Positions 1 through 64,000 of a DNA stretch of 64,000 nucleotides are shown here, one piece after another. The notes under the pieces are model-generated. The model saw nothing but the letters and a program-made list of their open reading frames with translations. It did no database searches and was not told where the DNA came from. Each line of letters begins with the position of its first letter. Within the stretch, counting starts at the first letter, position 1. The stretch spans positions 1-64,000 of the forward strand of contig JAADHN010000014.1 of assembly GCA_013151865.1 (NCBI GenBank), in the 5' to 3' direction. The stretch comes from Kiritimatiellota bacterium. GTDB taxonomy: Bacteria; Verrucomicrobiota; Lentisphaeria; Oligosphaerales; JAADHN01. The translations under genes were made by a program, and so were the position numbers.

Positions 1-526
1 ACAGAAGATGACGCTTCCAAGCTCAAATTCGCGCGAAACTGTAACGCAGTCGCCCACACCCATTCCCGGGAGTCCGTCCAAAAAAGGGAATTCAACTTTA
101 CAGACCTCCAAGCTCAATCTACTGAGGTCTGGAGCGCAGAAACTCAATGCGGACACTCTCAGCCCCTGACCCGCGGAAATGCGACGTAACGGCTTTACTC
201 GAACACGGCGTGGACTTTTTCGGACGACATGGTTGCCCGAGCCGCGGTGATCGCCGTTACCGTGGAAGGAATCACCGGCAAACGCATAGATTGATTCCGA
301 GGAACGATCAGCAGCACCAGGGATCGATTTGGCAGGCTTGACCGAAGTTCCCTCGTTCACGCATCGGCATGGAATTGCAGGCCCGCACGTTGTATTGTCC
401 GTCAGTCGATTTGGTCTCTGTTCGTCTTGTGGCAACAGAAGGAATTCACCCAAGTTAGTCCATCATCATTCCGGCGGCGTGTTCTCAGCCCTGTCAGCAT
501 GTGGGCATCCCGTTTGCCATCAAGGC
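1..526. other. Gene-free left edge
   Basis: I see no convincing coding region here. The short open frames lack a ribosome binding site and show no recognisable protein sequence. The stretch is visibly less GC-rich than the rest of the window, like the membrane-protein gene that follows. It presumably holds the promoter of that gene, but I could not pick out a convincing -35/-10 pair. Confidence 0.4.
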
Positions 527-1228
527 ATGAGACCAGCAAAAAACATCATCGAGTCACGGTGTGGAGCCATCGGAGCATTTCTATTGCTTCAGGCATACGG
601 CCTGATGTTGGCCTATTTCTTCGCGTTTGCGGCCGGTCATCTCGCTTCCACAAAAAGCCTCTACGATCTTCCGGGGAACTTGTTCGAAGTTGGGGCCGGC
701 CTCATCTTTCTCGCGGTGTTCATGTACGGACAAGGCAAACTGCTTCGCGATCTGACGACTTACCTTCTGAATGCCCGCGACATCCACGGATGGATTCGTG
801 ATGCAACAAGCCTTCAAGGAATGCTTCGCTGCATTCTTACATTGGGGATTTGTGCGTTCTATCTTGCGCTCCTGCGTGGAAAGATCACATTTGATTTACC
901 GAAGATCACTCTCTTCAAGCTGCTGGGGTACCAGGCAGTCCATCCCATTGCCAGCCTCTGGGTCGCAAGAACTCACATGCGTGCAAGGTACCGCACCGAG
1001 ATGAAGCACGTACCCGCTTGGTACCAAGTGGTTGGAATTGTCATGGGAATTTTTTCCGGAGGAGTGTTCTGTTGGTTTTCGGTTTTACTGAAAGCCGAAC
1101 ATGTCCCGGCGTATTGGCTGCCGTTAATGATGGGAACGAGCTTCATCGTGTTTGGACTGACAACGTTTCTTCTGGAGGACATCAAGGGAAGAACAAGAGA
1201 AGTCATTGTCGACGATGGAGAACAATGA
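527..1228 (+). CDS. Predicted multi-pass membrane protein, unknown family
   Basis: The frame is open from 329, but the first 66 residues look non-coding. The start is placed at the ATG at 527, giving 233 residues that begin MRPAKN. Four or five hydrophobic stretches can be seen: one near the N-terminus rich in Leu, Ala and Phe (about residues 15-35), then about 45-62, 97-115, 165-190 and 195-220. The C-terminus is charged and probably cytoplasmic. I do not recognise the family and see no catalytic motif. Its base composition is close to 50 % GC in places, clearly lower than the genes downstream, which suggests recent acquisition or relaxed selection. The gene stands alone; the next intact gene is about 930 bases away on the other strand. 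Existence as a gene is likely, function unknown. Confidence 0.6.
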   Translation: MRPAKNIIESRCGAIGAFLLLQAYGLMLAYFFAFAAGHLASTKSLYDLPGNLFEVGAGLIFLAVFMYGQGKLLRDLTTYLLNARDIHGWIRDATSLQGMLRCILTLGICAFYLALLRGKITFDLPKITLFKLLGYQAVHPIASLWVARTHMRARYRTEMKHVPAWYQVVGIVMGIFSGGVFCWFSVLLKAEHVPAYWLPLMMGTSFIVFGLTTFLLEDIKGRTREVIVDDGEQ

Positions 1229-1334
1229 TGCCGGATAAACATCCCACCGGACCTGAGACACTCCTTCCCTCTGCGTGGGTTCGAGATACAGCCCGGCCGT
1301 AAAAGGGGGGGGGGGCAGATACGCGAGTATCGCG

Positions 1335-1440
1335 TCACCGGTCCATTTGTGCGTGTACATCGAGTCCGATAATGCTGTTGGATGGCGACCTCAGACCGCA
1401 GCCGTTGACCATCTCGACCCTACCCCGGAACGAGCTGGTA
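1335..1440 (-). pseudogene. Detached C-terminal fragment of a paralogue of the gene at 53661-55493
   Basis: Read on the minus strand this stretch encodes RVEMVNGCGL, then a Ser-Pro-Ser-Asn run, GLDVHAQMDR and a stop. It closely matches the last ~30 residues of the intact secreted protein at 53661-55493, which ends with RVEMVNGCGL followed by GLDVRAQVKR. The DNA also aligns over about 105 bases, with a 3-base gap and scattered substitutions. Nothing beyond the fragment resembles the rest of that gene. It is therefore either the last remnant of a decayed duplicate or a mobile C-terminal module. An 11-base G run (1305-1315) lies just downstream. Confidence 0.6.
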
Positions 1441-2155
1441 TTCTGATGGTTCGGGATGTTTTGGGACGGACGGGCTTTTTTGGGTGACTTCGGCGGAGGA
1501 GCGGCATTGCCCGACTGTCGTCTGACGGAACGACGGACGGCTCCCCGTGCTTCCCGGTGTCTTACGAGTGCTCGGGGTAACAAGGAAGCGGCGCCACCGG
1601 CTGTGCCGGTGCGGGTACCGTACGCCGGCACGAGGTTCGCTGGAGCACTTTCGGGACCGCCGTCGGGCGAGGGGCTTTCCGTCCCGAACCGCCCTCAGCC
1701 TCACGCGCGGCGGCGTGCACGGGGCGGCACGCTTTCTTTGTACGGCGGGAACGCATGCGCCGTCGTAACCGACGGCGCTCCCAGGGGGCCTGCCTGCTCT
1801 ACAGGCAAGGCATCGCGGCCGGGGCCCGTCCGCACCGCCACGGCGACACAATCGACATCGCGGCCGGGGCCCATCCGCACCCACCATGGGAACGACGTGG
1901 CGGGTGCATTACGGCGAAGATCGCATCGAGCCGAATTGGGACGATCCGGCAGTCGTCGGGGCCCAGGGCCGGCAGCGGCTCCCTCGGTCCCCGCGTCCCC
2001 CGTCAAGGGACCATGTCGGGCTGGCGTTCGGCACATCCGTGGGACGGACGGCAGCAGAAGGGGCACGACAAACGGGCGACATCCGAGCGATCCTGAGCGT
2101 ACCAGGGAGCCACGACACAGCCATTGACTGTTCTTGCCCGCTGTGGGGCGAGCCC
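1441..2155. other. Gene-free, GC-rich spacer
   Basis: About 700 bases with no supportable gene. The overlapping open frames on both strands are Arg, Pro and Gly rich, which is typical of non-coding GC-rich DNA. The only structure I see is an imperfect 45-base tandem duplication at 1811-1895, listed separately. Confidence 0.5.
1811..1895. repeat. Imperfect 45-base tandem duplication
   Basis: The 17-mer catcgcggccggggccc occurs at 1811 and again at 1856. Each copy is followed by a similar C-rich stretch, giving two diverged units with a 45-base period. It lies in non-coding DNA and no role is evident. Confidence 0.6.
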
Positions 2156-2995
2156 TCAGGGAAGAATACTACCAACAGCGGCGACAATCCGCTTTTCAAG
2201 GAACGGCACGGCCTCCTCCGGCGTCAAAGCCATGCGTGTAACGTGTCCCACCAGTCGATTCTGGTGGTAGAGAAAATCCTCGCGGACTTCGGCCCGCTGC
2301 TCTTCGCTCGATCCGCCGCTGGCACGGCCCGCCTCGGCCCCGGCGGCATCCGCGTGCGAGACCCGGCTGCTCTCGCTGGCTTTCCGCACCGTCCTCACCC
2401 CTCCGCGGACGCGTTCGCCGATCCGCAGGTCGACCACAAGATCGTACTCGATCATTTTGTTGCGGTTTGCCATAATGTTGCCGATCGCCGCACCAAGGAC
2501 TGCACCCGCGGCCGCACCTGCTGCGGCATTTCCGCCCCGGCCGAGATTGTTCCCGATAATCGCACCGGGGATCGCGCCGAAGACGGCGCCGGCCAGCATG
2601 CTTCCCCCCGCGTCCTTGCTTCGGTTCTCGCCGAAGTACCTCGCGTCCGCCGTCACCACGAATTGGGCCTCGTTCGGGTCGCGCGTAACTCGATAGCCGG
2701 CGGCCTCGAAGGCGCTCTTGATTTGCGACTGCAAGTTCGGCAGGGGGCTCCCGGAAGTATTTTTGAACCGCAGGTACACCACCATTTTGTCCGGGCTTAC
2801 CGGACGCAACGACGGTTGCGGATTCATCCAGCGTACGCCCCCTTGGAGCATAGTCTTGTCCGGATCGACCACCGAGACGGTCTTTCGGTACATGGCATCG
2901 GTGGTGCGGCAGCCGCCCAAGACGAACGTCGCACACGCCATCAAGGCGCCCAACACCACAGCTCTGCAACGCATTTCACGGGTTATGCTGTTCAT
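2156..2995 (-). CDS. TraT-like outer-membrane lipoprotein
   Basis: The 279-residue product starts at the ATG at 2995, which has a GAGGAA ribosome binding site about 9 bases upstream. The frame extends further, but into repeat A. A lipoprotein signal ends in VLGGC (Cys 29). The mature part follows TraT, the plasmid surface-exclusion and complement-resistance lipoprotein. It has a VYLRFKNTS segment, a QSQIKSAFEAAGY segment, two Gly/Ala-rich hydrophobic stretches, a DLVVDLRIGERV segment and a C-terminal LEKRIVAAVGSIL. No conjugation gene is nearby, so a surface-exclusion role is not implied. Chromosomal TraT-like proteins are known in several phyla and are mostly uncharacterised. The gene stands alone, with repeat A copy 1 about 47 bases upstream of its start. 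Confidence 0.8.
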   Translation of the reverse strand: MNSITREMRCRAVVLGALMACATFVLGGCRTTDAMYRKTVSVVDPDKTMLQGGVRWMNPQPSLRPVSPDKMVVYLRFKNTSGSPLPNLQSQIKSAFEAAGYRVTRDPNEAQFVVTADARYFGENRSKDAGGSMLAGAVFGAIPGAIIGNNLGRGGNAAAGAAAGAVLGAAIGNIMANRNKMIEYDLVVDLRIGERVRGGVRTVRKASESSRVSHADAAGAEAGRASGGSSEEQRAEVREDFLYHQNRLVGHVTRMALTPEEAVPFLEKRIVAAVGSILP

Positions 2996-3041
2996 GGCTT
3001 GGTTCCTCGTTGTTTGTTCCGGTGTCGCACCTGCCCTAAAC

Positions 3042-3218
3042 CCTAAACAATGCATGAGCCATCTGCTGCGACGCCGCATCCCATCTTCAGAACATTGCTG
3101 CCGCGCATTGATCGAAGCGGTGTTTCAACACAACACGGCCGTGTCCAGCGTTCGACGCAATGACCGGAATCGTATAAGCTGCACTCTCTCGCGACAAAGT
3201 TCGTGAATTGATCAGGGC
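3042..3218 (-). repeat. Dispersed repeat A, copy 1
   Basis: One of four diverged copies of a roughly 180-base element (others at 23968, 32836 and 43661). Conserved blocks, read on the plus strand here, are aatgcatgagccat near 3050, a ttcagaacattgc block, tttcaacac near 3122, ttcgacgcaatg near 3151, and a gcgacaaagttcgtgaa block near the right end. The strand given is the direction in which the gcatgag end points, towards the TraT-like start about 47 bases away. I see no terminal inverted repeat, target duplication or conserved open frame. Confidence 0.75.
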
Positions 3219-3388
3219 AATGTTCCGCCGCCGGGACGAAACCGCGGCCTGCGAACTCCGCACACACACTGAACGCACGACCGCCGGTCGCCCCGACACA
3301 GAATAATAAGGTACCGCGCGAAACACGGGAACACAAATCCACGGTGTTTCTCCGCACCGAAACGCCCCGACTCCTTCGACAGACTCGT

Positions 3389-3478
3389 TGTTGCAATGAC
3401 TCTCAGAATTGTCCGGAGAATGTTGCAGCGACTGCAAGTTCATCTGCGCTGCGGATTCTTCGAGGCAATCAGTAAGAC
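3389..3478 (+). repeat. Dispersed repeat B, copy 1
   Basis: About 90 bases beginning ttgcaatgactctcagaatt, containing aatgttgcag and ending in tcgaggcaatcagtaag. The same blocks recur at 47090-47150 and 47303-47324. The element is in the spacer upstream of the HU-like gene and is on the same strand as it. Confidence 0.6.
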
Positions 3479-3853
3479 CGCTCCCGTATCCGGAAAGTTG
3501 CGCATACAGTGCTGTTGGCGGGGCCCGTCGGCGGGGGAGACGGGGGCGCCTGCGCCCGGTCGATCCTGCCGACTCCGCAAAAAAATCCGCCGATTATGTG
3601 GCCAACTGTTCTTTTGGGAATATGTTACGGTCGTTTGAACGATAGACAGCGTTCTTCAGTGGGGGAGACACCCGCGAAAGGTCCGGTTCGGATTCGGGGA
3701 CGGAATCGGACGGACGGGTTTCCAAGCCGAGAGTGCTGTCCGGACGGCAAATGACGAACCGGGCGTGAAGAGCATCGCTTCGGGAAGGCGGCCCTGGCAG
3801 GGCTGTATCAGTTTTCTTGAACGAGAAGTCCCCACAGAGCAAGGAGTGAAACC
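3479..3853. other. Spacer upstream of the HU-like gene
   Basis: I see no gene here. The region should hold the HU-like gene's promoter, but no clear -35/-10 pair was found. The sequence tatgtt near 3620 is only a weak -10 candidate. The arms tcgtt and aacga near 3630 form a short palindrome of unknown relevance. Confidence 0.4.
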
Positions 3854-4156
3854 ATGACAAAACGTGATCTGGCCGTGCGGGTTGCCCGGAAAACGAAGGT
3901 GCGCCAGCAGGACGTCTTGCAGATTGTTCAATTGTGCTTGGATACTCTCACCGATGAATTGGCTGCCGGACGCAGTATCGAATTCAGGAATTTCGGCGTA
4001 TTCCAGTTGACGGTTCGGAAGCCCCGCATCGGACGCAACCCCAACGCGCCGCAGAACACCGTTCAAATCCCCGAGCGGGTGACTGTCAAGTTCAAGCCCG
4101 GCAAGAAGATGAAAGAAAAAGTCAGTCGCCTCAAGCCCAGCGATATCGTTGATTGA
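3854..4156 (+). CDS. HU/IHF-family DNA-binding protein
   Basis: This 100-residue histone-like protein bends DNA as a dimer. It shows the family layout: an N-terminal helical dimerisation part starting MTKRDLAVRVARKT, then RSIEFRNFGVFQL, then the minor-groove-binding beta arm. The arm contains the typical GRNP motif (residues 61-64) and the intercalating proline. The C-terminal helix begins after VKFKPGKKMKEKV. The length is slightly above the usual 90-95. The start has an AGGAG ribosome binding site about 7 bases upstream. HU and IHF subunits cannot be separated by eye here; the arm resembles IHF more than HU. A convincing terminator follows, so the gene is probably its own transcription unit. 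Confidence 0.92.
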   Translation: MTKRDLAVRVARKTKVRQQDVLQIVQLCLDTLTDELAAGRSIEFRNFGVFQLTVRKPRIGRNPNAPQNTVQIPERVTVKFKPGKKMKEKVSRLKPSDIVD

Positions 4157-4195
4157 ACCGCAGGGCCTTCTCGACGATAGTTTTCGCACGCACAG

Positions 4196-4239
4196 GCCGG
4201 GACCGGACCGGGCAACCGGGATGTCCCGGCTTATTCTTT
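4196..4239 (+). terminator. Rho-independent terminator after the HU-like gene
   Basis: A perfect 8-bp stem pairs gccgggac (4196-4203) with gtcccggc (4223-4230). A 19-base loop can form an alternative inner hairpin. The stem is followed at once by the T-rich stretch ttattcttt. It lies 40 bases after the HU-like stop codon and before hisS. Confidence 0.6.
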
Positions 4240-4411
4240 GCGTTTGCGTGAGCGGCGGGAGGCCGTGCCCCGGGCCGGAGCGCGACATTCCCGACGGTCT
4301 GCGCATCCGACTCCAAACCGTCGAGAGCTTCCATCACCGGCAAACGACTTGACCAAGCCACCCGCAACGCCTCTTGCGCCCACTACGCAGCATGTTGGAA
4401 ACCAAACCCCC

Positions 4412-5701
4412 ATGAGCGCTCCCCTGAAACCACTTCCCGGCACCTCCGATATTTGGCCGCCGGAGGTTTACGAATGGTTGGAACTCGAGGACGCCGCCCG
4501 GCGTGTATTTCCCCTTTACGGCTATGAAGAACTCCGCACCCCGGTCATCGAGCGGACCGAACTGTTTGTGCACGGCATCGGCGATCAGACTGAAGTCGTA
4601 CAGAAGGAGATGTATACATTCGAAGACCGGGGCGGCCGGAGTCTGACGCTGCGCCCGGAGGGCACGGCGGGTGTCATGCGGGCCGTGGCGGGCCTGGGCC
4701 TTTCATCCGGCGAGGAACGCCGTGTTTTTTACCTGGGGCCCATGTTTCGCGGCGAACGCCCCGCAGCCGGACGCCGTCGGCAGTTCCATCAGGTCGGAGT
4801 CGAGGCGGTCGGGCGGAAGTCTCCTGCGGCGGACGCCGAGTGCATTCTGATGCTCCTGCATTACCTCGAGGCTGTACGGGTTCGAGACGCCCGAGTCCTC
4901 CTCAACACCCGCGGGACGGCTGAGGACCGCCGGGTCGCCTCCGAGGTGTATCGGAAGTATTTCCAGGCCCGGATCGATGGAATGTGCGAGGATTGTCGAC
5001 GGCGGGCGGGCACGAACGTATGGCGCATCCTGGACTGCAAGGAACCGCAGTGCCAAGAAGCTATCGGGGCTGCTCCGGAGATGCTCGGGCTGGTCGCCGG
5101 GGAAAGCCGTGCATTCTTCCGGGAAGTTTTGAATGTACTCGAGGCTTGCGGGGCGAACTACACCGTGGCGCCGCGCCTCGTCCGCGGCCTCGATTACTAC
5201 GAGCACACGGTGTTCGAGGTCGTTCACGACGGCCTCGGCGCCCAAAACGCCGTTGCCGGGGGCGGTCGATATCGCCTTTTCCTGCCCGGCCAAAAAGCCC
5301 CTGTGGAGGGTGTGGGTTTTGCGGCCGGACTCGAACGTCTCATTCTCGTTCGACAGGCACTCGAGGTCCGGGCCCCGGTTCGGGAAGACATCGACGCTTA
5401 CGTGGTCTGCCTGGGAGCAGCGGCGCTCCGCGTCGGCTTGGCCTTGAGCGTAAAACTCCGCCGATGCGGACTCCGCGTTTTGTGCGAACTCGGCGGCGAC
5501 CGGAGCATGAAAGCCCAGATGCGTAGCGCCAACAAAGCCGGTGCGCGTTTTGCGCTCATTCTGGGGGAACGAGAAGTCGCCGATCAGGTCGTTACCTGCA
5601 AGGCCATGCGGACGGCCGAACAAACCGAACGTCCCCTGGCGGAACTTCCCGAGTGGCTGACAGCGGCCGTGGCCACGGCCGCTTCGCGTAACAATAAGTG
5701 A
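4412..5701 (+). CDS. hisS: Histidyl-tRNA synthetase
   Basis: This 429-residue class II synthetase attaches histidine to tRNA(His). The ATG at 4412 is chosen because the family starts just before LPGTSDIWP, and the upstream extension of the frame is non-coding. Motif 2 is visible as LTLRPEGTAGVMRAV followed by YLGPMFRGERP. The histidine-specific motif appears as LVRGLDYYEHTVFE, and motif 3 as GVGFAAGLERLIL. The C-terminal ~100 residues form the anticodon-binding domain. The second His motif reads GGRYRLF where the family normally has GGRYD followed by one residue and Leu, so the usual Asp seems to be missing. The gene is followed 44 bases later by aspS on the same strand, an order also known from Bacillus, and the two are probably co-transcribed. 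Confidence 0.96.
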   Translation: MSAPLKPLPGTSDIWPPEVYEWLELEDAARRVFPLYGYEELRTPVIERTELFVHGIGDQTEVVQKEMYTFEDRGGRSLTLRPEGTAGVMRAVAGLGLSSGEERRVFYLGPMFRGERPAAGRRRQFHQVGVEAVGRKSPAADAECILMLLHYLEAVRVRDARVLLNTRGTAEDRRVASEVYRKYFQARIDGMCEDCRRRAGTNVWRILDCKEPQCQEAIGAAPEMLGLVAGESRAFFREVLNVLEACGANYTVAPRLVRGLDYYEHTVFEVVHDGLGAQNAVAGGGRYRLFLPGQKAPVEGVGFAAGLERLILVRQALEVRAPVREDIDAYVVCLGAAALRVGLALSVKLRRCGLRVLCELGGDRSMKAQMRSANKAGARFALILGEREVADQVVTCKAMRTAEQTERPLAELPEWLTAAVATAASRNNK

Positions 5702-5745
5702 TGAATGCACTTGCCCCGATGCCCCAACAACGAGCAGAGAGACAA

Positions 5746-7533
5746 ATGTCCATGAAACGAACTCATCACTGCGGCGAATTGCGCAGTTCGGACGCGGGGA
5801 CCCGGGTAGTACTCAACGGTTGGGTCCACCGCCGCCGGGATCTCGGCGGTCTGATTTTCATCGACCTCCGTGACCGGGAAGGAATCACGCAACTCGTCGT
5901 GGATCCCGCCGCGACCGCCGCGGAACAAGTGAATACGGCCCAGCTCCTGCACGACGAGTGGGTCATCGCGGCGCGGGGCACGGTACGCCAGCGCCCGGGG
6001 ACCATGGTTAATCCGCAACTTGCGACAGGTGAAATCGAGGTGGTGGTCGAAGCGCTTGATGTCCTGAACCGCGCGGCGCCAATGCCGTTTCACCTGGACG
6101 ACACGACCGTAGCCGAGGACATTCGGCTGCGCTACCGGTACCTGGAGATTCGCCGCTCCGCCATTGCGAGGAACCTGCGCCTGCGCCACCGGGTAGCGAA
6201 GCTTGTCCGCGATTTCCTGGACGCTTTGGGATTTGTCGAGATCGAGACCCCGATCCTGAGCAAAAGCACCCCCGAAGGCGCGCGGGACTATTTGGTTCCC
6301 AGCCGAGTACACCCGGGCGCGTTCTACGCCCTGCCCCAGGCGCCGCAGCAATACAAACAGCTCCTCATGGTGGCGGGGATCGAGCGCTATTTTCAGATTG
6401 CACGCTGTTTTCGCGACGAGGACCTCCGGGCAGACCGACAGCCCGAATTCACCCAGGTGGACATCGAAATGTCGTTCGTCGATCAGGCGGACGTCCTGTC
6501 GGTCAGCGAACGGATGCTGGCCCATATCGCTCGGGAAATCCTCGATGTCGAGGTACCGACGCCGTTTCCCAGATTATCGTATACCGAGGCGATGAACCGG
6601 TACGGCTCGGACAAACCGGATGTGCGCTTCGGGCTCGAACTGGCCGACCTGAGCGGGGCCCTTCAAAAGAGTAGTTTCCGCGTCTTTCGGCGCGTCCTGG
6701 ATACGGGGGGATGCGTCAAGGCAATCTCACCACAAGGGCTGAGCACGGCGTCTCGACGAACGCTGGACGCCTGGGCCGGGGAAGTGGCCGGCTTCGGTGC
6801 GAAGGGCCTCGCCTCGCTACGAGTCGAGACCGACGGCAGCGTGGGCGGCCAAGCAGCCAAATTCTTATCGGAAGACGAAAAACGCGACATCCTTGGCATC
6901 ACGGCGGCAGCGCCGGGCGACCTTATCCTGATCGTAGCCGACACTCCCAAAGTGGTCCATGCCGCTTTGGGACATTTGCGACGGGTCATTGCCCGCGACC
7001 AAGGGTTGATTTCTCCCGACCGATTCGCATTTGTCTGGGTCGTGGATTTTCCCCTGCTTGAATTCGACGACGAAAACAACCGATACGTGGCAGTCCATCA
7101 CCCTTTTACCAGTCCCCGAATCGAGGACGTGCCGTTCCTCGATTCGACACCGGAAAAGGTCCGTGCCCAGGCTTACGACGTGGTGCTCAACGGGGTCGAA
7201 ATCGGCGGCGGCAGTATCCGAATTCACGACCCCGGAATGCAGGCCCGGATGTTCGAACGTCTCGGCATTTCGGCCGAGGAGTCCGAGGACCGTTTCGGGC
7301 ACCTGTTGACCGCCTTGAAACTGGGCGCCCCGCCTCACGGCGGAATCGCACTCGGATTCGACCGCCTGGTCATGTTGCTGGCAGGGGCGGAATCCATCCG
7401 GGACGTGATTGCCTTCCCAAAAACCACTCGGGCCGCCTGTCTGATGACCGGCTCTCCGGCGCCGGTCGACGCACATCAGCTCGAAGAACTTCACATCCGT
7501 TGCACCACGGGGGTCGATGCCGACTCGCAGTAG
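5746..7533 (+). CDS. aspS: Aspartyl-tRNA synthetase
   Basis: This 595-residue class II synthetase charges tRNA(Asp), and possibly tRNA(Asn). The frame opens at 5698 against the hisS stop. The ATG at 5746 (or the one at 5752) fits best with the family start and the gagagac ribosome binding site. The N-terminal OB-fold anticodon domain (GWVHRRRDLGGLIFIDLRD) is followed by motif 1 and the flipping-loop region (SKSTPEGARDYLVPSR). Then come motif 2 (RCFRDEDLRADRQPEFTQ), the bacterial GAD insertion and motif 3 (GGIALGFDRLVMLLAG). The length is normal for a bacterial-type enzyme. Whether it is discriminating cannot be settled by eye; no amidotransferase genes are in the window. Confidence 0.96.
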   Translation: MSMKRTHHCGELRSSDAGTRVVLNGWVHRRRDLGGLIFIDLRDREGITQLVVDPAATAAEQVNTAQLLHDEWVIAARGTVRQRPGTMVNPQLATGEIEVVVEALDVLNRAAPMPFHLDDTTVAEDIRLRYRYLEIRRSAIARNLRLRHRVAKLVRDFLDALGFVEIETPILSKSTPEGARDYLVPSRVHPGAFYALPQAPQQYKQLLMVAGIERYFQIARCFRDEDLRADRQPEFTQVDIEMSFVDQADVLSVSERMLAHIAREILDVEVPTPFPRLSYTEAMNRYGSDKPDVRFGLELADLSGALQKSSFRVFRRVLDTGGCVKAISPQGLSTASRRTLDAWAGEVAGFGAKGLASLRVETDGSVGGQAAKFLSEDEKRDILGITAAAPGDLILIVADTPKVVHAALGHLRRVIARDQGLISPDRFAFVWVVDFPLLEFDDENNRYVAVHHPFTSPRIEDVPFLDSTPEKVRAQAYDVVLNGVEIGGGSIRIHDPGMQARMFERLGISAEESEDRFGHLLTALKLGAPPHGGIALGFDRLVMLLAGAESIRDVIAFPKTTRAACLMTGSPAPVDAHQLEELHIRCTTGVDADSQ

Positions 7534-7984
7534 CGTGAGCCCGGCCACAACAACAACAGAGGGTGCGTGGCCGCGCGCGAGCATGGTGCGCCCCTTCTTT
7601 TCGTTTTCGCCTGTCCGACTCCGCCAGTCTCGCTCGCATTCTCGAACTCCTGTCTCGCGACGTTGTCGAATAATAGTACAACGCCCCAAATACCGGCAGG
7701 TCACGGTCCGTTTTCTAAACGAAGGAGAGCGCACATCGCGCTCGCTCACATCCGAGCCCGGACAGGCAGCTCGGGTGTTTTCAAATAGCGGCTTTTTTTC
7801 CTGTCGAGACAGTGCAACCCGTTGTTATGCCAGTACATTACCTGAAATCAGCAACTTCGTCTTTCTTTTCGCTCCCGATGTCGGGGGCGACGAAAAAGCT
7901 GCTCGTGCTGGTTTTCGACCACGGGCACGCCCCGTCCGTTGTGGCCGCAGAGTTGAGTTTTGAGGTCTCCGAGTCAGTGTCATC
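7534..7984. other. Spacer between aspS and the MscS-like gene
   Basis: About 450 bases without a supportable gene. A weak inverted repeat (cgttgt / acaacg near 7660-7685) surrounds an AT-rich core and could be a terminator or promoter element. I cannot decide which. Confidence 0.35.
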
Positions 7985-9475
7985 ATGAACAAAGACTCCC
8001 TCAAACGGCTCGTTGGGCCAACTGTTCTGCTTCTGGTGTTCGTCCTTTCCGGGCTGAACACGGAGGGTCTCCTCCGGCAGTTCGGCTTCGACTCTCTTGC
8101 CCAGGTCAAGACGGTGTTCATGTACTCCGTCCAGATCGGCCTCTGGTTCTCCGCTGCCTTCTTCCTCAACCGGCTTGTGTCGGTATTCTTTTGGGACGGC
8201 GTGGTGGCCCGCACGGTGAAGGGGCAGATCCCCCGCCTGTTGAAAGACACCACGGCTCTCATTCTGTACGCCACGGCCGGCACCGGCGTCATGGCCTTCG
8301 TGTTCGACAAGTCGGTGGTGGGCGTTTGGGCCACCTCCGGAGTGGTGGGGATCGTTCTGGGGTTTGCGCTGCGCAACATGATTCTGGACCTTTTCACCGG
8401 CTTGGCGGTCAACTTGGACCAGCCCTACAAGCTTGGCGATTGGATCATGATCAACGAGAGTCTGGGCGAAGAGGGGAACCTCATCGGCCGCGTCGAAGAG
8501 ATCAACTGGCGGACCACGCGACTGCGGACTACGGACAACAACCTCCTGGTCGTCCCCAACAGCGTCCTCGGCCAAAAAGTGATCACCAACTTCATGCGAC
8601 CCGGCGAGCAAAGTCGTTTCGAACTCGATTTCGCCCTGGACTTTTCGGTCCCGACCGAGCGGGTCTTGCGTGTCATGACCGCCGCGGTCCGGGCCGTGGC
8701 CGGCTCCCCCGAGGGACCGCTCGTCGAGCCGCCTCCCAAAGTACGCGTGACGAGCATCAGCGAGCTGGGTGTTCAGTATCGCGTCCGCTATTGGATCGTT
8801 CCGCGAGAAGTCTCGCCGTCCAAGGCACGCCACACCGTGATCACCAGCATTCTCAAGCATTTGCACCAGGCCGGCATCACACTCGCGTACCCGAAGCAGG
8901 ACGCGTATTTTGCGCCCATGCCCAAACGGCAGCTCGAGACCGGCCCGGTCGAAGACCGGTGCAGTCTTCTTTCACGAGTCCCCTGGCTGGATGCCCTGGA
9001 TGAGGACGAACGTCGGGAGCTGGCCGGCGCCCTGATCGAACGCCGGTTCGCCGCTGGCGATACGTTGATGCGACAGGGTGAGAGCGGTGAGTCCATGTTC
9101 ATTGTGGTCGAAGGACTCGCCGAGGCGTTCGTGCACTCGGGCAAGCATGACCGTGAAGTCAAAGTCGGGCAATTGCTCCCCGGCGATTTCATCGGAGAAA
9201 TGTCTTTGCTGACCGGCGCGTCGCGTTCCGCCACAGTCCGGACTGCGACCGACCTCGTGGCGTACGAAGTGCGCAAAGAACACCTCGCCCCACTCCTCGA
9301 GGCGCGTCCCGAGCTGGCCGACGCAATCGGCAGCATTCTCGCAAGCCGGGCGGCACAGACCGACCGGGCCTTGGCGGCCCTTGATGTGCCGCCGGAGGAC
9401 GTTCCGAGTCAGACAGGCACACAGAGGATCGTCGCCGGGATCAAGACGTTCTTCAAGAGTGTGTTCGGGGATTGA
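7985..9475 (+). CDS. MscS-family channel with C-terminal cyclic-nucleotide-binding domain
   Basis: This 496-residue inner-membrane protein has at least three transmembrane segments in the first ~140 residues. Next comes the MscS pore/beta domain, recognisable by GVVGIVLGFALRNMILD and LGDWIMINE. The NSVLGQKVITNF segment leads into the alpha/beta domain to about residue 300. Residues ~340-440 form a cNMP-binding domain. Its phosphate-binding cassette reads GEMSLLTGASRSATVRT, which keeps the Glu and Arg normally used to hold cAMP/cGMP. MscS channels release solutes under membrane tension, and the added domain suggests ligand gating, as in the bacterial bCNG family. The gene is monocistronic by spacing. 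Confidence 0.9.
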   Translation: MNKDSLKRLVGPTVLLLVFVLSGLNTEGLLRQFGFDSLAQVKTVFMYSVQIGLWFSAAFFLNRLVSVFFWDGVVARTVKGQIPRLLKDTTALILYATAGTGVMAFVFDKSVVGVWATSGVVGIVLGFALRNMILDLFTGLAVNLDQPYKLGDWIMINESLGEEGNLIGRVEEINWRTTRLRTTDNNLLVVPNSVLGQKVITNFMRPGEQSRFELDFALDFSVPTERVLRVMTAAVRAVAGSPEGPLVEPPPKVRVTSISELGVQYRVRYWIVPREVSPSKARHTVITSILKHLHQAGITLAYPKQDAYFAPMPKRQLETGPVEDRCSLLSRVPWLDALDEDERRELAGALIERRFAAGDTLMRQGESGESMFIVVEGLAEAFVHSGKHDREVKVGQLLPGDFIGEMSLLTGASRSATVRTATDLVAYEVRKEHLAPLLEARPELADAIGSILASRAAQTDRALAALDVPPEDVPSQTGTQRIVAGIKTFFKSVFGD

Positions 9476-9561
9476 GCAGGATGATCGGGGCCCGATGATG
9501 ACGGCGTGCCGGGATCGTCGCCGGTTCTGCAGACGTACAGCCGAACGGGAGAGGAGAGACT

Positions 9562-11784
9562 ATGGAGAATGGAGCAGGTACCCGCTTTTCAGCCCGTGCC
9601 GGTCGCGTGCCGCAGTGTTCTAAAACAAGGAGCATGACGGTACTCGTATTGTTTGTCGTCTCGCTGACAGCCTCGGTTCAGACACCGGCGGCACCCCCGC
9701 TGCCGAGTATCGAGAACATCGTGGCCCGCAAGATCTCCCTGAGTTACACTGACCCAAAACGATGTCTGCTGATGCTTCAGACGTTCGGCTATGCCACCGG
9801 CGAGGCAGGAAAGCCCGTCGATCCGAAGCGGTTGCCGTACATCATCGAGTCCCCCTCCACCAAGAATTACGACCTCCCCAACGCCAAGAATCAGAAGTTC
9901 CCTCTTACCGAGACGGACCCGATCCATGAACTGGTGGTCTTTTTCGACCGCAACCGTCCCGAGCAGTTCGGGGCTGTGCAGGAGCGGATCCGGGAAACGA
10001 TCGACGTCCCCGCCCGTCAAATCATGATCGAGGCCATGGTGCTTGAGATCTCCTCGGGCGCCCTGGCGGACCTCGGGGTCCAATGGGACCTGGACCGCTC
10101 GACCCTGAAGTCGGATGCGAACTGGCTGAAAGAGCACACAACCGGCACACTCCGGGTCGGCAACGTCGTGCTCCCGGACGGCAATGCCATTGCCAACGCC
10201 ACGTTGGACGCGACTTTCTCGGATGTTTTCAAACACTTCGAGGTCCAGTTGCGCGCTCTGATCATTGCGAAGAAGGCCAAAGTACTTTCCCGTCCCAGCG
10301 TCCTCACCCTGGACAATCGCATGGCCTACATCAACGTCTCCGAAGAGATTCCGGTGGCCGAGAGCCGCTTTCTGGCGAACGGCAACGTGAGCCAAGTGAG
10401 CTTCAAGAAAGAGACCGCCGGAATCGAACTCACGGTCCGTCCCCGAGTGAACGTCTTCGGCACGGAAATCGGCATGCAGATCGCTGCCGCGGTCACGGCG
10501 GAAATCCCCGGGGAGGAAGAAATCGTCAAGGATTTCAACGGCAACGTGGTGGCCACTTCGCCCCGCATTTCCGTGCGGCGGGTCCAGACATACGCTCGAA
10601 TCGCCAACAATACGCCCTTCATCATTGGCGGTCTGATTGCCGCAGACGACAAGGAAGCCGCCCGAAAAGTCCCTGTGCTGGGCGACATCCCGCTGATCGG
10701 CGGCCTTTTCAGGACGCGCGCCACAGACCACGGCAAGCGTGAAGTCATCATTGTGATTACGCCGCACGTACTGCCGAACGAGCGAGCCATCGCCGGCGCC
10801 CTGCCGAAGGATGAAGATTCCTTTGACAACTTCGGGAATCAACTCTTCCGCAATGCGTACCGGATTCGATCCGAAGACGTTTTCGACTTGGCATTTCTGA
10901 CGGAGAATCGCGAAATCATTCGCTTTCAGCAGGTGGCCGACAAGATCGTGACAGACAATTACGCATTGGCCGCGGCTTACCCGATCAATCACTTTGCCGG
11001 CGGACGAATCCCTGGTGAAGACATTCTGGTTTGTCGGCAGATTTACGAGGTCATCAAGCGCAAGAAGCTCGACCGCGATCTCGACATCGAGCGAACGATC
11101 TACTTCGAACCGCGCAAAGATAAAGAAGCCGGTTTCGGCGTGGATTTTCTCGTCCGTCGTCTCAAGGCCCTGGCGGATCGCGACCCGGCTTTCCCGGTGT
11201 TGACGGAGACTCCCAGCCCGGTCCGCAAAGTTCTGGCCCCGCGAAATGCCGACCGCAACCCGACCGAGGCACTCGTGCTTACCTTCGAGCCGCACCGAGA
11301 GAGTGCTCAGGCCAGCGACCTGATGCGTGAACCCGTGCCCGAACTGAAAGTGGTGGAATGTCCTGACGAACAAACGTGGGGCAAAATGCTCTGGGAACTG
11401 AACCAACCGACAGCCGACGGCGCGGCGCGGTATACCATTATACTGCGGACGCCGGAGGACCTGACCCGCTTGAAACGCGCGATTCTGTTGAAGCGTACGG
11501 TGGCGCTCAATGCACGGGATCGGGAGTTGACCCTCAAGAACTTCTCTCTCGGACACATCCTGCAATTACCTACGGTCAAGCCGGACCAAGTCTTCCTCAT
11601 CGACGCCGAGGTGGCGCGTTATTTCTTCTACACGGAACAGTACTATCCGGCCGTCCAGAAGGTCTTGGAAAAGGCCATCCAAGCCTTTCAGAAGCTCTTG
11701 AAAGAACCGGCCTTCGCCAAGTATGCGCCTTCGGTTGCAGACGCCCACTCCGAGCCCCCGGTCGGGGAGGCCGAGGCAAAGTGA
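9562..11784 (+). CDS. Secretin (type II/III/IV pilus secretin superfamily) with large C-terminal extension
   Basis: The start ATG at 9562 follows a GAGGAG ribosome binding site. A signal peptide core (MTVLVLFVVSL) lies at residues 25-35. The secretin homology domain runs from about residue 152 (QIMIEAMVLEISSG) to 405. It includes the hallmark VPVLGDIPLIGGLFR (370-384) and the closing VIIVITPHVLP. This domain forms the outer-membrane gate for secreted protein or pilus fibres. The region before it (45-150) is short and lacks clear N1-N3 repeats. The last ~330 residues (411-740) form an extension of charged alpha/beta character that I do not recognise. Its stop overlaps the GTG start of the MurC fusion, so the two are translationally coupled. 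A gspA/gspB-like pair lies 6 kb away. Function as a secretin is likely; which apparatus it serves is unknown. Confidence 0.85.
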   Translation: MENGAGTRFSARAGRVPQCSKTRSMTVLVLFVVSLTASVQTPAAPPLPSIENIVARKISLSYTDPKRCLLMLQTFGYATGEAGKPVDPKRLPYIIESPSTKNYDLPNAKNQKFPLTETDPIHELVVFFDRNRPEQFGAVQERIRETIDVPARQIMIEAMVLEISSGALADLGVQWDLDRSTLKSDANWLKEHTTGTLRVGNVVLPDGNAIANATLDATFSDVFKHFEVQLRALIIAKKAKVLSRPSVLTLDNRMAYINVSEEIPVAESRFLANGNVSQVSFKKETAGIELTVRPRVNVFGTEIGMQIAAAVTAEIPGEEEIVKDFNGNVVATSPRISVRRVQTYARIANNTPFIIGGLIAADDKEAARKVPVLGDIPLIGGLFRTRATDHGKREVIIVITPHVLPNERAIAGALPKDEDSFDNFGNQLFRNAYRIRSEDVFDLAFLTENREIIRFQQVADKIVTDNYALAAAYPINHFAGGRIPGEDILVCRQIYEVIKRKKLDRDLDIERTIYFEPRKDKEAGFGVDFLVRRLKALADRDPAFPVLTETPSPVRKVLAPRNADRNPTEALVLTFEPHRESAQASDLMREPVPELKVVECPDEQTWGKMLWELNQPTADGAARYTIILRTPEDLTRLKRAILLKRTVALNARDRELTLKNFSLGHILQLPTVKPDQVFLIDAEVARYFFYTEQYYPAVQKVLEKAIQAFQKLLKEPAFAKYAPSVADAHSEPPVGEAEAK

Positions 11785-14723
11785 GTCCCGGCCCCACGTC
11801 GAGCGACGGGCGTTGGTCTGGAAAACATTCGGCGCGCCTCATGGGCCCTTCGCCGATCCGAGCTCTCCCCCCCGCTTGCATCGACCCCCAATCGCCCTCC
11901 CCCATCCGGTTGGATCTGCCCTGGAAACGGCCGCACTTCATCGGTATCGGCGGCATGGGAATGTCCGGCTTGGCGCTCATTTGCCTGGACGCCGGGGTCT
12001 CCGTCACCGGTTCCGACCCCGCCGACTCGTGGACGGTTCGCCGGTTGCGGATTCGGGGCGCAGCAATCGCGGCCCGTCACGAGGCCGCCAACATCGGCGA
12101 CGCCGACCTCGTGGTCTTTTCCAGCGCAGTCTCGCCTGACAACCCGGAACTCGTGGCCGCGCGGCGGCGCCGGATCCGCTGTGTTTCCCGCGGCGAATTC
12201 CTGGTGGCGATAGCCGAGCTGTACCCATGCGTTGTGGCGGTAGGCGGCTCCCACGGCAAGACGACGACAACCGCCATGCTCGCCCATATTCTGCGTCGAA
12301 CAGGACGACGCCCGGGTTTCCTGGTCGGGGGCGAAGTCCGAGATCGGGATGCCCCGGCACGCATCGGTTCGGGGACAATCTTCGTGACCGAGGTCGACGA
12401 GAGCGACGGCTCTCAAGCGCTCTTGAATTCGTCCATTGCGGTCGTGCTCAACATCGACGACGACCACAGTTGGGCTTTGGGCGGCCCCCGGGCGCTGGAA
12501 GAGTGTTTCCAAGAATTCGCCGCGCGGGGACGCGAGCTGGTGGTTTTGCGAACTCCGCAAACCGAACGCCTCTGCCGACGTCATCCGGCCGCCCACCTTG
12601 TCGAGGCACACGCAGTCCGGGCCCTGCCCGAACTGCCGGTCCCCGGAACGCACAACCGCCTGAACGCGGCGATTGCCGTCCACGTGGCAGTGCGGCTTGG
12701 GGTCTCGGCAGACGAAGCACAAGCTGCTCTGGGCAGTTTCCCGGGTGTCCTCCGCCGCCTGACCGAGCGGTTTTGCACTCCCGACGGCACCGTGACGGTC
12801 ATCGAGGATTATGCTCACCACCCTACGGAACTCGCAGCCGCTCTTGTCGCTATTCGCCGAACTCATCCCGACAAGCGGTTGGTCGTGGTTTTTCAACCGC
12901 ATCGATTCGAGCGGGCCCGCCGGTACGCAGCCCGTTTTGCCGCGTGCTTGGAAGAAAACGCGGACGCGGCAGCCGTACTCCCCACTTTTGCCGCCTGGAA
13001 GCCAGGCCCGGGCGGTGACCCCGCCGAGGCGCTGGCAAACGAGATTCGACGGATTCCGGCCCGCTTCATGCCGGTCCCGAGTCGCAACCTGCTCCGTCAA
13101 CTGACCGCATGGATGTCCGAAAAAAGGACGACGGGGACAGCCCCGGAGCGCCCCCGCTGGGTCATCGCGTTTATCGGGGCGGGCGATATTCGAAAACACA
13201 TTCCGGGCGTCGTTGACTTTCTCGTAACCCGGTGCAAGAGTGAATTGGCGGAACGCCTGCGAGGCGCCGGGGCCGACTTGATCGTTCGCCTGGATCGCCC
13301 CTGGCGCGATTTGACTGCGTATGGTGTCGGTTCGGCCTGTCCCGTGGTCTTGGAACCGAGAACAAGGGCCGCCCGGACCCGAGCCGAGGCCATTGTCCGC
13401 GGAGCGGGGTTCGCAACGCATGTTCTGGCCGCGGGCGCTCCGACCCGCTTGGTGGGGACCGACCGCGAAACACTCGTGGCCGTGCTCTTCCCCCGCCCCG
13501 CCACCGAGCAGACAATCGGCGCGACCGATACGGTCCCGTCCGCGCCAATGTTCGAAGCGGTGGGGGACCTCCCGGCCGAACATTTCACGGCTCGAGTCGA
13601 TTGTGCAATCATCGAGTCCGGCGGCTGCCGTCTCGATCCGCGTCACCCGAACCGCATTCTGTCCCGCCCGGATGCGCGGGAATCGGATTTTGTGACTGTG
13701 TTGCTGACTGTGCGCCGCCGCGTGTACGATTCAATGGGGGTTCGCTTGATGCCTGCCTGTCGATTTGTCAACCAAGAGAGTGCACAACTCGTGACGTCCG
13801 AACCTGCCGCTGCACACATTGCCGTGCTGTCGGGCGGTCCCCCGGAATGCACCGAGCGAGAGACCTCGCTGACTTCCGGAGCGGCGGTGGCCGCGGGCCT
13901 GCGGGAAGCAGGGTATCGGGTCACGGAGATAGAAGTCGCCGCGGCGACTCTTCCCCCGATCCCCCACGGAACGGACGCGGTCTTCCCCGCCCTGCACGGT
14001 TACTTCGGGGAGGACGGCGGCATCCAGGAACTGCTCGACGAACGGGGCGTCCCGTACGTGGGGAGCGGTGCAACGGCCAGTCGCCTTATGATGGACAAGA
14101 CAGCCTCCAAAGCGGCTGTGCGCGCCGCCGGCGTGCCGGTCCCCGCGGCGGTACGCCTGTCCGGTCCCGGGGCGCCGTTGCCGGCAAAGCTCGGTTTTCC
14201 GCTCATCGTCAAGCCGAATGGTCAAGGGTCGTCGGTGGCAGTCACGCGACTGTACTCGGCTGAAGACGGCTGGCAAGAGGCCGTATCCGTCGCATTCGCC
14301 GTCAGTGAAGACGTCATTGCGGAGCAATACATCGAAGGCACCGAGATCACGGTCGGACTCTTGGATGGACGTCCCCTTCCGGTAATCGAAATCATCCCTC
14401 CTGGCGGCCGCATCTTCGATAAAGACGCCAAGTACGCTCACACCCATGGACACACTCAGTATCTCTGCCCGCCGCGGCATGTCTCGCCGGCCGTCTGTGA
14501 GCGAGCGCGGGAACTGGCCCTGACCGCCTGGAACGTTTTGAAGGCCCGGGACATGCTGCGCGTGGACTTCATCGTAGACGCAGATGGGACCCCGTGGTTT
14601 CTCGAGGCCAACAGCATCCCGGGTTTCACTGCAACCAGTCTGCTGCCCATGGCCGCCAAGCACGTGGGCATCAGCTTCGCCGAACTCTGCGGCAGACTGG
14701 TGCGGGCTCATCTGTCGGGCTGA
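11781..14723 (+). CDS. murC: MurC - MurB-like remnant - D-Ala-D-Ala ligase fusion
   Basis: This 980-residue protein combines cytoplasmic peptidoglycan steps. Residues ~49-480 are MurC (UDP-MurNAc:L-Ala ligase), with an IGIGGMGMSGLA nucleotide motif, the ATP loop GGSHGKTTTT near residue 155, and HPTELAAAL in the Mur-ligase C-domain. Residues ~678-980 are Ddl (D-Ala:D-Ala ligase), an ATP-grasp enzyme with ALHGYFGEDG, MMDKTASKAA and FLEANSIPGFT. Between them, ~493-663 looks like a shrunken MurB. It keeps a DLTAYGVGSA / VVLEPRT start and a GVRLMPACRFV end. The FAD-binding GGGSN signature and the central catalytic part are gone. MurC-Ddl fusion is known in chlamydiae. The GTG at 11781 has GGAGG upstream and overlaps the secretin stop (GTGA). 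An ATG at 11841 is an alternative. Confidence 0.88.
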   Translation: MSPGPTSSDGRWSGKHSARLMGPSPIRALPPACIDPQSPSPIRLDLPWKRPHFIGIGGMGMSGLALICLDAGVSVTGSDPADSWTVRRLRIRGAAIAARHEAANIGDADLVVFSSAVSPDNPELVAARRRRIRCVSRGEFLVAIAELYPCVVAVGGSHGKTTTTAMLAHILRRTGRRPGFLVGGEVRDRDAPARIGSGTIFVTEVDESDGSQALLNSSIAVVLNIDDDHSWALGGPRALEECFQEFAARGRELVVLRTPQTERLCRRHPAAHLVEAHAVRALPELPVPGTHNRLNAAIAVHVAVRLGVSADEAQAALGSFPGVLRRLTERFCTPDGTVTVIEDYAHHPTELAAALVAIRRTHPDKRLVVVFQPHRFERARRYAARFAACLEENADAAAVLPTFAAWKPGPGGDPAEALANEIRRIPARFMPVPSRNLLRQLTAWMSEKRTTGTAPERPRWVIAFIGAGDIRKHIPGVVDFLVTRCKSELAERLRGAGADLIVRLDRPWRDLTAYGVGSACPVVLEPRTRAARTRAEAIVRGAGFATHVLAAGAPTRLVGTDRETLVAVLFPRPATEQTIGATDTVPSAPMFEAVGDLPAEHFTARVDCAIIESGGCRLDPRHPNRILSRPDARESDFVTVLLTVRRRVYDSMGVRLMPACRFVNQESAQLVTSEPAAAHIAVLSGGPPECTERETSLTSGAAVAAGLREAGYRVTEIEVAAATLPPIPHGTDAVFPALHGYFGEDGGIQELLDERGVPYVGSGATASRLMMDKTASKAAVRAAGVPVPAAVRLSGPGAPLPAKLGFPLIVKPNGQGSSVAVTRLYSAEDGWQEAVSVAFAVSEDVIAEQYIEGTEITVGLLDGRPLPVIEIIPPGGRIFDKDAKYAHTHGHTQYLCPPRHVSPAVCERARELALTAWNVLKARDMLRVDFIVDADGTPWFLEANSIPGFTATSLLPMAAKHVGISFAELCGRLVRAHLSG

Positions 14724-14815
14724 TTTCGCGAAAACCCGTGCCCCACACCACACCGGGCCGAAGAACTCCCGGCGAACCACCGGATGCGTCAATCGAGGAC
14801 TTCCGAGGCTACCGG

Positions 14816-16888
14816 TCATTCGCGCCCGGACAGCTCCACGAAAAAAACACTGAAAAGAGGCATGTCGAGCGTCAGGTTGCCGGCGCCCTGGGCGTCGAAA
14901 CGTACAGAAAGGGTTTCGGGGGGGGGCAAACCCGCAGCCTTGGTGAGTCTGTCGAGCAGAGTCCCCACGCGCTTTTCCCTGTCGGAGCCGAGCCGCCCCT
15001 CGACCCACTTCAACAATTCCGTGCGAGTGACCTGCGGTCTCTCCCATGCCACCCAATCATCATAGGCGTTGCCGAGGCTCGGAGTCACGCGTGAAACCTG
15101 CACCCGGACAAGATTACCGGCGAACCCGGGAACAGTGAAGCGAAACCCCACGCGTGTGCTGAACGTAACGCGAGGGTCCTCCACATAGTTGCCGACGATG
15201 ACGCCAAGGCACGAGCGATCTGCATCCCAGGCGGCCAGTGCGACAATCGGCTCATTGCTCGATTCGGCGGCCACGCGCGCCCCTCTCAGCCGGTCCAGAA
15301 ACTCGAACACATGAAACGGCGCTTTGGGAAACCCCGGGGCGGTGAACAGGCCGAGACCAGAGCGGAAGACCATCCGGCTTCTCCCATGCAGGGAATCGCC
15401 GATGCAAGACGTAAACGCCTTATCGATCCCCAATCGGTCCATTGCGAGGAGCCCCTTAAGAATGAACGGGGCCCGGTAGCTGTCGTCCAACCAAGGATTG
15501 GAGAGTCTATTGCAGGACCATTCGGTGATCATCCGCGGCAGTTTTCCGAGTTTCGGAAAGGGCTTGAGTTTGTCGTCGACCTGACGAACGCTCCGCTGAA
15601 TGTCCGAGAACACCGGGACCCCCACGCCGCCGCAGTAGATGTGCCAAGAAAAGAAGTCGATCCGCGTCCCGGTCCGCCCCGTGACCGCGTTACGGCCGTC
15701 GGCGCAGTGTTCAGCCAAACGCTCGACCCAGTCGCTCCCCCTGCTTCCGGGGCCGCCAATTCGGACCTGGGGACAGGCCCGGACCGCACCAGCCACCGTA
15801 TAATCGTACAAGGCCAAGTAGGTATTGATCGAACCGGTATCGTCCACGACGCCGTCCGTCTCGTTCCGGACCTCGAAATACCAGGAACGGACTTCCTCGA
15901 GTCCGTACTTGTCGACGCAATGTCGGACCAGTTCTTCGGTCAAGGCCCGCCGGCTCTGAAGGTCGGGACGGGAGTTATCGCCGGGCCGTCCCTGTCCCTC
16001 CCGTGCAATCGAGGCCGGGGCGCCCTCCAGCACCACCATCGGCCTCATATGGAGCTTCAACAGCGGCTCGAGACCGGCGTCGAACCGGCCCCAATCATAA
16101 ACCGAAGCGCCGCGCTCGTCACGGGACACCTTCGTGGCGGCCAGGCATTCATGGAAGCGCACCAGCCTGAAGCCGGTATGGGCCAGCCGAGAGAAGGTTC
16201 GACTGTGCCGGGGGACAAGCGCATCATTCAAAGGGCCATTGTCGATACATCGCCAAAGCTGTGGGAGCGCTCCCGCCGAACGCGTTGAATCGACACGTAC
16301 GGTTGCGAACTCCGCACGGAAGGGGCGCGGCTCGGGAGCGTACGGATCGGGCCGTACGACGACCTGGATGTCGTCGAACCACGCGCGACCGCGGCACCCA
16401 CGTCCGTATTCGAGTCGAACTTGAAACGCCCGAACGCACGCCGGGAGGACAAACTCCCGACTGAAGCGACTCCACGGGTGGGTCCCCGCAATGAGACCGA
16501 TGTCCACGTAGCCGATGGCGGTCCGACCCCGGTCCAACTGCGCCACAGTGAGACTCGCGGCGTCCCACGGGCGCTCCCCGCGCGACAAGCTTTCGGTCCG
16601 GATCCACCCGGACACGGAAATGAGTCCGCCGGGGTTGTCCAAAACCGGTGAACCGACGCAGACTCGACCGTTGAGCAAGAGACTGTGCTTTCCCGTATGC
16701 GCGCCCCCTGTCACGACGCGGCCGTTTTCGGGCTGCCCCCACAACGTTTTCCAGGCGCGTCTTCCAGAACGGGCCGGGGTCTCGAATCCGGGGTTTTTCA
16801 AGAGAAAACGGGGCTCGCCCCCACGCAGAGAAACGACGCCGCACACAGCCAGCAGACTCCCGAGCCGCACCGGAATTCCCAGAATCAC
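14816..16888 (-). CDS. GH39-like secreted glycoside hydrolase with N-terminal carbohydrate-binding-like module
   Basis: The best start is a GTG at 16888 with GGGGAGAG five bases upstream. It gives a 690-residue protein beginning with a signal peptide (VRLGSLLAVCGVVSL). The longer ATG start at 16990 would bury the signal. Residues ~30-200 resemble a beta-sandwich carbohydrate-binding module, with a LLKNPGFETP start and WFDDIQVV near its end. The TIM barrel carries WYFEVRNETD with Glu 343 as candidate acid/base and MITEWSCN with Glu 456 as candidate nucleophile. Their 113-residue spacing is close to that of GH39 beta-xylosidases. The usual Asn-Glu-Pro is Asn-Glu-Thr here. Substrate is unknown; xylosidic, iduronic or other uronic linkages are possible. 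It is convergent with the MurC fusion and transcribed alone. Confidence 0.75.
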   Translation of the reverse strand: MILGIPVRLGSLLAVCGVVSLRGGEPRFLLKNPGFETPARSGRRAWKTLWGQPENGRVVTGGAHTGKHSLLLNGRVCVGSPVLDNPGGLISVSGWIRTESLSRGERPWDAASLTVAQLDRGRTAIGYVDIGLIAGTHPWSRFSREFVLPACVRAFQVRLEYGRGCRGRAWFDDIQVVVRPDPYAPEPRPFRAEFATVRVDSTRSAGALPQLWRCIDNGPLNDALVPRHSRTFSRLAHTGFRLVRFHECLAATKVSRDERGASVYDWGRFDAGLEPLLKLHMRPMVVLEGAPASIAREGQGRPGDNSRPDLQSRRALTEELVRHCVDKYGLEEVRSWYFEVRNETDGVVDDTGSINTYLALYDYTVAGAVRACPQVRIGGPGSRGSDWVERLAEHCADGRNAVTGRTGTRIDFFSWHIYCGGVGVPVFSDIQRSVRQVDDKLKPFPKLGKLPRMITEWSCNRLSNPWLDDSYRAPFILKGLLAMDRLGIDKAFTSCIGDSLHGRSRMVFRSGLGLFTAPGFPKAPFHVFEFLDRLRGARVAAESSNEPIVALAAWDADRSCLGVIVGNYVEDPRVTFSTRVGFRFTVPGFAGNLVRVQVSRVTPSLGNAYDDWVAWERPQVTRTELLKWVEGRLGSDREKRVGTLLDRLTKAAGLPPPETLSVRFDAQGAGNLTLDMPLFSVFFVELSGRE

Positions 16889-17547
16889 TTTTCTCTCCCC
16901 GGTCCACGGACCAGCATCGCCGGACTCAAACTCGTGACGGCCTCGACATACTGCCAAGTCGGGCCACGAGGATAGCCGATCATCCGGCAATGATCCGGAA
17001 TACTGGAGTCCTCACCATCACCGGAGCAATCCTGAACCTGTCTGCGCGCCTCGGGAATGCACATCTTGCCCGCCCCGTACGTGATCAATCGATGACCGAT
17101 TCACTGCCCCGTCACGGATTCACGGCAGGGCCCGACAGGCAGTCCCGGCCCGCACTCCGGCAAAGTCGGCAACAAGCGCTGTACGCGCAATCCCGTCGTC
17201 CGAGCCCCGTTGCGATCATACCCGGGGGGAATGGGATGCTGCTCGTTACCGTACGGCCCGGATGCTCGGCTTCAAGCGATCACGCTCTCACGCGCCGTCT
17301 TTCATGTGGCTTGATTCCGGCATAAGACCTGCTTACAGTACTGGATTAAGCGTGTTCCCCCGGAACATGGCAACCGTCGCAACCGAGCGGTTGCCATGCC
17401 GGGCCGGTACGTCCGTGCTTTTGGGCCGGGCCGCTGATCGCACCGACAACGAGTGCGTCCCAGGATTGCGAGAACGAGTTGGCAGGACCTGCGAGTTCGT
17501 TTGCACGACAGTTCATTTTGAAACGATCTGCAGCCGGGAAGGGTAAT
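16889..17547. other. Divergent intergenic region between the GH39-like gene and gspA
   Basis: About 660 bases with no supportable gene. It must contain promoters for both flanking genes. The one clear structure is the 33-base inverted repeat at 17366-17398, listed separately. Confidence 0.45.
17366..17398. repeat. Perfect 11-bp inverted repeat
   Basis: The arm catggcaaccg (17366-17376) is matched exactly by cggttgccatg (17388-17398) around an 11-base spacer. The spacer holds a second gcaaccg, so the right arm can pair with either of two left arms, giving two mutually exclusive hairpins. It lies 150 bases before the gspA-like start. It could be an operator or an RNA switch; there is no T run, so a simple terminator is unlikely. 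Confidence 0.6.
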
Positions 17548-18360
17548 GTGTATACCCAGTTCTACGGATTCACGGAACCCCCGTTCAAGATTACGCCAGA
17601 CCCGAAGTATCTTTTCCTGAGCGAAAAACATCAGGAAGCCCTCAACCACCTTCTGTTCGGGATCCAGAACCGGACGGGGTTCATCCAATTGACGGGGGAA
17701 GTGGGGTCCGGCAAGACCACAGTCTGCCGTGCCCTTTTTCAGGAACTGGACGATCGGTATGCGACCGCCCTGATCCTCAATCCGATGCTCTCGGAGGGGC
17801 AACTGCTGCGAGCGATCCTCCAAGAATTCGGGATCGAAAAATGTGCGCGGGACCGTCTTCGAAACTACCAAACACTCAACGAGTTCCTGCTCGACCTCGT
17901 TTCACGCAAGCGAGATGCCGTCCTCGTCATTGACGAAGCCCAAGACCTGCCGGCCTCCCTGTTGGAAATGGTCCGTCTGCTCTCGAATCTCGAGACGGAC
18001 AACCAAAAACTGATCCAGATCCTCTTGGTTGGACAACCTGAACTCCGGGACAAACTCGATGCACCTGCACTGCGTCAGCTCCGGCAACGCATCACGATCC
18101 GCTATCACCTGAATTCTCTGAACGAGACCGAAACTCAAAGGTATATTGCGCACCGGATGTCCGTGGCGGGCGGCAGAGGGGTGCCGGCCTTCGAGCGGGC
18201 GGCATTGCGACGTATCTACCGGTATTCGCGCGGCGTGCCGCGGCTTATCAATGCGTTGGCAGACAAAGCGTTGTTGGCGGGTTACGTTCACCGCAGCGAC
18301 GTGATTACCGCGAAGCTCGTGCTCCGGGCGGAACGAGAACTTGAGGGATTGTTCGAATGA
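17548..18360 (+). CDS. GspA/ExeA-like AAA ATPase
   Basis: The frame opens at 17479. The family start (Tyr-x-x-Phe-Tyr-Gly-Phe) fits the GTG at 17548, which has GGGAAGGG a few bases upstream, giving 270 residues. The Walker A is GEVGSGKTT (near residue 48) and the Walker B is AVLVIDEAQDLP. The sensor/arginine region RQRITIRYHLNSL and the C-terminal AAA lid (YSRGVPRLINALADKALL) are typical of ExeA-type ATPases. With GspB these help place or assemble the type II secretion secretin through peptidoglycan. This copy lacks the C-terminal peptidoglycan-binding part of full-length ExeA. The stop overlaps the next ATG (ATGA), so the pair is translationally coupled. Confidence 0.88.
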   Translation: MYTQFYGFTEPPFKITPDPKYLFLSEKHQEALNHLLFGIQNRTGFIQLTGEVGSGKTTVCRALFQELDDRYATALILNPMLSEGQLLRAILQEFGIEKCARDRLRNYQTLNEFLLDLVSRKRDAVLVIDEAQDLPASLLEMVRLLSNLETDNQKLIQILLVGQPELRDKLDAPALRQLRQRITIRYHLNSLNETETQRYIAHRMSVAGGRGVPAFERAALRRIYRYSRGVPRLINALADKALLAGYVHRSDVITAKLVLRAERELEGLFE

Positions 18361-19154
18361 GCTTGATCAATGAGGCCCTCAAACAGGCGAAAGCCAACAT
18401 GGCGGCGAGCGCGCCGCCGGAGGCGGAAGAGCGCCCCCCGGACGAGACCCCCCCGGTCTCCCCGATACCACCGGCCCCCGAGGTCCCGGGGCGCCGCAGC
18501 AGCCGAACCACGGATGTCCTCGTGGGGATGTTGATTTTTTTGTTGCTTGCGCTGCTCCTGGCCGCAGCCGCCGGCGGGCTGTATTTCATTCATTCCATGC
18601 GCACTTCCCGGCCGGCCCCCCCCACATTCGGCAGCGGCCGGCCTGCCACGGAACCGGCCACACCGGTAGTCAAGCAATCGAAAACCGCCGGCACGGTGCC
18701 CAAGTCGACTGATTCCGGGCAGGCAGAGTCCTCTGCCGCCGAGACACCTGCGAAACCAGGACCGGCCCCGGCGGCGCGCAAGCCCAATCCATTGGCCCGG
18801 TCGTTGAACCGGGCAAAGGCAATCGCCGAGACCGTCCACAAGCGGCAAATGGCCCCAACCGAAGTCGTGGCCGCTAACGAGAAAGAGCCACCCGTTCCCG
18901 ACAAAGCCCAAAAAACGGCACCCTCCGCGGTCAAGTCCGTGCAACCTGCTCCGGCGAACATCATCAGGACCTTCAAACTGACGGGCATCGTCGAGGGGCC
19001 GACCGGGCGGTTGGCCCTCATCAACGGCGCCATCGTGCGCCAGGGGCGCACCATCGGCAATGCCCGAATCCGGGAAATCGGCAACGATTTCGTTATCATC
19101 GAGATCAAGGATCGAGCCTATCGAGTGCGCATACCGGGGAACACCGGTTTCTGA
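18357..19154 (+). CDS. GspB-like inner-membrane protein
   Basis: This 265-residue protein starts MSLINEALKQAK, the conserved opening of GspB/PulB-type proteins. A Pro-rich cytoplasmic stretch follows (20-45), then a single transmembrane segment (about 53-79). A long low-complexity Pro/Ala/Lys periplasmic linker leads to a compact C-terminal domain (about 200-265) with FKLTGIVEGP and ALINGAIVRQG. It partners the GspA-like ATPase in positioning the secretin, whose gene is about 6.6 kb upstream of gspA. No other type II secretion genes are in the window. Confidence 0.82.
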   Translation: MSLINEALKQAKANMAASAPPEAEERPPDETPPVSPIPPAPEVPGRRSSRTTDVLVGMLIFLLLALLLAAAAGGLYFIHSMRTSRPAPPTFGSGRPATEPATPVVKQSKTAGTVPKSTDSGQAESSAAETPAKPGPAPAARKPNPLARSLNRAKAIAETVHKRQMAPTEVVAANEKEPPVPDKAQKTAPSAVKSVQPAPANIIRTFKLTGIVEGPTGRLALINGAIVRQGRTIGNARIREIGNDFVIIEIKDRAYRVRIPGNTGF

Positions 19155-19209
19155 CTGCCGTCGGACGCGAACCTTGCCAGCGGTCCCATTCGATCCGGAA
19201 AAAACGTCC

Positions 19210-20668
19210 ATGCCCAAACCGAATGTCGTTTTCGTCATCGCCGATCAACATCGCTGGGACTTCATGGGGTACGAGGACAGCGGCAGGACCCCCACTCCGA
19301 ACCTGGACCGATTGTCGGTACGCGGGGCCCGGTTCCGTCGGGCGTTCTGTACAGCACCGCTTTGCAGTCCTTCCCGGGAAGCTTTGGCTGCCGGAAGATA
19401 CGGGGTGAACACGGGTTGTTTCACCAATCTCCATGAACTGCCCTGGCACACGCCTACATTCGTCTCCCGCTTCCGCGAGAACGGCTACCATACGTGCGCC
19501 ATCGGCAAGACGCACATGGAAATCCATGCGTACGATTCCGATCTGTGTTGCGAACGCCATCGTGCTTTCATGGATTCGCTCGGTTGGGACACGGTCCACG
19601 AGATTTCGGGGAACGGCATGTTGCGCACCGGCATCCGCTGCGCGTATTCCCGGTATCTGGAAGACCGAGGCAAGCTGCGGGACGTGGTGCAATTCTACGA
19701 AAACTGGCACTATTTCATGGAAAAGGATCGGGGCGGAGCCCCAAATTTCAAACCGCACTGCTGGCCGTTTGCCGAAGAATTGCATGAAACCGCCTTTGTG
19801 GGAAAGACGGCAGTGGAATGGCTCGAACAGCACGGCCGGGAGCGTCCGTTTTTCCTTCACGTCGGTTTTGCGGCGCCACATTCCCCCATTGAACCGTTGC
19901 CCCGTTACGCGACCCTTCTCGAGACGGTCCCGGAGCCCCCGCCCCTGAGAGGGGGCGCGGAAAACACTCCGGACTGGTTGCCGGACGGCCGTCGCGGCTA
20001 TCGGGCAATGATCGCGGAAGTGGACGCGTGGGTCGGCCGTCTCGTCACCACAATCGACAAACTCGGACTCGCCGACAGCACTGTTTTCGTCTATACCGCC
20101 GATCACGGGGAAATGGCCGGCGACCGGGGCCGCACCGGGAAGACCTGTTTCTACGACCCTGCGGTACGGGTGCCGCTCATATTGGCCGGACCGAACATTC
20201 GGCCGGGAATCGATTCCGAAGCCCTGATCGAGTTAATCGACCTCGGCAAGACCTTGTGCGAACTCCGGGTTCGCCAGCCATTCTTTGGATCAGGGCCGTA
20301 GCTTTGTACCCTTGTTGCAGGGAGACCGGGGACCTCACAGACAGACCGTTTACGCCGAGATGGGGTGCGACCGAATGCTGTTCGACGGCCGCTTCAAACT
20401 TATGTGGGGCGATCCGGGCAGCGACACTCGGGAACTGGGACGTCTGCATTTGGAAAAACCGGTCAACATCCCGGCCAGTCCCCCGCGGCTCTACGATTTG
20501 GAAGCCGACCCTCACGAGTTGCGGGACTTGACTGAAAGCCCGGCCGGAGCGCCGCTGCTCGACAGGATGAAAGACCTGCTCCTGGCCCGCCTCAATGAGA
20601 ATGTTCAGCCGCAACCGTTCAAAGACCGCGGGGCATACCGCCCGCTGCGCTCGTGGGAAATGTCCTGA
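19210..20668 (+). pseudogene. Sulfatase (formylglycine type) interrupted by a frameshift
   Basis: The first frame begins MPKPNVVFVIADQHRW at 19210 and runs 363 residues to a stop at 20299-20301. It has the sulfatase metal site and the formylglycine motif CSPSR (Cys 52). It also has GKTHME, and YTADHGEMAGDRG as the second metal/substrate block. The normal sulfatase sequence then continues in the next frame. LIDLGKTLCEL in frame 1 is followed by LDQGRSFVPLLQGD in frame 2, running to RLYDLEADPHELRDL and a stop at 20668. One extra base, most simply one C of the ctcc at 20263-20266, explains this. All catalytic residues precede the break. It is either a recent lesion or a sequencing error; corrected, the enzyme would be ~485 residues. 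No signal peptide is visible, so it may act in the cytoplasm. Confidence 0.85.
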
Positions 20669-20826
20669 CCCCCACGGGGCGACGGCGAACCGGCCTCTGC
20701 CGGTCCGGTGGAGAATTGTGTCTCTGCAGGCAAGGATTATCGTTTGCCCCCCGGCAAGGACACCCCCGGGGGGCCGCCCGGTGTCCGCGAGCCTTCGAAG
20801 CCATCAACCAGGGAGAATTCCACCCC

Positions 20827-21831
20827 ATGCAGAAACCGTCCGTCATTCTCTCCGCATTCCTCGATGAAGGGGTCCCGGTCGAAGACCGCAAGGACTTGGA
20901 ACAGCAATTGCTTGTGGGACAGGCAATCGGACTCAAGTATTGGACGCCCCGTTTCGTCCTCGACGATGAAACCGGGCGGAACGAAAACATTGTGCAACTC
21001 TCCGACGCCAAGGTCCGAGAACTCGTGCGGCGGAGCACGGACGCGGGGTTTCAGATCGGCTGCATAGGCACGGCTGTGGGCAAGGTCAAACTCGAGGACG
21101 TCGACGACGGTAACCGGGCTCCGTACAAGTCGCACGGCGAGCACATGGAGGACTTGCGCCGCGCCATCGAGGTGGCTCACCTCACGGGGGCCAAGTTCTT
21201 ACGGGCATTTTCGTTCTATCCGCCGTTGGGGGCCGATCCAGAGCCCTATTTCGAGCGCGCCCGGGACCGACTGGCCGAGATGGCGGACGCCTGCCGCCGC
21301 GCGGGCCTGATCTACCTGATGGAGCCCGAGCCCAATCTGGTGGGCTCAAACGCGCGCCGTATGCTCCGTTTGTGCGACGCAATCGGCAACGATCACCTTC
21401 TGATCAATCCCGACGCCGCCAACATGCACGTTCAAGGGTATGACGCCTTCCGCGAGTATCAGGCCGTGGCAGAAGCCGGAATGCTGGGCTTCATGCACAT
21501 AAAGGACTATACGGAGCCCTGTTCCGAGGCCATCGTCGTGGACGAAGAGGCCCTCCGGCATTTCGGGTCCGTGGATGTGGGTTTGGCGGGGCACGGTCGT
21601 ATTTTCGCGGACCTGGCCCAGCGTCTGCCCGCGGTGGACGCTCAGCTCCGACAATTGGGGGCGCCGGGCTTGATTCTCGATGTTGAGGGACATATGAAGG
21701 GGGGCGGTCAGTTCGGTGGATGGAGCGGTCCCGACGGCCTCGGTGTGGCAGTACGCGCTCTGACAGGCCTATTGGAGCATAGCGGTATCCGCTATATCAT
21801 CCGGCAATACCCCGACATCCGCAAGAAATGA
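20827..21831 (+). CDS. Sugar phosphate isomerase/epimerase-like TIM barrel
   Basis: This 334-residue protein starts at the ATG at 20827 (MQKPSVILSAFLDEG), with GGGAG about 11 bases upstream. It has the xylose-isomerase-like barrel pattern: a conserved Glu in YLMEPEPNLVGS, an Asp in INPDAANMHVQ, a His in GFMHIKDYTEP, and LILDVEGHMKGG near the end. These would bind a divalent metal for keto-aldose isomerisation or epimerisation. The exact substrate cannot be read from sequence. It lies 158 bases after the sulfatase on the same strand, so both may serve breakdown of a sulfated sugar. It is one of three such barrels in the window and only distantly like the other two. Confidence 0.78.
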   Translation: MQKPSVILSAFLDEGVPVEDRKDLEQQLLVGQAIGLKYWTPRFVLDDETGRNENIVQLSDAKVRELVRRSTDAGFQIGCIGTAVGKVKLEDVDDGNRAPYKSHGEHMEDLRRAIEVAHLTGAKFLRAFSFYPPLGADPEPYFERARDRLAEMADACRRAGLIYLMEPEPNLVGSNARRMLRLCDAIGNDHLLINPDAANMHVQGYDAFREYQAVAEAGMLGFMHIKDYTEPCSEAIVVDEEALRHFGSVDVGLAGHGRIFADLAQRLPAVDAQLRQLGAPGLILDVEGHMKGGGQFGGWSGPDGLGVAVRALTGLLEHSGIRYIIRQYPDIRKK

Positions 21832-21890
21832 AACGACCGGCGAACGCCGCCGACCGAGGCTGCGGATCGAACCGGGGCGGGAGGGACATC

Positions 21891-22220
21891 ATGGACCCCA
21901 GAGAACTGACGCCGGAGTTGATAACTCTTTTCATGGCCGTGAAAGACAGCAAGGAAATGGGCATTCTGCTCAACGGCCTGCTCACTCCCGGCGAGATTCG
22001 GGAGATCGTTTTTCGTTGGCGCCTGATCGCCCTTCTCCTGGAAAAGAAGCCCCAACGGGAAATCGCTGCCGAACTGGGCGTAAGCTTAGGGAAAATCTCC
22101 CGCGGTTCCCGCCTGCTTCAATACGGTCCCCCGGAATTCCGAGGTTTGGTCGAACGGTTGTGGCGCGAAACCCAGGCAACCGATTCAGACCCGCGCCCGA
22201 CGCCGCGCCCCTCCCCTTGA
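21891..22220 (+). CDS. TrpR-superfamily (YerC/YecD-like) DNA-binding protein
   Basis: This 109-residue protein starts at the ATG at 21891 behind a strong GGGAGG ribosome binding site. It is helical, with LLNGLLTPGEIREIVFRW followed by LLEKKPQREIAAELGVSLGK, a Trp-repressor-type helix-turn-helix (about residues 55-75). The family includes TrpR and the uncharacterised YerC regulators, and what this one senses is unknown. It follows the isomerase gene by 59 bases on the same strand and may be its regulator or simply co-transcribed. The C-terminus is a short Pro-rich tail. Confidence 0.82.
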   Translation: MDPRELTPELITLFMAVKDSKEMGILLNGLLTPGEIREIVFRWRLIALLLEKKPQREIAAELGVSLGKISRGSRLLQYGPPEFRGLVERLWRETQATDSDPRPTPRPSP

Positions 22221-22274
22221 AACGCCGCTCAAACTGTCCGGGCACAAAACCTCCCGGGCTGGGGAATCGCGGGA

Positions 22275-23858
22275 TCACTTCCATTCCACCAGAGGGACCT
22301 GCCCGCCGTTCTTTAAGCGAAGCGTAAGCTTTTTGGGCTTGCCCTTGATTTTTCCCTGCCCGCGAAAAACCCAAACCCAGCCCCATCGGCCGTTGCCCCC
22401 GCTCCAGGCTCGGAATTGCCACTGCCCCAGGAATTTCGTTTTGCGGGGTGTGATGGTTTGGTTCGGTACGTCCAACGCCAAATTCTGCTTCCGCCCCTCT
22501 CGCTTCAACTTCAATTCGGCATTCTTGGGTATCTTGACCATAAGGTGAGCCGGCAGCGATACGGTCGTGGCCTCGAGCCGCACTGCACCGCTCACCGCAT
22601 CGGGCACTGCGGCACGCACCAGCGCGTACCCCTCCCGGAAGTTCACCCGTTGTGCACGATCACTGCGGGCCAGCAAGGGAAGCGGCGGGCCCGATTTCTT
22701 CTTTTTCTTGGCATCCGGCTTCACGGCGGCCATGGGAAGTCCACCCTCGAATCCGGCCCCGAACCGGTAGGCGGCGGCATCCAGAAGTTCGCCCCGGACG
22801 GGCTCGCCGACGACATTCTTTGAGAGTTCCGCAAGCAGTTCGATCAACACACCGGCGGCATCCGGCATCACGTTCTGTTTGATCTCCTCTCGGAGTACGT
22901 CCACCACCTCGCGCATACTGACCCTCCCGGCTTTCTCCGGGTGGAACGCGACCAGATGGACCGCACCCTTGGGATTCACCAGGATCTTTCCGCCGGGTCG
23001 CAAAGGGACTTTTATCTTGATAGACGGCCCTCCCCCCTTCGGTGTCAGCTTAAGGGCTTGGCGTTCTCTCATGCCCACGTACAGTTCGAAGAAGCAGGCG
23101 GCCCCTTTAGGCAAATCACGCCGCAAGCGACGCCATCCGAGCACAGCCGTGTAATCGGCCTTACCCGGATTAAGCACCGTGACGCGTGTAGGCAAGCCCC
23201 GAATCGATGAGATCAGCGGACCGATCCCCAGCTTGTAGCCGTACCAAAGGGCCAAGAGGCCGGCCAGGAGTTGCCCTGAAATCAACAACGTACGCTTCAG
23301 AGCAAACTTCTTCGGGAGAACGGGCTTGGCGGGCCCGCCCTCCATCTCTTCCAACTCGCTTTCTTCGGCAGGCTCCCCCGTTGGGCTCTCGTCCCCCACG
23401 CGAAGCAAGGAAAAATGAATCTTTCGGCGTTGCTCGGCCTCGTCCTCTTCAGTGTAGATGGGCCGTTCCAACCGAATGTGCGGGAGCTTGTGCAGGACCT
23501 TTTCCTCACCGGTCTCCGGGTCGGTGAGTCGCAGCCGCAGGTCGTCCTTCTTGTCGCCCAGTGTGGCGGCTGCGTCCTCCGCGTGCAATTGGGCGGCCAA
23601 CGGCCGCCACGTCCCGTTGTCGAGCACGAGGTCCGTCGGCAGAAGGGCGTTTGCCTCGAACGCGGCGGTCACCTGCTCCCGGGTCATGGCCACCCCGTCC
23701 TCGGAATCGCCCGCCTTGAAGACCAGCACCACCTCGGGGTCCGACTCCGACGGCACTCTGATGGAAACCTGACAGTTCCGGCAATCCGCCGAGCCACCGG
23801 CAAAATCGTCCGTCACTCGATATGCCTCGCCGCAGGAAGGACAACGGAATAGAATCAT
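22275..23858 (-). CDS. Zinc-ribbon, GYF-like, single-pass membrane protein of unknown function
   Basis: The start is the ATG at 23858 with GGGAGAGG six bases upstream; 527 residues. The N-terminus is a zinc ribbon with CPSC (6-9) and CRNC (26-29), as in MJ0042-type finger domains. Residues ~43-92 resemble a GYF_2-like domain (VAMTREQVTAAFEAN, NGTWRPLAAQL). An acidic linker (135-175) precedes one transmembrane helix (about 189-210). The remaining ~310 residues are probably extracytoplasmic, with beta-rich character and a Lys-rich insert. This architecture (cytoplasmic zinc ribbon, one helix, large outer part) recurs in PVC bacteria, from memory, without assigned function. Repeat A copy 2 lies 110 bases upstream. 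Confidence 0.7.
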   Translation of the reverse strand: MILFRCPSCGEAYRVTDDFAGGSADCRNCQVSIRVPSESDPEVVLVFKAGDSEDGVAMTREQVTAAFEANALLPTDLVLDNGTWRPLAAQLHAEDAAATLGDKKDDLRLRLTDPETGEEKVLHKLPHIRLERPIYTEEDEAEQRRKIHFSLLRVGDESPTGEPAEESELEEMEGGPAKPVLPKKFALKRTLLISGQLLAGLLALWYGYKLGIGPLISSIRGLPTRVTVLNPGKADYTAVLGWRRLRRDLPKGAACFFELYVGMRERQALKLTPKGGGPSIKIKVPLRPGGKILVNPKGAVHLVAFHPEKAGRVSMREVVDVLREEIKQNVMPDAAGVLIELLAELSKNVVGEPVRGELLDAAAYRFGAGFEGGLPMAAVKPDAKKKKKSGPPLPLLARSDRAQRVNFREGYALVRAAVPDAVSGAVRLEATTVSLPAHLMVKIPKNAELKLKREGRKQNLALDVPNQTITPRKTKFLGQWQFRAWSGGNGRWGWVWVFRGQGKIKGKPKKLTLRLKNGGQVPLVEWK

Positions 23859-23967
23859 GGAACGCCTCTCCCGAGCCGCAAAGCCCCCGATGCAGTACTG
23901 CCCCGGGCGCTGGGGAAACATGCCGTGTTTTTGGAAAAACGCAACCGTCGCGCTCCTGTGAAGCGAA

Positions 23968-24144
23968 CCTGAATAATGCATGAGCCGTCTATTGCGATGA
24001 CGCATCGCACACAACTTCAGAATATTGCCGCCGCCCGCCGACCAAGACGGTGATTCAACACGGCCCTGTCGGGGGTTCGACGCAATGGCCTGAACCCGTA
24101 TGAGCTACGGCCTCTCGCGACGAAGTCCATGAATCAATCGCGCC
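23968..24144 (-). repeat. Dispersed repeat A, copy 2
   Basis: This is the same element as at 3042, in the same orientation on the plus strand. It begins cctgaataatgcatgagcc, has ttcaacacgg and ttcgacgcaatgg in the middle, and ends gcgacgaagtccatgaat. Its gcatgag end faces the zinc-ribbon gene 110 bases away. The other flanking gene starts 290 bases beyond the opposite end, and that 290-base stretch shows nothing recognisable. Confidence 0.78.
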
Positions 24145-24434
24145 AAATGTTGCTCTTGGAATCAACGATGGCTTCGGGAGGTCAGGGCATCGAGGGTCTC
24201 GCCCGCCACCGAAACACCCGGCGAGCCGGCCGATTCGCGGTACAGTTCGAACAATGCAGGGATATCATGTATGTTCCGAGTGCCCGCGGTGCGCCAGGGG
24301 CTTCGAGCTTCGGGACGTCCCGCCCTGGGTTGCACGAATTGGATCCTCCGCGCCGTCGGAGGACCTCCGGGGTATCCGTTTCGGGTCGGTCCGCGCGCCT
24401 GCCCTTGCAACAGTATTCGAGGCCAATCCACAAC

Positions 24435-25217
24435 ATGCGCAAGTTCGGGATCATGGGCGAGTGGGTCCGGAGTCTTCTGGTTGGGCCGGCCGGTTTCGTT
24501 CTCTTGTTTCTGGGCACGTATTTGCTCGTTCTCTATATTCGGCGCCGGCGTACCGGCTGTCCGATGAAAGTTGCGGCCCGGGCCGGGGCCGCCTTCTGCC
24601 TGGTTTTCCTTACGCTATGCCTGCCCTACCCCGGCGCCCTTCTCGACCTGCCGCTCCACCACTGGGCACGGGCCATGGAGCGAGAGCACCCGGCCCCGAG
24701 CGGGGGACTCGATACGCCCGCGCCGCGTTCGGTTGTCCTGGTCCTCGGCGGCGGCGTCACGGACAGTGGTTTCCCCAGTTCCGAGACCCTGGATCGGCTC
24801 GAGCGCGCACTCGAAGTGTGGCGCCGACTCCCCACCGCTTGGTTCTTGCTGGCCGAAGGCGGTATCGGCAAGTACGGAACTGAAGAACGCGTCCGTGCCT
24901 ACCTCGAACGCTGCGGTCTCCCGAAGGACCGTATTCTGCTCGAAACCAAGTCGCTCACGACTCAACAGAATATCAAGTTCTGTCTGCCGATCCTGCGCCG
25001 ACATCAAATCTCCCAGATCATTCTGGTGACCAACCTCCGGCACATGGTCCGGGGACGCTTGGTCTGTCGGCGGTATGGTCTCGACCCCGCGGTCGTGGCT
25101 TCATACGCCCCGCCGTCCCTGGTTTTCTGCCCAAGTTGGCGGGGGCTTTTTCATTTCAGCGCGAGCCTTAACGAATACGTCGGACTCCTCGGGTACCGTC
25201 TTCTCGGCTGGATTTAG
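24435..25217 (+). CDS. YdcF/SanA-like DUF218 membrane protein
   Basis: The frame opens at 24129, but the coding part starts at the ATG at 24435 (or 24453), giving 260 residues. Two transmembrane segments (about 12-32 and 43-65) precede the DUF218 domain. That domain begins with VVLVLGGGVT and carries SSETLDRLERAL, LLAEGGIGKYG, RILLETKSLTTQQN and ILVTNLRHMVR. These match the YdcF/ElyC pattern, implicated in envelope polysaccharide or lipid-carrier metabolism. The usual Glu and Asn/Thr positions are kept (ETKSLTTQQN). The gene appears to be transcribed alone. Confidence 0.82.
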   Translation: MRKFGIMGEWVRSLLVGPAGFVLLFLGTYLLVLYIRRRRTGCPMKVAARAGAAFCLVFLTLCLPYPGALLDLPLHHWARAMEREHPAPSGGLDTPAPRSVVLVLGGGVTDSGFPSSETLDRLERALEVWRRLPTAWFLLAEGGIGKYGTEERVRAYLERCGLPKDRILLETKSLTTQQNIKFCLPILRRHQISQIILVTNLRHMVRGRLVCRRYGLDPAVVASYAPPSLVFCPSWRGLFHFSASLNEYVGLLGYRLLGWI

Positions 25218-25466
25218 CCGGGGCCCTGGCAGCGCTGCGGCCAGCAGTCACAGGCGCGACGCTCTCCGGGGCGTGCGCGCCGCCCTTCGGGGCTCGCCGG
25301 TGGGCGTGAGTTTTCCTGCTTCGAACATATATTGGGGCCTTCCCGGTTCCCCGTCCTCGGCGCCTCCGGCTCTCGAGGCTCGAGCCTGTTCCGATGCTTC
25401 GGGGACCGATCCGTCGATTCCGGGGTCCGCCTGAAACTCAGTCGCCCAAGCGGAGTTCGCAACCCG

Positions 25467-25934
25467 ATGACCAAACTCGTCATGCGACGCCGAGCGGCGG
25501 ACAATCGTTATCTCCACAAGGACTTCCATGGGGCCCTGAGCTGCGGAATTGGTTATTTGCAGGAACATTTCGGCGAGGATGCCGTGCGGCAATACCTGCG
25601 GCGATTCGCCCTAACGTACTATGCCCCGTTACGCGAGCAACTTCGTGCTCGTGGTCTGGACGCTCTCGAGGCACATCTCCGCGAACTTTACGAAATCGAG
25701 GGCGCGAATGCGGTGTTCGAACGTCACGAAGACGAACTGGTGGTCCGCGTGGCGGCCTGTCCGGCAGTCCGTCACATGCGCGAGCGCGGCTTCCCTGTTG
25801 CGCCGCTTTTCCATGAGACGACTGCGACAGTCAACCGTGCGCTGTGCGAAGGCACGCCATTCGAGGCCGAGTTGGTCGTATACGACCGGACGACCGGTCG
25901 CAGTGTGCAGCGTTTTCGCCGGAGGTCCGCATGA
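25467..25934 (+). CDS. Small conserved protein, possibly ATC-hydrolase-like
   Basis: This 155-residue soluble protein starts at the ATG at 25467. Conserved-looking parts are CGIGYLQEHFGEDAV, a CPAVRHMRERG segment and an ALCEGTPFEAELV segment near the end. The pattern (a helical N-terminal half, a Cys-Pro-Ala motif, a C-terminal beta pair) recalls the L-2-amino-thiazoline-4-carboxylate hydrolase-like family. I am not certain of this. Its stop overlaps the next gene's ATG (ATGA), so the two are translationally coupled and probably act together. The upstream 249 bases show no gene. Confidence 0.6.
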   Translation: MTKLVMRRRAADNRYLHKDFHGALSCGIGYLQEHFGEDAVRQYLRRFALTYYAPLREQLRARGLDALEAHLRELYEIEGANAVFERHEDELVVRVAACPAVRHMRERGFPVAPLFHETTATVNRALCEGTPFEAELVVYDRTTGRSVQRFRRRSA

Positions 25935-26428
25935 TTCCTTGCACGGATTTCATTCCCGCCTACAGCGAATTGTTCAAGACGCTCGAAAGGCTGGGGGGCG
26001 TGGCGGCCGTGGAGGACTTTTGGCATCATTTGGCCAGAACCTATCTCACCGACTTGCGCGAGTTGGTACGCACGCACGGGATTCGGGGATGCTGGCTTTA
26101 TTGGAGTCACACACTGAACGAAGAAGCGGCCGATTTCACCATGGAACTCGACGAAGCAGCCGGCACGTTCGAGATTCGCATGCACCGCTGTCCGTCCAAA
26201 GGTCGGCTCCTCGAGTTTGATCACATCGAACCGTATCACGATTATTGCCGGCACTGCGACGTGCTGTACCGGGACATTCTCGAACCGCTCGGATTCGAGT
26301 ACACTTACGATCTGTCCCATTGCGATGAAGCCCGGTGCCGCCTATTGGTGCGACGACGCGCGGCCGAGCAATCCCGAGAGGCAGAGCCGGCCCTGCCCTC
26401 GACCGATTCGGGACGGGAGAGTCACTAA
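25931..26428 (+). CDS. Small conserved protein paired with the preceding gene
   Basis: This 165-residue protein starts at the ATG at 25931 with GGAGG five bases upstream. It is rich in Cys, His and acidic residues: FWHHLARTYL, HRCPSKGRLLEF, YHDYCRHCDVLY and YDLSHCDEARC. A CPS motif sits where its neighbour has CPA, and the overall layout is similar, so the two are likely distant relatives, perhaps forming a heteromer. I recall similar proteins beside carbohydrate genes in PVC genomes but cannot name a function. A metal site from the clustered His/Cys residues is possible. It ends two bases before the rhamnosidase start. Confidence 0.6.
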   Translation: MIPCTDFIPAYSELFKTLERLGGVAAVEDFWHHLARTYLTDLRELVRTHGIRGCWLYWSHTLNEEAADFTMELDEAAGTFEIRMHRCPSKGRLLEFDHIEPYHDYCRHCDVLYRDILEPLGFEYTYDLSHCDEARCRLLVRRRAAEQSREAEPALPSTDSGRESH

Positions 26429-26430
26429 CC

Positions 26431-29400
26431 ATGTCGAGCCAATCGCCCCTGCTGCGGCCCCAAACAACGATCCTCCTGCTTTTCTGGCTGATGGGGAGAG
26501 TCGTATTATGGGCCGGAGCGCCCTTCGATTTGCGGTGCGAGTATCAGGAAGTCCCGCTGGCCGTCGACACACCGCGGCCGCGACTCGGTTGGCGGCTGGA
26601 CGACGCGCGTCGAGGTGCACGGCAAACGGCTTGCCGTGTCCAGGTCTATTCCTCGGAAGAAGCGATTGCCGAGGACCGTCCCGACGTGTGGGACAGCGGT
26701 CGAGTCGTCACGGGCAACTCGAGCCATTTCGAGTACGCCGGCCCGCCGCTGAAAGACGGCGCCGCCTACTGGTGGCGGGTGCAAGTCTGGGACGCGGACA
26801 ACCGCGTCTCTCCGTGGAGTGCGGTCGGCCGCTGGGAAATGGGCTTCCGCGGGCCGCAAGCATGGCGTGCCCATTGGATTGCGTTATCGACCGAGACCGA
26901 ACGACGGGAACCGCCCGGATTCGAACGAGCCCGCTGGATCTGGCACCCTGAAGCCCGGGGAAAGAATCAGACCGTATACCTGCGCCGTTCCTTCCAAATC
27001 CCGCGTGGTGTCGGGATCGAATCGGCTCGAGTCCGCTGTACGGCGGACAACTCGTTCAGACTCTGGGTGAATGGGAAGGCTGCCGGCGAATCGGAGACGT
27101 GGGAACGCCTCTCCACTTTCGCCGTGAAATCGTTCCTGGCTCCCGGACGGAATGCCGTTGCAGTCGCTGCCTCCAACCGCGACGGCCCCTGCGGTTTCCT
27201 CTTCAGTCTGGACGTCGTTCTGAACGACGGGAGGGAGGTCCGGCTCGTTTCCGACAAATCTTGGCGCGTGTCTGAGCAGGCCCTGGGAGAGTGGAAATCT
27301 ACAGGATTCGACGACGGCTCCTGGCAACGGGCGCGGGAACTGGGAGCATTCGGCTGCCGACCTTGGGGCACACTCGGGAAGACGGGGGCGCCGTTTCGAT
27401 CCGCATGTCTGCGCCGAGAGTTCTCACTCGAGCGGGCCCCTTCCCGGGCCAGGATCCGAGTGTCCGGCTTGGGGGCCTACCAACTGCGCCTGAACGGCGC
27501 CAGAGTCGGCCGCGATCTGATCGCGCCGGGCTGGACTCAGTTCCGCAAGCGCATTCAGTATCAGACGTACGACGTCACTTCTCAACTTGTTCGGGGGGCC
27601 AATTGCTTGGCCGTGCTTCTGGGAAACGGGTGGTGGCACAGCCGGATCGGTGGCGAACGCAAACAGGCGGGGCGCGACTTTCCCCGACTCCTCCTGCAAC
27701 TGGACATGGATTTCGCCGATGGAACGCGTCGCCGGATCGTCAGCGACGAATCTTGGAAAGGACGCCCGGGACCGCTCTTGGAAGACGACATCTACGATGG
27801 GGAAGTGTGGGATGCCCGGGAGGAGACACCCGGTTGGGACCGGCCCGGGTTCGACGATGCCGGATGGGGCCTGGCCGGCAGGGCCGGTGGTCCCGACCTC
27901 GATCTGCTCGTACCGCAAGCAAAGGAGCCGTTGCAGGTGTTACGTGAACTCCCCGCCCGAAAAGTCGCTGAAGTCCGCCCGGGGGTTTACGTCTTCGATT
28001 TCGGCGTGAACCTGACCGGAGGTGTCCGAATTCGAGTCCGGGGCAAGGCGGGAGACCGAATTACGTTGCGCCACGCCGAAGTGCTCAAGGCGGATGGCGC
28101 CATCGACACCGCCAACCTGCGCAGTGCCCGGGCCACGGACGTGTACGTCCTTCGCGGCGAAGGCGTTGAAGAATGGTCGCCGCAATTCACGTACCACGGC
28201 TTTCGGTACGTCGAAGTCAACGGCTGGCCCGGCAGGCCCGGCAAAGACGCCCTCACGGCGTGCTTTGTTTCGACTGCCTGCCCGCGCATCGGGGACTTCA
28301 CCTGTTCCTCCGACTTGATCAACCGTATCCAAGAAAACATCCTGCGTGGGGCTCGAGGCAATATGTTCTGCGTTCCCACTGATTGCCCGCAGCGTGATGA
28401 ACGGCTGGGCTGGACCGGTGATGCTCAGGTATTCGCCGACACGATGTGCTGGAACTTCGGCGCCGTACGTTTCCTGACCAAGTGGATGAGGGATGTGCGC
28501 GATTGTCGCCGAGACGATGGCGCGGTGCAGAACGTCAGCCCCACGTACGCCCGCGGCGTGGCGAGCCCGGCCTGGGGCGATGCCTGCATTATCGTTCCCT
28601 GGCAGGTCTACCGACATTTCGGCGACACTCGTATCATTCGGGAAAACTGGGCGTGCATGACCGGATGGCTTCGGTTCATGAGGCGAAACGCCAAAGGAGA
28701 TCTGTACGAGCGAGATGGGTACGGCGATTGGATCGCGACCGTTAAGTCCCCCAAGAAACCCATCAGTGCCGCGTATTATTACTACGACCACCTCCTCATG
28801 GCGGAAATGGCCGACGCGGTGGGACGCGCCCGTGACGCAACCGGTTACCGCCTTGAAGCCGCCAAGGTCCGCACCGCTTTCAATCGAAAATACTTCAATG
28901 CGAGAACAAACCAGTATGCAGGCGGGACACAGACCGCCAATCTCCTCCCGCTGTTTTTCGGGATTGTTCCAGACGGTCGTATTCGCCCGGTGGCGGCCAA
29001 CGTCGTTCGTGACATCCAGGAGCGCAGCGGTCATTTGAGCACCGGTTTTCTGGGGACGGCCTATATCAACCCGGCGCTTACACGGACCGGGCACCACGCT
29101 GTTGCTTGGCTCCTGGCCCAACAGACTACGTATCCATCTTGGGGATACATGGTTGAGAGTGGCGCCACCACCGTATGGGAACTCTGGAACAGCGACCGGG
29201 CCGGACCGGGTATGAACTCGAGGAACCATTTCGCCCTCGGTTCCGTCGGTGCATGGTTTTATGAGTCCCTGGCGGGAATCGAGATTGTCGAACCGGGCTA
29301 CCGTGTGGTACGGATTCGTCCCCGTCCCGTTCCGGGGTTGCACTGGGTACGAGCCCAGGTCAAAACGCTCTACGGACCGATTACCTGCCGTTGGGAAATG

Positions 29401-29673
29401 AGGCCGGACCGGTTCCTGCTTGAAATCAACCTGCCGCCCAACACGCGCGGCACCGTGCATCTCCCAATTTTCGGGCTCCACGCACCCGTCATCACGGAGA
29501 GCGGAACGGTCGTTCTCAATAATGGAGACCGTGGCGTTCCCTCCCTGCCTGCCGGCGTGAGCTGGCGGGGAATTCAGGACGGTTCCGCCGTGTTCGCCCT
29601 CGGGGCCGGCCATTATTCCTTTGGCGCTCCCGGACCGCCTCCGGGGGCGTTTCCCGCGCCAGTGAAGCGCTGA
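26431..29673 (+). CDS. Secreted alpha-L-rhamnosidase, GH78
   Basis: This 1080-residue protein has a signal peptide (about residues 10-28, ILLLFWLMGRVVLWAGA) and the full GH78 layout. An Ig-like N-terminal module (30-140) contains LAVDTPRPRLGW. Jelly-roll modules follow to about residue 560, and then the alpha/alpha barrel. The catalytic block CPQRDERLGWTGD (from about 652) and the distal ESGATTVWELW (Glu 917) are where the family has its general acid and base. A C-terminal beta domain closes the protein. The enzyme releases terminal L-rhamnose from plant or algal polysaccharides or glycosides. It starts two bases after the preceding small-protein pair and is probably co-transcribed with it. 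Confidence 0.93.
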   Translation: MSSQSPLLRPQTTILLLFWLMGRVVLWAGAPFDLRCEYQEVPLAVDTPRPRLGWRLDDARRGARQTACRVQVYSSEEAIAEDRPDVWDSGRVVTGNSSHFEYAGPPLKDGAAYWWRVQVWDADNRVSPWSAVGRWEMGFRGPQAWRAHWIALSTETERREPPGFERARWIWHPEARGKNQTVYLRRSFQIPRGVGIESARVRCTADNSFRLWVNGKAAGESETWERLSTFAVKSFLAPGRNAVAVAASNRDGPCGFLFSLDVVLNDGREVRLVSDKSWRVSEQALGEWKSTGFDDGSWQRARELGAFGCRPWGTLGKTGAPFRSACLRREFSLERAPSRARIRVSGLGAYQLRLNGARVGRDLIAPGWTQFRKRIQYQTYDVTSQLVRGANCLAVLLGNGWWHSRIGGERKQAGRDFPRLLLQLDMDFADGTRRRIVSDESWKGRPGPLLEDDIYDGEVWDAREETPGWDRPGFDDAGWGLAGRAGGPDLDLLVPQAKEPLQVLRELPARKVAEVRPGVYVFDFGVNLTGGVRIRVRGKAGDRITLRHAEVLKADGAIDTANLRSARATDVYVLRGEGVEEWSPQFTYHGFRYVEVNGWPGRPGKDALTACFVSTACPRIGDFTCSSDLINRIQENILRGARGNMFCVPTDCPQRDERLGWTGDAQVFADTMCWNFGAVRFLTKWMRDVRDCRRDDGAVQNVSPTYARGVASPAWGDACIIVPWQVYRHFGDTRIIRENWACMTGWLRFMRRNAKGDLYERDGYGDWIATVKSPKKPISAAYYYYDHLLMAEMADAVGRARDATGYRLEAAKVRTAFNRKYFNARTNQYAGGTQTANLLPLFFGIVPDGRIRPVAANVVRDIQERSGHLSTGFLGTAYINPALTRTGHHAVAWLLAQQTTYPSWGYMVESGATTVWELWNSDRAGPGMNSRNHFALGSVGAWFYESLAGIEIVEPGYRVVRIRPRPVPGLHWVRAQVKTLYGPITCRWEMRPDRFLLEINLPPNTRGTVHLPIFGLHAPVITESGTVVLNNGDRGVPSLPAGVSWRGIQDGSAVFALGAGHYSFGAPGPPPGAFPAPVKR

Positions 29674-30219
29674 GTCTCTCTGCGGATGTGTCTTTGGCGG
29701 TTCAAGGTTGGGATCGGGAGAAACGGGCTACGCCGACCGGCATCTGCAATTCACGCGCCCGGGATCACGTCAGGATTTGCAGGAGACGGCCATGTTCGAG
29801 CCGCGCCTCCAAACGTCCTCGCGCCTGATCGAACATTTCCGCAGCACTGCGGCTTTCCTTCGCGCTCGACGGGTGGTATGTTTATTCACTTCCGGTCCCA
29901 ACTCCGGATGCGGAGGCCGCCTGCAGGCGCGCGCTCTTGCTTGTGCTTGCGCCCCTACGGAGGACGGCCGACCAAGTTATTGTGGGCCGCCGTCCGGATC
30001 GACTGTCCTGCCCAAGACCACGGTGTGCCCGCCGCAGGTCCGGTTCTGCTCTCCGAGACAGGTCGACGGCGCTCGAGACACTCGATTCCGTGACTCACCG
30101 AAATGCGACGTGGGCAAGCTTGCCGAATACGACCGAGCCAAAAAGAGCACGAGACAGGCGGGGGGCAGCTGAATGATGCCGACGAGCAGCGTCTGCCTCA
30201 ACGACACCCCAGAGGCTTC
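29674..30219. other. Gene-free spacer after the rhamnosidase
   Basis: About 550 bases. The overlapping short frames are not protein-like, and no hairpin with a T run is visible. It presumably contains the promoter of the next cluster. Confidence 0.4.
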
Positions 30220-30651
30220 ATGACACTTGCGACCCAAAAAACGGTCTACTTGAGCGGCCCTATCATGGACGAGCATTTGGGCCGGGCGCGGGAATGGCGC
30301 AAACGTGCCAAGGAGCTTCTTTCGAATCACTTCCGGACCCTCGACCCTATGCGCCGGAACTTCGTGGACCGACAGGTGGACAGCGCCAATGAAATCGTCG
30401 AGTTCGACCTCCAAGACATCCGGGATTGCGATATCGTCCTGGTGAACTACTGCAAACCCAGTATCGGCACAAGCATGGAAGTCTTCTACGCCGCCCATGA
30501 CCTGGGAAAATTCGTGGTCACTTTTTCACCGTTCGACTTCAAGGACTGCAGTCCGTGGATGGTACGGTTCAGCACTAAGATCCTGGGATCACTCGAGGAA
30601 GCGTGCCAATACCTGGTGCGCCACTTTGCCGAAACCGAGGAGGACGCCTGA
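30220..30651 (+). CDS. Nucleoside 2-deoxyribosyltransferase-like protein
   Basis: This 143-residue protein starts at the ATG at 30220 with AGAGG just upstream. It begins KTVYLSGPIMD, the typical first strand and loop of the family. The middle reads DLQDIRDCDIVLVNY, followed by PSIGTSMEVFYAA. There the Asp and the Ser-x-Gly-Thr-x-x-Glu pattern match the nucleoside-binding and catalytic Glu region of nucleoside 2-deoxyribosyltransferases. The enzymes swap bases on deoxyribosides, and relatives act in nucleotide salvage or as N-glycosidases. It ends one base before the amidase start and shares its ribosome-binding region with it. Confidence 0.78.
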   Translation: MTLATQKTVYLSGPIMDEHLGRAREWRKRAKELLSNHFRTLDPMRRNFVDRQVDSANEIVEFDLQDIRDCDIVLVNYCKPSIGTSMEVFYAAHDLGKFVVTFSPFDFKDCSPWMVRFSTKILGSLEEACQYLVRHFAETEEDA

Positions 30652-30652
30652 A

Positions 30653-31669
30653 TTGCGCGCTACCGGTCGGCCTCCCGTAGGTCCCAGCCAACGGATTGCA
30701 GGCGCGTGGGCGCGTGTTCCGGCGCTCCTCTTGCTCGCGGTGACCGCCCTCCCCGTTTCCGCGTTTCGCATCCGGACGGCCACACAGAATGGGGTTCGGT
30801 ACGTTCTATTGGAGGACGTGGCCCGGTATTACGGCTTGGCGTTGCGTTCCGGCAAAGCGGACATCCGCCTGAAGTCCCGGTATTCGGACATCCGTTTCGT
30901 TGTCGAAAGACGAGCGGCCCGGGTCAACAGTGTCCCGGTCGACTTGTCGTACGCTCCACGGCGGTGGAAAAAGGCACCGTTGCTGAGCGAGACCGACTTT
31001 CGACTCCTGCTCGATCCGATCTTGCGCGGGCACGCGCTGCCTCGCAGCACCGTGAGGACGATTGCACTCGACCCGGGACACGGCGGCAAAGACACCGGGG
31101 CCGTGGGCCAGAACGGGATCATGGAAAAAGACCTTGTACTGCAAGTCGCCCTCCGCTTGGCAACCCGGCTGCGCAAGGCCGGTTTTCGGGTACTGCTCAC
31201 CCGCAGCTCGGACAAGACCGTCGAGTTGGGAAGCAGACCTGCACTGGCGAGAACCGGCAAGGCCGACTTGCTCGTCAGTTTGCACATGAATTCCGCAAAA
31301 TCTCGATCGGTCCGCGGGGTGGAAACGTTTTTTCTGACTCCGGCAGGCACGTCGTCGACCTACAGCCGACGTCACAGTAAACGCAAAGGCAGCGGCAACG
31401 GGTTCGACAGATGCAATACCCGCTTGGCCTACGAAATTCAGAAAAACTTGGTTCGCGTAACAGGCTGCGAAGACCGAGGGATCAAACATGCCCGGTTCCT
31501 GGTGCTTCGCAACGCCCCCTGTCCGGCGGTGTTGGTGGAGATGGGGTTTGTGAGCAATTCGCGAGAGCTGAAGAAGTTGCGGACGGCGACCTACCGTGAA
31601 CGATTGGCAGCGGGGATTTGCTACGGCATTCGGGCGTACGCCCAGTGTGTCGCGCCGACGGCAAAGTGA
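30653..31669 (+). CDS. N-acetylmuramoyl-L-alanine amidase (Amidase_3), TTG start
   Basis: No ATG or GTG fits. A TTG at 30653 is in frame, preceded by GAGGAGG at a good distance and directly followed by a signal peptide (VPALLLLAVTALPVSA); 338 residues. The mature N-terminal part (about 35-130) resembles a copper-amine-oxidase-N/AMIN-like beta region. The zinc amidase domain has LDPGHGGKDTGA, a Glu in IMEKDLVL, LVSLHMNSAK and the catalytic Glu in VLVEMGFVSN. It cuts the bond between MurNAc and L-Ala in the periplasm during cell separation or remodelling. The upstream deoxyribosyltransferase ends one base earlier, so expression is likely coupled. Confidence 0.88.
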   Translation: MRATGRPPVGPSQRIAGAWARVPALLLLAVTALPVSAFRIRTATQNGVRYVLLEDVARYYGLALRSGKADIRLKSRYSDIRFVVERRAARVNSVPVDLSYAPRRWKKAPLLSETDFRLLLDPILRGHALPRSTVRTIALDPGHGGKDTGAVGQNGIMEKDLVLQVALRLATRLRKAGFRVLLTRSSDKTVELGSRPALARTGKADLLVSLHMNSAKSRSVRGVETFFLTPAGTSSTYSRRHSKRKGSGNGFDRCNTRLAYEIQKNLVRVTGCEDRGIKHARFLVLRNAPCPAVLVEMGFVSNSRELKKLRTATYRERLAAGICYGIRAYAQCVAPTAK

Positions 31670-31698
31670 ACACGACGGACATGCTTGGAGGTGCAACG

Positions 31699-32124
31699 AT
31701 GGCCAATTGTGTATTCTGCAAGATTGTTGCCGGCGAAATCCCGGCAGACAAGCTCTACGAAGACAACTGTGTACTCGCATTCCTAGACATCGCCCCAATC
31801 AACAAGGGGCACACGCTGGTGGTCCCCCGCGAGCACTTTTTCGGGATCACGGCAGTGCCGGCCGAGATCCAGGCACGAATGATGCAGGTCGGGGCGCGAT
31901 TGGGTGCCGCTCTGCTGCGCGCCGTCGGCGCGGACGGTTTCAACCTGATCCTTTCGAACGGCGCCTGCGCGGGCCAGGTGGTGCAACACGTCCACCTGCA
32001 CGTTATTCCCCGTTTCCCGGACGACGGCATTTCCCTGCCGGCGCGCAGCGTCCCCTACGAAGACGACAACGAAAAAAGAGAAATCATCGACCGAATTCGA
32101 AACCGGATGGCGCCTCATGCATGA
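31699..32124 (+). CDS. HIT-family (HINT-like) nucleotide hydrolase
   Basis: This 141-residue protein starts at the ATG at 31699 with GGAGG eight bases upstream. It has CVFCKIVAGEIPA at the N-terminus, GHTLVVPREH in the middle, and the histidine triad QHVHLHVIPR. HIT proteins of this length hydrolyse AMP-N-epsilon-lysine or related adenylates. The stop overlaps the start of the next gene by several bases, so the two are coupled. Confidence 0.93.
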   Translation: MANCVFCKIVAGEIPADKLYEDNCVLAFLDIAPINKGHTLVVPREHFFGITAVPAEIQARMMQVGARLGAALLRAVGADGFNLILSNGACAGQVVQHVHLHVIPRFPDDGISLPARSVPYEDDNEKREIIDRIRNRMAPHA

Positions 32125-32533
32125 AGATGTGCGATTCGAAGCAGGCCTACGGCGCATTGTCGAGGCGGATCCCCGATACAAACGCGGCGCCTACGCATTC
32201 GTTGCGGAGGCGGTGACGCTCACGGCGTCTCGAATCGCGGAACGGGAGGGAGGCCGCCGACACGTGACCGGCCGGGAACTGCTCGAGGGCATCCGCGAGG
32301 CAGCCCTTGACCGATACGGTCCCCTGGCCCGAAACGTGCTGCGGGAGTGGGGCGTAAACCGAACCGAAGATTTCGGCAACATCGTGTTTAATATGGTCCG
32401 GCACGGAATGCTTGGCGCGAATGATGAAGACACGCCGTCCGACTTTGAAAACGGTTACGATTTCGACGAAGCTTTCCTGAAGCCTTTTGCGGAACCCGGC
32501 CGTCTGCCGTCCGACTTGCCGAAGATCGCCTGA
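32117..32533 (+). CDS. Minf_1886-family conserved protein
   Basis: This 138-residue protein starts inside the end of the HIT gene. It follows the Minf_1886 pattern: an N-terminal ADPRYKRGAYAFVAEA segment, HVTGRELLEGIREAAL, then WGVNRTEDFGNIVFNMV and an acidic stretch (DFENGYDFDEAF). The family is widespread in Verrucomicrobiota and Planctomycetota without known function, which supports the PVC placement. Coupling to the HIT gene suggests a nucleotide-related job, but this is only inference. Confidence 0.85.
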   Translation: MHEDVRFEAGLRRIVEADPRYKRGAYAFVAEAVTLTASRIAEREGGRRHVTGRELLEGIREAALDRYGPLARNVLREWGVNRTEDFGNIVFNMVRHGMLGANDEDTPSDFENGYDFDEAFLKPFAEPGRLPSDLPKIA

Positions 32534-32835
32534 AGCGCCCAATCCGGCGGGGGGACCGCCGCGGGGCAGATCTGAGTGGAGATTCCCAAGACGCAGGCGG
32601 GCCGAAGAACGAGCAAAAAGTGGTCCTGGAACAGACGCTATCAAGAAGTCGGGACGGTTGTGGATCGAATTCACGGATTGGTCGGATCAGTCGACCTCGG
32701 GAAGGCGTCGTTTCATACGTATCCCTTCACGACAGTGGGCGGGGCCCAGTTGTTTCCAGTCTCGGAATACGGTCGAGCGCAAGTCACCCTCCAGCCTCGA
32801 TAGAATCGCCCAAACAATTCCGAGGCGCTCCGTAA
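32534..32835. other. Gene-free spacer before repeat A copy 3
   Basis: About 300 bases. A hairpin (cggcgg / ccgccg near 32543-32560) follows the Minf_1886 gene but has no T run. No gene is supportable; the open frames on the minus strand run through the repeat and look non-coding. Confidence 0.4.
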
Positions 32836-33019
32836 CCCCGATCGATTCATGGACCTCGTCGCGAGCGAGCGCAACTCGTACGGATTCGAACCGTTGCGTC
32901 CAACGCAGGACGAGGCTGTGTTGAAACACCGTCCAGAGGGCGGCGGCGGGCGATAGCACTGTTCCGAAGGCATCTACGGTACGGCTTCGCACCCGATGAC
33001 TCATGCACGATTCAGGCTG
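32836..33019 (+). repeat. Dispersed repeat A, copy 3
   Basis: Reverse-complement orientation relative to copies 1 and 2. It contains gattcatggacctcgtcgcg at the left, gtgttgaaacacc near 32917, and gactcatgcacgattcagg at the right. The right end is only 15 bases from the GTG start of the secreted EEP-fold gene, so the element would lie in that gene's promoter or 5' leader. Confidence 0.75.
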
Positions 33020-33033
33020 ACCCGGGAGTGCCG

Positions 33034-34125
33034 GTGAAAGCGATCCTGAAACCCTCCCCTCGGTTACTGCGACTCCTGCCGGGAACGTTCCGGCGACGAC
33101 TACGGCGGCGGGCCCTTGTCGCCGTCTGGGTCGCGCCATTTCTGTTCGCCGCCGGACTACCGGTGTTTCCGGCGGGACTTCCCGAGCCACCGGCGGAAGT
33201 CCGAATCATGTCGTACAATGTCTACAACTATTTCGATCCCGACATGGTCCCTCAACTCAAGAGTCCAGAGTCGCGTCAGGCGGTCATCGACACGATCATC
33301 GTGCTTAAGCCGGACATCGCGATCCTGGTCGAAATGGGGGCCGGACGGGCCGTGGAGGGACTGTTGCAAGCGTTGAAAGCACGGGGCAGCACATATCCGT
33401 TCCATTCCGTCGTGTCCGGCGCCGACCCGGTTCGGCACCTTGTGGTCCTGGCGCGCTTCCGCCCCGTCGGCATCGAACATCGGACGGACCTGACGTACCG
33501 TCTCAAAGGACAGTCGGTGCCCGTGCAGCGCGGGATCGCGCACTGCGTTTTCCGCTGGAACAACGGCTACACTCTGCACCTACTGGCGGCGCACCTGAAG
33601 AGCAAACTCTTTCACCCTCTCGGCCAAACGGACATGCGCCGATACGAAGCGCGCCAGTTGCGGTACCTCGTCGACGCCATCCTGAAAAAAGAGCCCACGG
33701 CCAACGTCCTGGTTGTCGGTGATATGAACGACACCCCGGATTCATCACCGATCAAGACGCTGTACAACCGACGGCGCAAACCGGAAGCACGGCTCTATGA
33801 CCTTCGCCCCGTAGACCGCTACAACATGGCCTGGACCCACTGTTACGATCCCGGAGATACCTACACCCGAATCGACTACGCTTTGGCCAGCTTCGGATTG
33901 CTGCCCGAGGTGGATTTGGCCCGCACAATCATTCCATTCATCCCGGATTGGTACGTCGCTTCGGATCATCGACCCCTGATTGTCGTCATCCGACCTCGGG
34001 AAACCCCGGCAACGGACGCAACATTAGCCCGGTTCGACCGTTGCGTACGCCGGCCGGACGCGCCCATGTCGTTCTTTCACGGCGGCCGTGTGGTGGGTAC
34101 CCGCAAGGCACGAAAATCAAGGTGA
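33034..34125 (+). CDS. Secreted endonuclease/exonuclease/phosphatase-fold hydrolase
   Basis: The start is the GTG at 33034 with GGGAG five bases upstream (GTG 33028 is also in frame); 363 residues. An Arg-rich N-terminus and hydrophobic core (LVAVWVAPFLFAAGLPVF) form a signal peptide. The EEP fold shows RIMSYNVYNYF (metal Asn), IAILVEMGAG (metal Glu), HLLAAHLKSK, LVVGDMNDTPDSSP (catalytic Asp/Asn) and YVASDHRPLIVVI (catalytic Asp-His). The family cleaves phosphodiesters of nucleic acids or phospholipids, so an extracellular nuclease is the most likely role. The C-terminal ~45 residues are an unmatched basic tail. Confidence 0.85.
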   Translation: MKAILKPSPRLLRLLPGTFRRRLRRRALVAVWVAPFLFAAGLPVFPAGLPEPPAEVRIMSYNVYNYFDPDMVPQLKSPESRQAVIDTIIVLKPDIAILVEMGAGRAVEGLLQALKARGSTYPFHSVVSGADPVRHLVVLARFRPVGIEHRTDLTYRLKGQSVPVQRGIAHCVFRWNNGYTLHLLAAHLKSKLFHPLGQTDMRRYEARQLRYLVDAILKKEPTANVLVVGDMNDTPDSSPIKTLYNRRRKPEARLYDLRPVDRYNMAWTHCYDPGDTYTRIDYALASFGLLPEVDLARTIIPFIPDWYVASDHRPLIVVIRPRETPATDATLARFDRCVRRPDAPMSFFHGGRVVGTRKARKSR

Positions 34126-34372
34126 CGACGCGTTATGGGCCACAAGGTGACGATCGGATAGAGACGCCGACGCCGAAGCGGCGGGACGGCTTCCGCGTGA
34201 ACGTCTGTCTGCGTGCGACATGTGCAAAGGCAGGCGGGACTCGGGCAGGCCGGAGGAATAACCGGAGTGGCGCCGTGTCCAAATCCCGCATGCTGTCGAA
34301 TGCCAACGAATTGATCCGGTGCAGCCGACCTCGTGACCGCGGCGGCTGACCACGGCGCTCTCGGGGAAACGT

Positions 34373-35353
34373 TCAGGGAGGAGTGCACAGCGCCCGAGAA
34401 GCCGTCTCGATGTCGCGGTGAATCTGGTCGCGCAGTGCCGCGACCGAAGGGAACCGTCGATCCGGGCGAAGGCGGACGACGGGCTCGACCTCGATATATC
34501 GGCCGTACAGCGTCCGCATGGCGTGGAAAAAATGAAACTCGGCCACAGGCGCGGTCTCCCGGGACGACATGTCCTGAAGGGTCGGGGCCGCTCCCAGGTA
34601 AAGAATACCGTCTTGCGGGACCGAGACTTCTCCGTATTCGCTTTCGGCAATTCGGGCGCGGGCGGCGTACACTCCCGTGGGCGGCAATTGCATCCCCATG
34701 CAGGCGATATTGGCTGTGGGACAATCGAACGCGGCCCGTCCCAGACCCCGCCCGTGCACCACCGGTCCGAACAGGGCGTACGGCCGTCCCAACATGCGTT
34801 GCGCGCTTCGCAGACGCCCGGCCGACAGCGCCCGGCGAATGCGCGTACTGCTGACCGGTCGCCCATACCACAGGACTTCCGGCACGCTGACCGCCTCGAA
34901 CCCGTGCCGCCGCCCGACCCGGGTGAGATAACCCGTGTCGCCGCAGCCGCCGGCCCCGAACCGCCAGGTCCGACCGACGCACACCCCCCGGAGTCGGCCC
35001 GGGACAGCCAACAGGTTCCGCGTCACGAATTCGTCTGCCGACAGGGCCGCCAACTCCGGAGTGAACGGCAGAACCACAACAGAACGGATCCCCACGTCAC
35101 GCAGAATTCGGAGCTGCTGCGCACGGGCGGTAAGTCGTTTCGGGGCCGCTTCCGGGGAGACGAGGACGGCCCGCGGGTGGGGATCGAAAGTCATGACCAC
35201 TGGGTCGGCGCCAGTGTGGCGGGCGAGGTCGACCAACGCACTCAGAATCCGCTGGTGGCCCCGGTGAACGCCGTCGAATACGCCGATAGCGACCGTGACG
35301 TTCCGAACCGCGGCGGTCCGGTACAGCTCGGGCAGTGAAGAGGCAAGCTTCAT
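34373..35353 (-). CDS. ribF: Bifunctional riboflavin kinase / FAD synthetase
   Basis: This 326-residue enzyme makes FMN and then FAD. The start MKLASSLPELY at 35353 matches the family; in-frame ATGs at 35362 and 35377 also exist. The N-terminal adenylyltransferase half has IGVFDGVHRGHQ, VMTFDPHPRAV and the late VSSTRIRRALSAG. The C-terminal kinase half has DCPTANI followed by PPTGVYAARA and a Glu-rich VEFHFF-like segment. It is the last gene of the nusA operon, convergent with the secreted EEP gene across 247 bases in which I see no clear terminator. Confidence 0.94.
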   Translation of the reverse strand: MKLASSLPELYRTAAVRNVTVAIGVFDGVHRGHQRILSALVDLARHTGADPVVMTFDPHPRAVLVSPEAAPKRLTARAQQLRILRDVGIRSVVVLPFTPELAALSADEFVTRNLLAVPGRLRGVCVGRTWRFGAGGCGDTGYLTRVGRRHGFEAVSVPEVLWYGRPVSSTRIRRALSAGRLRSAQRMLGRPYALFGPVVHGRGLGRAAFDCPTANIACMGMQLPPTGVYAARARIAESEYGEVSVPQDGILYLGAAPTLQDMSSRETAPVAEFHFFHAMRTLYGRYIEVEPVVRLRPDRRFPSVAALRDQIHRDIETASRALCTPP

Positions 35354-35650
35354 TGTGGGCATTGTACTTGTCGTCATCGTCTTCCATGCAACTATCGATA
35401 CCGTGCGTGCCCTTCCGACCGCGAGCCGGACGGCGCGGCGGTTTCGGGTCGGGGCGATTGCAGACTTCGCCGGACACCCACGCAGTAAGCCCGGAGGGTT
35501 GGGGCGAGCGGCCGCACAACCGAAATGGGCGCCCTTCGCGTAACCCGCGGTGCCGGAGATAGGTATGACGGGATTTGCCGGCTGCAGCGCCCGCCGCTAC
35601 AGGCAAAGAGAGCCGCCCGCCCCGCCCAAGTTGTCCGCAGCGGACCCGGC

Positions 35651-36379
35651 TCACAGGTATTGGAAGACCCGGACCAAGGGAATGATCGTCTCCAGCAACT
35701 GGTCCATCTCCCATTGTTTGATTTCCGACACCGGCACGGCGTCTTCGAGTTTGAACTTGCCGCTGCGGGTCCGTCGGAGCGAATGCAGGTGCGCGCCGCA
35801 GCCCAGGGCCTTGCCGATGTCGGCGCAGAGCGTTCGAACGTACGTCCCCTTCGAGCAGTGCACTTCGAATTCGACATCGGGTGGATCGAAGCCCAGCAGC
35901 CGCAGGGAATGGATCGTGACCGGTCGCGGTTCGCGCTCGATTTCAATCCCTTTGCGGGCCAGTTTGTAGAGCGGTCGGCCGTCCTTCTTGACCGCGGAAA
36001 CCATGGGCGGGACCTGGAGGATCTCTCCCGTAAAGCTCTCGAACGCGTCCTCGAGCTGTTCTCGAGTGACACCGCTCGGGTCGCTCTCCGCCACCACTTT
36101 GCCATCCCTGTCCTGGGAATCGGTTTCGATCCCGAGTCGCATGGCGCCCGAGTAAACTTTGTCTTGACCGCTGAGGCGCCCGGAGAGTTTGGTCGCGCGG
36201 CCCAACACCAAGACCAGTAGACCGGTCGCCGCCGGGTCCAACGTCCCGCAGTGGCCGACTTTGCGGATGCGAAAGCGTCGGCGAACGCAGTTGACCACGT
36301 CGTGGCTGGTCCATTCTTCCGGCTTGTCCACGAGCAGGATTCCGCTCTCGGGCGGGATATTCACGGCAGGATTGCTCAT
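35651..36379 (-). CDS. truB: tRNA pseudouridine-55 synthase
   Basis: This 242-residue enzyme makes pseudouridine 55 in the T-loop of tRNAs. It has GILLVDKPEEWTSHDVV, the catalytic KVGHCGTLDPAATGLL (the Asp), YSGAMRLGIETDSQD and FEVHCSKGTYVRTLC. The C-terminus is short and lacks a clear PUA domain, as in the shorter bacterial TruB type. Its ATG overlaps the nrnA stop by four bases, so the two are coupled. About 300 bases separate it from ribF; this gap shows nothing recognisable. Confidence 0.95.
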   Translation of the reverse strand: MSNPAVNIPPESGILLVDKPEEWTSHDVVNCVRRRFRIRKVGHCGTLDPAATGLLVLVLGRATKLSGRLSGQDKVYSGAMRLGIETDSQDRDGKVVAESDPSGVTREQLEDAFESFTGEILQVPPMVSAVKKDGRPLYKLARKGIEIEREPRPVTIHSLRLLGFDPPDVEFEVHCSKGTYVRTLCADIGKALGCGAHLHSLRRTRSGKFKLEDAVPVSEIKQWEMDQLLETIIPLVRVFQYL

Positions 36380-37365
36380 TCAGAAAGGATCCTTTCGAGG
36401 AGTTCGATGGTTTTTGCCTGTGCGGCGGGCAGGTCGAGGTCTCTCACTTCGGCGCCGGCAGCGGCCCGGTGTCCGCCGCCGCCGAGCGCGTGCGCCACGC
36501 GGTCGACCCGGATCTGGGGCGACCGCGAACGCAACGACACCTTGACGAATTCCGGTTGGGCCTGAAAAAGCGCCGCAACCAGTGGACCGTCAAAACCGCG
36601 CAGGACGTCTATGACCCCCTCGATATCGGCTTGGTTGAGGCCGGCTTTTCGAAGGCGTGCCGGATCGAGAACAGCATAGACCACTCGCCCGTCGCAGGCA
36701 AACCGCGCACTCGCCAGGAGATCCGACTCAAGTCGGCGCCGCTCGAAGGGTTCCCGGAAAAAGAGACCGTCCATGATCGCGGCGCAGTCGGCGCCCCGAT
36801 CCACCAACTCGGCGGCTGTTCGTAATGCAGCCGCATCGGTGTTGGCAAAACGAAACCCGCCCGTGTCCATCACCAGCCCCACCAGAAACCACGTGGCCGC
36901 TTCCGAAAGAAATTGGACACCCAATGCAGGCAACAGCTCGGCCAGCATTGCCGCCGTGGCCGCCTTGCCGGAGTCCACCCATACGGCGTTCCCGAATGCC
37001 GTATTGTCCGGATGATGATCGACATCGAGCACGTTGACAACGTCTCGCGCAGTCTGCCAGTTCGGCGGTTTCTCGACGCGTTCCCAACTCGTCGTATCCA
37101 GGGCCACTACCGACAGCCCGGGGGGCAGCGGGGGCGGAGCGCCCACAAAGAGGCCAGGCGTTTCCGGCAGCAAGCGCGAGTAGCGGCGGGCAAGCGGCCC
37201 TTTCAAGTAGCCGATACTCTCCCGGCCGGCAGCCCGCAGGGCGAGGAGCAGCCCCACCACGGAGCCTATTGCGTCCCCGTCCGGTCGTTGATGACTCAGA
37301 AGGAGCAGAGGGCCGGGGCGTTCCAGAAACCTGCGGGCCTCGGCGATGGAACCGGTGTACTGCAT
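36376..37365 (-). CDS. nrnA: NrnA-like DHH-family oligoribonuclease / pAp phosphatase
   Basis: This 329-residue protein has the DHH metal motifs LSHQRPDGDAIGS, VVALDTTSWER and the signature VLDVDHHPDN. The DHHA1 domain ends in ALGGGGHRAAAG. Bacterial NrnA degrades short RNA oligomers and pAp. Its location between rbfA and truB is the normal place in many bacteria. A 243-base gap separates it from rbfA, longer than usual within an operon. Confidence 0.92.
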   Translation of the reverse strand: MQYTGSIAEARRFLERPGPLLLLSHQRPDGDAIGSVVGLLLALRAAGRESIGYLKGPLARRYSRLLPETPGLFVGAPPPLPPGLSVVALDTTSWERVEKPPNWQTARDVVNVLDVDHHPDNTAFGNAVWVDSGKAATAAMLAELLPALGVQFLSEAATWFLVGLVMDTGGFRFANTDAAALRTAAELVDRGADCAAIMDGLFFREPFERRRLESDLLASARFACDGRVVYAVLDPARLRKAGLNQADIEGVIDVLRGFDGPLVAALFQAQPEFVKVSLRSRSPQIRVDRVAHALGGGGHRAAAGAEVRDLDLPAAQAKTIELLERILSE

Positions 37366-37607
37366 GAAAAAACCCTGGTCCTCCCAAATTCGGTGGATCG
37401 CCTGCGCCCCCGTGCGATTCTCGGCTGCAAATCGTGGAGCGGGGGCGAATCGGGTATCCTGCCGGGCGATCCTCGTGCCGGTTGGCTCCGCCGTTCGGGG
37501 TCGGTTGCGGGGCGAGTTCTGTGTCGATGGATTGGCGCTGGACGTCGTTTGTTCGGATCATGCCGGCACGCATTCGAATGAATATCGGATGCGGACCGCC
37601 CTCGCCG

Positions 37608-37988
37608 TCAGCAGGCCCCTGGTTTCGGATCGGACGGGGGTCCCTCGGCCGGAGCCAGTTTATCCAACAGCGAAATGATTCGGTCCGCCTCGGCGAACGT
37701 ATCGTCGGGGATGAATTCGAGTACCGGGGTATACTTGATCCGTACCGCACGTGCCAGCCCCTGCTGCAACAGTGCACGTTGTTTGGCCACGACTGCCATG
37801 GCCGCATTTTGCTGGCTGGGGGTTCCGTACGTGCTTACGAATACCTTGGCCGTACGCAGGTCGGGGGCCACCCGGACCCGCGTGACGGTAACCAACACAT
37901 CCACCCGAGGAGCGATCTCCGCCTCGAAAAGGTCGGCGAGCACCCGTTGGATGCTGTGGTTGACGCGTTTCATCCGGTCCTGTTTCAT
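37608..37988 (-). CDS. rbfA: Ribosome-binding factor A
   Basis: This 126-residue protein matures the 30S subunit. It starts at the ATG at 37988 (MKQDRMKRVNHSIQ), with an alternative ATG at 37973. The KH-like fold is visible in VLADLFEAEIAPRVDVLVTVTRV (given here as VLADLFEAEI and VLVTVTRV) and the DLRTAKVFVS strand. RIKYTPVLEFIPDDT is typical of the C-terminal part. It is separated from infB by the purine permease gene. Confidence 0.92.
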   Translation of the reverse strand: MKQDRMKRVNHSIQRVLADLFEAEIAPRVDVLVTVTRVRVAPDLRTAKVFVSTYGTPSQQNAAMAVVAKQRALLQQGLARAVRIKYTPVLEFIPDDTFAEADRIISLLDKLAPAEGPPSDPKPGAC

Positions 37989-38100
37989 CAGGTTCGATCC
38001 AATCTGCTTTGTCGAATTGCCCGATCTCACCGCGGCATGTTTCGGGGAACCCGGCAGTCTTGTGCTTCAACGACGGTCGGCAAGGATGTGTCGGAGGTGT

Positions 38101-39543
38101 TCAGCCCGGAAGTCGTGCCCTGACCAGAACAAAATACAGAACGAGCATAGCCGCCATGACAAGCATGACGGGTCGGCATTCCCGAGCCCGGCCGCTCCCG
38201 ATCTTGATGATCGGATAACTCACAAACCCCAAGGCAAGACCGTCGGCAATGCTGTAACTCAACGGAATGCCGATTACGATCAGAAAAGCGGGGATGCTTT
38301 CGCTGACGTCGGCCCAATCGATTCGGAGGGCGTTCCGCATCATCATGGCGCCCACCACTACCAGGGCCGGCGCGGTGATCGGCGCGTAACTGCCCACCAT
38401 GCGAATCACGGGGCTGAAAAAGAGCGCCACCAGGAACAAGACGGCAACGGTCACGGCGGTCAAACCTGTCCGCCCTCCCTGCTCGACGCCGGCGGCGCTC
38501 TCAATGAAACTTGTGACCGTACTGGTGCCGAACGCGGCGCCGGCAACCGTCCCGACCGCATCCGAGAGCAGGGCTTGGCGAGCCCGGGGCAAACGATTGT
38601 CCCGGATGAACCCCGCCTGCTCGGATACCCCGATCAGTGTGCCGATGGTGTCGAAGACATCCATCACCAGAAACACCAGAATGAACGGCAGCATGGTGAA
38701 ATCGAGGGCGTGCCGGATATCCATTTTGAAAAAGGTCGGTCCGATGGAGGGCGGCATCGAAACGAGGGCCGTCGCCGGTGCAAAACGCGTCATCAGCATC
38801 GACTCTTTCACGGCGGTCCCGTCGCGGAGCGCCGCCGGCCAATACGAGACCGTGGCCCGGAGCAAGAGGCAGAGCACGGTTGCGCCCAAGATCCCCCAAA
38901 GGATTGCCCCTTTGCGACCGCGGGCCCGCAGCACCGCCATCAGCAACAAGCCGAAGAAGAACACGATCAGGTCCGGGGAGGCGAGGTGCGCATTCAACCT
39001 TACGGCGGTGCCCGGATCTTTCTGGATCAGACCGGCGTTCTGCAAGCCGATGAAGGCGATAAAAAGACCGATCCCCACTGCGATGGCGTTCTTCATGCTG
39101 GGGCTGATGGCGTCAACGATGGCGGCGCGCACTCCGACGAGGGAGAGCAGGAGAAAAAGAACGCCGGAGATCAGGACCACGCCCAAGGCAACTTGCCAAG
39201 CCGTGGTTTGACCCGACCTCACAACCGGGAGCAGGGCCGCCGCCGGCAGTACCGAGAACACGAAGAAAAAATTCTCGCCCATGCCGGGAGCCTGGGCGAT
39301 CGGGTAACGTGCGTACAGACCCATGATGGCGCTGGCCAACGCGGCCGAAACGCAAGTTGCCGTGGTGACGGCCCCGAAATCAAGGCCGGTCTTCATGTCG
39401 AACATCACACCGGAAAGTACGGCCGGCTGTACGAAGATGATGTAGGACATGGTCAGGAACGTCGCCAGGCCCGCGGCCGTTTCACGACCGAACACAGCGG
39501 TCGTCGGCGGTTCCCCCAGCCACTGCGAGAGGACATCTTTCAT
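38101..39543 (-). CDS. NCS2-family purine permease (AzgA/PbuG-like)
   Basis: The start is the ATG at 39543 behind GGAGGGG; 480 residues with 12-14 hydrophobic helices. The conserved opening GRETAAGLATFLTMSYIIF, the QAPGMGENFFFVF motif, the VFLVMDVFDTIGT segment and FGTSTVTSFIESAAGVEQG are hallmarks of the AzgA-type hypoxanthine/guanine/adenine proton symporters. It sits between infB and rbfA on the same strand with short gaps (91 and 112 bases), so it is probably co-transcribed with translation-factor genes, an unusual place. No purine riboswitch was recognised upstream. Confidence 0.92.
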   Translation of the reverse strand: MKDVLSQWLGEPPTTAVFGRETAAGLATFLTMSYIIFVQPAVLSGVMFDMKTGLDFGAVTTATCVSAALASAIMGLYARYPIAQAPGMGENFFFVFSVLPAAALLPVVRSGQTTAWQVALGVVLISGVLFLLLSLVGVRAAIVDAISPSMKNAIAVGIGLFIAFIGLQNAGLIQKDPGTAVRLNAHLASPDLIVFFFGLLLMAVLRARGRKGAILWGILGATVLCLLLRATVSYWPAALRDGTAVKESMLMTRFAPATALVSMPPSIGPTFFKMDIRHALDFTMLPFILVFLVMDVFDTIGTLIGVSEQAGFIRDNRLPRARQALLSDAVGTVAGAAFGTSTVTSFIESAAGVEQGGRTGLTAVTVAVLFLVALFFSPVIRMVGSYAPITAPALVVVGAMMMRNALRIDWADVSESIPAFLIVIGIPLSYSIADGLALGFVSYPIIKIGSGRARECRPVMLVMAAMLVLYFVLVRARLPG

Positions 39544-39634
39544 GATTCGCCCCTCCATCCGGAAAAGCGCCTTCGGCTTCGCCCCGTGTCCGACTCGCGA
39601 ACGACCGGAACGACCCCATGGCACAAGATGCGGA

Positions 39635-41683
39635 TCAGAGTTCGGGCGCGGTCTCCACGTACCGTGAAACCTGGATCAGGTCGCCAACCTCGAAATCCTC
39701 GAAATTGTCGAGGCGAATCCCGCACTCCTGGCCCGCCCGAACCTGCTGCACTGTATCCTGGAAGTGGCGGAGAGACTGGATCGTCCCGTTGTAGATGACC
39801 TCGTCGTTGCGCACCACTTTGGCGTTGCAGCCGGCCTCGACAACCCCCTCGAGAACACGACAACCGCAGATCTTGCCCGTCTTGCTGACTTGGAAAACCT
39901 GCAGGATTTCCGCGCGTCCGAGCGAGACCTCCCGTCGTTCCGGCCCCAAACGTCCGCGCAAAGCGTCTTTCACGTCCTCGATCAACTCGTAAATGATACC
40001 GTAGAGACGAATCTCAACACCTTCATGTTTCGCCAAGCGGTTGACGCCCGGCATGGCACGAACGTGGAAGCCCAAGACAATCGCGTCGGACGCCGAAGCC
40101 AAGAGCACGTCGTTCTCGGTGACTTCCCCCGCCCCGCTGTGGATAATGCGGATGCTGATTTTCTCCGACTGAATTTTCCCGAGAGAATCGATGATCGCCT
40201 CCACCGATCCCCGAGTGTCCGCTTTGACGATGACATTCAGTTCTTTCCGTTCCCGCTCCTCGATTTCCTGGAACAAATCCTCGAGGGTCGTGTGTCGGGC
40301 CACGGACAATTCCCCGGTCCGCCGCTCCATCTGGCGCTCTTCCGCTTCCTGGCGCGCCGCGACTTCGCTCTCCGGGACCGAAATCGCTTCCCCCGCTTCG
40401 GGAACCCCCGACAAACCCAGGACCTTCACCGGCGTGCTGGGGCCCGCATGGCGAACCCGCTTTCCCCGGTGGTCGATCAGGGCTCGGACTCGACCCCAGC
40501 ACGCGCCGGCCAGCACAGGATCGCCCACGTGTATCGAACCGTTCCGGACCAAGACGTTCGCCGTCGGCCCCATGCCCGTCTCGAGCTGGGCCTCGATCAC
40601 CACCCCCCGGCCCGGAATGTCTGGATTGCCGCGCAGTTCCATCACTTCGGCTTCGAGCAGGATACGTTCGAGCAGGTCGTCGATCCCTTCGCCGGTCGCC
40701 GCAGAGACACGGACCACCCCCACGTCACCACCCCATTCCTCCAGGGCCAGTCCTTGCTCCTGCAGTTGGAGCATCACCCGGTCCGGCTTGGCGCCGGGAA
40801 GGTCCATCTTGTTGATCGCCACTACAATAGGCACCTCAGCCGCCTGGGCATGGTTGATCGCCTCAACGGTCTGAGGCATCACGCCGTCGTCCGCAGCCAC
40901 CACCAAGACCACGATGTCCGTGGCATTCGCACCCCGGGCCCGCATGGCCGTGAAAGCTTCGTGGCCCGGCGTGTCGATAAAGGTGATCTGATTGCCCTGC
41001 CACCGAACCACACTCGCACCGATGTGCTGCGTGATGCCGCCAATTTCGCTGTCGGCCACATGCGTCTTGCGAATGGCGTCCTGCAACGACGTCTTGCCAT
41101 GGTCCACGTGCCCCAAAAAAGCCACAACAGGCGGCCGGGGGACTTTCGCCTCATCCACGGCTTCCGGAGTCGGGCGCCGGGCGCGTTGCTTCCGGCTCCC
41201 AGCACCGCGCCGGGCAGCCACCAAGGCAAAGCCGTGACGCTCGCAAACGCGTGCAGCAATCTCCGGCTCCACCACTTGATTGATGGCCGCGAAAACGTTC
41301 AACCCCATCAGCTCGCCGATGAGTTCATTGGGCTTGCAACCAAGGGCCTCGGCCAAATCCCGGACGATGATGGGGGGTTTCAGGTGGAGTTCCGGGCGTT
41401 CGGCCTCGTCTTCCTCGTCTTCCTCTTCCGCGGCGCCCCGGCCGACGCGCGCCCCGGTCGGTTCCGCCGTCCCTTCAACGGGCGCCAAAGTCGCCATTGC
41501 GGCCGCCTCGCGTTTCTTGCGCTCGGCGGTCACGTGTTCACGAATCAATTCGGCGAACTCGCCGTCGATCGAACTGGAATGACTCTTGGCCTCGATACCC
41601 TCCTGTTCCAAGAGCGCAAGGAGGTCGCGGTTGCTGAGCCCCAGTTCCCTGGCAAGGTCGTAGACTCTTACCCGGTCGCTCAT
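39635..41683 (-). CDS. infB: Translation initiation factor IF-2
   Basis: This 682-residue GTPase delivers fMet-tRNA to the ribosome. The frame extends upstream, but [17 protein letters not shown] at 41683 with GAGGAC upstream is the family start. An IF2_N domain (4-55) and an acidic linker ([10 protein letters not shown]) come first. A second IF2_N-like domain with [20 protein letters not shown] precedes the G domain with [16 protein letters not shown] and NKMD. Domains II-IV follow to the C-terminal end. The N-terminal part is short compared with enterobacteria but normal for many phyla. Confidence 0.96.
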
Positions 41684-41919
41684 GGGCATTGTCCTCATAT
41701 TGTGAGCCTGTCCACATAAATCTCGGGGGCCGCTCTGCAGCACGGAGGAGCGCAGAGTGGGCAATGCCCGGGGCCGCGACATGACGCCGCCACCCGAGAG
41801 GCAACGGTCCGCGCCCGCAGACGGCGTGGGGAATGCCCTCCGAAATCCGACGCGCGACCACGACCCTTTTGTGGGCTGGCTATGTTATGGTTCCTGAACG
41901 CCCGGAATACCGGGGCGCT

Positions 41920-43170
41920 TCAGCCCTCGAGGCGTTCGCGGGCCGCGGCGATGATCTCGCGAGCCCGGTCGAGATCGAGCCCTTCCAGATTCGCCAGATC
42001 TGCGGCCTCCGCCGCCAGAATCCCCTCGAGCGAGATGAAGCCGTTCCGGACCAGGGCCTCGGCCGTTTCACGGCCAATGCTCGGGATTTGGGCCAAGGCC
42101 TCGATGGCACGCTGCACTTTGTGCTCGAACCCGATCCGCTCCGGCTTCTCCATCCGGTTGATGTCGATCCGCCAACCGATGAGCTTCCCCGCCAGACGGG
42201 CATTTTGCCCGCGCCGGCCAATGGCCAAAGAAAGCTGGTCTTCCGGAACATCCACACGGATGGTGTGCGACTCTTCGTCCACCTCCGCGCCAGCCAGCTT
42301 GGCGGGTTGCAGAGCGCTGGCGGTGAATTCCCGGATGTCCGCGGACCAAGGGATTACGTCCACTTTCTCTCCACCCAATTCCCGGACCACGGTCTTGACC
42401 CGGTTCCCACGCAAGCCCACACACGCGCCGACAGGGTCGACACGCGGATCGTTCGAAGTCACCGCAATTTTCGTCCGGTGGCCCGCTTCCCGGGCGATGG
42501 CCTTGATCTCCACCACGTTCTCCGCAATTTCCGCGACTTCACGCTCGAACAAGCGGACAACAAACTCGGGACGAGACCTGGAAACCTGCAAACTGGGCCC
42601 CGGACGGTCGGCATTCACGTCGATCAGCAGGGCCGTGATATGGTCCCCGGGCTGATAGTCCTCGCCCGGAATGCGTTCGGGGTAGCGCATCACGCCCTCG
42701 GCCCGGTGAAAGTCGATGTAGACCTCCCCGTGTTCCACCCGGCGCACTACACCCGTAATCAAACCGTCCAATAGATCTTGGAACTCTTCCGAAATCCGGC
42801 TCTTCTCCGCCTGTCGAAGACGTTGCAGGATCGTCTGTTTCGCGTTCTGCGCCGCGATCCGACCGAAGTTGGCCGGCGTGACCTCCCAATCCACTATATC
42901 CCCCACGTTGACATCGGGAAAACGCCGGCGAGCCCGTGTCAACAGAATCTCCGAATCGCGATGCGTCACCTGCTCCACCACCGTCAATCGGGCAAAAGCC
43001 TGAATGTCGCCCGTCTTGTGGTTGATCTTCACATGCAAATCGTTGGCCGGACCGACCGCCTTGCGGGCCGCGGAGAGCAAAGATTCCTCGACCAAAGCGA
43101 ACAACGACTCGCGGTCGATCCCGCGCTCGCTCTCGAGGTAATCGAAAACTGCCAGCAGTTCGCTGTTCAT
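41920..43170 (-). CDS. nusA: Transcription termination/antitermination factor NusA
   Basis: This 416-residue protein starts at the ATG at 43170 (MNSELLAVFDYLESERG). It binds RNA polymerase and RNA. The N-terminal polymerase-binding domain runs to about residue 125. The S1 domain (GVVRRVEHGEVYIDF) follows, then KH1 and KH2, marked by RVDPVGACVGLRGNRV and LSLAIGRRGQNARLAGKL. A single C-terminal helix-hairpin-helix repeat (IPSIGRETAEALVRNGF) ends the protein. It is the first gene of the operon; rimP, which often precedes it, is absent here. A 236-base gap before infB shows nothing recognisable. Confidence 0.95.
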   Translation of the reverse strand: MNSELLAVFDYLESERGIDRESLFALVEESLLSAARKAVGPANDLHVKINHKTGDIQAFARLTVVEQVTHRDSEILLTRARRRFPDVNVGDIVDWEVTPANFGRIAAQNAKQTILQRLRQAEKSRISEEFQDLLDGLITGVVRRVEHGEVYIDFHRAEGVMRYPERIPGEDYQPGDHITALLIDVNADRPGPSLQVSRSRPEFVVRLFEREVAEIAENVVEIKAIAREAGHRTKIAVTSNDPRVDPVGACVGLRGNRVKTVVRELGGEKVDVIPWSADIREFTASALQPAKLAGAEVDEESHTIRVDVPEDQLSLAIGRRGQNARLAGKLIGWRIDINRMEKPERIGFEHKVQRAIEALAQIPSIGRETAEALVRNGFISLEGILAAEAADLANLEGLDLDRAREIIAAARERLEG

Positions 43171-43495
43171 CGCGCTCGACTTTCTGTTCTGTAACCTGAC
43201 ACCGTCGCCTAAGCCGCTCCCCGCGCGGCAAGACAAATCCCAACGATCCATTCGCCTGTTCGGTGGCCGGCAGCGGACCGACAGCCCTGCCTCAGCCCGA
43301 CGGATGCGACCGCCCTCCGGAAACCGCGATACGCGCCCGAGATTCGGGACCGCGCGCGGAAAAAACACCCGCTCGGATGCTCTCATGCCAAACCCGTCGC
43401 AACAAGCACCCGCGGAGAACAAACAAAAAAGCGGGACGGCGGCCGTGCCCACTTCAGTATCGGTACTCGCGCCTGTCTTAGAAGTACGTCTTTGC

Positions 43496-43523
43496 ACTAT
43501 AACGGCGGTACTGTTGTTTGCAA
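43496..43523 (-). promoter_or_regulatory. Candidate sigma-70-type promoter of the nusA operon
   Basis: On the minus strand, TTGCAA (43518-43523) and TATAGT (43496-43501) are separated by 16 bases. The -10 box differs from TATAAT at one position. Transcription would start near 43489, leaving a ~320-base leader before nusA. The surrounding stretch is locally AT-rich in an otherwise GC-rich spacer. Confidence 0.4.
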
Positions 43524-43660
43524 CCACGCTGGATTGTCTGTTTGCGCTCCCGGCCGGTGTGGCATATCCGGTTCGATCGACTATGGTATATCCGTGCCCA
43601 AAAGGACCGGACGCGGACCGTTTGGCAGGGCGCACAAAAAGAGTCTGAGGCCGGATCGAA

Positions 43661-43840
43661 GCCCTGATTCGTTCATGGACTTCGTGGCGGGATGGCGCAG
43701 CTTGCACGGACTCAAATCATTGCGTCGAAGGCTGGACGAGGCCGTGTTGAAACGCCGCCTCGGTCGGTGAGCGGCAGCAGGGCAGTGTTCTGGAGGCACG
43801 CGAGAGGCGCAGCAGCAGATGGCTCATGCATTATTCAGGC
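43661..43840 (+). repeat. Dispersed repeat A, copy 4
   Basis: Reverse-complement orientation relative to copies 1 and 2. It has gattcgttcatggacttcgt at the left, cattgcgtcgaagg near 43719, gtgttgaaacgcc near 43745 and ggctcatgcattattcagg at the right. The right end points to the TPR gene, whose start is 264 bases further. Confidence 0.78.
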
Positions 43841-44103
43841 TAACGGGCTGCGGGGAAGACGGATAGAGTCTCGCAGTCCCTCCGCCGCCCCGCGAGTGCG
43901 CCCCCGTCGCAAACGATGGTGTTCCGTCCGAGCCACCGCCCGCAGGCAATAACGACATTGCGCGACCTTCCAGGCTCGAACGAAAGCCGGAAAACTTCGC
44001 CGAGCGATGGATCCGCCGGATCTCTGCGGTGTGTGAGTCCGTCGGGCGAATGTGCCTCGCTTCAGGTTGTCTCGAAACGATCAGTGACCGACAAGGCCGG
44101 GAG

Positions 44104-45327
44104 ATGACGACGGTGAAAAGCGACCGGACCACGGGGGCCCTTCTTTGCGGACCGACTTTCCGGGGGCGTTGGGCGGCAGGCGTGTCGGCCGCCGTCATGC
44201 TCTCGACGGTCCGGGCCGTGACGCCGGCGCTCGAACCGGAGTGGGACCGACCCTCCGGTCTCTTTTTCGGGGGAACCACACGATACGAAATGGCCACCCG
44301 GCTCGAGCGGGGAGGACGATACAAGGCGGCGGCCAAACGATATCGTCGGCTTGCCGACTCCGCACGAAACCCTGCCAACCAAGCGCACGCACTTCGGAAA
44401 TGCGCCGACTGTTTCTTCGACGCGGGAAAAGTCTACACCGCCTATACCCAGTACAAGAAACTCATCGATGAATACCCGCTCTTCATCAAACAGGCACACG
44501 TCCTCGACCGCCTCCGCGCCGTTGCCGAGAGCTTTGCCGAAGGGCGGGCCTCTCTCTTCGGGTTCAAGAATCCGTCCTTGGCTGCGGAGGTCTACGAACT
44601 GATTCTGCGCTTGGCGCCCGCCGGTCCGCAAGCTGCCGACGACATGCTCAAACTGGCGGAGTTTCAGGAACGGGCAGGCAATATCGAAGGAGCGGCGGCC
44701 ACGTGCCGGGACCTGTTGAGGCGATACCCGGAGCGCGCCGCGGCACGGGTACGTCTGGCCGGCCTGATTCTCGACGAGGCACGGGCAGGCGACGGCGACG
44801 GACGCCTCCGGCGCGAGGCACGCCGTGAACTCGAACAATTCCTCGCAACGGCGCCAAAATCTCCCGAAGCCCCTCTGGCGCGCAGCATGCTCGCATTGGT
44901 TAGGGAAACCTTGGCCCGGGACCGGCTCGAGCTGGGACGTTTCTACAGTCAGGCCCCACACCGCCGCCCGGCCGCCGCCCGTCGCTACCTGCACGATGTG
45001 CTCGTCCAATACAGCGACACCGCAGTGACACCGGTGGCCCGGGCCATCCTGGCACAGATCGAGTCCCTGCCCGAAACTGCGGCACGGAAGGGGGCCGCCG
45101 TGGCGGCCTCCCCTCTCCCGCAGGCCGCGATTGCGGGCGCTCCGACCCAGACCGCGCATCGAAAAGAGACCGCACCCCCTGCTTCCACTGGACCGCGCAT
45201 CGGTCCTCCGGAAGCCGTTCCATTCCCGCGGAACGCGCGGTGGATAAAACAACAGGAAACGGTCAAGAAATGGCTCCTCCCCTTGGAGGACATCAGCTCG
45301 GGAGACAGCCCGGATGCAGCTCAATAA
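44104..45327 (+). CDS. Secreted TPR protein, BamD/YbgF-like
   Basis: The product has 407 residues from the ATG at 44104. A GTG at 44113 has better spacing to the GGGAG site and is an alternative start. The N-terminus has a hydrophobic signal-like stretch (GVSAAVMLSTVRA). Residues ~60-310 are helical repeats of TPR type (RYKAAAKRYRRLADSA, KVYTAYTQYKKLIDEYP, AAEVYELILRLAP). A Pro/Ala-rich C-terminal tail follows. The repeat pattern resembles BamD/YfiO outer-membrane assembly lipoproteins, but no lipobox Cys is visible, so it may be periplasmic. Its stop overlaps the LptE-like start, a pairing that fits outer-membrane biogenesis. Confidence 0.75.
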   Translation: MTTVKSDRTTGALLCGPTFRGRWAAGVSAAVMLSTVRAVTPALEPEWDRPSGLFFGGTTRYEMATRLERGGRYKAAAKRYRRLADSARNPANQAHALRKCADCFFDAGKVYTAYTQYKKLIDEYPLFIKQAHVLDRLRAVAESFAEGRASLFGFKNPSLAAEVYELILRLAPAGPQAADDMLKLAEFQERAGNIEGAAATCRDLLRRYPERAAARVRLAGLILDEARAGDGDGRLRREARRELEQFLATAPKSPEAPLARSMLALVRETLARDRLELGRFYSQAPHRRPAAARRYLHDVLVQYSDTAVTPVARAILAQIESLPETAARKGAAVAASPLPQAAIAGAPTQTAHRKETAPPASTGPRIGPPEAVPFPRNARWIKQQETVKKWLLPLEDISSGDSPDAAQ

Positions 45328-45883
45328 TGTCTATGCGCGCGCCCCGGTCCGAATCGGCCTCGGGATGCTCGTTGCCTGCTTGCTTGCAGCCGGAACGGGC
45401 TGCCGGAGTTATCGTCTGGGGTCGCTGATGCATCCCCAGGTTCGGCGCATGGCCGTCGGGCAGTTTGTCAATGAGCAAAAAGAACCGCGCCTCGGCATTC
45501 TCTTCCGCCGAAAACTCATTGCCGCTCTGATGGCCGACGGGTCCGTGAAAGTCACTTCGCCCGATAAAGCGGACGCCATCATCCGAGGCCGCATCGAACA
45601 GTACGCATTCGCAGGAGTCGCTCAGGGGAAAACGCGAAGCGACGCCAATCGCGACCGTGATCGCGATGCGTACCAGACCATTATCTACCGGGCGACCGCG
45701 GCCGTGACTTTCTCCGTAGAAGTCCCCGGTCGTTCCCGGCCGCTCATTCCCGAGACGCGTGTTACGGGCCAGGCGGACTTCACCCCATTGCCCGATTTTT
45801 CCGGCGCACGCCGTGCCGGACTCGAAAACGCCTTGAGCGATGCCGCACGGAAAGCCGCCGCAGCCGTGGTGGAAGCCTGGTAA
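45314..45883 (+). CDS. LptE-like lipopolysaccharide-assembly lipoprotein
   Basis: This 189-residue protein overlaps the end of the TPR gene by 14 bases. It has a lipoprotein signal ending LLAAGTGC (Cys 30), then a small alpha/beta domain. That domain shows RMAVGQFVNEQKEPRLG, LIAALMADGSVKVTSPDKADAII and a long hydrophilic loop rich in Arg/Asp. The predicted order (lipobox, strand, long helix, DGS...ADA motif) is that of the LptE family in PVC and Bacteroidota-like genomes. LptE plugs LptD in the outer membrane. No lptD is in the window. Confidence 0.75.
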   Translation: MQLNNVYARAPVRIGLGMLVACLLAAGTGCRSYRLGSLMHPQVRRMAVGQFVNEQKEPRLGILFRRKLIAALMADGSVKVTSPDKADAIIRGRIEQYAFAGVAQGKTRSDANRDRDRDAYQTIIYRATAAVTFSVEVPGRSRPLIPETRVTGQADFTPLPDFSGARRAGLENALSDAARKAAAAVVEAW

Positions 45884-46199
45884 CGGCGGCGGACCGCCTG
45901 AACTCCGTGCTCTCCGCGCGAACGAAAGACGGTAAACCCAAACACCCGCTTCGTGCACAGCACTTGTGCTCATATCCGTCCGAAAGGCCGCTGCCGGCAA
46001 TCGAAGTACCGCTCCGACACGACGGATCGCTTCAAGCTCGCGACAATATGGAAAAGGGCGTCTCACGGTATGGATTCCGCGAGTCTCCGAGCACACTCCC
46101 CGGTCCAAGACCACACCCGAATGGAGCCGGGTCAATGATGTACAAATGAACACACGGCCTGACTCGGCCCACGACCACGCCTTGAGAGAGGACCACACC
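45884..46199. other. Gene-free spacer
   Basis: About 315 bases. A small hairpin (ggcgg / ccgcc) directly follows the LptE-like stop but has no T run. I see nothing else recognisable. Confidence 0.4.
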
Positions 46200-47069
46200 A
46201 TGAGCAAGTTCAAGATCGGTGTTATGGCGGACTCCTTTCGGCTTTCCCCGAGGGAAGGGATCCTGAAAGCGCGCGAAGTCGGGGCGGAAGGATTCCAGCT
46301 CTACGTCGTCGAGGGTGAGGTTACGCCCGAAGCCATGGACGCCGAAGCCCGACGCGAATTCCGCCAGTTCGTGGCGGGCGCCGGGCTCCAAGTCGCAGCC
46401 CTGTGCGGCGACCTCGGCGGCCATGGCTTCCAGCGAGCCGACGAAAATGCGGGCAAAATCGAGCGGTCCAAGCGAATCGTGGACTTGGCCATCGACCTCG
46501 GGACCGCCGTGGTCACCACCCACATAGGGGTCGTGCCCGCCGATGCGTCCTCTCAGACTTACGCGAACATGCAGCACGCCTGCAACGAGATCGGGGCCTA
46601 TGCCGCGGACCGCGGCGTCCGCTTCGCCGTCGAGACCGGACCCGAAACCGCCGTGCGACTCAAGAGCTTCCTCGACAGCCTCGACACCGACGGCGTCGGC
46701 GTCAACCTCGACCCCGCCAATCTGGTGATGGTCACCGGGGACGACCCGGTCGCGGCCGTGCATACCTTGGCGCCGTACATCGTTCACACCCACGCCAAGG
46801 ACGGCGTGAAACTGGCCCCCTGCAACCCGGAGGAGGTCTACAACGCTTTTGCCGAAGGCGGTGTCGAGGGGCTCGATTTCGGGAAGCTCTTCAACGAAAT
46901 GCCGTTGGGCGAAGGGGCCGTGGACTTCGAAGCATGGGTGCGTGCCCTGGCCGACATCGGTTACGAAGGGTTTCTGACCATCGAGCGCGAGGTCGGCCGG
47001 GACCCGGAGCGGGACATTCGGGCCGCCGTGCAATTCCTTCGCGAACTGCTGGACCGACTCGGTGTCTGA
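46200..47069 (+). CDS. Sugar phosphate isomerase/epimerase-like TIM barrel
   Basis: This 289-residue protein starts at the ATG at 46200 with GAGAGAGG upstream. It has the xylose-isomerase-like barrel: GVMADSFRLSPREGI, VAALCGDLGGHGF, a Glu in RFAVETGPETAVRL, an Asp in VNLDPANLVM, a His in VHTHAKDGVK and a terminal TIEREVGRDPERDI. These match the metal-binding positions of this superfamily. The specific sugar is unknown. Spacing suggests it is transcribed alone; repeat B copy 2 begins about 20 bases after its stop. Confidence 0.82.
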   Translation: MSKFKIGVMADSFRLSPREGILKAREVGAEGFQLYVVEGEVTPEAMDAEARREFRQFVAGAGLQVAALCGDLGGHGFQRADENAGKIERSKRIVDLAIDLGTAVVTTHIGVVPADASSQTYANMQHACNEIGAYAADRGVRFAVETGPETAVRLKSFLDSLDTDGVGVNLDPANLVMVTGDDPVAAVHTLAPYIVHTHAKDGVKLAPCNPEEVYNAFAEGGVEGLDFGKLFNEMPLGEGAVDFEAWVRALADIGYEGFLTIEREVGRDPERDIRAAVQFLRELLDRLGV

Positions 47070-47089
47070 GTCCGGAGGACGGCGGCGGA

Positions 47090-47324
47090 GTTGCAATGCG
47101 TCTCAGAATGGTCCCGGAAATGTTGCAGAGCCTGCAGGTTGGCGTGCGTTCCAGCCTGAACTATTCGTGAAGCCGGCAGTGTTGTCTGGACGGAAAACTG
47201 TTACGGACAGTGCTGCGACCGAACTCGATTCCTGGCGCTTGCGGCGGAAGAGCGGCAATGCGCTTCACCCTCCAGGCGACGCGTGAATAGCTCAGGCCAG
47301 ACTGTTTCGAGGCGATCAGTAAGC
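47090..47324 (+). repeat. Dispersed repeat B, copy 2, in two parts
   Basis: The first part (47090-47150) starts ttgcaatgcgtctcagaatg and contains aatgttgcag and cctgcaggtt, matching 3390-3450. The closing tail tttcgaggcgatcagtaag appears at 47304-47322, about 150 bases later instead of adjacent. The copy therefore looks interrupted, or its spacer is longer. The tail ends 20 bases before the start of the DUF1638-HyuA gene. Confidence 0.55.
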
Positions 47325-47342
47325 TCGATTGGATGGACCGGC

Positions 47343-50162
47343 ATGAATGCACGTCTCCCCGAGGCGCTCGAGCCTCCGCGCAAGGTGGCCGTCATTGCCT
47401 GCGGCGTACTGGGCTGGAACCTGGGCCGACTTCGCCGGGACGGCACGACCGACCCCGAACTTCTGGTGCTCGAATTCCCGGCCCAGCTCCATCGAAACCC
47501 CCGCGAACTGCGCAGACGGCTCCAGCAGGAAATCGACCGCCTCGATACTGAGCCGGGACTGGACGCCATCGTGGTCGGATACGGCGTCTGCGGTCGCGGC
47601 AGCGTCGGGCTTTTCGCCCGAAGCGTGCCCCTCGTCTTGCCGCGCGTCCAAGACTGCATCGGCCTCTTCCTCGGCTCCCACAGTCGCTACATGAGCGAAT
47701 TCCGACGGCGGCCCGGCACTCGCTATATGACCCAGGGCTGGTACGAACGGACCGTGGCAGCGCAGCCGACCGCAGACCGTGAAAAAGCCGCGACGGAACG
47801 GCTCGGCGATTCGCTTTACGGCCCCGCCTTCGAGGAGCTGGCCGAGCGATTCGGAGCCGAAAACGCTCGGTTCATTTGCGAGTTCCGCGATTCGTGGAAG
47901 CGCAACTACCGCCGCGCCGCCTACATCCGTTTCAAGGGCGAACCCCCCGACCCGCCGGGACAGCGGATCACTGAGGGCATGTCCGGAACACTCGGGTGGG
48001 AGCACCAGGTCATCGAAGGCGACGAGTCCCTCCTTGCCGCCATGCTTTCGGGGCGTTGGGACGATCCCCGCATTCTGGTGGTGCCGCCGGGCGGAAAGAC
48101 AGTAACGGCTCCGGGCAACGCCGTCTTCGGTTACGTGGCGGGACACGATTCTCGGATCGATGAACTCCTCGAACGATACCATGCCGGTCACGAGCGGCGA
48201 CCGCTCAGCCGCAACGGGCTCGGACTCGGGATCGACACCGGCGGGACGTATACCGACGCCGTCATTTACGATTTTGAAGCCGACGCCGTCTGCGCCTCGG
48301 CCAAAGCCCCCACCACCCACGAGGATTTGGTCATCGGCATTCGGGATGCCCTCGAAAAACTGCCGCGGCCGCGACTCGCGGCAGTCCGGCGCGTCGGGCT
48401 CAGCACCACGTTGGCCACCAACGCGTTCATCGAGGCCAAAGGCAGGCCCGTCGGGCTTCTGCTCATGGCGCCGGTTGCCGTGGACCTCGATCAACTGCCG
48501 TTCCGCTTTGTCCGCAAACTCGCGGGCGCCCTCAGCATGGACGGTGAAGAATTGGCGCCGCTGGATACCGCCGAGGTGCGCCAGGCTGTGCGCGAGGCCG
48601 TGGCCGCTGGTTGCCAAGCTTTGGCAATCAGCGGGTTCGGCAGCGTGGTAAACCCGATTCACGAGAAAACCGCGGCACGGATCGCCCTCGAAGAAGGCGG
48701 CCTCCACACGGTGTGCGGACATGAACTGAGTACGCACCTGAATTTCATCGAACGGGCCACCACTGCCGCCATGAACGCCCGACTCATTCCGCTGATAGAG
48801 CACTTGCTCGATGCGGTCGAAAAAGCCCTCGCAGAGTTCGGCGTCGAAGGAGTGCCCGTCATGGTGGTCCGCGGCGACGGAAGCCAGATGCTCAGCGAAG
48901 TGGCGCGCGCCACCCCCGTCGAAACCGTCCTTTCCGGACCGGCCGCCAGTGTCGTGGGGGCCGCCCGGCTTTCCGGAATCGCCGAAGCAGTGGCAATAGA
49001 CATGGGCGGGACCACCCTGGACGTGGCCCGAATACATGACGGTCGCCCCATTCTCTCGAACGACGGTGCCCGCATCGGCGGTTTTCGCACCAGTGTCCGA
49101 GCCATGGCCACCCGCACCACCGGGCTGGGCGGAGACAGTGAAATCGATCTCTCACACTGGCCCCGAGTCCGAATCGGACCCCGGCGGATTCTGCCGGTTT
49201 GTCGAATTAGAACCGACTTCCCAAGAATCTCCTTTGAGCTGGAACCCAATGTGGTCGAGAAGATCGCTTTCGGCCCGAACTGTCTCGATTTCGTCGCGCT
49301 CGCGCCGGGTGCGGAGACCGGAGACAATCCCATGCTCCGGCCTCTCGAAGACGGTCCCCTTCTCCTCGACGAACTGGCCCGGCGTCTCAATCGGCCCGGC
49401 GCAAGACACATCCGGTGGCAGGATCTCGAAACCCAAGGGCTGATTCGCCGGTATGGCTTGACACTTACCGACCTCCTTCATGTCGAAGGCCGGTTTACGG
49501 CGTTCGATGCCTCGATCTCGCAAAGACTGCTCGATCTTTGGGTCAGGATGCTCGATGCCGACCCCCAAGACATTCTCGAACGCGTCTATTGCGAATTCCG
49601 CCGCCGCGTCTGTAATGAAGCCCTGGGCGCCGCGTTGCCGGAAACATGCCCTTGGGATGTGTCCGATGGATTGCGGGATTGGATGACCGCCCATCTGGCG
49701 GAACAATTGCACCTCACCGAAGCCGAGTCTCTTGGGAAGGGACCAGTCTTCAAGGTCGGACTCGGGGTCCCGGTGATTGCGGTCGGCGCGCCCGTGGCGG
49801 AACTTTTCCCCCAGGTTCAGCCTGTTCTCGGGACCGAAGTCCTCGTTCCGCAGGCCGCTGCGGTCGCCAATGCGCTCGGGGCCGTCGCCGGCGATGTCAT
49901 GCTCCGCGAGACCGCCGTCATTCGCGTCACCGAGGACGGCGCCCTGCTATGCTCGTGGCGTGGCGGGACCGCCCGCCCGCCCAACATCGAAAACGCCTTG
50001 ACCGTTTGTGAACAGGCGATTGTCGAGCGGCTTCGGGAACGGGCGACCGCCAACCGTATTCCCTTCCACACTCCCGAATTCACGGCTGTAGCGCATCGCG
50101 CCGACACTTTGGACGGGACCGTTTTTCTCGGGGTCACTCTGACCGCCGAGCTGAAAGGCTGA
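47343..50162 (+). CDS. DUF1638 - hydantoinase/oxoprolinase (HyuA) fusion
   Basis: The product has 939 residues from the ATG at 47343. Residues ~15-255 fit DUF1638: VIACGVLGWNLG, VVGYGVCGRGSVGL, RVQDCIGLFLGS and YMTQGWYE. Residues ~292-939 form an ASKHA-fold HyuA-type subunit. It has the phosphate-1 motif GLGIDTGGTYTDAVI, STTLATNAFIEAKG, ETVLSGPAASVVGAA, IDMGGTTLDVARI and GLGGDSEIDL. HyuA proteins use ATP to open hydantoins or 5-oxoproline, normally with a HyuB partner; no hyuB is nearby. From memory, DUF1638 genes often neighbour corrinoid methyltransferase systems, whose activator proteins are also ASKHA-like. A corrinoid-linked role is therefore an alternative to hydantoin hydrolysis. It is probably monocistronic. 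Confidence 0.85.
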   Translation: MNARLPEALEPPRKVAVIACGVLGWNLGRLRRDGTTDPELLVLEFPAQLHRNPRELRRRLQQEIDRLDTEPGLDAIVVGYGVCGRGSVGLFARSVPLVLPRVQDCIGLFLGSHSRYMSEFRRRPGTRYMTQGWYERTVAAQPTADREKAATERLGDSLYGPAFEELAERFGAENARFICEFRDSWKRNYRRAAYIRFKGEPPDPPGQRITEGMSGTLGWEHQVIEGDESLLAAMLSGRWDDPRILVVPPGGKTVTAPGNAVFGYVAGHDSRIDELLERYHAGHERRPLSRNGLGLGIDTGGTYTDAVIYDFEADAVCASAKAPTTHEDLVIGIRDALEKLPRPRLAAVRRVGLSTTLATNAFIEAKGRPVGLLLMAPVAVDLDQLPFRFVRKLAGALSMDGEELAPLDTAEVRQAVREAVAAGCQALAISGFGSVVNPIHEKTAARIALEEGGLHTVCGHELSTHLNFIERATTAAMNARLIPLIEHLLDAVEKALAEFGVEGVPVMVVRGDGSQMLSEVARATPVETVLSGPAASVVGAARLSGIAEAVAIDMGGTTLDVARIHDGRPILSNDGARIGGFRTSVRAMATRTTGLGGDSEIDLSHWPRVRIGPRRILPVCRIRTDFPRISFELEPNVVEKIAFGPNCLDFVALAPGAETGDNPMLRPLEDGPLLLDELARRLNRPGARHIRWQDLETQGLIRRYGLTLTDLLHVEGRFTAFDASISQRLLDLWVRMLDADPQDILERVYCEFRRRVCNEALGAALPETCPWDVSDGLRDWMTAHLAEQLHLTEAESLGKGPVFKVGLGVPVIAVGAPVAELFPQVQPVLGTEVLVPQAAAVANALGAVAGDVMLRETAVIRVTEDGALLCSWRGGTARPPNIENALTVCEQAIVERLRERATANRIPFHTPEFTAVAHRADTLDGTVFLGVTLTAELKG

Positions 50163-50198
50163 ACACCGCCGGGACGTCCGTTTCCAGAATCGCGCTCG

Positions 50199-50359
50199 AC
50201 GCCGCGTCTACTCTGTCTGCGTGCATCGGTGTCTATCTGCGGTTAAGAAAGAAAAAACCACGGATGAACGCAGATGGACGCCGATGGACGCGCCATAGTA
50301 GAAACGGCGGCGCGCCGTTTTTGCGGTTCGCGAGTACGCGGCGAGACGCCGCGTCTACA
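50199..50359. repeat. Composite palindromic intergenic repeat
   Basis: An imperfect long inverted repeat pairs 50216-50245 with 50258-50293. It is of the type that reads aaccacggatgaacgcagat, seen in intergenic DNA of many phyla (from memory). It is followed by two perfect 8-bp hairpins: aaacggcg / cgccgttt (50303-50321) and acgcggcg / cgccgcgt (50337-50355). The word gacgccgcgtctac occurs at both ends (50199 and 50346), framing the block like a direct repeat. No gene is present in the whole gap 50163-50695. Confidence 0.6.
50303..50323 (+). terminator. Possible terminator hairpin after the DUF1638-HyuA gene
   Basis: The perfect 8-bp stem aaacggcg / cgccgttt has a 3-base loop and is followed by TT, giving a run of five T in total. 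It lies 140 bases downstream of the stop codon inside the composite repeat, so it may be part of the repeat and not a dedicated terminator. Confidence 0.4.
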
Positions 50360-50695
50360 AAAACGGGCTCGAGCACATACCGGTTCTCGTCCCTTGTCCC
50401 GGTGCGGGCTCCGGGCTATGTTCCCGCATGCAGCATCCGGGATTGATGCCGGTCCGGACTTCTTCTCACTTTCGGCGCGGCGGGACCCGGAACGCTCCGA
50501 TGCCGTCGTCCGATCCCGACAGTTTTTATGACTGGACCACCTCCGTTCGTGGTCGATCGGGACGGTCAGTCGAATCCCGCGGAACGTCCCTGCGTCCGGC
50601 GCGGTCCTGAACTCAGCGCCCGACGCATGACCGCAGACGCACGCCGGCCTCGAAGAACCGAAGGGGCGACGGACAGAACGCAGGAGGATGTGGAC

Positions 50696-51544
50696 ATGAC
50701 CCGAAGGACCTTGCGCCGGACCGGTCTGTTCTTGGTGGCCGTCGGTCTCCTCACCGGGCTGGGGGGCTGCCAGACAGCCACCGAACCGTTTACCGGACGC
50801 TCGCAGTTGATTTTGACCTCGCCGAGCCAGGAAATGCAGGCGGGACTCCAGGCCTGGCGCCAGGTGACGGAGCGGGAAAAACCGTGCCGCGATCGCTGGA
50901 AGGTCGAAGCCGTCCGGCGTGTCGGCCAAGCTCTGAGCCGTGCCGCGGCCCGGCCGGACTTCAATTGGGAATTCCGGGTCTTCGAATCGGACCAAGCCAA
51001 TGCCTTTTGCCTGCCCGGCGGCAAAGTCGGGGTCTATTCGGGTCTTTTCAAGTACGTGGCGAATGACGCTGAATTGGCCGCAGTCGTCGGACACGAAATC
51101 GGGCATGCCATCGCCCGGCACGGCGGCGAACGCATGACGCAGGCCATGTTGCTCGACCTCGGGGCGCTCGGCCTGTCCATGGCGGTGAAGGGCCGCCCCG
51201 AGGAACAACGCGCCCGGTGGTTGGCCGCCTACACGGGCCTGAGCACGGTGGGTGTCGTGCTGCCTTTCAGCCGTCGCCAGGAGTACTCTGCAGACGAGAT
51301 CGGCCTCATGCTCATGGCCAAAGCGGGATACGATCCGGAAGCCGCGATTGAGTTCTGGCGAAAATTCGCTGCCAAGCAAAAGACCCCTGCCGTGGCGGAA
51401 TTCCTGTCCACCCATCCCCTGGACAACAAACGCTTGCAGCGCCTCCGCAACTTCTTGCCCAAAGCAATCCTCGAGTATGAAATGGCGCCGAACCGCCGCG
51501 GACTGGGGCAACGATACCGGCGTACGGACGGCGATGACTTTTGA
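50696..51544 (+). CDS. M48-family metallopeptidase lipoprotein
   Basis: This 282-residue protein starts at the ATG at 50696 behind AGGAGG. It has a lipoprotein signal ending TGLGGC (Cys 25). The mature part follows the LoiP/YcaL/BepA-type M48 layout. ANAFCLPGGKVGVYSGL is followed by the zinc motif HEIGHAIARHGGER and the third ligand in EYSADEIGLMLMAKAGYDP. STHPLDNKRLQRLR sits near the end. Such outer-membrane or periplasmic peptidases degrade misfolded envelope proteins. No TPR domain is attached. It seems to be an independent unit. Confidence 0.92.
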   Translation: MTRRTLRRTGLFLVAVGLLTGLGGCQTATEPFTGRSQLILTSPSQEMQAGLQAWRQVTEREKPCRDRWKVEAVRRVGQALSRAAARPDFNWEFRVFESDQANAFCLPGGKVGVYSGLFKYVANDAELAAVVGHEIGHAIARHGGERMTQAMLLDLGALGLSMAVKGRPEEQRARWLAAYTGLSTVGVVLPFSRRQEYSADEIGLMLMAKAGYDPEAAIEFWRKFAAKQKTPAVAEFLSTHPLDNKRLQRLRNFLPKAILEYEMAPNRRGLGQRYRRTDGDDF

Positions 51545-51699
51545 ATCGTGCCCGCACGCGCCGAGACCGGGGCGTCCGTTGCGACGCGGGGTCCACGATG
51601 GAAGTCGGGCCATGACCGCCGCGAGTCTCGGTCCGAGCCGTCCCGAACCACAGTCGCTCGCGTCCGCAATCCGAAGACCGCAATGCCCTGGAGAACAGC

Positions 51700-52527
51700 A
51701 TGAAAAACCCCATCGGCGCGGTTTCGTGCCATCTCTCATTCACCGAGATCGAACAGGCCTTCGTCCTTGCCGCAGCCTACGATTTGACCCAAATCGAGTG
51801 GTTCGAGTCCACAGAACCGCGATATTCATTACCGGAAATCGCAGTGGGAATCCGCAGACTGTCGGCACAACGGGGCGTCCGCATAGGTTTCCACGCGCCC
51901 TATCTCGGGGCTTGGTCTTTGGCGCAACCGGACCCGAAGCAGGGCGACCGCGCCGCACGCGACATGATCGACCGCGCCGCGCGCCTGGGGGCGTCCCTGG
52001 TCACGGTCCACCTCGGCACGACCCCGCCGGGCATGGAACGGTGCGCCGCCTTGGACGCGGCCTGCCGTGCCTTGTCGACCGCCGTACGCCGTGCCGCCGA
52101 CCACGGGATACGGATCGCCGTCGAGAACTTCACACGCAGCCACTCGCCCCTGGACCTCGGGGACACGGTCGAGGAAATCGCCCGCGCCCTCGACGTCGTT
52201 CCGCCGGCAAATGGGGGCTGGACCCTCGACACGGGACACGCCGCCATTTCCGGCAATCTCGATGAACTCCTGTCCCGTTTCGGCCATCGATTGGTCAATA
52301 CGCACCTGCACGACTCGGACGGTCGAACCGACGGCCATCTGCCGCCCGGAGACGGCGCCATCGATTGGGACGTCCTGTTCTCGAAACTGGTCGAGTCGGG
52401 CTATGCCGGTCCCATGACCCTCGAGTTCCCCGAGCGCTCGGGCCGCTATCCGGAGTTCATCAGCCGAATCCGCCGCGCCGGCCCCGCGCCCGCGGTCGCC
52501 GCCGACTCGGAGTCCCGTGCCCCATGA
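51700..52527 (+). CDS. Sugar phosphate isomerase/epimerase-like TIM barrel
   Basis: This 275-residue protein starts at the ATG at 51700 with GGAGAA upstream. Barrel motifs are IGFHAPYLGAWSL, LVTVHLGTTPPG, the metal Glu in IRIAVENFTRS, the Asp in WTLDTGHAAISG, the His in VNTHLHDSDGRTDGHL and the closing TLEFPERSGRYPEF. The DGHLPPGDG stretch is typical of the AP-endonuclease-2-like epimerase group. Its stop overlaps the next gene's ATG (ATGA), so it is coupled to the HypE-like protein, which is an unusual pairing. Confidence 0.85.
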   Translation: MKNPIGAVSCHLSFTEIEQAFVLAAAYDLTQIEWFESTEPRYSLPEIAVGIRRLSAQRGVRIGFHAPYLGAWSLAQPDPKQGDRAARDMIDRAARLGASLVTVHLGTTPPGMERCAALDAACRALSTAVRRAADHGIRIAVENFTRSHSPLDLGDTVEEIARALDVVPPANGGWTLDTGHAAISGNLDELLSRFGHRLVNTHLHDSDGRTDGHLPPGDGAIDWDVLFSKLVESGYAGPMTLEFPERSGRYPEFISRIRRAGPAPAVAADSESRAP

Positions 52528-53567
52528 CCTACCCTTCGGACAACGCCCCCTTGCCGGCGGGAAAGATCTCGCCGTCCCTGCTGCAACACCTTCTCGCCGG
52601 ACTCTCGCGCTCGCGACAGGTACCGGGTCTCGTGATCGGTCCCGCCCTCGGAGAAGACGCCGCGGTCTTGGAACTCGACTCCGGACTTTGGGCCGTGGCG
52701 GCCGATCCCATCACGTTCTCGACCCCCCGGCCCGGCTGGTATGCCGTGCATGTCAATGCGAACGATGCGGCGGTGATGGGCGCGGCCCCGAAGTACTTTC
52801 TCCTGACCGTGCTGCTGCCCCCCGGAACACGCGCTTCGCAAGTGGAGGACATCATGACGCAAGCCGCCGTGGCCGCGGACAGCCTTGGCGCGTCGGTGAT
52901 CGGCGGCCACACGGAAGTCACCGAGGCCGTCACCGCCCCGGTGATTGCCGGGACGGTCCTGGGGCGTCTCCTCTGCCCTGCCCCGGTCCGAACCGGCGGC
53001 GGTCGGCCCGGCGACGCCTTGCTCCAGGTGCAGCCCATGGCCATCGAGGGCGCCTCGATCCTGGCCACGGAACACCGGAGGACCCTCGAAGGCGCCGTGG
53101 ATCCGGAAACGGTCGCCTGCGCCGCGGCTTTCCTTGATGATCCGGGCATTTCCGTCGTGGCCCCGGCCCGTTTGCTGGTGGAGGGGTTCCCGGTGCACGC
53201 CATGCACGACCCCACCGAAGGCGGTTTGGCCACCGGGATTCGGGAACTCGCCACGGCTTCGGGGACCGGCGTGCGCGTTCGACGGCAAGCCCTGTTGATT
53301 GCACCGGAAACCCGACGAATCTGCGCCACGCTCGGCTACGACCCTCTTGGCCTGATCTCCTCCGGCTGCCTCCTGGCCGCTCTACCGGCCGACAGTGCGG
53401 ATGCCGCGGTGTGCGAACTCCGCAACGCCGGGTTTGCCGCGGCCCGAATCGGCGAACTCACCGACCGGGCCGGCGGCATGGTCCTGGAAGAGCCGTCCGG
53501 GCACTGGACCGAACTTCCCGAGTTTCTTGTCGATCAACTCGCAGCTTCCCCCCCGGGGGCCGGGTGA
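52524..53567 (+). CDS. AIR-synthase-related (HypE-like) protein
   Basis: This 347-residue protein starts at the ATG at 52524. It has the PurM/HypE fold: ALGEDAAVLELDSG, AVHVNANDAAVMGAAP, VIGGHTEVTEAV, and MHDPTEGGLATGIRELA before the C-terminal domain. HypE dehydrates a carbamoyl group to the cyanide ligand of NiFe hydrogenase using a C-terminal Pro-Arg-Ile-Cys. That terminal Cys is absent here and no hydrogenase genes are near, so another ATP-dependent amide chemistry is more likely. Coupling to the isomerase suggests a joint catabolic or modification step. The gene is convergent with the next operon. Confidence 0.82.
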   Translation: MTYPSDNAPLPAGKISPSLLQHLLAGLSRSRQVPGLVIGPALGEDAAVLELDSGLWAVAADPITFSTPRPGWYAVHVNANDAAVMGAAPKYFLLTVLLPPGTRASQVEDIMTQAAVAADSLGASVIGGHTEVTEAVTAPVIAGTVLGRLLCPAPVRTGGGRPGDALLQVQPMAIEGASILATEHRRTLEGAVDPETVACAAAFLDDPGISVVAPARLLVEGFPVHAMHDPTEGGLATGIRELATASGTGVRVRRQALLIAPETRRICATLGYDPLGLISSGCLLAALPADSADAAVCELRNAGFAAARIGELTDRAGGMVLEEPSGHWTELPEFLVDQLAASPPGAG

Positions 53568-53660
53568 GAGTGCGTGCGCCCGGCGAACAGCCCCGTTGCC
53601 GGACCTGGGGATGCTCCCCTCCCCCTCCCCCGCGTTGGTTCCGCATACGAGGCAATCACG

Positions 53661-55493
53661 TCACCGTTTCACTTGTGCGCGCACATCGAGTCCGGTGACG
53701 ATGTTGGATGGCGATGTCTTCAGACCGCAGCCGTTGACCATCTCGACCCGGACCCGGAAAGAGCGGACCCCGCGAAAACGCTCATCTGACCTCGTGTCGA
53801 TGCGCAATGTCCCGCGTTCCCAGCCGTTGGCGTCGGCCTTGAACCGGTCCGTTCGGACCTCGTGCAGCCACGTCTTGCCGTCGAGCGAGACAGCCAACCC
53901 GATCACTCCGCCGAGGTTCTTCCGATTGGCCCGGGCGTCCACGGCAACGGCAATGTCCCGCAACGGCTTTTCGCTCGAGAACGGCCAGCAGACCGTCACG
54001 CGATTGACCCGCCCTTTGACGCCGCGGATGAACAATCGTCCCGACTCCCACTCGAGCCCCGCCGCATTCCGAACCTCGGCCAGCCACCGGTACTTGGCGG
54101 ACTGGAACCGGTCTTGGTACGACACGGTCCCGGTCCGGTCGGCCCTCAGAAGCACCCCGGGTTTCGCCGGGGGGGTGACTCGACAGGCGAAGCGCAGCCC
54201 ATCGATCTCCACGCCACGTTCCTCGCTTTCCGCGGGCTCCCCGAGCCGAACCTGGACCCAGAACTCTCGACTGTGAAAACGCTCGTCGCCGACGGCGTCG
54301 ATCTCGATCTTCGCCCCCGTGGACCGCTCGGGAACGGCGGTGCGCGGCCAGTTGTGGCCTGTTGCCGAAAGCAACAGGCGTACCCCGGGATCCGAACCCG
54401 CCTTCTTTGCCAAGTCCAACCGCACCCGCGGATCCTGCATGTCGAACTCGGACTTTATCTGCAGGTACATCTCGACCCCTCCGAACCGCCGTGATCGTTG
54501 CCGGACAATGACACGCCCGCCGCCCGCGGAGGACCAGGCGATGTTCCCGAAGCCGCGCACGGACCAACGATCCAGGAACGAGGGCGCCGCAAAACGTTCC
54601 ACGAACTCGAAACGCCCCTTGGCGTCCGGGGCGGCTTCGAGCGGCGAACCGTCCACGTACTCGGCCGACAGCCGGGGGACCGTCGAAGCTGCCGTTCCGC
54701 GGAGTTCGTCCACGGCCTGCAGCAACCAATTTCGCCAGGCAGTCAGTTCCGGCGCGCTGGAAATGCGCCAGATGTCGGGGTTGCCCCAGCGCAAGTCGAC
54801 GCAGTAGAAGAACACGGGCACGTTGAATTCACGGCAGACATTGAGCTGCTCCTGCGTGACCGCGCCGCCGAACGGATCTTCGAACCGAGCCACGTCCGGG
54901 CTGGCATTCAGGCACATCACCACCGGCTTGCCGGTCACGATGTAGCGGGTCAGTTTGCGACGAAAAACACTCCGTTTCTGCCGGTAGAAATCGTACATCC
55001 AGCCGTCGGCCTTCAGCTCCGGCGACGGCCCGAGCGGGGCCGAAAGCCATTGGAACACCGGCAGGTTCGGCCACTTTTCCTTGAGGTGACCGTAGAGGCC
55101 GTTGAGCACGGTCAATCCTTGACGGGTCGGCACGTTCTCTTCGCTCAGGAAGACGGCGTCCACGTTCTCGCGCCCGACCCCGGCCACGATGGCCGCGGCG
55201 GCGCGGTTGCATTCCTCGACGGGCCGGGCGTACTTGACGCGATCCGCCACGTACAGGCCGAAAAGATTGAAGCGCCCCCGTTCATGGTTGCGTCGGAGAC
55301 GCTCAGCATACGCCCGGAGTCGAGCGGGATTGTCCGCCGCGGCGGCCCCGACTTTGAGTACGCTCAGCGTGGTGAACTCGAAGTCCGTGCCGTACACCCC
55401 GACTCGCGTGCCGTCCAGTTTCAGGCTGGGCCCCGCGGCAGTGGCGGAAGCGAGAATGACCGTCAACGTGGCGCAAGTGCGTTTCATCGACAT
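53661..55493 (-). CDS. Secreted protein, putative TIM barrel plus beta-sandwich modules, unknown
   Basis: The start is the ATG at 55493 with GGAG about 10 bases upstream; 610 residues. A signal peptide (CATLTVILASATAAG) is present. Residues ~30-280 show barrel-like strands, with FNLFGLYVADRVK, AVFLSEENVPTRQG, PVFQWLSAPL, YIVTGKPVVMCLNA and VPVFFYCVDLRWG. Conserved-looking acidic residues make a glycoside-hydrolase-like barrel plausible but unproven. The rest is rich in beta strands, probably two carbohydrate-binding-like modules. The extreme C-terminus RVEMVNGCGL...GLDVRAQVKR recurs as a detached fragment at 1335-1440. It is the last gene of a probable four-gene minus-strand operon. Confidence 0.72.
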   Translation of the reverse strand: MSMKRTCATLTVILASATAAGPSLKLDGTRVGVYGTDFEFTTLSVLKVGAAAADNPARLRAYAERLRRNHERGRFNLFGLYVADRVKYARPVEECNRAAAAIVAGVGRENVDAVFLSEENVPTRQGLTVLNGLYGHLKEKWPNLPVFQWLSAPLGPSPELKADGWMYDFYRQKRSVFRRKLTRYIVTGKPVVMCLNASPDVARFEDPFGGAVTQEQLNVCREFNVPVFFYCVDLRWGNPDIWRISSAPELTAWRNWLLQAVDELRGTAASTVPRLSAEYVDGSPLEAAPDAKGRFEFVERFAAPSFLDRWSVRGFGNIAWSSAGGGRVIVRQRSRRFGGVEMYLQIKSEFDMQDPRVRLDLAKKAGSDPGVRLLLSATGHNWPRTAVPERSTGAKIEIDAVGDERFHSREFWVQVRLGEPAESEERGVEIDGLRFACRVTPPAKPGVLLRADRTGTVSYQDRFQSAKYRWLAEVRNAAGLEWESGRLFIRGVKGRVNRVTVCWPFSSEKPLRDIAVAVDARANRKNLGGVIGLAVSLDGKTWLHEVRTDRFKADANGWERGTLRIDTRSDERFRGVRSFRVRVEMVNGCGLKTSPSNIVTGLDVRAQVKR

Positions 55494-55543
55494 TGACAGG
55501 CGCTCCTTGTCCTCCATGCCGCCCCGATCCGGCGATCCTCCGA

Positions 55544-56710
55544 TCATTCCGGAAGGTAGAACAATTCGAACACTTGTTCCCGACCCGGGACGACCGCTGC
55601 GGGCGGGGGGCTCGGGCCCTCGCTCAACGACAAAGGGACCGCATCGTAGGCGCACGGCTTTCCACCGCACACGGCACGAACGGCCAAAACGTGCGCCCCG
55701 GCGCGGAACTCGGCGGGATCCAGGATTGCCTCCCAATCCTGCCAAAGCCCGTCGAAGCTGCGCTCCATCGGCCGCCAGTCGCCGTGGACCAGCGCCCATT
55801 CGACCCGCTCGACACGTTCTTTCGGAGCGCAGGTCTGCACCCGGATCGGGACGCGACTGAAGACATGCGGCGGGCAGACCTGGGGCCGCGGCCCTCCCAC
55901 ATGCACGCCGCCGACCCCCACCACCAGCACCTGGACCGGTGGGCGCTGTTCCTGTTGGGTCAATTCACGCCAGAAAGTCCGCAGGCGCCCGGTGTCGTAA
56001 TGGTAGAGCATGTACCCCGGTCGTACCGGAAACGAGTAATACGGCGGTATGCCGGTCCACTGCCAGCCCACCAGCGCCCCGGCATTGATCAAACGGACCC
56101 CGTCTATCCGCCATTCGTTCACTCGATGCCAGTGACCGGTTAATGCGGCCAGCACATCGTGTCGGCGCAGCACGCCCAGGAACTCCGATGCGTTCGATCG
56201 GCGCCACACGCCATGGTAGTCACCGGCTCCTTCCCGAATCGGCGCGTGGAAGGCAACCGCGGCCCGGCCCCGGGGCCAGGCACCGAGCCGGGCGTCCATC
56301 CAGGCCAACTCTTCATCGGACAGTCCCGCATAGGACGTCCCATCCTCTCGACGGTGGATATCCTGGAACAAGACGATGCGCAAATCGTCCAGGTCCACCG
56401 TCTGCCGAACCGGTCCGATCAGGTCGAGCCAGGCGCTCGCGTCGGGTTCTCCCCACAAATCGTGGTTGGCCGGCAAAGCGTGAATGGGCACGGTCGAGTC
56501 GCCCGCGATTCTCGCGAACTCCGCAAGTTCGTCGCGCCGCCCGGAGCAGACGAGATCGGCGGTGGCCAGAATACACCGGGGCCGCGGCGACCAGTTTGCG
56601 ATTTCCGTAAGGGCCCAACCCAGGTTGCGCCGGGCCGCGGCGCCGTTGAGATTGTTGTTCCCAATATGAATGTCCGTGATCTGCGCGAAATAGAAACCGT
56701 CGTTCGGCAT
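55544..56710 (-). CDS. Calcineurin-like metallophosphoesterase
   Basis: The start is the ATG at 56710 with GGAGG eight bases upstream; 388 residues. The metal motifs are visible: ITDIHIGNNNLNG (Asp, His), LATADLVCSG (in place of the usual Gly-Asp), LPANHDLWG (in place of Gly-Asn-His-Asp) and ALTGHWHRV (Gly-His-x-His). Two of the conserved glycines are Ala here, while all metal ligands remain. A C-terminal domain (about 270-388) of beta character with an EPPVQ-like start may bind substrate. There is no signal peptide. It lies between the PHP gene and the secreted protein gene with ~50-base gaps, so it is probably in one operon. Confidence 0.85.
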   Translation of the reverse strand: MPNDGFYFAQITDIHIGNNNLNGAAARRNLGWALTEIANWSPRPRCILATADLVCSGRRDELAEFARIAGDSTVPIHALPANHDLWGEPDASAWLDLIGPVRQTVDLDDLRIVLFQDIHRREDGTSYAGLSDEELAWMDARLGAWPRGRAAVAFHAPIREGAGDYHGVWRRSNASEFLGVLRRHDVLAALTGHWHRVNEWRIDGVRLINAGALVGWQWTGIPPYYSFPVRPGYMLYHYDTGRLRTFWRELTQQEQRPPVQVLVVGVGGVHVGGPRPQVCPPHVFSRVPIRVQTCAPKERVERVEWALVHGDWRPMERSFDGLWQDWEAILDPAEFRAGAHVLAVRAVCGGKPCAYDAVPLSLSEGPSPPPAAVVPGREQVFELFYLPE

Positions 56711-56766
56711 GGGAAAAACCTCCGTGATCGTGCTCGCCTCAGAAGACGCGATCCTGCGGGCCCGGA

Positions 56767-57630
56767 TCACGCCAACAACTCACCCCGTGGGGACAGGCGC
56801 CACCATTCCTCGGCGGCGATCCCGAGCGGAGCCAGGAGCGCGGCGGCCCGCTCGAAGTCGATTCCGTAATGGGCGGAGTGACAGTCGGAACCGATGGCCA
56901 GGGAAACGCCGCTCCGACGCAGGTCGCCCAGGTATTCGAGGTATTGCCGCACGAACGGTTCCGGATAATGCGGGTTGAGGAGGATGGCCGAAATGTTCAC
57001 CTCGACAGCGGTGCCGTTCTGGATACACGCGGCGGCGAATTCATCGTGCATGGAATGTGGAATCGCCCGGAAATCGTCGAACCACGGTTCCGCTTTGAAA
57101 TCGCCGCGCGCGTCTTTCCAGTGGCCCATCCACCACCATGGGTGCGCCACAATGTCCACCAACGGGTGCAGGGCCAGGAACATGTTCTGCCGGTGGTAGT
57201 CACGGATAATCGTCTGCCGCTCGAACTCGACGTACATGGGCCAATGCGTGCCCGCCACGACGTATTCGACGCCAAACCGGTCGATCTCCTGCTGCCCCAG
57301 ACCGATGGCCAGGGAACAGCCCGGCGGCCCGCCCCGGCGGATGCCGTACACCGGCTCGCTCGCTCGGCCGGCGGCGATCTCCTCCAGCTCCCACTGCGAG
57401 ACGCAACTGACCTCAACGCCGAAGTGAAAGTGAGGCGACGGCTCTGTCGCCAGAAAGGCTGCCCGCGATCTCGCCAGGTCCGGCAGATTGAACGGCGTGT
57501 GGATATGATCGGTCAATCCGAAATCCGCGATCCCCCGATCCGCGGCGTGCCGGACCAGATCCGGGACGGCCATGCACGCCCCGTCGCAGGACCATTCGGA
57601 GTGGATGTGCCAGTCTGTAGTGATGTTCAT
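56767..57630 (-). CDS. PHP-domain phosphoesterase
   Basis: This 287-residue cytoplasmic protein begins ITTDWHIHSEWSCDG, the first PHP metal motif. It continues with FGLTDHIHTPFNLP, a Glu in FHFGVEVSCVS, VAGTHWPMYVE, LVDIVAHPWWW and a final IGSDCHSAHYGIDF. All metal ligands of a trinuclear PHP phosphatase (histidinol-phosphatase or nucleoside 3',5'-bisphosphate type) are present. The length is that of stand-alone PHP proteins. It follows the GH-like gene by 102 bases and precedes the metallophosphoesterase by 56, suggesting joint work on a phosphorylated product. Confidence 0.88.
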   Translation of the reverse strand: MNITTDWHIHSEWSCDGACMAVPDLVRHAADRGIADFGLTDHIHTPFNLPDLARSRAAFLATEPSPHFHFGVEVSCVSQWELEEIAAGRASEPVYGIRRGGPPGCSLAIGLGQQEIDRFGVEYVVAGTHWPMYVEFERQTIIRDYHRQNMFLALHPLVDIVAHPWWWMGHWKDARGDFKAEPWFDDFRAIPHSMHDEFAAACIQNGTAVEVNISAILLNPHYPEPFVRQYLEYLGDLRRSGVSLAIGSDCHSAHYGIDFERAAALLAPLGIAAEEWWRLSPRGELLA

Positions 57631-57732
57631 AACGATCCGCCAAAACTTGTTCTGGTTCTCGCCGGCGACAAACCGCCCCGGAAGGGTTGGACGAACTGAA
57701 TGCGGTCATGGACACCCGTCCCGAGGGACGCC

Positions 57733-59841
57733 TCACTCGCCCGCCGGGGCCTCGGCGACGGGCTCGACGGGCGCCAGGCGCACGCGGTCGAACCAAGCCG
57801 TCCCGCGTCCCTGCGCCTGGACAACCACATAAACCAGGTTGCCGGCCGGGAGCGGCGGTTTCGCCGTGAATTGGAATGCCAGGCGTTGCCACGCCGTTGT
57901 GCCCCGGGTCCACGGGCTGACCTTCGGGTAATAGCGCCCGTCCACAACCCATTCGGCATAAACGCGGACCTCGATGGGGCCGCCGTCGGTGCGGTACCAA
58001 ATGGAAAGACTGTACCGCCGCCCGGGTTCGACGGCAATCCCGGTTTGCACCAGCAACGGACGGAACGCCGGGTCCGCGCTCTCGAACCGCACACAGGACT
58101 GCCCGCTGTGGGGATCGGACGTGTCGGAAAACACGCTGAACGGATACCGGCATTGCCAACTCAGAGGCAAACCGTCACGGCTGTTTCGGTATTCGAAGGA
58201 CGGGTTGATAATCAAGTTCCCCGGCTCCCGCATGTCCTCAACCGACGTCTCCTGCCGCGGCTGCGCCAATTCGGCCGAGAAGTCCGGTCGTTCGACACGG
58301 AACCCCGGATCGGCGACGGCGAGCAGGACTCCGAAGCCGGGGAGCGCCAACTCGACTTTGCCGTCCCGCACGGAGAGACGTCGGTCTTCGTAGAGGACCT
58401 GCAAGCGTGTGAAGGACAACGGCAGACCGGAGACCGTGAGGCGCGCCGCATCTTTCCGCGGGTTCACTGCCGCCAGCAGCCAGCGACCCCCGGTGTGACG
58501 CAGCATCACCTCGATCCCGGCCGGCTCCGGGGTGGGCATTACGCGGCCCCCGGTCGTTGCCGCCGGGGCGAGCAACATGGGCGCCATGGCGTGCAGTTCA
58601 TGTACGAGGGTCTTGATGTCGGCCCAGGGTCGGGACGGTTTGGGCGTGTACGGCGTGCCCCAATAAAAAATGCCGGAGGCGCCGTGCAAGACCGCATCCC
58701 AAGCCATGAATCGCTGCTGTGCAAACGTGGGGTAAACGCCCTCTTTGTGCCGAAGCCGACCCCATGCAAACCCTTGCAGCACCATGAAAATCGGCTTGCG
58801 ATACAGAACCGCGGCCCGATTCTTGTCCGCTTCGTCGCCGACGACGCTCAGGGTCTTGTTGGGCAAATCCGATTGCGTCTGCGGCTCGGGGACCGGGTAG
58901 ATGTCGCAACCCGCGATGTCCGCGGCGAGGTTGAACCTCGCCAGCGTGGCAATCCGGTTCCGCGGCGCGTGGTTCATCCACACCGGGTGGTCGGGATCGA
59001 GTCGGCGCACGATTCGGTAACCGGTGAGGAGGGCATCCGGATCGCGCTTCCCCCAGGCCGGTTCGTCTCGGCTTTCCCAGACCAGGAGCGCAGGCTCGTC
59101 TCTCAGGGCCGCAACCAACTCCCGGAGACGTTTGGCCTTGGCGCCGCCCGGGTCCTTGATCTCGATGAGGTGCCCGAGGGCGATCCAGGCCATCATGCCC
59201 CGGGCGTGAAGCCGTCCGAGGATGGGGCGCAACACGGACGGAGGCGCCACATCGAGCCGCACGGTATTGAACCCCGCTTTCTCGAGTTCGTCCAGGGCGG
59301 TGTCGGTAAGCGGGGTTTCGTAAATGGCGAGCGGGAAAAACGGTTTGCCGTGGACAATCAGGCGCAGGTCGCCGTCCACGCGCACAGCCAATTCGCGAAC
59401 GGGCCGCGACCGCAGTTTTTCGAGACGGACCCGGCGTTTGCCGAGCGTGCGGTCTCCGCGCAGCAGTTGCACCCGGATTTCGTAGGGCCCGGGCGACACA
59501 CGGTCCAGGGGCAATATGACCTCGACCGGCGAACGCGCCACGTCGCTTCGCCGGCGTACGACCAAATCACCGGCCTGCAACGCGACTTCCAGAACCAAGT
59601 CGCGGGAACCCTCGATCTCGGCCAAGTTCACCGGGACCTGCACGGCTACATCGTCGCGATAATAGGAGGGGAACACCAGCGGCGCACCGAGAGCCGCCTC
59701 TTGTTTCGGTGTGGGCGGTGCTCCCGAGCCTGAGCCGGCAACGGCGACGGTGAGCCCGACTGCCGTCAACCATCCCGTCCAACACCAATGTATCCCACGG
59801 CCGCGAGACGAAACGGAGCGGAACCAACTTGAAGTGTTCAT
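57733..59841 (-). CDS. Secreted glycoside-hydrolase-like TIM barrel with C-terminal carbohydrate-binding module
   Basis: The start is the ATG at 59841; 702 residues. A signal peptide (WLTAVGLTVAVAGSGSG) follows an unusually Arg/Ser-rich N-terminus. Residues ~45-165 form an Ig-like module (FPSYYRDDVAVQVPV). A GH2/GH5-like barrel follows, with FPLAIYETPLTD, AGFNTVRLDVAPP, LLVWESRDEPAWG (candidate acid Glu) and GCDIYPVPEP. VLQGFAWGRL and HGASGIFYWG lie further on. Residues ~540-700 resemble a CBM4/9-like module (LIINPSFEYRNSRDG, WFDRVRLAP). The linkage cut is unknown. It is the first gene of the minus-strand operon. Confidence 0.8.
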   Translation of the reverse strand: MNTSSWFRSVSSRGRGIHWCWTGWLTAVGLTVAVAGSGSGAPPTPKQEAALGAPLVFPSYYRDDVAVQVPVNLAEIEGSRDLVLEVALQAGDLVVRRRSDVARSPVEVILPLDRVSPGPYEIRVQLLRGDRTLGKRRVRLEKLRSRPVRELAVRVDGDLRLIVHGKPFFPLAIYETPLTDTALDELEKAGFNTVRLDVAPPSVLRPILGRLHARGMMAWIALGHLIEIKDPGGAKAKRLRELVAALRDEPALLVWESRDEPAWGKRDPDALLTGYRIVRRLDPDHPVWMNHAPRNRIATLARFNLAADIAGCDIYPVPEPQTQSDLPNKTLSVVGDEADKNRAAVLYRKPIFMVLQGFAWGRLRHKEGVYPTFAQQRFMAWDAVLHGASGIFYWGTPYTPKPSRPWADIKTLVHELHAMAPMLLAPAATTGGRVMPTPEPAGIEVMLRHTGGRWLLAAVNPRKDAARLTVSGLPLSFTRLQVLYEDRRLSVRDGKVELALPGFGVLLAVADPGFRVERPDFSAELAQPRQETSVEDMREPGNLIINPSFEYRNSRDGLPLSWQCRYPFSVFSDTSDPHSGQSCVRFESADPAFRPLLVQTGIAVEPGRRYSLSIWYRTDGGPIEVRVYAEWVVDGRYYPKVSPWTRGTTAWQRLAFQFTAKPPLPAGNLVYVVVQAQGRGTAWFDRVRLAPVEPVAEAPAGE

Positions 59842-60576
59842 GATCGACTCACGCTGAGCGTTCTTCCCAACGAGGCGCACGGCGCCTCCGTTCGAACCTG
59901 TCGGAGACGCCGAACTTGAGACGGCATCGGACGCGGCCCCGGGCGCGCAGCAACCCGGTCGCCAGGGCCAACTATCTGCTTTCCGTGCCGACCGGTACGA
60001 TTCAGCGGTTCTCCCGGGTGCAGATCGGTCGTTGCCGATTCCGATCAACGGGGCGCTGTGACGCCCCCGGACCCCCGACGCGGCTCAAGCGCCCTTTTCG
60101 GACGGGCCCTACCTTACATGTTCGATTCCCGGGGACAACCTCCAGGGCGATCTCGGGAAGGCGGCGAGTGTTTGGGCGCAATTCGACCCGTGTGCCCATC
60201 TGCAACCCCCGCTGCAGCCCCCGGACAATTTGGATGCACGCGGTATATTGGTCCAGGGCAACACACCGGCCCGAGCTTCACCCGCTGTATACGCGCGCAC
60301 TGAAGACCGGACAAGGCCCTTCACTCGGCCGGCCCCCCCCCGCCCGAAGCCCCTTGTGGGGATACGGCCTCCCGGCCTTGTCTGCCATCGACACCCAGGC
60401 ACGCGTTCGCCCTTTGGGACAGAGGGCATTTCGGAACCTTGCCGAGTGGCTTCGGCGTGGAATTGTGCGGAGCGGGGGCCTCGGTGCGGATCGCCGCGCC
60501 GGGAGTGAGCATATCAAAACAACCACGCCGCTTCGCGGGCGATCCCGCGATACAGACCCCACGGAGGAAACATTCC
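59842..60576. other. Divergent intergenic region
   Basis: About 735 bases between two divergently transcribed genes, with no supportable gene. A run of nine C lies at 60333-60341. No clear promoter or repeat was recognised, although promoters for both genes must lie here. Confidence 0.4.
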
Positions 60577-61659
60577 CTGAGACGAACCGCAAACAATCCG
60601 GTGCGCGGGCGGGTATCGCTCGCGTTCCTCATCCTCCTTCCGTGCGGTCTCCGCGGCCAAGGGTTCGAGGCCCGTGTCGGGCCGCCCGCGCCCCTCGAAG
60701 TGTCGCTGGCGCTCGAGGCCCGCGCCGCCCTCCGACGGGGCGTTGACTGGCTCTGCGGAGCGCAGACTACGGAGACTTTTCGGACTGGCCCCGCGCGCAC
60801 CGTCGCCCTGACGATCCTGGCGCTCGACCTTGCCCCGTCCCCCGCGGCACCCGTGGTACGAGACACACTCGAACAGGCGAGACGGGCCCTCCTGATCCTC
60901 CAACAGCGCACCGGCGGCGACTTTGCCCCCTCCCCGGACGCTCCTGTCGAGGCCGCAGCTTTGGCTCTTTTCGCTTTTGAGATGTCTCGCAAACACACTC
61001 CCGCAACTGAGCGGGCAGCCGACAGCGCAGCGCGTTTTCTGCTGCGCGTGCAGGACCATTCCGGCGGGTTCCCCGTCACGCCGGACGGCGTGCCGGAAGC
61101 GGTCCCGACGGCCTGGGCAATGTGGGCACTGCGAGCACGCCTCCGCCGCACCGGCGACGGCATCGCGCCCGGGACTGCGTCCGCTTTGCGCAGGGCCGTC
61201 GACCGGGCAATCGCCTGTGTGGAACGGTCTGTCGCCGAGGATGACGCCCCGTTCGCTCGGGGGGACGCAAACACGATGGCGAGGCTCTTCGCCCTCGTCT
61301 GCCTGCCGGAACGCCTGAATGCGACACGATTTGCAAAGGCCCTCGAGTCGGTGGTCGAGCCGCGAGAATCGACGACAGTTTCGGCCTACACGGAATGGGC
61401 CTGTCTCGCCTGCCTGGCGTTGCAGCCCCGAACGTGGCCCGGACTGCGCTCGCTGTCGGCGCCCCGGCGCGATGCCGTTCGCGAATTGCGACAGCGGACC
61501 GTCCGGCGCCTCCTGGCGCTCCAGCAAGGAAATGGAAGCTGGGGCGACGCCGCGGCGACTGGAGCGCGCCGAACGGCGATCCCGACCGACCGGGTCATGG
61601 CCACTGCCAGGGCCGTTCTGGCCCTCGACAATGTGTTGGACGCCGCGGGACTTCGATAA
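60577..61659 (+). CDS. Secreted alpha/alpha-toroid (prenyltransferase/squalene-cyclase-repeat) protein, possible CTG start
   Basis: No ATG precedes the signal peptide in a good position. A CTG at 60577 lies nine bases after GGAGGAAA; a GTG at 60601 is the alternative, with no ribosome binding site. The signal peptide is VSLAFLILLPCGLRGQG. The mature part has repeats of the squalene-cyclase/prenyltransferase superfamily: AALRRGVDWLCGAQ, AARFLLRVQDHSGGFPV, and TVRRLLALQQGNGSWGD near the end. The catalytic DxDD of cyclases is absent. Similar secreted toroids are common and uncharacterised in planctomycete and lentisphaera genomes. The next gene follows after 50 bases. Confidence 0.72.
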   Translation: MRRTANNPVRGRVSLAFLILLPCGLRGQGFEARVGPPAPLEVSLALEARAALRRGVDWLCGAQTTETFRTGPARTVALTILALDLAPSPAAPVVRDTLEQARRALLILQQRTGGDFAPSPDAPVEAAALALFAFEMSRKHTPATERAADSAARFLLRVQDHSGGFPVTPDGVPEAVPTAWAMWALRARLRRTGDGIAPGTASALRRAVDRAIACVERSVAEDDAPFARGDANTMARLFALVCLPERLNATRFAKALESVVEPRESTTVSAYTEWACLACLALQPRTWPGLRSLSAPRRDAVRELRQRTVRRLLALQQGNGSWGDAAATGARRTAIPTDRVMATARAVLALDNVLDAAGLR

Positions 61660-61709
61660 CGACGCGGCGGCTTTGATCAAGTGCGTGACAAGAACCGGGA
61701 GAGCAGCCT

Positions 61710-62963
61710 GTGAGCAGTTATCCGAGAATCATTCTGAAACAAAAGCGCGACGGCCCGGTGCGCACCGGGCATCCGTGGATCTTTTCCGGAGCGATTTCCC
61801 AAGCCGATGAAGAGATTGTCGGGGACGGGGACGTGGTGGACGTCTGCGCCGCCGACGGAGAGTTCCTTGCCCGCGGTGCGTTGAACACGGACTCCCAGGT
61901 TGCGGTGCGGATTTGGACCTGGGAAAAGGGCGAGGCGATCGACCGCGAATTCTTCCGCCGTCGGATCCGGGCGGCGTGCGAACTCCGCGAATCACTGGGG
62001 ATCAGGGACGGCGCAGGCACAGAGGACAGTCCGACCGCAGCGTACCGGCTCCTCCACGGCGAGTCCGACGGCGTGCCGGGCCTCGTCGCGGACGTCTACG
62101 GCGACATTGTGGTTCTGCAACTGCTCACATGCGGCGCGGAAAAACAGCGGGCCGCCGTTGCCGCGGCCTTGCGGGACGAATTCCCCGAAACGACGATCAT
62201 CGAACGCAGCGAAGGACCGACACGGACCCGGGAAGGGCTCCCGCCGCGATCAGACATCCTGACCGGCGCCGCACCCGCCGCTCCCATCGAGATAAGTGAG
62301 AACGGGTCCCGGTTCCTGGTAGACGTACTGCACGGCCAGAAAACCGGCTTTTACCTGGATCAGCGGGAAAACCGGGCCGTGGTTCGCCGCTTCCTGGCTC
62401 GAACAAACCGCGCCGCGGCCCGGGAAACTCGCACCGTCCTGAACCTGTTCTCGTACACCGGGGCGTTCGGGATCATGGCAGGCGCCGCGGCCCCGGACAT
62501 CCACGTGCTCAATATCGATTCTTCGGCCGGTGCGCTCGAACTGGGCGCCAGGAACGCGGCAATCAACGGCATGGACGAACGCATGGAATTCCGGGAAGGC
62601 AATGCCTTTCACGTTCTGCGGCAATTCCGGGACGCCCGACGACAGTTCGACGCCATCATCCTGGATCCCCCGCGCTTTGCGAACTCCGCAGGCGCCGTGC
62701 CCGGAGCGTGTCGCGGGTACAAGGATTTGAACCTGCTCTCCTTGAAACTGTTGCGGCCAGGCGGCCTGCTCTTCACTTTCTCTTGTTCCGGCCGGGTGGA
62801 TGCCGCCCTCTTCCGGAAAGTCGTGGACAGCGCGGCGGCCGACGCCGGTCGGCGCGCCCAGATCCTGGCGCAACTGCATCAAGCTCCGGACCACCCGGTG
62901 CTGTCGACCTTTCCGGAAGGGGACTATTTGAAAGGGCTCGTGCTCCGCACCACGCCTTTTTGA
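61710..62963 (+). CDS. RlmI-like class I SAM-dependent rRNA methyltransferase
   Basis: This 417-residue protein starts at a GTG at 61710 with GGGAG upstream. It has an N-terminal PUA domain (about 1-75: RIILKQKRDGPVRTGHPWIF), an EEHD-like linker (LLHGESDGVPGLVADVYGD) and HGQKTGFYLDQRENR. The Rossmann domain has VLNLFSYTGAFGI (SAM) and IILDPPRFANS (the catalytic DPP motif). It ends LSTFPEGDYLKGLVL. RlmI methylates C1962 of 23S rRNA in E. coli, and the family (COG1092) is broad, so the exact base is not certain. Confidence 0.92.
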   Translation: MSSYPRIILKQKRDGPVRTGHPWIFSGAISQADEEIVGDGDVVDVCAADGEFLARGALNTDSQVAVRIWTWEKGEAIDREFFRRRIRAACELRESLGIRDGAGTEDSPTAAYRLLHGESDGVPGLVADVYGDIVVLQLLTCGAEKQRAAVAAALRDEFPETTIIERSEGPTRTREGLPPRSDILTGAAPAAPIEISENGSRFLVDVLHGQKTGFYLDQRENRAVVRRFLARTNRAAARETRTVLNLFSYTGAFGIMAGAAAPDIHVLNIDSSAGALELGARNAAINGMDERMEFREGNAFHVLRQFRDARRQFDAIILDPPRFANSAGAVPGACRGYKDLNLLSLKLLRPGGLLFTFSCSGRVDAALFRKVVDSAAADAGRRAQILAQLHQAPDHPVLSTFPEGDYLKGLVLRTTPF

Positions 62964-63114
62964 GTGCCGCCGGACAGCCGGTTGCCGGGGGTCTTCCCAA
63001 GCGCTAAGTTTTGCCCAGCCGACCCATGCCCGGCGTTGCGCAAGGCCGGCAGACCAACCCCGGACCACAGTGGACAACTCTTTGCCCCGCATTTCAGACC
63101 AGGGAGAATCCAAC

Positions 63115-64000
63115 ATGGACAAACTGCAGGTGGGAATCATCGGTTGCGGGAGTCGGGCCCAGGCCCACGCGGCGGCCGTGGCGGCCGGCGGGGTCATGGA
63201 GGTCCGCTGGGCCTGCGACATCATCCCCGAGCGTGCGGAGACGAGCGCCGAAAAATGGGGCGCCACCCCCTGCACCGACTACCGGGAAGTCCTGGCCGAT
63301 CCAGCCGTCGACGCCGTACTGATCGTGACCACCGTGGAAGCGCACTTGCCCATCGCGCTGGATGCCGTCGACGCCGGCAAACCGTTGATCGTTGAAAAGC
63401 CCATCGGCGACGATCCGGAGCTGGCCCGCAAGTTCACGCTCTGCAGCGAAGCATCCGGCCTGCCGTGCTACGTCTCGTTTCAGCTCCGTTTCCAAGGATT
63501 GAACCAGGCGGTCAATCGACTGGCGCGGCAGATCGACCCGGTCCAGATCCTATTCGAACGACAACGCGGGATGATGAAAGACCGTTTTCTCAATCCCTCG
63601 CCGTTCTGCGGCATCCTGGACGTGGTAGCCCACGATTTCGACCAGGTGGTTTGGCTCATGGGGCGGCGCCCCCGGGCCGTGACCGCGACATTGCGGCGCA
63701 ACACGTTTACCCGAGACACCGGCGCCGCAGACGTGATCAGCGCCTTGGTCGATTTCGGCGACAATCGCTCCGCCGTGGTGTTCTCGAGCATCGGCGCACC
63801 GGAAGTGGGCACCCGGTTCGATTTCATCGGCAAACAGGGCAATTATTCGTTCGGTAGCCGCCAACAGTCCGCGGGCGCCCTGTTCGAGCCGTACCAGGTG
63901 AAGGGCGACAAGCGCCCCGTCGACCTGGGCGACATTCCCAAAGGCAACCCGGACATGCTGCTGCAACAGGCATTTGCGGACGAAGTGCGGACGGGGCGCC
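63115..64000 (+). CDS. Gfo/Idh/MocA-family oxidoreductase, cut by the window end
   Basis: The start is the ATG at 63115 after AGGGAGAA; 295 complete codons are present with no stop. The N-terminal Rossmann motif is VGIIGCGSRAQAHAAA, followed by VDAVLIVTTVEAHLPIA and the family signature KPLIVEKPIGDD. The C-terminal alpha/beta domain starts as expected (FQLRFQGLNQ, ILDVVAHDFDQVVWLMG), with the catalytic His in DVVAHDFD. Such NAD(P)-dependent enzymes oxidise sugars or cyclitols, which fits the carbohydrate theme. About 150 bases separate it from the rlmI-like gene. Confidence 0.9.
   Translation, partial: MDKLQVGIIGCGSRAQAHAAAVAAGGVMEVRWACDIIPERAETSAEKWGATPCTDYREVLADPAVDAVLIVTTVEAHLPIALDAVDAGKPLIVEKPIGDDPELARKFTLCSEASGLPCYVSFQLRFQGLNQAVNRLARQIDPVQILFERQRGMMKDRFLNPSPFCGILDVVAHDFDQVVWLMGRRPRAVTATLRRNTFTRDTGAADVISALVDFGDNRSAVVFSSIGAPEVGTRFDFIGKQGNYSFGSRQQSAGALFEPYQVKGDKRPVDLGDIPKGNPDMLLQQAFADEVRTGR

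Follow-up and report, generated by a model that had tools for sequence, protein, structure and literature searches.

INTRODUCTION

Several described systems resemble, in part, the element reported here. Bacterial MITEs such as QMITE2 of Coxiella, ERIC, and Correia are short and noncoding, carry terminal inverted repeats (TIRs), duplicate their target, and lie between genes in tens to hundreds of copies. Hairpin-forming MITEs are already known: the transcripts of bacterial MITEs are predicted to form a long stable hairpin, and those of Correia are cut by RNase III, as covered in a review in which IS1380 is not mentioned (PMC10969869). The IS1380 family (PF13701) has been used as the prokaryotic outgroup of piggyBac (PMC10813416), a eukaryotic system with a 4-bp TTAA-type target for which TTAG and CTAA variants have been reported. 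The RAYT-associated REP/BIME sequences, finally, are dispersed intergenic palindromes, with REPs measuring 20 to 40 bp and bearing GTAG or CGTC tags (PMC3733652).

The element described here is a 175-bp non-autonomous transposon, a MITE, that shares the general properties of QMITE2, ERIC, and Correia. Unlike them, it has ends and a target (YTAR) of the IS1380 type, and its hairpin and its length are kept by compensatory change in many families from several classes of one phylum. To our knowledge, there is no case of such compensatory conservation for QMITE2, ERIC, or Correia. With IS1380 it has in common the CC..GG ends, the outer ~16 bp, and the duplication of 4 bp at YTAR, but it carries no transposase gene, and the IS ends lack both the hairpin and the basal motif of its interior. 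It is likened to piggyBac by target type alone, not by sequence, and it differs from REP/BIME in its 175-bp length, its TIRs, and its duplicated targets.

RESULTS AND DISCUSSION

Four copies in the window

Repeat search, alignment, and a covariance model recovered four homologous copies in the window (the whole 64-kb stretch of DNA that was analyzed), as the original prediction had reported, with similarity far above chance (best covariance-model E = 5e-62) and at a density above the genome average (Table 1). The sense strand of copy 1 is the strand with the 5' end CCTGAT.AATTCATGAACTTCG, and the end marked by gcatgag is the sense 3' end of the element. Target-site duplications have been lost in all four.

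Table 1. Copies of the element and their TIRs in the window
Feature	Position	Strand	Context
Copy 1, 175-bp hairpin MITE	3042..3216	-	Divergent gene gap
Copy 2	23968..24142	-	Divergent gene gap
Copy 3, 180 bp with small insertions	32837..33016	+	Sole tandem-gap copy of the four
Copy 4, 177 bp	43663..43839	+	Between nusA (-) and TPR gene (+)
TIR of copy 1, sense 3' end, CCTAAACAATGCATGA, decayed	3042..3057	+	
TIR of copy 2, CCTGAATAATGCATGA	23968..23983	+	
TIR of copy 4, CCTGAATAATGCATGA	43824..43839	-	

The neighboring genes had all been taken to encode membrane or exported proteins. This is supported for TraT (PF05818), the exo/endonuclease/phosphatase (PF03372), and the TPR/YfiO-like protein, whereas no Pfam family matched the protein encoded at 22275-24014. 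The surroundings of copy 4 showed no sigma-70-like promoter. Searches against Rfam 15 at the gathering score gave no match for the window or for loci L033 and L145; the best match below threshold, sR38 (E 0.04), was taken as chance and rejected as an RNA identity.

The window holds two other repeat pairs. The first (1319-1435 and 53645-53764, 80 to 91% identical in blocks) returned only these two copies and one 24-base match in a genome search, and so is a local duplication, not a dispersed family. The second is a 51-bp pair (3390-3440 and 47090-47140, 82% identical, GTTGCAATG...CTGCAAGTT) and is unrelated to the hairpin element.

Anatomy and decay in the source genome

The source genome is a 6.21-Mb draft assembly in 176 contigs; its rhamnosidase, GH39, and hydantoinase/DUF1638 genes are no more than a hint of an environmental bacterium that degrades polysaccharides. 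A DNA search scored 40 matches in it, and the covariance model scored 150 places, of which ~140 were clear, fewer than the hundreds per genome first estimated; 142 distinct copies or fragments were extracted, with a mean identity of 78% to their consensus. When the copies were aligned with their flanks, homology ended abruptly at CC...GG. The consensus is 175 bp long with imperfect TIRs (CCTGAWTAATKCATGA), its termini being CCTGATTAATTCATGA... and the inverse of CCTGAATAATGCATGA..., where the original prediction had seen no terminal inverted repeat. The whole 175 nt forms one imperfect hairpin (-92 kcal/mol for an early consensus, z -7.4 against shuffles). The final consensus folds at -96.1 kcal/mol in the sense and -69.3 in the antisense direction, and the corresponding values for the relative G016 are -107.0 and -84.7.

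The interior is noncoding: almost every frame contains stops, and the sequence shows no 3-base periodicity. Neither a transposase nor a conserved open reading frame was found inside the element, as had been noted at the outset. A recurring NFVAR..S-like frame was rejected as coding sequence, being a by-product of a conserved nucleotide motif and interrupted by stops in most families. All but 1 of 129 copies lie outside predicted genes. Deletion derivatives of ~50 to 82 bp that keep both element ends were also seen (L126:1376-1425 on contig C60 of the source genome, L260:503-579, and L263:503-584), as were foldbacks of 160 to 230 bp with similar ends and targets and other interiors (L274:42-201 in G121, L275:1503-1662 in G122, L261, L262, L133, and L143), which are possibly sister MITE families.

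RNAalifold applied to the copies of the source genome alone gave almost no consensus structure; paired cells amounted to 82.8%, against 82.3% expected with independent arms, and single changes produced GU in 666 cases and AC in 598. Settled copies thus decay almost neutrally: the ~140 in this genome are old insertions that lie between genes and continue to drift.

No orientation bias relative to genes

Each of the four window copies does turn its gcatgag end toward a start codon, an arrangement from which a promoter or 5'-leader function for the downstream gene had been proposed. For three of these (copies 1, 2, and 4) the gap is divergent, and a start would be faced whichever way the element pointed, leaving copy 3 as the only informative one. 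Across the source genome, we examined the 126 copies with both neighbors present, with genes predicted from codon usage by a program that had been trained on the loci. The gcatgag end was the one closest to a start in 57 cases, and the opposite end in 62 (P = 0.71). Within tandem gaps, 38 copies had their sense strand running with the genes and 46 had it running against them (P = 0.45). The kinds of gap occupied (84 tandem, 35 divergent, and 7 convergent) were in proportion to intergenic length, and orientation in G016 was likewise random (configurations 7, 5, 5, and 4). As a general property, a promoter or 5' leader is therefore refuted by the random genome-wide orientation. Given also the almost independent drift of paired sites described above, we regard a host promoter or leader facing the downstream gene as extremely improbable, though single copies could possibly have been co-opted in this way. 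The original prediction had made a regulatory role depend on orientation and conserved structure together; orientation proved random, whereas structure is strongly conserved across the phylum, as a property of a mobile element.

A stop codon lies within 6 bp of 13 of the 129 copies, while none abuts a start. Insertion at TAG would spare the gene, because the YTAR target includes TAG stop codons. In G016, young copies (loci L067, L069, L070, L076, and L079) sit directly at a predicted gene end, with a YTAG target that holds the TAG stop. Random orientation also speaks against any cis function in host transcripts: a benefit through the processing of host mRNA becomes less likely, and an RNA acting in trans, or a function in transposition itself, is favored. 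More generally, repeats that seem to face start codons in a short window should be read with caution, as such a pattern easily arises from divergent gaps.

Target duplication and a probable IS1380 partner

Relatives of the same order (G016, G002, G012, G004, and G015) retain intact ends, and most of their copies lie between 4-bp YTAR repeats. Among the 35 elements with NTAN on both sides, the YTAR flanks were identical in 29 pairs of these young copies (shuffle mean 15, P < 0.0002), and the nonpalindromic TTAG/CTAA flank pairs agreed in 9 of 10. In the old copies of the source genome, a residual signal remains (1.83 versus 1.47 matching bases), and such a mere trace of duplication is as expected for old insertions. 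TIRs, target duplication, a gene-less interior, high copy number, and intergenic position are all present, and the alternative raised in the original prediction, a MITE-like passenger, is thereby borne out, including by IS1380 transposons with the same ends.

IS1380 genes of the same order and class have the same YTAR target and CCTGAATAATTCATGA-type ends. Such loci were bounded on both sides in five cases (L145, L147, L214, L217, and L225) and on one side in four (L146, L216, L219, and L122). The boundaries of L145 are CTAA|CCTGATCAATTCACGA and CTAG|CCTGGATAATTCACG, and the targets on both sides are CTAA for L214 and CTAG for L147. Separately, IS1380 elements of the same class (L145, L147, L214, and others) were seen to duplicate TTAA, CTAG, TTAG, and CTAA, a set of targets similar to the TTAA type that piggyBac uses. 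The likeness between MITE and IS1380 is limited to the outer ~16 bp, and the internal motif of the MITE was absent from all 18 IS1380 ends examined.

One genome, G053, holds an IS1380 remnant together with MITEs having closely similar ends. No recognizable IS1380 gene above the cut-off was found in the source genome or in the MITE-rich G016, both drafts, consistent with either loss of the driver or draft assembly. An intact IS1380 was found in no genome alongside young MITEs whose end was exactly the same. An IS4-like transposase (L124, contig C141) was considered as a partner and rejected, as it is without the ends of the element. Movement in the manner of an IS1380-driven MITE is nearly certain, and we infer from the shared ends that an IS1380 transposase would act on the element in trans.

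Spread across the phylum

A first covariance model (R1) had poor RNAalifold structure, since decayed copies from a single genome carry almost no covariation, and it was replaced by a second (R2) built from several genomes. R2 found the element in other orders and classes; the phylum-wide sample comprised 388 genomes, of which 12 had it. About 17 genomes from several classes carry it, and the distribution is patchy. Two of them, G050 and G052, had ~120 listed matches each, a figure that may include antisense matches, as in G016. The length is 173 to 178 bp in nearly all genomes, and the target duplication is CTAG, TTAG, or CTAA even where the TIR has changed, as in G412 (CGCACATTATTCATG) and G273 (CCCGCATTTCTCACC). 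The TIR also differs in one G317 family (CGGGGGTTATTCATG). No IS1380 with ends matching these three differing TIRs was found. The element was not found on plasmids or viral contigs, and no description of it was found in open-access papers. An exact-pattern search of named genomes gave a match in a Hymenobacter MAG, which was dismissed as chance, with only 20 bases of the model matched.

A single-strand fold is conserved in transposing lineages

The consensus sequences of the source genome and G016 are 61% identical and have 47 pairs in common, 10 of which have changed on both sides. For a broader test of covariation, we used 14 sequences from six genomes and 65 pairs. These pairs were formed in 92.9% of cases, compared with 83.7% after shuffling and no more than 42% in slid versions. 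Double changes occurred in 29 of the 65 pairs (shuffled, 16.0), and the covariation score was 0.338 (shuffled, 0.171; slid versions, at most 0.101).

Apparent compensatory double changes would arise in any long palindrome when template switching between the arms corrects quasi-palindromes, so that a hairpin might be kept by mutation alone, with no selection. Such a process restores Watson-Crick pairs in a strand-neutral way and predicts neither an excess of G.T and G.A on one strand, nor a fixed length, nor a basal motif more conserved than the TIRs, all of which were found; the arms in the source genome, moreover, diverge nearly independently. We consider this explanation highly improbable.

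For the strand bias, 20 family representatives were aligned to their own reverse complements, with both strands treated alike and the sense strand set by the conserved basal motif rather than by energy. Mismatches were strongly asymmetric, with 165 G.T against 56 A.C and 123 G.A against 26 C.T, and GT exceeded AC in 19 of the 20 families. Because the families are partly dependent on one another, the associated P values (1e-13 and smaller) are too optimistic; the direction is nevertheless nearly the same throughout. The basal motif (UUCGUNRCGAGAG / CUCGCAGYAGA) had mean pairwise identities of 0.82 and 0.80, against 0.69 for the TIRs and 0.47 to 0.49 for the interior, and arm pairing ran on to the apical loop.

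These data bear on a reading in which the element simply has long TIRs and the hairpin is a by-product of arms bound as double-stranded DNA by one transposase and co-evolving with it. In its favor, being inverted repeats is what defines the arms, and a need for like recognition of both ends would be expected to yield double changes. Mismatches between such arms should be strand neutral, however, contrary to the asymmetry seen; autonomous IS1380 elements share the outer ~16 bp only and lack the internal motif; and pairing extends to the apical loop. This reading is unlikely. Instead, selection on a single-strand fold in lineages that keep transposing is what we infer from the covariation and the strand bias.

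Whether that strand acts as RNA or DNA is a separate matter. Because no DNA mismatches are more stable than G.T and G.A, the strand bias would equally fit a single-stranded DNA hairpin, folded during replication or transposition and recognized like integron attC sites, and by itself it cannot separate the two. The duplicated 4-bp YTAR and the CC..GG ends, common to the DDE-type IS1380, point instead to double-strand cut-and-paste, and neither a constant length nor a conserved apical loop is needed in known single-stranded DNA systems of such transposases; we judge the DNA hairpin distinctly unlikely. The selected molecule is probably RNA, which is favored because a basal internal loop, a capped apical stem, and full-length pairing are among the selected features.

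Proposed model and implications

Taken together, we propose a MITE moved by IS1380 whose one-strand hairpin fold is selected in transposing lineages, a model that we hold to be likely as a whole. An IS1380-family DDE transposase would recognize the outer ~16 bp (CCTGAWTAATKCATGA) and insert the element at YTAR with duplication of 4 bp, the interior being gene-less. One strand would fold as a single full-length hairpin with the conserved basal motif, and compensatory change would keep this fold in lineages still transposing. The transcribed hairpin RNA is predicted most likely to help the element spread or be tolerated.

More tentatively, and with the chances somewhat against it, these elements may constitute a phylum-wide mobile hairpin-RNA family, that is, a gene-less transposon whose ~175-nt fold is selected for transposition or tolerance, with a basal motif resembling a protein-binding site, and which may have been carried through changes of TIR and, by implication, of transposase partner. 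As far as our tools reach, the IS1380/YTAR MITE family is new and so, above all, is the finding that compensatory change has preserved the fold and length of a gene-less transposon throughout a phylum.

The common view of MITEs is that they are passive remnants, left by deletion within insertion sequences, in which the ends alone are constrained. Here, a whole phylum has kept the length, a full-length fold, and an internal motif that is better conserved than the ends, even as settled copies decay. These observations suggest that a functional structured RNA (or single-stranded DNA) can be part of a transposon that has no genes.

Follow-up and report, generated by a model that had tools for sequence, protein, structure and literature searches.

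A MurC-Ddl fusion protein with a putatively decayed MurB domain in a lentisphaeral draft genome that carries a second, murA-linked murB

Fusions between enzymes of the Mur pathway have been described previously, e.g., for Verrucomicrobium spinosum, whose MurB/MurC fusion has an active MurC and a fused MurB that complements a murB mutant, though no activity of the latter was seen in vitro (PMC4803751). In Chlamydia trachomatis, MurC and Ddl are joined, and the activity of Ddl depends on the fusion to MurC, as far as the work of McCoy and Maurelli (2005) is cited in PMC4803751. Within the literature searched, a scope that leaves most subscription journals outside, no report was found of a MurC-MurB-Ddl fusion or of a decayed MurB.

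The gene studied here lies in a stretch of 64,000 nucleotides of contig JAADHN010000014.1 (the window), which belongs to a lentisphaeral draft genome of 176 contigs, the sole member of its own family among the genomes compared. Its coding sequence (11841..14723, forward strand) is open from an ATG start over 960 amino acids and has no internal stop codon; the frame as such can be extended upstream to 11376. NCBIfam and Pfam matches assign the first half of the protein to MurC and the last third to Ddl, and the whole reads as MurC, a 167-residue MurB remnant, and Ddl in one chain. In the MurC part (11913..13220, forward strand), all three Mur ligase domains exceed the Pfam cut-offs, the P-loop GSHGKT (GSHGKTT at 12246-12266) and the conserved residues are present, and 68 of the 69 columns that are invariant in relatives are kept; the score of 306.5 bits against TIGR01082 lies under the whole-protein cut-off of 335.1. 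The Ddl part (D-Ala-D-Ala ligase; 13809..14714, forward strand) reaches 278 bits against NF002378, which exceeds the cut-off of 243, comprises both the N and the C domain, retains 75 of 77 invariant columns, and is the sole strong Ddl match genome-wide. Judged by their sequences, both parts look functional and are predicted to be working ligases. Against NF011171, the model of the chlamydial-type MurC-Ddl bifunctional enzyme, the fusion protein scores 300.8 bits and does not reach the cut-off of 1015. The gene is not within a division or cell wall cluster; a secretin-domain protein is encoded upstream (9562-11784), and a convergent gene for a family 39 glycoside hydrolase (14819-17011) followed by one for an AAA ATPase (17350-18357) lies downstream.

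The initial annotation had described a degenerate MurB segment between the two ligases at 13258-13770, and these limits fit the remnant as placed here by profile, alignment, and Foldseek (residues 479-645; 13275..13775, forward strand). Because its Pfam signal is weak (MurB_C only, 18.9 to 22.4 bits, below the cut-off of 27), a profile was built from 16 intact fused MurBs of relatives, with the window sequence excluded. This profile matches the segment with 58 bits (E = 3.3e-16, all ORFs of 200+ loci) in two co-linear pieces, so that both ends of MurB are indeed kept as had been claimed: profile positions 4-70 of 287 correspond to residues 482-550 (13284..13490) and positions 214-286 to residues 570-642 (13548..13766). 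With its retained ends homologous to and co-linear with the fused MurBs of relatives, the segment is MurB by descent. The central half and the GGGSN signature are missing, again in line with the first reading. A stretch of 19 residues (13491..13547) replaces about 143 profile positions (71-213), i.e., the FAD/substrate core with PGTxGGAxxMNAG and WxYRxS, and instead of the FAD-binding G-G/x-GSN motif the remnant has LAAGAPTRLVGTD (13434-13463) where relatives have LGxGSNLVGxD, LGxGSN being changed to LAAGAPT with GAPT in place of GSN. The C-terminal piece starts with SAPM instead of the proton-donor motif SAGS/C (SAGC), HAN is changed to HPN (13644-13652), and PEV is changed to PAC in MPACRF (13749-13766), which replaces the catalytic-type Glu by Ala. 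The altered positions are those that we take to be catalytic by reference to Ser229, Arg159, and Glu325 of E. coli MurB.

Intact counterparts were found in eight genomes of the same order (L033, L034, L035, L039, L041, L042, L044, and L045), where families f3, f4, f6, and f7 have MurC-MurB-Ddl proteins of 1054 to 1145 amino acids, and in three genomes of another family of the same class, f11 (L049-L051; 1027 to 1035 amino acids), which shows that such triple fusions are widespread in Lentisphaeria. Families f2, f5, f9, and f10 have MurC-MurB without Ddl, and family f8 has stand-alone enzymes. In a tree of MurC plus Ddl rooted on f11, the window protein falls among the fusions of the order, and proteins with all three enzymes (f3, f4, f6, f7, and f11) are found on either side of the root. 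The triple fusion is accordingly the most economical ancestral state, as had been supposed, and with intact triple fusions both in the same order and in f11, the decay is derived. The MurC nearest to that of the window (support, 85) is from Lentisphaeria bacterium ETNP2_MAG_64 (L099), which has a stand-alone murC and a separate ddl within about 100 bases, with no trace of MurB between them.

Several other arrangements of these genes were observed among the relatives. An apparent direct MurC-Ddl fusion in family f12 (open frame of about 750 amino acids) was rejected, as an in-frame stop separates two ORFs; at the loci L256 (G049) and L257 (G058), murC and ddl are arranged in tandem within one reading frame, separated by a sole stop codon and one substitution short of a MurC-Ddl fusion. 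MurB-Ddl fusions without MurC seem to be common in family f14: MurB occurs in proteins of about 612 to 804 amino acids (L061, L070, L073, L187-L192, L197, L198, L201, L204, L206-L209, and L213, mostly f14), and Ddl matches were found in the same frame as that MurB where searched (e.g., G059). In genus g23 of family f8, five genomes that are 85 to 90% complete (G024, G025, G036, G037, and G041) are without MurB_C, MurA (E ≤ 1e-40), and a strong MurC and have kept MurG; in this genus, the first peptidoglycan steps may have been lost or may have diverged strongly.

The remnant has diverged faster than the ligases that flank it. Relative to the eight intact same-order fusions, the identity of the window protein is 49% for MurC (55% among the intact proteins), 56.5% for Ddl (58%), and 32% for the ends of the remnant, compared with 46% and 52% in intact pairs. 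Only 13 of 22 invariant columns are kept (8 of 11 and 5 of 11 in the two pieces), and the MurB pieces of every intact fusion, tested likewise, kept at least 11 of 12. The end branch of the remnant in the MurB tree has a length of 2.63 (median, 0.42), and that of the window protein in the MurC plus Ddl tree one of 0.83 (median, 0.43). The remnant is known from a single MAG; searches of 48 genomes of the order and, more widely, of genome contigs recovered no close relative that shares it.

A functional MurB had been expected elsewhere in the genome, and the search for it led to a complete gene next to murA, here called murB2. The sole other MurB_C match lies at the end of contig C112 (19095-19839; L052), cut by the contig end, and the missing half, with GGGSN, is located at the end of contig C160 (82686-83019; L177). 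The reading of murB2 thus spans two contig ends that are linked by an exact 59-bp overlap only, which joins them in one frame to a protein of 340 residues with all MurB motifs (GGGSN on C160; GIPGTVGGA, SAGC, HHGNF, and the final Glu on C112). It scores 196 bits against PRK13905 and 139 bits against TIGR00179, just below the cut-off of 144.5. Exactly at the assembly break, murB2 has a proline-rich in-frame insert of about 30 residues (PECPPPILDPVHPDLRPQGPRPPTPTAGGDAP), and a second close copy of the insert DNA was not found in the genome. The gene lies directly downstream of murA, whose stop codon overlaps the TTG start of murB2, and this murA is the only one of the genome, the other EPSP-type gene being aroA. 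Contamination by the two contigs was rejected on the basis of their composition (tetranucleotide correlation with the window contig of 0.93 to 0.96; other genomes, 0.2 to 0.8) and because the sole murA is on C160.

In family f8, a stand-alone murB was found directly behind murA at 12 loci, and none was found in this position among the examined murA loci of the fusion families. Trees place murB2 outside the fused MurBs; in AU tests, neither a clade with the fused MurBs (p = 0.18 to 0.23) nor one with the f8 murB (p = 0.31) was rejected, and the stand-alone MurB of L099 shares only 25% identity with it. The gene may have been linked to murA for a long time or may have been acquired, and it presumably does the job of the fused MurB instead. 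A strong second MurB was found in none of the other relatives with an intact fused MurB.

The most probable explanation, to which we assign a probability of roughly 0.85, is that the fused MurB became redundant and inactive and was retained as a spacer that separates two functional ligases, with murB2 supplying the reductase. The ancestor would have had the MurC-MurB-Ddl fusion that is common in the order, and the stand-alone murB2 in its operon with murA would have freed the fused MurB from selection. The latter would then have lost its central block of about 143 residues together with catalytic and cofactor residues, and would have drifted since. The frame is unbroken and the block deletion is in frame, presumably because Ddl is translated behind the remnant, and the dependence of the chlamydial Ddl on MurC provides a reason why the fusion chain might stay whole. 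The remnant would remain, probably still folded, between MurC and Ddl, and the role of a linker suggested in the initial annotation is plausible, that of a regulatory domain, also suggested there, being conjectural.

The predicted structure of the remnant bears on whether it is more than a passive spacer. AlphaFold2, supplied with the segment and five intact relatives, gave a model with a mean pLDDT of 80 (intact control, 88) and low values only around the deletion site and at the ends, the alignment of intact MurBs biasing this model towards MurB so that it cannot prove folding. The first 18 hits of the model in a Foldseek search of the PDB are all MurB crystal structures (best match, E = 8e-6; TM score of 0.61 by query length), and the likeness to MurB that had been proposed was recovered by profile and predicted fold alike. 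The remnant retains 19 of its 26 hydrophobic core columns (9 of 14, p = 0.0095; 10 of 12, p = 0.001), which is above chance though lower than in MurC and Ddl (127 of 133). The model fits a lean, partly eroded MurB-like fold, and the kept core hydrophobics together with the pLDDT of 80 hint at some constraint on it. The remnant might instead have been kept as a folded domain that has taken over another task, e.g., UDP-sugar binding, subunit joining, or the coupling of MurC and Ddl. In favor of this are these hydrophobics, a deletion that spares both outer portions of MurB, where the pLDDT is near 90, and the dependence of the chlamydial Ddl on the fused form, as cited in PMC4803751. We nevertheless regard such a domain as unlikely, given that the cofactor- and substrate-holding residues of MurB are gone, that 9 of the 22 invariant columns are lost on a branch about six times the median, and that the fold prediction depends on intact homologues.

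An assembly error that dropped the MurB core from a really intact gene is conceivable in a draft of 176 contigs, but very improbable here. The retained ends are strongly diverged and have lost catalytic residues, and therefore a dropped block is not the cause; moreover, the frame is kept, and a separate full murB is present in the genome. The idea that the segment is an unrelated linker resembling MurB by chance, for which the weak single-sequence and Pfam signals might speak, is refuted by the match to the profile of the relatives, whose pieces are correctly ordered and occupy the site between MurC and Ddl at which intact fusions have their MurB, and by Foldseek matches that are MurB; its probability is negligible.

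Redundancy of the fused MurB is hence our preferred reading, and the locus would represent an essential fusion of three enzymes with one domain caught in the middle of its decay, for which the second murB of this genome is the likely cause. Annotation pipelines could miscount the remnant protein as the MurB of the genome and could miss the real murB, which is split over two contigs. A more far-reaching and rather doubtful idea is that the remnant marks a route from MurC-MurB-Ddl to MurC-Ddl on which a dead MurB is kept as a folded, needed spacer or coupling domain, and that a stage of this kind could also lie in the past of the chlamydial MurC-Ddl.

With respect to known systems, the intact triple fusions of Lentisphaeria share the domain order, the MurC and Ddl sequences, and the position of MurB with the window protein, but differ from it by an intact MurB with all motifs in genomes where no strong second MurB was found. 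The comparison with the MurC-Ddl of C. trachomatis, in which two ligases likewise end up on a single chain, is drawn from the literature, the comparison of sequences being the NF011171 match below its cut-off. The murA-murB operons of family f8 correspond to the arrangement of murB2 directly behind murA, whereas murB2 itself is highly diverged. The MurB/MurC protein of V. spinosum likewise joins enzymes of the Mur pathway in a PVC bacterium, but it lacks Ddl, and its fused MurB still complements a murB mutant. Overall, the window protein is a variant of the known Mur fusions and not a new system.
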